Positions 1 to 18,019 of a stretch of 18,019 bases of DNA are shown one piece after another. Both the position numbers and the translations under genes were made by a program. The number at the start of each line of letters is the position of its first letter. Position 1 is the first letter of the stretch. The notes beneath the pieces were generated by a model. It did not search any database, was not told where the DNA came from, and was given only the letters and a program-made list of their open reading frames with translations. Source of the stretch: Candidatus Saccharimonadota bacterium (GTDB lineage: Bacteria; Patescibacteriota; Saccharimonadia; Saccharimonadales; Saccharimonadaceae); assembly GCA_030527565.1 (NCBI GenBank), contig JAUNAO010000003.1:1-18019 (forward strand), given 5' to 3'.

Positions 1-55
1 GAAATCGTGTGGGCTAGCAATAGTCTCGGAGGTTCGAATCCTCTCGCTTCCGCCA
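1..55 (+). tRNA. tRNA-Ser, 3' part (5' end outside window)
   Basis: The sequence begins inside the anticodon loop. The bases GAAA fit anticodon positions 2-3 plus the two following purines, so the anticodon is NGA (serine). A long variable arm follows (about 17-31) that folds as a six-pair stem, characteristic of class II tRNAs. Then come a T arm with the loop TTCGAAT, an acceptor strand CGCTTCC, discriminator G (typical of tRNA-Ser) and an encoded CCA at 53-55. The first anticodon base is outside the window. Because a GGA-anticodon tRNA-Ser is present at 4168-4257, this one is more likely UGA or CGA, but that is inference. Confidence 0.85.
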
Positions 56-65
56 TTACAAGCGG

Positions 66-89
66 AAAATCACCTTTAGGTGATTTTTT
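66..89 (+). terminator. Intrinsic terminator after tRNA-Ser
   Basis: A perfect 9-bp stem (AAAATCACC at 66-74 pairing with GGTGATTTT at 79-87) with loop TTTA is followed by a T run at 84-89. It lies 10 nt after the tRNA CCA end, the expected place for termination of the tRNA transcript. Confidence 0.8.
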
Positions 90-140
90 GATTGTGATGG
101 CTCGGAACGAGAGGATCCCTATCCTCTCGCTTGTAAAATA

Positions 141-149
141 TGGTATAAT
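141..149 (+). promoter_or_regulatory. Extended -10 promoter of the Mur-like gene (leaderless)
   Basis: TGG-TATAAT (141-149) is a perfect -10 box with the TGn extension. It ends 6 nt before the ATG at 156, so transcription should start at or next to the A of the start codon. No convincing -35 box is visible at the usual distance. Confidence 0.7.
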
Positions 150-155
150 CAGGGT

Positions 156-902
156 ATGGAAACTAGTGAGGTACGCAAGAGCCAAAACAAAAACGGTGGG
201 CTCAAAAAACAGGCGCAGCAAGTTAAGGCAAAGTTGTTGAAGTCTTATTATGGCAATCCAATGAAGGATATGAAGTTGATTGCGATTACCGGGACGACGG
301 GGAAGACGATTGTGGCGCATTATGTGCATGAAATTTTGAAAGCGGCCGGAGAACAGGTTGCTGTGCTCGCGTCCGACCAAGCGTTTAAGGTTTCGATGCT
401 GCATAAGTTTTTAAGTGATGCTTGGAAGGCGGGGGCGAATGTTGTAATTGTAACGGTTCCAGCCGAGGGCTTGCGCGATAATGTGTTTTATGACTTGCCG
501 GTCACGGTTGCGGCGATGACAAATTTTGTCACTTCTAGCTTGAAAGATATGGCGCCGGAAGAATATCTTGAGAATGAGAAAACTCTGTTTGATATGAAGC
601 CGGAAATTGTGGTTTTGAACCATGATGATGCTAATTATGAGGTCTTCGCGGAATTTAAGGGGACGCGAGAGACTTATAAATTTGGCCAGACGGCGGGTGA
701 TGTAAAAATTTTAACTTCAAAACTTTATCCAAAGGGAACAGAGGCGACGCTCTCTATCAAGTCTGAAATTGTCACGGCGGCGACGTTTATTCCGGGTGAG
801 ATGGCCGTGTCTTATATGGCGTGTGCGGCAGCAATTACGACAGCGCTTGGAGTTTCGACTGAAAAGATTATCGACGGGCTGGCAGAATATAATCCTGAAT
901 AA
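156..902 (+). CDS. Degenerate Mur-ligase-like protein (central ATPase domain only)
   Basis: A 248-residue protein whose residues 39-245 resemble the central ATP-binding domain of Mur ligases, especially the MurE encoded convergently next door. The P-loop is kept (ITGTTGKT, 44-51). Most catalytic positions seen in the neighbouring MurE are changed: EVTSHA becomes TVPAEG (about 100-105), TNLTHEHLDYH becomes TNFVTSSLKDM (122-132), and GEFNVYNS becomes GEMAVSYM. The ligand-binding C-terminal domain is absent; the protein stops just where MurE reads VEGR. The N-terminus is basic and lacks a UDP-MurNAc domain. Nucleotide binding is plausible but ligase activity is unlikely; a regulatory or scaffolding pseudoenzyme is one inferred role. 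The ATG at 156 is chosen from the -10 box 6 nt upstream. Its stop lies 8 nt from the MurE stop. Confidence 0.75.
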   Translation: METSEVRKSQNKNGGLKKQAQQVKAKLLKSYYGNPMKDMKLIAITGTTGKTIVAHYVHEILKAAGEQVAVLASDQAFKVSMLHKFLSDAWKAGANVVIVTVPAEGLRDNVFYDLPVTVAAMTNFVTSSLKDMAPEEYLENEKTLFDMKPEIVVLNHDDANYEVFAEFKGTRETYKFGQTAGDVKILTSKLYPKGTEATLSIKSEIVTAATFIPGEMAVSYMACAAAITTALGVSTEKIIDGLAEYNPE

Positions 903-910
903 AAAGAAGT

Positions 911-2152
911 TTATATTTTTCTTAACAATTCCTTTGCGACCTTGATATCTTCGAAAGGATGTGGGCCGTCGGCGCGGAGGATGGTTTTTTCGTGGCCTTT
1001 GCCGAGAATCAGAACCAAATCGCCTTTCTTCGCTTTTTCGAAAGCAAGTTTGATGGCTTTTTTACGATCGAGTTCTTTGAACAAATCTTTGCCGAGAATT
1101 TTTCCATGTTTTTCGGCGCCCTGAATAAAGCCCGCGGCGATTTTTTCCGGATCTTCATCGCGAGAGTCGTCTTCAGTAATAATGACAATATCGGAATATT
1201 TCCCGAGAATTGCGCCGCGAATTGGGCGTGTCGAAGGGTCGCGACGACCAGCACCGCCATGGACGGAAATAATTTTGCCTTTATGATCTTTGACGGAATC
1301 GAAAACTTTCTCTAAAGCGTCCGGGGCGTGGGCGTAATCAACAATGACAGAGAAGGGTTGGCCTTCGTCGATAATATTCATACGACCCTCAACGGCCTCA
1401 AGAGATTTTAGGCCGGTAATAATTTGTTCATTGGTTAAACCCATTTCTTTGCCAACAAGAACGGCGGCGAGCGAATTATAAACATTAAATTCACCCGGTA
1501 TGCTAGCCTCAATATTTATATCACCAAGTGAATATTTTACGCCTGAAACGCTCAATTTTATAGATTTTGCGCGATTTTCACCCGATTTTATACCATATGT
1601 GATATATTTTTTCGCAAGTGTTTTAAAATACGCGGTTGCCTTATCGTCGGCATTGAGAATACTTAACTTCGCGCGGCGGAAAAGTTTACCTTTTGCGTTG
1701 CGGTAATTTGTTAAGGTTTTATGGTAATCGAGATGTTCGTGTGTCAGGTTAGTAAAGACGGCGATATCTATAGGTACACCGAGAGTGCGATATTCGGCGA
1801 GAGCGTGGGAAGTAACCTCGAGAACGAGAACCTTAGCGCCTTGATTTTTAATTTTTGCGATGCGATGATTCAGGGTCATTGCGTCAACAGTTGTCATATG
1901 GCCGAGCTCGTCTTTTAGTTTATCAACACCCCAAGCAACCGTCGTCATCAGACCAGTTTTAATGCCGGCCTGGTTCAACATGTGCCAAATCATAAAACAA
2001 GTCGTCGTTTTTCCATTGGTGCCAGTAATGGCGATAACTTTAAGATTTTTGGCCGGTCGCTGGTATTTTAGGCTTGCGGTAACGGCCCTAGCATAATGAT
2101 AGGGGAGAACCATTTGGTTATAGAAAGGGAGTTTTTCAAGAAGTTTTTTCAT
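911..2152 (-). CDS. murE: UDP-N-acetylmuramyl-tripeptide synthetase (MurE-type)
   Basis: This cytoplasmic ligase adds the third amino acid of the peptidoglycan stem peptide using ATP. Visible motifs in 413 residues: P-loop ITGTNGKTTT (42-51), EVTSHA (112-117), TNLTHEHLDYH (134-144), the lysine region before LNADD (about 154-170), VDYAHAPDAL (271-280), GRRDPSTRP (302-310) and GKGHE (384-388). Family members are usually about 480-500 residues; only about 40 precede the P-loop here, so most of the UDP-MurNAc-binding N-terminal domain is missing. The specificity motif, DNPR in diaminopimelate-adding enzymes, reads DDSR (328-331), so the amino acid added cannot be told. Last gene of the ABC operon: it starts 7 nt after the permease stop, with TAAGGA overlapping that stop as ribosome-binding site. 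Confidence 0.9.
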   Translation of the reverse strand: MKKLLEKLPFYNQMVLPYHYARAVTASLKYQRPAKNLKVIAITGTNGKTTTCFMIWHMLNQAGIKTGLMTTVAWGVDKLKDELGHMTTVDAMTLNHRIAKIKNQGAKVLVLEVTSHALAEYRTLGVPIDIAVFTNLTHEHLDYHKTLTNYRNAKGKLFRRAKLSILNADDKATAYFKTLAKKYITYGIKSGENRAKSIKLSVSGVKYSLGDINIEASIPGEFNVYNSLAAVLVGKEMGLTNEQIITGLKSLEAVEGRMNIIDEGQPFSVIVDYAHAPDALEKVFDSVKDHKGKIISVHGGAGRRDPSTRPIRGAILGKYSDIVIITEDDSRDEDPEKIAAGFIQGAEKHGKILGKDLFKELDRKKAIKLAFEKAKKGDLVLILGKGHEKTILRADGPHPFEDIKVAKELLRKI

Positions 2153-2159
2153 GTTTTCC

Positions 2160-3389
2160 TTAACGATAATGTTTTAGCGAGTCAATTGGATTTTTGCTCG
2201 CGGCTTTCAGGGCTGGATAGGTGCCAAAAATGAGACCGACGGCGAGCGTCGTGAAGAAAATGGTAAGGATAATTTCGAGGGAAATGTAGGGAGTAAACGG
2301 AGTGATGAGCGAGATAAAGAAGGCTAAAACATAGCCAAGAGCAACACCGAGCAGGCCGCCAAGAATCGAAAGGATGAGGGCTTCGAAGATAAATTGCATA
2401 AGAATATTATAGGAGGAAGCGCCGACGGATTTGCGAATACCAATTTCGTGCGTACGCTCGGCGACAGAGACCAGCATGATGTTCATGACGCCGATACCGC
2501 CGACAATGAGGGAAATACTAGCGACAATTGCAAGCATACCAGAGACGATACTTAGCAAAGTTGAAGATGGATGAGTGATTGCGTCGCCGTAAGCGACGGT
2601 GAAATTCGTATCGCCGGATTTATTTTCTAAGAGTTTTTCAGTAATTCTACCGCTAGTTTCGGCGAGGGCGGAAGTTGTGGTGGCTTTTGCGTTAATTTGT
2701 TGGATTTGGATCGAACCGATAGTTTGTTCAAGAGAATTGATGTCGAGAATGAGGGCATTATTGAAGTCGATATTGTCGAAGTTGATGGTTTTTTCGACTT
2801 CTTCGAGCACACCAACCACCATAAATTTTTCACCAGCGAGTTCGAGAGTTTTGCCGACTGGATTTGAAGTATTGAAGAGCAAAAGAGATAGCATATCGCC
2901 AACGACGCAGGCGTTTTCTTTGTTGCGATCGTTTAAAAATGTGCCGTATTTTAAAGTGTATGGTTCGATAGTGAGAAAATCTGAGTTTGTGCCAAGGACA
3001 GTGGCTGAGGCGATTTGGTTATCGCCAGCTTTTAAAGTGTTAGTTGAGACTGCGATTGGGGCGACAGCAGAAATAGTCTCGATATCTTTAATTGTAGCGA
3101 CATCAGAGATTGTGAGATTGGATTTTTCGAAAGAACTTGAAGCGGTTAATTCTTCGACGATGTTGGTGATTTGATCCTTGGAGGAAGAGGGGCGGACGAC
3201 GATTAGATCGGAGCCAATTTCGGATACTTCAGATTTAATTAAATTGGAGATACTGCCAGTTAAGGAAAGAATTAAAATAATTGAGGCAACACCAATCGCG
3301 ATGCCGAGACAAGTTAAAAGAGAGCGCGTGCGGTTTTCGCGAATTGCGGTTTTGGCGAGTTTTAGATGAGTTTTTAAGAGTAGTGACAT
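2160..3389 (-). CDS. MacB/FtsX-type ABC transporter permease
   Basis: A 409-residue inner-membrane permease of the MacB/FtsX/LolC class, which uses ATP to move a substrate or transmit force across the membrane without the usual import channel. A transmembrane helix near residues 25-47 is followed by a large extracytoplasmic domain (about 50-270), then three hydrophobic segments in the last 130 residues. The conserved family stretch GGIGVMNIMLVSVAERTHEI and the adjacent GIRKSVGA are present. The start codon overlaps the ATPase stop (TAATG), giving tight translational coupling. The substrate is unknown; typical ones are peptides, lipoproteins or antimicrobials. Co-transcription with murE suggests an envelope-related role, which is inference. 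Confidence 0.9.
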   Translation of the reverse strand: MSLLLKTHLKLAKTAIRENRTRSLLTCLGIAIGVASIILILSLTGSISNLIKSEVSEIGSDLIVVRPSSSKDQITNIVEELTASSSFEKSNLTISDVATIKDIETISAVAPIAVSTNTLKAGDNQIASATVLGTNSDFLTIEPYTLKYGTFLNDRNKENACVVGDMLSLLLFNTSNPVGKTLELAGEKFMVVGVLEEVEKTINFDNIDFNNALILDINSLEQTIGSIQIQQINAKATTTSALAETSGRITEKLLENKSGDTNFTVAYGDAITHPSSTLLSIVSGMLAIVASISLIVGGIGVMNIMLVSVAERTHEIGIRKSVGASSYNILMQFIFEALILSILGGLLGVALGYVLAFFISLITPFTPYISLEIILTIFFTTLAVGLIFGTYPALKAASKNPIDSLKHYR

Positions 3390-4150
3390 TATTTTTTTCT
3401 CCGGTTCCCGCGTTTTCGTTTTTTAGCTTTGATCATGATTGGCTGGGGTAGATTTTTATCGGCAACGGTTTTAACATCAGTATCGATTTGGCCATCAAGC
3501 ATATTAATAACGCGAGTGGCGTATGAAGTTAAGTTCGGGTTATGAGTCACCATAATAATAGTATTACCTTCTTCGTGGATCGCTTTCAGTTCTTCCATAA
3601 CGGTATAAGAAGCGCGAGAATCAAGGTTGCCGGTTGGTTCGTCGGCGAGAATAATTTCAGGACTATTGACGATGGCGCGAGCGATAGCAACGCGTTGTTG
3701 TTGGCCACCGGAAAGTTGGCTTGGGAGATAATATTCGCGATCTTGGAGATGGAAACGTTTGAGAGCTTCGGAGGCATTCTTTAAACGAATAGTTTTAGGT
3801 TGGTTCGCATAGACGAGAGGTAGGGCGACATTTTCAATAACTGGAAGATCCTCAATTAAATTAAAGTTCTGAAAAACAAAGCCGATTTTCTTCGCGCGGA
3901 GGTGCGCCTGACGAGCGGCGGAAATACTGGCCACCTCTTCGCCGTTTAACCGATATTCGCCAGAAGTTGCGCGATCGAGAAGTCCGATAATGTTAAGTAA
4001 AGTGGTTTTACCGCAGCCGGATGGCCCCATAATCATAATAAATTCGCCACGTTTTATAGTGAGATCGAAGTCTTTTAGCGCAAAGGATTCTGTATCACCA
4101 TAGCCGTAGCGTTTTGTGAGGTTTTTTAATTCGATAATTGTTTCATTCAT
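3389..4150 (-). CDS. MacB/LolD-type ABC transporter ATP-binding protein
   Basis: A 253-residue ATPase that powers the permease encoded directly downstream. All motifs are present: Walker [10 protein letters not shown] (42-50), Q-loop near 94, signature LSGGQQQR (146-153), Walker B IILADEP (166-172) followed by TGNLD, and H-loop His203. The TGNLD and [10 protein letters not shown] sequences are characteristic of the MacB/LolD/FtsE subgroup. The last dozen residues form a Lys/Arg-rich tail that is not part of the fold. No clear ribosome-binding site precedes the ATG; the CCA end of tRNA-Ser lies only 17 nt upstream, so the message may be freed by tRNA 3' processing, or start from a weak TATGAA -10 box overlapping the tRNA end. 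Confidence 0.93.
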
Positions 4151-4167
4151 AGGAAAAATTCATAAAA

Positions 4168-4257
4168 TGGCGGAAGTGGCAGGATTCGAACCTGTGAAAG
4201 ACTTGCGCCTTTACACGCTTTCCAAGCGTGCTCCTTAAACCACTCGGACACACTTCC
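4168..4257 (-). tRNA. tRNA-Ser(GGA)
   Basis: A complete 90-nt class II tRNA. Acceptor strands GGAAGTG and CACTTCC pair. The anticodon loop TTGGAAA carries GGA between stems CACGC and GCGTG, a long variable arm follows, the T loop is TTCGAAT, the discriminator is G and CCA is encoded. It sits between protein-coding genes on the same strand: 7 nt after the small membrane protein stop and 17 nt before the ABC ATPase start, with no terminator on either side. Confidence 0.96.
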
Positions 4258-4264
4258 GTCTCTT

Positions 4265-4602
4265 TTATTTTAACTTAAAATAGCGATTTCGACAATATGC
4301 CAGGGCGCTGGAAATCAGGAAAGTGATGATTGCTAGGACAAGGGTTGAGAGAGGGATAATTGTTGCAAGACGGGATTTTGGCTCAAGTTTTTGTTTGGTT
4401 TTTGTGAGAAAAATTAAGGTAAGGGCGGCGAGAATTGGATTTGAACTGTAAAAAACCAGCCATCAGTCGAACCGGTGTCAACTTGTCCGGCGACGGTGCC
4501 AAAATTAAGGGTAAAGATCGTAACTAAAATAGTCGAAATAACCAAATAAAGATTAATAAGGTTAAAAAGAAGGTGTGAATTTTTCTGGCGAGGCTTTGTC
4601 AT
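4265..4602 (-). pseudogene. Small three-helix membrane protein, interrupted by a one-base frameshift
   Basis: Two overlapping frames join into one sensible protein of about 112 residues if a T run on the minus strand (A run at 4450-4455) had seven instead of six bases. The first frame runs from ATG at 4602 (MTKPRQKN) with a helix near residues 15-35, then GQVDTGSTDGWFF. The second continues YSSNPILAALTLIFL, then SRLATIIPLSTLVLAIITFL, ending RNRYFKLK at TAA 4267-4265. Without correction the first frame runs to a stop at 4414. The ATG is 1 nt after the stop of the methyltransferase gene, so the two are probably coupled. I do not recognise the family. The break may be a real mutation, a base-calling error in a homopolymer, or less likely recoding. 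Confidence 0.65.
4267..4295 (-). promoter_or_regulatory. Promoter of tRNA-Ser(GGA), probably also serving the ABC-murE genes
   Basis: Read on the minus strand, TTGTCG (4295-4290), a 17-nt spacer and TAAAAT (4272-4267) form a reasonable sigma70-type promoter. It ends 9 nt before the mature 5' end of the tRNA. It lies within the end of the small membrane protein gene and overlaps its stop codon. No terminator separates the tRNA from the ABC genes. Confidence 0.55.
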
Positions 4603-4603
4603 A

Positions 4604-5755
4604 CTATAATGATAGCACAACTAGGTTTTCGATGTGCGGGGTGCGAGGGAAGAAATTAAAGATTTTGACATCGTCGATTTTATAGGTTTCGAGTAATTTT
4701 TTTACATCGCGAGCCTGAGTCGCAGGATTACAAGAGAGGTAGATAATCTTTTTTGGTTTAACTTCGAGGAGTTTTTCGATTAATTTTTCATCACAACCAG
4801 CGCGAGGCGGGTCGAGAATTACAGTTTGGTCTGGCTCGATGTAGGAAAGGGCGTTTTCGGATTTGTCGAGAACTGGAGTTGCGTTCTTGAAGTTTTTAGC
4901 ATTGTTTTCGAGTTCTCGATAAGCCGATTTGTCAACCTCAACGAGAGTTAAATTTTTATCTTTTGCGACTGAGAGGCCAATTGTACCAACTCCAGAATAA
5001 AGATCTAGGACTTTTTCGGTTGCGATGTGTTTTTTGATTTCCCCGAGAGCAAGTTCGTAGACGGGTAAATTAATCTGAAAGAAGCCGTTTGGGGAGTAGG
5101 AGTAGGTTTCGCCGAGAATTTTATCAGTAAGATTTTTGAAGATTGGGTGGGGTTTTCGTTTTTCAAAAAGCCCGCCAGAAACTTCGCCCTTTTGATTGCA
5201 CCTTAAAAGGAGTGACTGATATTTACGGGCCTCTTCGTGTTTTTCATTGAGGTTATCCACGATTTTTTGAGCAGCAGCAAAAATCTCAGGGCGCTCAATC
5301 GAAGATTTTTCAACTTTAACTTTACGATGAGAGCCACGAGCGTGAAAACCGAGATGGATTTTTTCGGTCTCATGGTCCCAAAAGAGGGAATATTCCATTT
5401 TATTACGGTAGAAATAGGGGTTTTGATCGGTAAAGATTTCTGGGGTGTCTAGTGGGATGTTGTGTTCGCGGAAAATTTCGACGACGAGGGCCTGTTTTTG
5501 TTCGAGCTCATAATTATAATCCATGATTTGCCATGGAGAAGTTGAGAGGTAACAAGGGTCTTCTGGGTTGACACGATGTTTCGAGGGGTTTATAATTTTA
5601 AGCGCAACCGCTTCGGTGAAGTTGGCTTTGGTTTTTGTTGGCTCATATTCCTCGACGAGTTCGCCCGGTAAGGCGTTCCAGAGAAAGATTTTTTTGCCAC
5701 TAGCTTCGGTCGCGAGACCCATACCACCCGGAATAATCTTTTCTACCTTAATCAT
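4604..5755 (-). CDS. RlmD/TrmA-family RNA m5U methyltransferase
   Basis: A 383-residue SAM-dependent enzyme that methylates C5 of a uridine, in this family in 23S rRNA (RlmD, RlmCD) or tRNA (TrmA). An N-terminal TRAM-like RNA-binding segment (1-60) precedes the methyltransferase fold: SAM motif DLYSGVGTIGL (251-261), DPPRAGC (315-321), catalytic Cys342 in SCNPATQ and general base Glu376 in PHIEN. The four-cysteine Fe-S site of RlmD is absent; only Cys68 remains in the corresponding stretch, followed by TSPWQ, which points to the cluster-free type. The exact target uridine cannot be told. ATG at 5755 lies 7 nt after a perfect extended -10 box, so the mRNA is probably leaderless. It ends in TAG. 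Confidence 0.88.
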   Translation of the reverse strand: MIKVEKIIPGGMGLATEASGKKIFLWNALPGELVEEYEPTKTKANFTEAVALKIINPSKHRVNPEDPCYLSTSPWQIMDYNYELEQKQALVVEIFREHNIPLDTPEIFTDQNPYFYRNKMEYSLFWDHETEKIHLGFHARGSHRKVKVEKSSIERPEIFAAAQKIVDNLNEKHEEARKYQSLLLRCNQKGEVSGGLFEKRKPHPIFKNLTDKILGETYSYSPNGFFQINLPVYELALGEIKKHIATEKVLDLYSGVGTIGLSVAKDKNLTLVEVDKSAYRELENNAKNFKNATPVLDKSENALSYIEPDQTVILDPPRAGCDEKLIEKLLEVKPKKIIYLSCNPATQARDVKKLLETYKIDDVKIFNFFPRTPHIENLVVLSL

Positions 5756-5762
5756 AGTTTAT

Positions 5763-5786
5763 ATTATAGCAAAAATATGTTATAAT
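5763..5786. promoter_or_regulatory. Divergent pair of extended -10 promoters
   Basis: The 37-bp gap between divergent start codons 5755 (-) and 5793 (+) holds two perfect TGn-TATAAT boxes. The minus box occupies 5768-5763 and ends 7 nt before its ATG. The plus box occupies 5781-5786 and ends 6 nt before its ATG. Each lies in the upstream footprint of the other, so simultaneous polymerase binding is unlikely. Both transcripts should be leaderless. Confidence 0.75.
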
Positions 5787-5792
5787 TTGTAT

Positions 5793-6578
5793 ATGTCTGC
5801 GGAAGATGTGTTAAGGGCGAGCGAAAAAGCCGCACTTGAGGGTCAAATTGTTTCAAAGGTGACTGGAAAAAAGCTGAAAACTGGCAAGAAGAAAAAAGCT
5901 GGGGTTTCGGCGGGGCTTTTTGTGACCGCAATGATTGCGGTTATAGCCGGTCTGTTTGGGACGGGAAATATTATTCCTTCTGCGATTTCGGAACGGTTGA
6001 TTGAGGAAACCGATGTACAGTATGCGGATGCGGTCCAAAGTAAGATTTTAGTTTTTCAGCAGGCGCTTTCGTCTGGTGAGATTCCGGATGATACGGCGGA
6101 AATCCTGAAAAATAATGGTGTTGTTGTTGGTTATTTAGAGAATGGAAATTTTGTAGAGAATAATAAAAGCGGGAAGTCGTCGGTTTTGTCTTATGATGGG
6201 AAAATTATTAAGGCGAGCGAGTTTCAGACGGCGGTAAATAGCGACGCGGGGCTTTACAATGCGTTTACGCAGGCGACTTATTCGCGGGCGGCGTATTATT
6301 ATGATGATTCGGCGAAGGCGGTGTTTCGAAAGTTAGGGGTGAGCCGGAATAATTATGCGAATGACCAGAGTTTTAGTGAGGTGATGAGCTCGGTGATGGG
6401 GGAGGGGAGTTCGATTAGTGTCAATAATGTGGTGAAGGTTGAGAAGACTAACGAGCGGGGGGAGAAATATTATGTTTACGAGACGCGCGGGGAAAATAGT
6501 GAGACGAAAGACGCGGCGGCGATGGTTGTGAGTGTGGCGGGGAAAAATACGGCGGGGACGACGGGGGAAGCAAAGTAG
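5793..6578 (+). CDS. Large membrane-anchored protein of unknown function, N-terminal part
   Basis: 261 residues from MSAEDVLRAS to TAG at 6576-6578. The longer open frame upstream of 5793 is antisense to the methyltransferase; the ATG 6 nt after a TGT-TATAAT box is the better start. A short cytoplasmic segment with KKLKTGKKKK (26-35) precedes one transmembrane helix (about 37-58) and an exported region. I do not recognise the family. The frame continues past the TAG without another stop for 471 codons, and the sequence on both sides is of one style (Ala/Ser/Asn/Val-rich, GCG/GGG/TCG codons). This is therefore probably the first third of one protein of about 730 residues broken by an amber codon. 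Confidence 0.7.
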   Translation: MSAEDVLRASEKAALEGQIVSKVTGKKLKTGKKKKAGVSAGLFVTAMIAVIAGLFGTGNIIPSAISERLIEETDVQYADAVQSKILVFQQALSSGEIPDDTAEILKNNGVVVGYLENGNFVENNKSGKSSVLSYDGKIIKASEFQTAVNSDAGLYNAFTQATYSRAAYYYDDSAKAVFRKLGVSRNNYANDQSFSEVMSSVMGEGSSISVNNVVKVEKTNERGEKYYVYETRGENSETKDAAAMVVSVAGKNTAGTTGEAK

Positions 6579-6590
6579 AATGCGGCAAGT

Positions 6591-7994
6591 GTGTTAAATG
6601 CGGCGGTTTCGTTTGCGAATAAACAAAAGTCGCAGTGGGTTTTTGTGGCTTTTTTGGAAAATTTTTTTAAGATGAAGGCGGGGGAGGGAAGTGAGTCGGA
6701 GATTAATGAGGCGATGAATTATTTGTATCGCGAGACCGAAAATCAGGTGGTTGATGTTTCGAGCGGGGAAGTTGTGACGGTTTCGGGGAGCATGATGGAG
6801 TCGCCGAGTTTGTATGCGGTTTTGTCGGGCGAAAAAATTAATACTGGTGCTGTACAAAATTATTCTTCGGATCGAATTTTGAAGACAGTGGGGAATAAGA
6901 CGGGGGTAGCGACAAATAAATCGGTGATTGCTGGGACGGTCGCTTCTAGCCAAAAAGGTTTACGGGGTGCGGTGGGGCGGTTTTCGAATGGATCGGCTGG
7001 CGCATCGGCGGAGAATTTGGGAGTTGTGACGACAACTGTTAATAATTCTTTGGTTGCCAATGATTTTGAATCGATTGGCGGGGTGATGGCGGGGGAGATG
7101 TTGGTTGAGGGGGCGGTGAGCGTCGGGGCGGAACTCGCGAAAGCGAGTGGGGCGTCGGCGGGGGATGCGGCGGCAGTAGCTTCTTATGCGCGGCTAACCT
7201 CTTCGGTTTTAGCTTTGGATGCGGAGGTGGACCGGATGAATCGGAGTCCGTTTGATGTGACTTCGAAAAATACATTTTTGGGTTCAATCGTTTATAATTT
7301 AGCGATGTCGATTTCGAGGGAGTCGATTGTTTCGTCATTTTCGTCGGTTTTAAGGGCGGCGGGCTCTGCGTTCGCGGCGCTATTACCGGCGGTTTCGGCG
7401 GAAGATGAGTCGGAAAGGTATTTGGCGAATTTTGGCGACTGTGAAACGCTTGGCTTAATTGGGGCGGTTGGTTCGGCGAGCTGTGCGATGGTAGCGACTT
7501 TTGATACTTCTACGCTCGATGATACTTTTAATGATGCTGGATTTACGGCTTTTGTTGAGGCAAATACAACTCTCGATAAAAACGGGGTGCGGACGATCAA
7601 TAAAAATTCGGCACTGGCGAACTATATTAAATATAATAACGAGCGGGTGACTCCGGCGGGATTGACGGATGGTGGGATTTTGTCGGCAATTTCGAATAAT
7701 TCGAGCTCAGTGCCGTTTGTGACGAATATTTTAGCGATGGTGCAGAATTTCTTAGGGGCGTCAGATTCCACAAAACGAATGGCGTCTGGCGCGGCGTTTG
7801 TAAATTCTAGCGCAAATGGGGATTGGTCGACTTATAAATATGCACAAAGATACGTATCGCTTGCGCGAGCGACGGAAGCGCTGCGGCAGTATTCGGGGGA
7901 CGAGACAGCCTACACCAATGTAAAATATTTTGAAGGCTCAGAAAATCCAGTCATTGCTTTTTTGAACGATTACTACACCCTAGCTAATTATTAA
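6591..7994 (+). CDS. Continuation of the same unknown membrane-anchored protein (downstream of in-frame TAG)
   Basis: Same reading frame as the preceding part; 467 residues are counted from GTG at 6591, but that codon has no ribosome-binding site or promoter, and the next internal ATG at 6672 is no better. The true start is probably at 5793, with TAG at 6576 as a mutated sense codon. Features: VFVAFLENFFKMKAGEGSES near its start, Ser/Ala/Gly-rich stretches, a hydrophobic segment ending LLPAVSA (about residues 255-268), a few cysteines, and the C-terminus NDYYTLANY. No known catalytic motif is visible. The 3' end overlaps the recF 3' end by 11 bp (convergent), with no terminator between them. 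Confidence 0.6.
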   Translation: MLNAAVSFANKQKSQWVFVAFLENFFKMKAGEGSESEINEAMNYLYRETENQVVDVSSGEVVTVSGSMMESPSLYAVLSGEKINTGAVQNYSSDRILKTVGNKTGVATNKSVIAGTVASSQKGLRGAVGRFSNGSAGASAENLGVVTTTVNNSLVANDFESIGGVMAGEMLVEGAVSVGAELAKASGASAGDAAAVASYARLTSSVLALDAEVDRMNRSPFDVTSKNTFLGSIVYNLAMSISRESIVSSFSSVLRAAGSAFAALLPAVSAEDESERYLANFGDCETLGLIGAVGSASCAMVATFDTSTLDDTFNDAGFTAFVEANTTLDKNGVRTINKNSALANYIKYNNERVTPAGLTDGGILSAISNNSSSVPFVTNILAMVQNFLGASDSTKRMASGAAFVNSSANGDWSTYKYAQRYVSLARATEALRQYSGDETAYTNVKYFEGSENPVIAFLNDYYTLANY

Positions 7995-8985
7995 TATTTT
8001 CTACACTTGTGATGATTACTTGGTGGTCTTTAAAGTTTTTGATAAGACATTTACGGCGAGATTCATCGAGTTCTGAAAATACATCATCGAGGAGGACGAT
8101 AGGTTTTTTGCCTAACTTCTTAAAGAGGGTTTTTGCTTCGACAAATTTTAAGGCCAAAATAATTGAGCGGGTTTCGCCACGAGAGGCGGAGCCGTCGGCA
8201 GGACAATGATTAAAAATAAATTCGAAGTTGTCGCGGTGAACACCAAAAGTGGTGTGGCCGAGGCGGATGTCGCGCTCAAAACTTTGTTCAAGTTCGTTAA
8301 AATATTGATTTTCGGAAAGATTGCTAGTTTCGGAAAAATATTTTAATTCGATTTGATCTTTATTTTCGGCGATTGAGTAATAAATTTCATTCAATGTTTC
8401 ATTAATTTCATTTGTAAATTCGGCGCGAAGTTTTTGAAGATTGGAGCCAAGCCGAGCTAAGAGAAGGTTCCATGAAAAAAGGGAAGACTTATCGGGGAAA
8501 TCGGTTTTTAGTAATTCGTTACGTTGCTTGAGGGCTTTTTCGTATTTGGATAGAATGGTTGAGTATTCGTCACTAAGTTGGCTAAAGAAACGGTCGAAAT
8601 ATTCGCGATGGCGAGATGGAGAGCCGCTGACCAGATTTAAGTCGCGCGGTTCGAAGAAGACGACTGGGTAACGATTTTTTTTAGGTAATCGACGAACTTT
8701 TTTATCCAAAATGATAAAATTTTTAATATTTCCGTCGTAGGTTGCGACAATTTTTTCGCCACTATCCCAAACTAACTCAATTCGATAAAAATCAGCATCC
8801 CGTTTCATGATATCGGGATCGGTCGCGCGAAAACTTTTTCCGCAAGTTAAAATATAAATCGCCTCAAGTACTGAAGTTTTACCACTTCCGTTACTACCGA
8901 GAATGAGAGTAGTATCCGGCTCGCAATCTAGGTGGTAAGTTTCGTGGTTACGAAAGTTGGTGAGATGAATCGTCTTAATAATCAT
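7984..8985 (-). CDS. recF: DNA replication and repair protein RecF
   Basis: A 333-residue SMC-like ATPase that binds gapped DNA and helps load RecA at stalled forks. It has Walker A GSNGSGKT (30-37) just after the typical N-terminus IHLTNFRNH, a signature-like region around FGVHRDNFEF, and Walker B PIVLLDDVFSELD (about 295-307), all in family order; length is near the usual 350-370. The start overlaps the dnaN stop (TAATG), so it is translated by coupling in the classic dnaA-dnaN-recF order. It ends in TAG, showing that TAG is a true stop in this genome. Confidence 0.95.
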   Translation of the reverse strand: MIIKTIHLTNFRNHETYHLDCEPDTTLILGSNGSGKTSVLEAIYILTCGKSFRATDPDIMKRDADFYRIELVWDSGEKIVATYDGNIKNFIILDKKVRRLPKKNRYPVVFFEPRDLNLVSGSPSRHREYFDRFFSQLSDEYSTILSKYEKALKQRNELLKTDFPDKSSLFSWNLLLARLGSNLQKLRAEFTNEINETLNEIYYSIAENKDQIELKYFSETSNLSENQYFNELEQSFERDIRLGHTTFGVHRDNFEFIFNHCPADGSASRGETRSIILALKFVEAKTLFKKLGKKPIVLLDDVFSELDESRRKCLIKNFKDHQVIITSVENINN

Positions 8986-10088
8986 TAGGAACTAAGTGGC
9001 ATTATAATATGGGTATAATCTTCGCCTTTTTGATTGGACAAGACAAGTGGGCTAACTTGATTGGAAAATTTTAACTCAATCTTATCCTCGGAAAGGGAAT
9101 TTAGGGCATCGATTAGGAAGCGGGAGTTGAGAGTAATCTTACCTTCTTCCGCAACTTCGGTTTCAATAACCGATTCGTTTTCACCAAGTTCGTTGGCAAC
9201 AGCCTTAACTGAGAGCGTGTTTGGTTTTTTGGTTTCGCAAACAATGGCACCACCAGCACTGCGCCTTGCAAAAAGAGCAGCGAGTTTTACGACGCGGAGA
9301 AATTCGTCTTTATTAACGTTAACTTTGATGTTAGATTCTTTCGGGAAAAGGCGGCGATAATCTGGGTAACTTGCGTCGATAAGATTCGAAATCACTTCAA
9401 CATCACCTAAGCGGAAACGAACGAGATTTTCATTGAATGAAATCTCAATTTCTTCCATGCCGTCGTTAATTGCCGCGAGAACTTCGCGAAGGGAATTTGC
9501 TGGGACGATAACATTAATTTCGCTTTGGATATTCTTAATAAGTTTTTTCTCCGCTAAGCGATAGCCATCAGTTGAGGCGATAGCGAGAATTTTATCGTGT
9601 GTGTTAAAATAAACACCGGTGAGGGCTGGGCGGGAAAGATCATTCGAGCTCGCGACCATAACTTGGCTAACGCCATCCTTAAATTCATCAACACCCATTT
9701 TAAAGGTTACTGCATTTTTTTCATCGATTTCTGGGAGGGCTGGAAAATCGTCGGCAAGGGAACCATTAATAACTGATGAATATTTACCAGTGGTGATAGT
9801 AATTTTTGTATCTTTTGCGGTTAACTTAATTTTTTCACCACGTGGGAGGTTTGAGATAAATTCGGCGAGAAGTTTTGCTGGCACCGTAATAACACCATCT
9901 TTTGAACTGACGACTGGTAAGGAGACTTGGGTGGCCATATCTAGATTGGTGGTGATTAAAGATACTTTACCGTTATCTACGCGAATAAGAACGTTGTTTA
10001 ATACTGGGAGTGTAACTTTACCAACTGCGATACGAGAAACACTATTTAGGGCTTTTGCGAGTTTTTCTTGTGTGACTTCGATTTCCAT
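8985..10088 (-). CDS. dnaN: DNA polymerase III beta subunit (sliding clamp)
   Basis: A 367-residue ring-clamp subunit that tethers DNA polymerase to the template, forming a dimer of three-domain chains. Family sequences seen: the N-terminal MEIEVTQEKLAKALNSVSRI, TVPAKLLAEFISNLP, SRPALTGVYF, ATDGYRLAEK-like SIASTDGYRLA in the central domain, and the C-terminal YTHIIMPLSS, which ends in the usual M/L-P-hydrophobic pattern. Length matches the family (about 365-380). An AAAGGA ribosome-binding site precedes the ATG. It lies downstream of dnaA across a 240-bp gap that carries the origin elements. Confidence 0.97.
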   Translation of the reverse strand: MEIEVTQEKLAKALNSVSRIAVGKVTLPVLNNVLIRVDNGKVSLITTNLDMATQVSLPVVSSKDGVITVPAKLLAEFISNLPRGEKIKLTAKDTKITITTGKYSSVINGSLADDFPALPEIDEKNAVTFKMGVDEFKDGVSQVMVASSNDLSRPALTGVYFNTHDKILAIASTDGYRLAEKKLIKNIQSEINVIVPANSLREVLAAINDGMEEIEISFNENLVRFRLGDVEVISNLIDASYPDYRRLFPKESNIKVNVNKDEFLRVVKLAALFARRSAGGAIVCETKKPNTLSVKAVANELGENESVIETEVAEEGKITLNSRFLIDALNSLSEDKIELKFSNQVSPLVLSNQKGEDYTHIIMPLSS

Positions 10089-10328
10089 CTTATTCCTTTC
10101 TATATATTATTTAGTAGTAGTTGTAGTAGGGGTTGTGGAATTGTGTATAAGTGTGGGGTTTTATAGGGGCTGGGGAGTTGTTGAAAAGGTGGTGGAGAAG
10201 TTGGGAAAAAGTTGTGAGGAAGTTTGTGTTTTACACGGGATTTTGTGGATGGGGAGAGTTTTCCAGAAGATTTCCACGGAGTTTTTAATGTGATTTTCGC
10301 AGGGTTTTCCACGAGATTTCCACAAAAG
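10089..10328. other. oriC unwinding region between dnaA and dnaN
   Basis: This 240-bp noncoding gap has the parts of a bacterial unwinding region. Read on the minus strand: DnaA-box-like sites (ATTTCCACA 10316-10324, TTTTCCACG 10305-10313, ATTTCCACG 10270-10278, TTTTCCAGA 10259-10267; on the plus strand TGTGGATGG 10244-10252), then a long stretch that is G-rich on the plus strand, then two adjacent boxes (plus strand TGTGTATAA 10142-10150 and TGTGGAATT 10134-10142), a CCCC step, six trinucleotides (plus strand 10112-10129: TAG x3, TTG, TAG x2) and an AT-rich tract 10101-10111 next to dnaN. This matches the order box-box, GC step, DnaA-trio, AT-rich element of the B. subtilis origin. Confidence 0.8.
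10112..10129 (+). other. DnaA-trio element
   Basis: TAGTAGTAGTTGTAGTAG is five TAG trinucleotides and one TTG in register. TAG on this strand equals the 3'-GAT-5' DnaA-trio unit known to guide DnaA onto single-stranded DNA during origin opening. It is correctly placed between adjacent DnaA boxes and an AT-rich tract. Confidence 0.75.
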
Positions 10329-11684
10329 TTAGACATACATTTTCTCCCGAATAGCTTCGATTTCGTCTCGGAGTTTGAAATTTAATTTAAGATCTTGTTC
10401 GATTTTACGGACGCCATGGATGACGGTAGTGTGGTCTTTGACGCCTACCTCGGCGGCGATTTTGGTGGTACTCATAGAGAGTTCTTTGCTGAGAAGAAAC
10501 ATGGCAACTTGGCGAGCGTTTTTAATATTCATCACTCGGGATTTGCTACACATTTCTTTTACGGAGAGATCGTAGAATTTAGCAACTTTATCGAGGATTT
10601 GTTTAGAATTGACGCCTTGTGGTTTTGTTGCGTGAGCAACACTGACGGCGCCCTTTTGGATTAGTTCGAGTGGGGTAAGACCGCGGACGTCGGACATGAG
10701 GAGAAGGGTGGAAAGTTCACCTTCAAGGTCACGAATATTTGTATTGACGTTTTCGGCGATGTATTCGATTGCTGCATCCTCAATTTCAGCACCAGAAAGA
10801 TCGGCTTTAGCGCGGAGAATGGCGCATTTGTCTTCAAATTTAGGGAGTTGGAGATCGAAGGCGCCAGCCCAGGTAAGACGAGAAGCGAGGCGTTCGTCGA
10901 CAGATTTGATTTGGCTAGGGAGACGGTCGCTGGTGACGATAATTTGTTTATTGAGTTGGTAGAGGGAGTTGAAGATATTAAAGAATTCTTCCTGGCTTTT
11001 TTCCTTGCCGACGATGAACTGAAAATCGTCGATAATGAGACAGTCGAGCTCGAGGAATTTTTGGCTGAAGTCTTTACCATGGCCTTTGCGGACAGAGTCG
11101 ATAAAATCGGCATAGAAACTTGAAATCGGGGTGTAGAGGATCTTGTAATCTGGGTTTTTACGGATTAATTCGTTACCGATAGCTTGGATTAAGTGGGTTT
11201 TACCGAGGCCCGGTCCACCATAAAGGAAAAATGGATTATAGTTAGCGCCCGGGTTGTCGACAATGGCTTTTGCGACGGAGGCGGCGAGATCGTTGTTTGA
11301 GCCAACAATGAAGTTGTCGAGAGTATATTTAGGGTTTAGCCCATTATTTAGGGGGCTAGTGTGAGATTTTAGAGATGGTTTGATTTTGTTTTTGAGGAGA
11401 TTTGGGTCGGCAGTAATTTCGCGGGGACGAACTTTGGATTTTTTAGTTTCAGCGACTTCGAAACTGATATTGTTTACTTCTAAGCCATTATTTGTAAGAG
11501 CGGTTTCGATTTCGGTAATAAATTTGGATTGGAGTTGTTTGCTGTAAAAAGTATTCTTAACACTAATGACGATGTCGCCATGGTCGGCGGAGATAAGGGA
11601 AGTGTCTTGGAACCAAGTTGAAAAGTTGGTGGCTGAAATTTTTTGTTCAATTTCAGCAAGGGCATTTTCCCAAATATTGTGCAT
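10329..11684 (-). CDS. dnaA: Chromosomal replication initiator protein DnaA
   Basis: A 451-residue AAA+ initiator that binds DnaA boxes and opens oriC. It has an N-terminal domain I (1-80) with the W-containing FSTWFQD motif, a short linker, AAA+ domain with Walker A GGPGLGKTH (156-164), Walker B LIIDDFQF (216-223), an arginine-finger region DERLASRL, and the C-terminal helix-turn-helix signature VGVKDHTTVIHGVRKI (413-428). The usual signature has GGRDHTTV. The start is fixed by a strong AAGGAGG ribosome-binding site 4 nt upstream of ATG 11684. A TGC-TATAAT promoter with a DnaA box over the -35 position suggests autoregulation. Confidence 0.98.
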   Translation of the reverse strand: MHNIWENALAEIEQKISATNFSTWFQDTSLISADHGDIVISVKNTFYSKQLQSKFITEIETALTNNGLEVNNISFEVAETKKSKVRPREITADPNLLKNKIKPSLKSHTSPLNNGLNPKYTLDNFIVGSNNDLAASVAKAIVDNPGANYNPFFLYGGPGLGKTHLIQAIGNELIRKNPDYKILYTPISSFYADFIDSVRKGHGKDFSQKFLELDCLIIDDFQFIVGKEKSQEEFFNIFNSLYQLNKQIIVTSDRLPSQIKSVDERLASRLTWAGAFDLQLPKFEDKCAILRAKADLSGAEIEDAAIEYIAENVNTNIRDLEGELSTLLLMSDVRGLTPLELIQKGAVSVAHATKPQGVNSKQILDKVAKFYDLSVKEMCSKSRVMNIKNARQVAMFLLSKELSMSTTKIAAEVGVKDHTTVIHGVRKIEQDLKLNFKLRDEIEAIREKMYV

Positions 11685-11688
11685 TAAA

Positions 11689-11736
11689 CCTCCTTAATTA
11701 ATTTGATTATAGCACGGAGGAGAAGAGTTTTCCACA
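11689..11736 (-). promoter_or_regulatory. dnaA promoter and ribosome-binding site with overlapping DnaA box
   Basis: On the minus strand: AAGGAGG (11695-11689) 4 nt before the ATG, and TGC-TATAAT with the -10 box at 11711-11706. The -35 position (11734-11729) falls inside a DnaA box TGTGGAAAA (11736-11728). DnaA bound there would block polymerase. Confidence 0.75.
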
Positions 11737-11859
11737 GGTTTTTTGGGGTGAGAAAATATTGTGTAATATGTTTTTGGGTATATCAGGGGTGGAGTTTTCC
11801 ACATTGAGAGAGGTAATCTCTAAAAAGGATGTGGAAAACTTCTTGAAAAATGTGGAAAA
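11728..11859. other. DnaA-box cluster between dnaA and rpmH
   Basis: Four copies of the same 9-mer: TTTTCCACA at 11728-11736 and 11795-11803 on the plus strand, and its complement TGTGGAAAA at 11830-11838 and 11851-11859. Each differs from the classical TTATCCACA at one position. The identical variant repeated four times suggests that TTTTCCACA is this organism's preferred box. With the cluster on the other side of dnaA this gives a bipartite origin. Confidence 0.8.
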
Positions 11860-11871
11860 GTGCGGTATACT
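11843..11871 (+). promoter_or_regulatory. rpmH promoter with a DnaA box in its spacer
   Basis: TTGAAA (11843-11848), 17-nt spacer, TATACT (11866-11871). The fourth DnaA box (11851-11859) lies wholly inside the spacer. The predicted transcript has a leader of about 33 nt and an AAGGA ribosome-binding site at about 11902-11906. Confidence 0.7.
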
Positions 11872-11911
11872 ATAACAAGTATTTGAGAAAAATTAAAGTT
11901 TAAGGAAGAAT

Positions 11912-12049
11912 ATGCCAAAACGAACTTATCAGCCACACAAGCGCCAGCGCAAAGCTGAACATGGTTTCATGAAGCGAAATGCGTCAAAAACTGGTCGGAA
12001 AGTGTTAGCACGCCGCCGGTTGAAGGGTCGCGCAAGGCTAACAGCTTAA
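11912..12049 (+). CDS. rpmH: 50S ribosomal protein L34
   Basis: A 45-residue basic protein of the large ribosomal subunit. It begins [14 protein letters not shown] and continues [20 protein letters not shown] and KGRARLTA, the typical L34 pattern and length (44-47 residues). The ATG at 11912 has AAGGAAG a few bases upstream. It is the first gene right of the origin and precedes rnpA, as in most bacteria. Confidence 0.97.
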
Positions 12050-12051
12050 AG

Positions 12052-12073
12052 ATAGGCCCCGAAAGGGGCTTAT
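12052..12073 (+). terminator. Hairpin between rpmH and rnpA
   Basis: GCCCC-GAAA-GGGGC (12056-12069), extended by a G-T and three A-T pairs to a nine-pair stem with a stable GNRA loop. It starts 3 nt after the rpmH stop. The following T stretch is short (TTATTTGG), so termination may be partial. The rnpA -10 box follows directly. Confidence 0.6.
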
Positions 12074-12079
12074 TTGGTA

Positions 12080-12085
12080 TATAAT
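12080..12085 (+). promoter_or_regulatory. rnpA -10 box (leaderless)
   Basis: A perfect TATAAT ends 7 nt before the rnpA ATG at 12093. The -35 position falls in the preceding hairpin and shows no match. Confidence 0.6.
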
Positions 12086-12092
12086 ATATATT

Positions 12093-12434
12093 ATGTTAAG
12101 TAAGAAATACCGATTTCATTCGCGGGGCGGGGTGAGATATGTTTACAAAAATGGGAAGACGGTCCGGCGATCGAAGGCGTCTTTGGTTTTTTGTGATAAC
12201 GAGCGGGGTTTTACGCGGGTATCGGTAGTAGTGTCGAAGAAAGTAAATAAGTCGGCGGTAGGGCGGAATCGGATTCGGCGGCGGGTGTATGAAGTGATTC
12301 GAAAGAATTTTGAGTTAGTACCAAAAGGGCGAGATTATATTTTTGTAATCTTTTCAAAAGAGTTTTTGAAAATGAAAAATGCGGAACTTGAAACTATTCT
12401 TGGCGAATTAGTACAAGAGAGCAAGATTTCGTGA
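12093..12434 (+). CDS. rnpA: Ribonuclease P protein component
   Basis: A 113-residue basic protein that assists the RNase P RNA in removing tRNA 5' leaders. It has the N-terminal YRFHSRGGVRYVYKNGK segment, the central strand pattern RVSVVVSKKV, and the RNR signature KSAVGRNRIRRR (53-64) followed by YEVIRKN. Length fits the family (110-125). There is no ribosome-binding site; a TATAAT 7 nt upstream of the ATG implies leaderless translation. Its stop codon TGA is also part of the extended -10 box of yidC. Confidence 0.95.
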   Translation: MLSKKYRFHSRGGVRYVYKNGKTVRRSKASLVFCDNERGFTRVSVVVSKKVNKSAVGRNRIRRRVYEVIRKNFELVPKGRDYIFVIFSKEFLKMKNAELETILGELVQESKIS

Positions 12435-12440
12435 TATAAT
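12432..12440 (+). promoter_or_regulatory. yidC extended -10 promoter overlapping the rnpA stop codon
   Basis: TGA-TATAAT (12432-12440): the rnpA stop TGA supplies the TGn extension of a perfect -10 box. The box ends 7 nt before the yidC ATG at 12448, again predicting a leaderless mRNA. Confidence 0.7.
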
Positions 12441-12447
12441 TAAACGA

Positions 12448-13557
12448 ATGAATAAGAGTGTGAAGAAATATATTATCTGGGGGATTGTTTTAGCATTTAT
12501 TATCGGATCGATGGTGACGGGTTCGCCATTTAATTTAATTGATGCGATTTTGGTGCGACCGATTGTAAATATTTTGTTTGTGATCTATAACTTGGTTGGT
12601 GATTTTGGGCTTGCGATTATTATCTTTACTATTTTGGTGAAAGTTTTGACCTGGCCACTCTCAAAGAGCCAATTAAAGCAAACGCGGTTGATGAAAAAGA
12701 TTCAGCCAGAATTAACTCAGATTCGGAAGAACTGTAATGGAAACAAGCAATTAGAGTCGCTTCAAACAATGGATCTTTATAAACGGTATAATATTAAGCC
12801 GTTTGCATCGATTTTAACATTATTAATTCAGTTGCCGGTATTTATTGCGATTTTCTCGGCGATTCGGGTGATTGCAACGCCGATGCCGACGGATAATTTA
12901 ATGAACCGAGCGTATCCGATTGTGGCATATGAAGGTTCGAAGATTTTAGAGCTTGAGGAGAAGCAGAAGGTTTATCTCGCGGATTTGGAAAATACGGAGA
13001 TTACGGCGGAAGAGAAAACTGAGTATGATTTTCACCCAGTATTGTTTGGGGTAATTAATATGGACGCAAAGGCAAGCGACGTGCTTTCAGCGAACAAATT
13101 CTCTTGGAGTGCGATGTTTATGTTAGTGATTGCGATTTTAGCGTCGGTTGCGCAATATTTTATGGCGAAACAGCAAATGCCGTCTGGGAAATCTGAGAAG
13201 AAAAAGAAGTTTAGGGATCTTTTGAAAGAGGCACAGGCTGGTAAGGAGCTTGATAATTCGGATATCAATAATTTGACGACTGGTCAGATGTCGAAGATGA
13301 TGCCGATTATGATGTTTCTCATCATGATTAACTTGCATGGGGCGCTCGCTTTTTATTATTTCCTCAGTAATGTGTTGACAATCTTCCAGCAAAAAGTCAT
13401 TTATACGCGGATTAAGGATGATATGGATGATGCGACGGATAGGGCGACAATCCGCGAACTGAAAAAGATACAAGAGGCCGAAGTGGTCGAAAATAAAAAA
13501 ACAGGAACAAAAATTACAAGAATCTCCGCAAAGGATAATAAAAAGAAAAGGAGATAA
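12448..13557 (+). CDS. yidC: Membrane protein insertase YidC/Oxa1
   Basis: A 369-residue integral membrane insertase that helps place proteins in the cytoplasmic membrane. It has an N-terminal helix (8-24), the first core helix (about 40-66) with GLAIIIFTILVKVLTWPL, a charged cytoplasmic hairpin, and further core helices at LTLLIQLPVFIAIFSAI, FMLVIAILASVAQYFMA and MMPIMMFLIMINLHGALAFYY, then a basic tail ending KDNKKKRR that could touch ribosomes. It lacks the large periplasmic domain of Gram-negative YidC. The substrate-groove position usually Arg is Lys65 here. It starts leaderless and is followed 2 nt later by jag, the usual partner. Confidence 0.95.
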   Translation: MNKSVKKYIIWGIVLAFIIGSMVTGSPFNLIDAILVRPIVNILFVIYNLVGDFGLAIIIFTILVKVLTWPLSKSQLKQTRLMKKIQPELTQIRKNCNGNKQLESLQTMDLYKRYNIKPFASILTLLIQLPVFIAIFSAIRVIATPMPTDNLMNRAYPIVAYEGSKILELEEKQKVYLADLENTEITAEEKTEYDFHPVLFGVINMDAKASDVLSANKFSWSAMFMLVIAILASVAQYFMAKQQMPSGKSEKKKKFRDLLKEAQAGKELDNSDINNLTTGQMSKMMPIMMFLIMINLHGALAFYYFLSNVLTIFQQKVIYTRIKDDMDDATDRATIRELKKIQEAEVVENKKTGTKITRISAKDNKKKRR

Positions 13558-13559
13558 TA

Positions 13560-14015
13560 ATGAATAAAGATGAGTCAATTAGATTTGCGGCGAAATACTT
13601 GGAGGATTTGCTGAGTTTTTTTGGGATTAACGTGGCGATTTATTCGACGATTGAAGATGATGTGATTCAGTTGTCAGTACCGTCGACGTCGCTCAATTCG
13701 CTTTTAATTGGGCGGAACGCAGATAATTTACGGGCTTTGCAACATATTGTTTCGATGGCGCTGGCTTCGAAAGAGGCGGAAGTGACGCGGGTGAATGTTG
13801 ATGTGGCGAATTATAAGCGCCAGAGAGCGGATCGGATTGAAGAAAAGGCAGAAGGTTGGATTGCGAAAGTTCGGCAATCTGGAGAGCCGATGACGATTAA
13901 TTTGAACGCGGCGGATCGTCGGGTTGTTCATAAGTTGGCGCAAGATTATTCAGATATTGAGACGCATTCGGAGGGGGAAGGGCGAGAACGAAAATTGGTT
14001 ATTAGTAAATTATAA
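13560..14015 (+). CDS. jag: RNA-binding protein Jag/KhpB (KH-R3H)
   Basis: A 151-residue single-stranded nucleic acid-binding protein; in other bacteria Jag/KhpB/EloR affects cell elongation and binds RNA. The KH domain (about 30-85) has LLIGRNADNLRALQ; its GxxG loop reads GRNA, with the last Gly changed to Ala. The R3H domain (about 95-151) has the Arg120-x3-His124 motif. The N-terminal Jag_N domain of Firmicutes homologues is missing. Unlike yidC it has a good ribosome-binding site (AAGGAG) inside the end of yidC, so it is translated from the yidC transcript. The stop lies in the left arm of the inverted repeat. Confidence 0.93.
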   Translation: MNKDESIRFAAKYLEDLLSFFGINVAIYSTIEDDVIQLSVPSTSLNSLLIGRNADNLRALQHIVSMALASKEAEVTRVNVDVANYKRQRADRIEEKAEGWIAKVRQSGEPMTINLNAADRRVVHKLAQDYSDIETHSEGEGRERKLVISKL

Positions 14016-14110
14016 ATAGTTAATTTCGGAACAAGGGGGCCCGGCCCGTACGTTCTTAAACGGGCGGGCCCGCCTTCGGCGAAACGTTCCTTAATTAACT
14101 ATTTATAATT
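14008..14110. terminator. Large inverted repeat, probable bidirectional terminator between jag and LCP gene
   Basis: Perfect 18-bp arms (AATTATAAATAGTTAATT at 14008-14025 and its complement at 14093-14110) enclose a second matched pair, GGAAC (14028-14032) and GTTCC (14086-14090). The core is very GC-rich and holds GGGCCC (14037-14042) pairing with GGGCCC (14066-14071), CCCGT (14045-14049) with ACGGG (14060-14064), and a small CGCC-TTC-GGCG hairpin (14071-14081). The arms contain the last codons and stops of both convergent genes. GC-rich hairpins flanked by AT-rich arms fit termination in both directions. Confidence 0.7.
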
Positions 14111-15744
14111 ACTATAAAATCATATTGGTTGGAAATGCCCTCAGGTAGGGTGTTTTCGCTGGTGATGCCGTAGAAATCTTCGAGTAAGGAGAGGGTGCCT
14201 GGCTTGTCGTTGGTGGTTTTGTAGATTGTGTAACCTTCATTATATTCGCCTTCTGGGGCGTTGTCGACGGATATATTAGAATAGCCGGCTTCCTCGAGTT
14301 TCTTCTGTTCTTCAGTGGCGAGACCATAAGTTTCGGTTGCATTTAAGACAAGAATGGTTGCGCCTTCGTAGTCGCGAGGGTCGTTGGAGAGTTGTTTGGC
14401 GACATAGGTACGGATTTTACTATAGTTGCCGGCGCCAGTTTTAGGTACGACATAGGAAATGCCGTTAATGTTTGCGGTAGTCATGAAATCTGGCCAAAGG
14501 GAGATTTGGCGAATAGTTTCGAAATCAAAAGTAAAGGTTAGATGAGCTGCGGTTTTAAGTTCGGAAACTGAGAAATTGGTGCGAAGATTATCACCGAGGG
14601 TTGAGGCGAGGCTAACGATATCAGTAATAGAAAGATTTTTTTCAAAAATACGATCTTTAATGCCGATGAGGATTTTTTGTTGGCTGTTGCCGCGGGTAAA
14701 ATCGCCACCGGAAGTGCCATGACGGGCACGGGCAAGACCAAGAGCTTCTTCGCCATTCAAAGTATATTCAATACCGGCTTTATAGACAGCGCCGGTCCAG
14801 TACTTATCATTAATGTCTTCATCGAGAGTAACTTTGATGCCGCCGAGGGTGTCAACAATTGAAACGAGAGAACCCCAGTTGAGATGGGCATAATATTGGA
14901 ATTCAATTCCGAGGATATCGCCAACTTTAGTCATTAAAGCATCGGCACCGGCGGCTTCGTTGTCGCCTTTTTGATTATTACACCAATAAACTTCGTTGAT
15001 TTTTCCGGTTGCGGTACAAGTCGGGGAGGCCTTAAGGTCGCGAGGAAGGGAAAGCATGGCGACGTCGCCGGTTTCTTGATTAATACTGATTGCCATAATA
15101 GAGTCGGTTAATTGGGCGCCGGCGTGTTTACCGTTGCCTTCATCGCCTTCCATGTTGTAGCCGCTAGTACCGAAGGCGAGAATATTTGTTCGTCCGTCAG
15201 CATCGGTTTTTAGGGGGTCGTATTTTTCGTCCATAAAGGTGAAGAGGTCAAGAATATTGCCTTGGCCGCCAGTGATTTTGGCAATAATATCGTTACCCCA
15301 AAGAACAGCCCAAATAATTAGGCCGCTTAAAGCGAGGACAATAACAAGTATAATAATAGTAATTGTGCGACGAAGTTTTGAAGGTTTCTTTTTATGTTTT
15401 TTTATATTTTTTTGTGTTTTGTCTGTGTTATTGTTGTCTTTATCTGTGATTTTGAGGGATTTCTTGAGTTTATTGGACTTTTTCTTTTTTGGTTCGTCTT
15501 CGAGATCAAGAGCAGAAACTGGGCTTAAGAAATCTTCAATTGCTTCGGCGCGGGAAAGTTCTTCGGATTTTGGTTTTTGTTTAGGAGCTTCATCGTCCAA
15601 AACGACATCAATATCGAGATTTTCATCAGGAATGAGAATTTTTTCCTCTTTGGCTTCTTCGATTTTAATAGCGAGAGGTTTTTTTTGAACAGTTTTTTTA
15701 GCGGCACGAGTAGTCAGCCCATCAATTGATTTATTTGGTTTCAT
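14095..15744 (-). CDS. LytR-CpsA-Psr (LCP) family cell-wall glycopolymer transferase
   Basis: A 549-residue membrane protein. LCP enzymes attach teichoic acid-like or capsular polymers to peptidoglycan outside the cell. A long charged cytoplasmic N-terminus (1-125, Lys/Glu-rich and probably disordered) leads to one transmembrane helix (126-149). The extracellular LCP domain (about 184-375) shows TNILAFGTSG, QLTDSIMAISI, the conserved MLSLPRDL, KINEVYW, LGGIKVTLDEDI, LNGEEALGLARARHG and RGNSQQKIL, including the Arg residues that contact lipid phosphate. A LytR_C-like domain follows (about 443-549: ATILVLNATETYGLA). It is convergent with jag and divergent from the HTH gene. A -10 box ends 8 nt from the ATG. 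Confidence 0.93.
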   Translation of the reverse strand: MKPNKSIDGLTTRAAKKTVQKKPLAIKIEEAKEEKILIPDENLDIDVVLDDEAPKQKPKSEELSRAEAIEDFLSPVSALDLEDEPKKKKSNKLKKSLKITDKDNNNTDKTQKNIKKHKKKPSKLRRTITIIILVIVLALSGLIIWAVLWGNDIIAKITGGQGNILDLFTFMDEKYDPLKTDADGRTNILAFGTSGYNMEGDEGNGKHAGAQLTDSIMAISINQETGDVAMLSLPRDLKASPTCTATGKINEVYWCNNQKGDNEAAGADALMTKVGDILGIEFQYYAHLNWGSLVSIVDTLGGIKVTLDEDINDKYWTGAVYKAGIEYTLNGEEALGLARARHGTSGGDFTRGNSQQKILIGIKDRIFEKNLSITDIVSLASTLGDNLRTNFSVSELKTAAHLTFTFDFETIRQISLWPDFMTTANINGISYVVPKTGAGNYSKIRTYVAKQLSNDPRDYEGATILVLNATETYGLATEEQKKLEEAGYSNISVDNAPEGEYNEGYTIYKTTNDKPGTLSLLEDFYGITSENTLPEGISNQYDFIVIINS

Positions 15745-15781
15745 TATTTATAATTATAACATATGGCAGTGAAGCTAACAA
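15726..15781. promoter_or_regulatory. Overlapping divergent promoters in an 18-bp gap
   Basis: The palindrome TATAATTATA (15749-15758) gives a perfect -10 box on each strand, overlapping by 2 bp: plus 15749-15754, minus 15758-15753. Each ends 8 nt before its ATG (15763 and 15744). The -35 boxes lie inside the opposite genes: TTGATT (15726-15731) for plus and TTGTTA (15781-15776) for minus, both with 17-bp spacers. The two promoters should exclude each other. Confidence 0.8.
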
Positions 15782-16086
15782 AAAAACAATTAGCGGTTTT
15801 GAATTTCTTAGAAGACTTTATGGAAGAGACTGGATATTCACCATCTTATCGCGAGATCCAGGCAGGATTGTCTTTATCTTCGGTTTCGGCGGTGGCGGAA
15901 CATATTGATAATTTGGTCACGAAGGGGGTTCTTAAAAAAGTGCCGGGGGCGGCAAGATCGCTTGAAGTCTTGAATTATAAACATGAGGAAACGGTGGGGC
16001 TGTTTCAGGCGCGGATGATGGATTGTTCGGAAGAAGAGAAGAAGATTTTAGAAGCGGCGGCGGAGATTCTTGGAATAGATATTTAA
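15763..16086 (+). CDS. LexA-type winged-helix DNA-binding protein without peptidase domain
   Basis: A 107-residue putative transcription regulator. Residues 1-70 match the LexA DNA-binding domain: LTKKQLAVLNFLEDFMEETGY, the P-S-x-R-E-I pattern (SPSYREI), LSSVSAVAEHIDNLVTKG (recognition helix and following turn), and a C-terminal ARSLEVL like the PRAIEI of LexA. The S24 autocleavage domain (Ser/Lys dyad) is absent; about 35 residues of mostly helical, acidic sequence replace it, ending EILGIDI. It therefore cannot respond to RecA by self-cleavage in the LexA way. Targets are unknown; the shared promoter suggests control of the LCP gene or of itself (inference). The start at 15763 fits the -10 box 8 nt upstream. 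Confidence 0.8.
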   Translation: MAVKLTKKQLAVLNFLEDFMEETGYSPSYREIQAGLSLSSVSAVAEHIDNLVTKGVLKKVPGAARSLEVLNYKHEETVGLFQARMMDCSEEEKKILEAAAEILGIDI

Positions 16087-16098
16087 GCGTTAGCGGGG

Positions 16099-16127
16099 TT
16101 GAAGTTTGTCTTCAAAGTTGTTATGAT
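16099..16127 (+). promoter_or_regulatory. Promoter with overlapping palindrome upstream of the small membrane protein
   Basis: TTGAAG (16099-16104), 17-nt spacer, and TGT-TATGAT (-10 at 16122-16127). The -35 box is the left half of an inverted repeat, TTGAAG-TTTGT-CTTCAA (16099-16115), which could be an operator or a weak hairpin after the HTH gene. An AGGAG ribosome-binding site (about 16134-16138) precedes the ATG at 16148. Confidence 0.55.
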
Positions 16128-16147
16128 AATAATAGGAGAATTATCTG

Positions 16148-16702
16148 ATGGCGAAAAGACGACGAAGAAATCGGAAATGGTTGAAGCGGGGGCTGATTTT
16201 TGCGTTGGTGATCGCGGCGGGGGTGATTTCTTATCTAGTTTATGATGCGTACTTTAAGGAACCGGCCCCAGCTCCTATACCAGAAGCACCAGAAACTCCG
16301 GTAGTTGAGGATGCGAAAGTTGATGAGGGGTATGGTGAGGTTGTTGAAGAAGAAGCCGTAGTCGAAGAAAAAGAAGAAGTGGTGCAGTATGAGGGGGAGA
16401 ATCCGAATGACAATGCAGGTTTGACTGGGGTGATGACGTTTGCGTCAGTGATGAATGGAGTGCTTCGGGTGCGGGTGAATATTGATCAGTATATATCGGG
16501 CGGGACTTGTACGCTTGATCTGATACAAAACGGAAAGAGTATATATAATATGGTGGTACCGACGATTGATTCGGCCGCAACGGCGACGTGTGAGGGGTTT
16601 GATGTTGCGACGGAGGGATTGCCGAAGGGAGCGACGAAGATTGTGATTAAGATAACGGCGGGCGGAAAGTCTGGCGAGATTAGTGGGGAGGTAAATCTAT
16701 GA
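16148..16702 (+). CDS. Small membrane-anchored extracellular protein of unknown function
   Basis: 184 residues. A very basic N-terminus (KRRRRNRKWLKR) precedes one transmembrane helix (about 14-32), a Pro/Glu/Val-rich acidic linker (about 36-85) that probably spans the wall, and a compact C-terminal domain (about 90-184) with alternating hydrophobic residues, two cysteines (SGGTCTLDL and TATCEGF) that could form a disulfide, and an end LSGEVNL-like SGEISGEVNL. The domain looks like a small immunoglobulin-like beta sandwich, which is inference. I do not recognise the family. Its stop overlaps the start of the next gene (ATGA), so the two are probably translated together and may act together at the cell surface. 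Confidence 0.75.
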   Translation: MAKRRRRNRKWLKRGLIFALVIAAGVISYLVYDAYFKEPAPAPIPEAPETPVVEDAKVDEGYGEVVEEEAVVEEKEEVVQYEGENPNDNAGLTGVMTFASVMNGVLRVRVNIDQYISGGTCTLDLIQNGKSIYNMVVPTIDSAATATCEGFDVATEGLPKGATKIVIKITAGGKSGEISGEVNL

Positions 16703-18019
16703 TAGAGGTGGGTGTGAGACGGAGAGACAAAAGGGGGTGGTTTGTAGTTTTGGGGGTGTTTGTGATGGTGGCATTATTCTCGTTTTTGACCGCAAAGTCG
16801 CGAGTGTCGGAAGAGGAAGTAGAGGCGGCGAGTTTGAAGAATTTTGACCCTGGATATATTATTTCGGATTATCAGATGGGAAATTATACTTCGATGACCG
16901 AGGCGGAGATTCAAGCGTTTCTAACGAAGAAAAATTCGTGTTCGAACCGAGATTATGATTATTATCTAAAACTCTCGGCGGCGAATCCGAACACGAAGTG
17001 GAATTTTAAGGATGGGCATTTTGTGTGTTTGTCGGAAGAGTTGTTTGGGGATGGGGAAGTGATTGGGAAAGGTGAGACGGCGGCACATATTATTTGGCAG
17101 GCGGCGCAGGATTATAAAATTAATCCGCAGGTGATTATTGTTTTGCTCCAGAAGGAGTCGGGGTTGATTACCGACTCGATTCCGAACGATCGGAATTATC
17201 GTTCGGCGACAGGGTATGGTTGTCCAGATACGGCGGCGTGTTCGGAGAAGTATTATGGGTTTAAGAATCAGGTTAGGAATGCGGCGGCGTTGTTTAGGAA
17301 TGTTCTTGATGGTGGTTGGACAAATTATCCGCTGGGGGAAAATTATATTCAGTATAATCCGTCGGCTTCGTGTGGAGGTTCGGTGGTAAACGTGAAGAAT
17401 TTGGCGACGTCGGCATTATATCGTTATACGCCATATCAGCCAAATGCGGGGGCCTTAGCGGCCGGGTATGGGACGGCGAGCTGTGGGGCGTATGGAAATC
17501 GGAATTTTTATTTGTATTTTGAGGATTGGTTTGGGGGGGTGAAGAATGAGGGTGTAATCTGGGAGGCGATGGAAGAGCCAAGAGTGATGAAAATAACGAA
17601 AGAAACGAAGGCTGTCAATCCGAAAGACAGGAGCCAGTATAACGAAGCGTTGAAGGCTGGTTTTAAGTATTATTTTACTTCAAAAACTGAGATTGCTATC
17701 AATGGAGTCAAACGTGTTTGTTTAAGAACGCTTGGAGATACGAATGACAAGAAGGATAAATGTGTTTTAATGGATGAAATGACAAAAACTGCGGAAGGTC
17801 TTTACGATGCAAAGAAAAAAGAAACGGTGTCGCTCACCCTCCTCAAAGACACCCGGAAATATGATCTCAAAACTGGCAAAGTGATTGAGGAGATCAAGAA
17901 GTCTAATCATCCAAGTATTACGTTTGCAGTGCAGGTAGAATATAATGGCAAAACTTATTATCGCACAGCACATGATTATGAAAAGGGGAAAGAATACTTT
18001 ATTCCGGCGGAGGATTTAA
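16699..18019 (+). CDS. Lysozyme-like surface protein, partial (runs off right edge)
   Basis: An open frame of 440 codons from ATG 16699 (GGGGAGG 7 nt upstream) with no stop before the window end. A signal anchor (about 14-32) is followed by an exported domain (about 45-280) with INPQVIIVLLQKESGL, where Glu153 followed by Ser sits as in lysozyme-like lytic transglycosylases, then SATGYGCPDTAAC, KNQVRNAAALFRNV, the marked YRYTPYQPN and AYGNRNFYLYFEDWFG. This resembles surface hydrolases annotated as hemagglutinin-like in Saccharibacteria and Actinobacteria (from memory). A second domain (about 285-440) starts WEAMEEPRVMKI, possibly an SH3/GW-like module. From about 17,580 codon choice and strand composition change sharply. 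Peptidoglycan cleavage is inferred, not shown. Confidence 0.8.
   Translation, partial: MIEVGVRRRDKRGWFVVLGVFVMVALFSFLTAKSRVSEEEVEAASLKNFDPGYIISDYQMGNYTSMTEAEIQAFLTKKNSCSNRDYDYYLKLSAANPNTKWNFKDGHFVCLSEELFGDGEVIGKGETAAHIIWQAAQDYKINPQVIIVLLQKESGLITDSIPNDRNYRSATGYGCPDTAACSEKYYGFKNQVRNAAALFRNVLDGGWTNYPLGENYIQYNPSASCGGSVVNVKNLATSALYRYTPYQPNAGALAAGYGTASCGAYGNRNFYLYFEDWFGGVKNEGVIWEAMEEPRVMKITKETKAVNPKDRSQYNEALKAGFKYYFTSKTEIAINGVKRVCLRTLGDTNDKKDKCVLMDEMTKTAEGLYDAKKKETVSLTLLKDTRKYDLKTGKVIEEIKKSNHPSITFAVQVEYNGKTYYRTAHDYEKGKEYFIPAEDL

Follow-up and report, generated by a model that had tools for sequence, protein, structure and literature searches.

Start codons and putative -10 elements in the window

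The window (the whole 18,019-nt stretch of DNA that was analyzed, part of a 595-kb draft genome with Saccharibacteria as its closest named relatives) contained 36 copies of the hexamer TATAAT, where shuffles expect 12.9. A preliminary description of this DNA had listed seven ATG start codons directly preceded by an exact TATAAT, and all seven pairs were recovered at gaps of 6, 7, 6, 7, 7, 8, and 8 nt. TGn preceded five of the seven boxes; the boxes of rnpA and lexA lacked it. The features discussed below, including three contrasting Shine-Dalgarno (SD) starts, were as follows:

141..158, + strand: TGG, TATAAT (144-149), 6 nt and ATG (156), a putative fused extended -10; gene 156-902 with a Mur ligase middle domain (Pfam Mur_ligase_M)
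5753..5771, - strand: TGC, TATAAT (5768-5763), 7 nt and ATG (5755); tRNA (uracil-5-)-methyltransferase-type gene 5755-4604 (Pfam tRNA_U5-meth_tr)
5778..5795, + strand: TGT, TATAAT (5781-5786), 6 nt and ATG (5793); gene 5793-6578, without a Pfam match
12080..12095, + strand: TATAAT (12080-12085), 7 nt and the rnpA ATG (12093), without TGn (Pfam Ribonuclease_P)
12432..12450, + strand: TGA, TATAAT (12435-12440), 7 nt and the yidC ATG (12448) (Pfam 60KD_IMP)
15742..15765, both strands: 18-nt lytR/lexA spacer between ATGs at 15744 (-) and 15763 (+) (Pfam LytR_cpsA_psr and LexA_DNA_bind)
11682..11714, - strand: contrast, dnaA promoter TGCTATAAT with its box (11711-11706) 21 nt 5' of the ATG (11684)
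13549..13562, + strand: contrast, jag start (13560) with SD AGGAGA at gap 5 and no adjacent -10
16134..16150, + strand: contrast, SD AGGAG (16134-16138) 5' of ATG 16148

The genes starting at 5793 (+) and 5755 (-) diverge, with an ATG-to-ATG distance of 37 nt. The lytR/lexA spacer contained the palindrome TATAATTATA (15749-15758), which supplied a box to each strand: the lexA-side + box (15749-15754) had a gap of 8 and no TGn, and the lytR-side - box (15758-15753) had a gap of 8 and TGT at 15761-15759. At yidC, the TGn was the TGA stop codon of rnpA. An upstream stop codon regularly doubling as TGn was rejected as a general feature, since stop positions showed no general peak there. At dnaA, AAGGAGG (11695-11689) lay between box and ATG, the arrangement of an SD-led gene with a predicted short leader.

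Genome-wide distribution of the adjacent box

A tally of distances from TATAAT to start codon, proposed in the preliminary description as a check, revealed a genome-wide peak at gap 6. In 286 kb, TATAATN6ATG occurred 50 times, and 49 of the 50 ATGs opened ORFs of at least 90 aa. Such ORFs numbered 49, 12, 6, and 4 at gaps 6, 7, 8, and 9, and every other gap in the range 0-44 gave zero to five matches. Before ORFs of this size, the reversed hexamer TAATAT had seven matches each at gaps 4 and 5, and ATTATA had seven at gap 2, presumably as overlaps with TATAAT.

Among 236 called starts (285,930 bases of the host genome), 61 were preceded at gap 6-8 by an exact TATAAT. When the stretches upstream of these starts were dinucleotide-shuffled, the count averaged 1.26 (largest 6), and off-gap controls gave one match at gaps 14-16 and two at gaps 22-24. 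Allowing up to one mismatch, the count at gap 6-8 was 74, shuffles averaged 9.7 (largest 17), and the off-gap controls gave 9 (gaps 14-16) and 10 (gaps 22-24); chance would account for about 10 of the 74. Across the whole genome, TATAATN{5,9}ATG had 174 matches and the reversed pattern 35, a control that is imperfect, here and in the related genomes below, because ATG and its reverse need not be equally frequent, so that modest ratios are not to be over-read.

Only the abundance of TATAAT in the window speaks for a chance origin in an AT-rich genome. Genomic GC is 45%, shuffles and other gaps reach about 2-3% of the strict count, and the reversed pattern reaches 20%. With the gap peak at 6, these controls refute chance or base composition as the explanation, which we regard as extremely improbable.

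Sequence preferences around the box

In the 45 genes with an exact box at gap 6, position -15 was T in 87%, -14 was G in 80%, -16 was A or G in 93%, and -1 was T or C in 91%. The resulting motif was TRTGnTATAAT, followed by about 6 nt with a pyrimidine in the last place, and then ATG. TGn preceded 50 of the 61 strict boxes and 77 of 336 other TATAAT copies (p=1.6e-18). A pyrimidine occupied -1 at 53 of 60 gap-6 starts versus 60 of 136 SD starts (p=2.5e-9). Both the TGn and this pyrimidine are additions to the preliminary description, and both speak for a promoter. At least four of six matches to the -35 sequence TTGACA were present in 41% of cases versus 23% in shuffles. The genome encodes a 323-aa sigma factor with regions 1.2, 2, 3, and 4.

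The 16S 3' end with its anti-SD was not found, by model or pattern, in the host genome or among 12 genomes of the genus including the host; the 16S model also missed 5 of 14 well-known control genomes, and its negative therefore says nothing about presence.

Two classes of start

The start model assigned 85 of the 236 starts to the box class, 136 to the SD class, and 15 to neither (one of 237 called genes was dropped from this count). The motif counted here was also the one used to train this model; the shuffled and off-gap controls limit the bias but rest on the model's own starts. Both rnpA and rpmH escaped the home-made gene caller. Within the window, the model picked 16181 instead of 16148 and made one doubtful box-class call (6591, GTG, TAGAAT at gap 9). 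Strict cases began with ATG in 60 of 61 instances, the remaining one being TTG.

It had been proposed that start position in this organism is set by the promoter. This applies to between a quarter and a third of genes (61 by the strict count, or 85 by the model, of 236) and fails in general, as 136 of 236 look SD-led. Retention of SD sites by genes within operons stood as a tendency and not as a rule, for 27 of 101 starts lying at most 25 nt after a same-strand gene were box class. Of the divergently placed starts, 28 of 50 were box class; where the preceding same-strand gene lay more than 60 nt away, only 14 of 50 were.

Orthologous loci

Nine genes were followed through orthologous loci, which are related and not independent; a box was scored with at most one mismatch at gap 5-9. 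The box was kept in 41/51 rnpA, 42/52 yidC, 39/43 lytR, and 40/42 lexA orthologues. An adjacent box was absent from all orthologues of dnaA (0/48), rpmH (0/49), jag (0/51), and dnaN (0/47) and present in 1/26 orthologues of the 16148 gene. The SD sites described for dnaA, jag, and the 16148 gene were seen in the sequence, with SD-like stretches in 48/48, 51/51, and 23/26 orthologues; for rpmH, likewise described as SD-led, the figure was 39/49. SD-like stretches within 18 nt also occurred in 8/52 yidC and 1/43 lytR loci. TGn was mostly missing from the rnpA and lexA boxes of these loci (present in 11/41 and 4/40, respectively). For the nine genes, whether a box or an SD site is present appears to change little from one related genome to the next.

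The yidC anchor, a fixed residue, was missing in 3/52 loci. Upstream of it, the ATG lay at 63-78 nt and the box at 77-93 nt, with gaps of 7-9 (search range 5-9) in 42 of 49 loci. Where the box moved, the start codon appears to have moved too. Seven of the 49 did not fit: four had the box 10-11 nt from the ATG with AAGGAG in between, and the other three had a longer spacer, an SD-like stretch, and a GTG start.

Those three GTG starts favor the idea of genuine promoters with short leaders whose true start codons lie downstream, leaving the +1 ATG unused. Starts chosen by homology, with ATG favored and the box not used, fell at the expected place in 51/51 rnpA and 37/43 lytR loci and at most 3 nt off in 42/42 lexA loci, most with a box. 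Together with the long ORFs opened by 49 of 50 TATAATN6ATG matches, this makes unused ATGs very unlikely.

In 34 of 40 loci, the divergent lytR and lexA genes were separated by only 16-20 nt, in which their -10 boxes overlapped. The palindrome TATAATTATA, with the two boxes on opposite strands, was found in 35 of the 40 placed loci; 2 of the 42 loci with both starts could not be placed. A second spacer of this shared-box kind was found at dnaG. To our knowledge, few gene arrangements are as compact as these conserved divergent spacers of 16-20 nt.

A spacer this short could not hold a further promoter without reaching into coding DNA. This bears on whether TATAAT is instead an AT-rich, unstructured stretch within leadered mRNAs that aids ribosome binding, with transcription starting further upstream. 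SD-poor bacteria with AT-rich upstream biases do exist, and these biases reportedly cannot simply be assigned to promoters (Nakagawa, 2017). Against this, the exact hexamer, the TGn in constant position, the spacing peak of single-nucleotide width, and the pyrimidine at -1 follow the grammar of a promoter, and TATTAT, AT-rich and as frequent as TATAAT, never preceded an ORF of at least 90 aa at gap 6. Given the spacing peak, the position preferences, and the divergent spacers, a translation enhancer in place of a promoter was judged unlikely; we give the AT-rich-stretch explanation only a slim chance.

Related genomes

The pattern was strongest in the host's genus and weaker across the order. 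Five genomes of the genus contained 71-94 copies of TGNTATAATNNNNNYATG versus 0-1 of the reversed pattern. Among 26 sampled genomes of one family, a single strict pattern gave 1 to 94 matches per genome. Some related genomes carried TATACT, TACAAT, or TAAAAT at gap 6, and part of the 1-94 range reflects boxes other than TATAAT. Strict TATAAT was therefore rejected as too narrow a measure of spread, and the order was scanned with a degenerate pattern. Within the family, predicted leaderless usage forms a natural gradient, so that gain and loss of leaderless initiation become testable among close relatives with reduced genomes.

Proposed mode of initiation

We consider the box class to be extended -10 promoters of the sigma-70 type fused to start codons, with a probability of roughly 0.9. 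The spacing, the extended -10, the pyrimidine before the ATG, the near-exclusive use of ATG, the orthologue conservation, and the lack of SD sites at box-class starts in a genome where an SD class coexists and orthologues split by gene support a transcription start site (TSS) at the ATG or at most about 2 nt from it. That the mRNA is leaderless is what we infer from these DNA features.

The housekeeping-type sigma factor, with its regions 1.2, 2, 3, and 4 kept, would bind TGn and TATAAT with little need of a -35. The polymerase would open the DNA and begin RNA at a purine 7 (up to 9) nt past the box, namely the A of the ATG. The modal gap is exactly 6; gaps of 7-8, found at five of the seven window boxes, could leave a leader of 0-2 nt, and over gaps of 7-9 the leader could be 1-2 nt long. 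The mRNA would then begin with AUG or 1-2 nt before it and be translated without SD pairing through 5'-AUG (70S-type) initiation, which has been described for other leaderless mRNAs. The remaining genes of the same genome would use a leader and an SD site, and at a few divergent pairs one spacer of 16-20 nt would serve both genes.

A broader reading is tentative, and we rate it at somewhat below even odds. In the host's genus of Saccharibacteria, some 18-20 nt made up of TGnTATAAT, 6-8 nt with a pyrimidine last, and ATG may act as one cassette, a combined start of transcription and translation for a quarter to a third of genes, including the core genes rpoD, dnaG, a class I tRNA synthetase, alaS, ftsK, priA, yidC, and rnpA. 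One palindromic spacer of 16-20 nt would serve two divergent genes, and polymerase would therefore have to choose between lytR and lexA, or between dnaG and its neighbor. SD-expecting gene callers may misplace starts in these uncultured genomes.

Comparison with known systems

Leaderless initiation of this kind is known from Deinococcus, Actinobacteria, and Lactococcus. We found no report of it for Saccharibacteria, and the mode is apparently undescribed in that group.

Nearly one third of D. radiodurans genes have a -10 box some 6-7 bp ahead of the ORF, an SD class exists beside them, and mutation and promoter tests of -10-adjacent ORFs have been reported for Deinococcus-Thermus (PMC12340547). 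The adjoining box and the SD class in the same genome are shared with the present case. The box differs: it is TANNNT there, most commonly TACACT, whereas here it is strongly TATAAT with TRTGn.

Genes termed TA-led, with a Pribnow-like box about 12 bp before the start, have been read as leaderless, at mean shares of 4.2% of genes in Firmicutes, 19.2% in Actinobacteria, and 39.4% in Deinococcus-Thermus (Zheng, 2011; PMC3160421). The Lactococcus logo in that work has a very strong TG, linked by its authors to a missing -35, and resembles the TGn of the host genome. The term TM7 has no occurrence in its text.

In mycobacteria, nearly one quarter of transcripts are leaderless, a -10 hexamer or an SD site marks the class in a mutually exclusive manner, and a 5' ATG or GTG is necessary and sufficient (PMC4633059). 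The share of leaderless starts predicted here and the box-or-SD split are alike; the predicted starts here are almost only ATG (60/61 strict), in contrast to ATG or GTG there.

Bidirectional promoters have symmetric -10 elements from which transcription starts at divergent TSSs, with 18 bp as the commonest distance between the two (Warman and colleagues; PMC12825309); the word leaderless has no occurrence in that text. The overlapping opposite-strand boxes predicted at lytR/lexA are similar. They differ in that both predicted TSSs here fall at or very near the two start codons, which would make the whole intergenic region the promoter.

Promoter-Adjacent Starts Across the Genome

The preliminary description had listed seven start codons in the window (156+, 5755−, 5793+, 12093+, 12448+, 15744− and 15763+), each preceded by an exact TATAAT; re-checking the sequence confirmed their positions and their gaps (nucleotides between the end of the −10-like box and the start codon). 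The window is the beginning of contig 30 of a draft genome (594,968 bases, 61 contigs, 95% complete), of which 285,930 bases (286 kb) supplied the gap tallies and start calls. The predicted genome-wide peak was present in these 286 kb, sharp and centered on gap 6. TATAAT preceded ATG at this gap 50 times, and 49 of the 50 opened an ORF of at least 90 amino acids. Gaps 7, 8, and 9 gave 12, 6, and 4 such ORFs, and every other gap from 0 to 44 gave 0–5. The control hexamers TATTAT and TAATAT occurred zero times and once at gap 6, and TAAAAT showed a small bump at most (five and six at gaps 6 and 7). Over the whole genome TATAATN{5,9}ATG had 174 matches, compared with 35 for the reversed pattern.

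Of the 237 called genes, 236 were sorted by a three-class start model: 85 had an adjacent −10 box (predicted leaderless), 136 a Shine-Dalgarno (SD) site, and 15 neither. Gaps among the 85 box starts were 6 (60 starts), 7 (12), 8 (seven), 9 (five), and 10 (one). The box was an exact TATAAT in 65 of the 85, and 61 of these 65 lay at gaps 6–8. When upstream stretches of the 236 starts were shuffled 100 times, these 61 strict boxes compared with a mean of 1.26 (largest 6); with one mismatch permitted, 74 boxes compared with 9.7. Measured by strict boxes, the class therefore took in roughly a quarter of starts (61/236); measured by model assignments, it took in roughly a third (85/236). For that quarter to third of genes, the leaderless reading, with start position set by the promoter as had been proposed for the organism, is supported at the sequence level; the other starts were mostly SD starts (136/236).

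Structure of the Element

Alignment of 45 exact gap-6 genes on the ATG revealed the consensus TRTGn ahead of TATAAT (T 58% at −17, A/G 93% at −16, T 87% at −15, G 80% at −14). Position −1 was T in 60%, C in 31%, A in 9%, and G in 0%. TGn, which makes an extended −10, preceded 50 of 61 strict boxes vs. 77 of 336 other TATAATs, and a pyrimidine preceded the ATG at 53 of 60 gap-6 starts vs. 60 of 136 SD starts. In E. coli, transcription usually starts at a purine preceded by a pyrimidine. The −35 signal was weak, with at least four matches to TTGACA in 41% vs. 23% of shuffles. The E. coli start point sits about 7 nt past the −10, a distance of 7 bp being called optimal in PMC12825309; at gap 6 the expected start nucleotide would be the A of the ATG. 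A sigma factor of 323 aa (L073) carried regions 1.2, 2, 3, and 4, and its own gene starts with an ATG that follows a TATAAT by 8 nt.

The 286 kb contained 127 TGnTATAAT boxes. Of these, 54 lay no more than 10 nt from a called start, 30 were 11–300 nt upstream of such a start, 31 fell at other intergenic positions, and 12 sat inside genes. This spread indicates that predicted fused and leadered promoters exist side by side in the genome.

Genes and Genomic Context

Ten box-class proteins, picked by length or position, were scanned for domains.

Box-class genes and associated features
Window, box-type starts: Mur ligase fragment, tRNA uracil methyltransferase, RnpA, YidC, LytR-CpsA-Psr protein, LexA-type DNA-binding protein, one without a match
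Outside the window, scanned: DnaG, class I tRNA synthetase (I/L/M/V type), AlaRS, Clp ATPase, FtsK, penicillin-binding transglycosylase, PriA, P-type ATPase, one without a match
L005:3037-4584, the tenth scanned protein: EPSP-synthase-type (MurA-like) enzyme carrying a helix-turn-helix domain at its N terminus, an apparently unusual fusion; box-type start
Window 12432-12440: extended −10 of yidC, whose TGn is the TGA stop codon of rnpA; no general rule of this kind was found among other genes
Window 14008-14110: inverted repeat (25-nt arms, 92% complementary, 53 nt between arms) at the ends of the convergent jag and lytR genes; possibly a two-way terminator
Window 15763-16086, plus strand: LexA-type protein (107 aa), divergent from the LytR-CpsA-Psr gene
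L014:9756-9773 (contig 21 of the window's genome): 16-nt spacer with overlapping −10 boxes, shared by dnaG and a divergent neighbor lacking any Pfam match; downstream of dnaG, rpoD has its own box 8 nt before the ATG

Box-type starts made up 28 of 50 starts facing a divergent neighbor and 6 of 19 with no preceding gene on the stretch. Behind a same-strand gene they made up 27 of 101 at distances up to 25 nt, 10 of 16 at 26–60 nt, and 14 of 50 beyond 60 nt. The class was thus commoner at divergent starts than at close same-strand starts (p = 0.0006), yet with 27 of 101 of the latter it is no simple marker of first genes. The earlier statement that operon-internal genes keep SD sites accordingly held as a tendency, not for these 27.

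Within the 286 kb, a gene caller that misses some genes gave 25 divergent pairs, whose five shortest spacers (16, 18, 33, 37, and 47 nt) were all flanked by box-class starts on both sides. Of the 40 loci that could be placed, 34 had a lytR/lexA spacer of 16–20 nt, and in 35 the spacer contained the palindrome TATAATTATA; the dnaG spacer is a second of this kind. A shared spacer of 16–20 nt would admit one polymerase at a time. PMC12825309 describes E. coli bidirectional promoters as occupied by one polymerase at a time, and basal transcription as too low for competition at the five tested. No peptidase domain turned up in the Pfam scan of the LexA-type protein, which is a possible regulator of the spacer shared by lytR and lexA.

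Conservation in Orthologous Loci

A YidC search of a named collection gave 52 loci, relatives and so non-independent trials, titled Candidatus Saccharibacteria (51) or Methanobrevibacter (one), with a ruminant host named in 32. By these hits the window's genome probably belongs to Saccharibacteria as well. Starts were picked by homology, with ATG favored and the box ignored, and a box was scored with at most one mismatch at gap 5–9. Boxes preceded rnpA in 41/51, yidC in 42/52, lytR in 39/43, and lexA in 40/42 loci; counts were 0/49 for rpmH, 0/51 for jag, 0/47 for dnaN, and 1/26 for the window gene starting at 16148. The dnaA gene, said earlier to keep its SD site, does so: its promoter TGCTATAAT is followed by 21 nt containing AAGGAGG and then the ATG, a leadered type, and 0/48 orthologues had an adjacent box. 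Four window genes (156, 4604-5755, 5793, and 911-2152) had no match within the 52 loci and so fall outside these conservation counts.

Relative to a fixed residue, the yidC start codon lay 63–78 nt and the box 77–93 nt upstream, and with gaps of 5–9 allowed, 42 of 49 loci had gaps of 7–9. In four of the other seven, AAGGAG stood between the box and the ATG; the remaining three combined a longer spacer and an SD-like stretch with GTG as start codon. The yidC promoter appears to switch between a leaderless and a short-leader state. By eye, some of 14 further genomes had a box at gap 6–10 before yidC (including G155, G415, G248, G031, G161, and G177), and others a purine-rich SD-like stretch (e.g., G240 and G121). 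The contig titled Methanobrevibacter sp. (L037) carried a Saccharibacteria yidC locus with rnpA, yidC, and lexA upstream stretches identical or nearly identical to those of locus L036, and looks mis-binned.

Spread Across Genus, Order and Phylum

The survey of the phylum covered 379 genomes. The strict pattern TGNTATAATNNNNNYATG matched 76, 94, 81, 90, and 71 times in five sampled genomes of the same genus (reversed pattern, 0–1), 1–49 times in the other 21 family genomes, and 0–33 times in the rest of the sample. Plain TATAATN{6,8}ATG gave 154 matches vs. 19 reversed in the window's genome. Ratios were about 1–2 in many genomes of the phylum, and some genomes of families f29 and f85 were at or below the reversed control; the mode is therefore not established phylum-wide.

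In each of the 78 genomes sampled from the order, the degenerate pattern TGNTANNNTNNNNNYATG exceeded its reversed control, from 111 vs. 2 in the window's genome to 28 vs. 17, 34 vs. 22, and 17 vs. 10 among the weakest. Gap-resolved counts of TGnTAnnnT (50–80 kb per genome) peaked at gap 6 in G155, G240, G248, G232, and G161. G274 peaked at gaps 6 and 7, G415 at 6 and 8, and G177 nearer 7; G307 showed little, and G093 had too few ATGs for judgement. Taken together, these counts make it likely that the fused-promoter mode extends throughout the order, with this genus showing it most strongly and with the boxes closest to TATAAT. A covariance model and a 3′-end pattern found no 16S rRNA in this genome or 11 further genus genomes; the gene is probably unassembled or left out of the data examined rather than absent from the organisms.

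Comparison With Known Systems

Full-text literature searches, with most subscription journals and preprints outside their coverage, gave, judging by titles and abstracts, no published account of leaderless genes in Saccharibacteria, Patescibacteria or the candidate phyla radiation, and nothing on leaderless starts in connection with Saccharibacteria transcription start sites or SD use. GeneMarkS-2 per-genome predictions may include Saccharibacteria already. Leaderless genes whose start adjoins a −10 are well documented in Deinococcus-Thermus (PMC12340547), in Actinobacteria and others (PMC3160421), and in mycobacteria (PMC4633059). The mode itself is thus known elsewhere; two features stand out here, the regular grammar of extended −10 plus initiator and the minimal divergent spacers, which are conserved.
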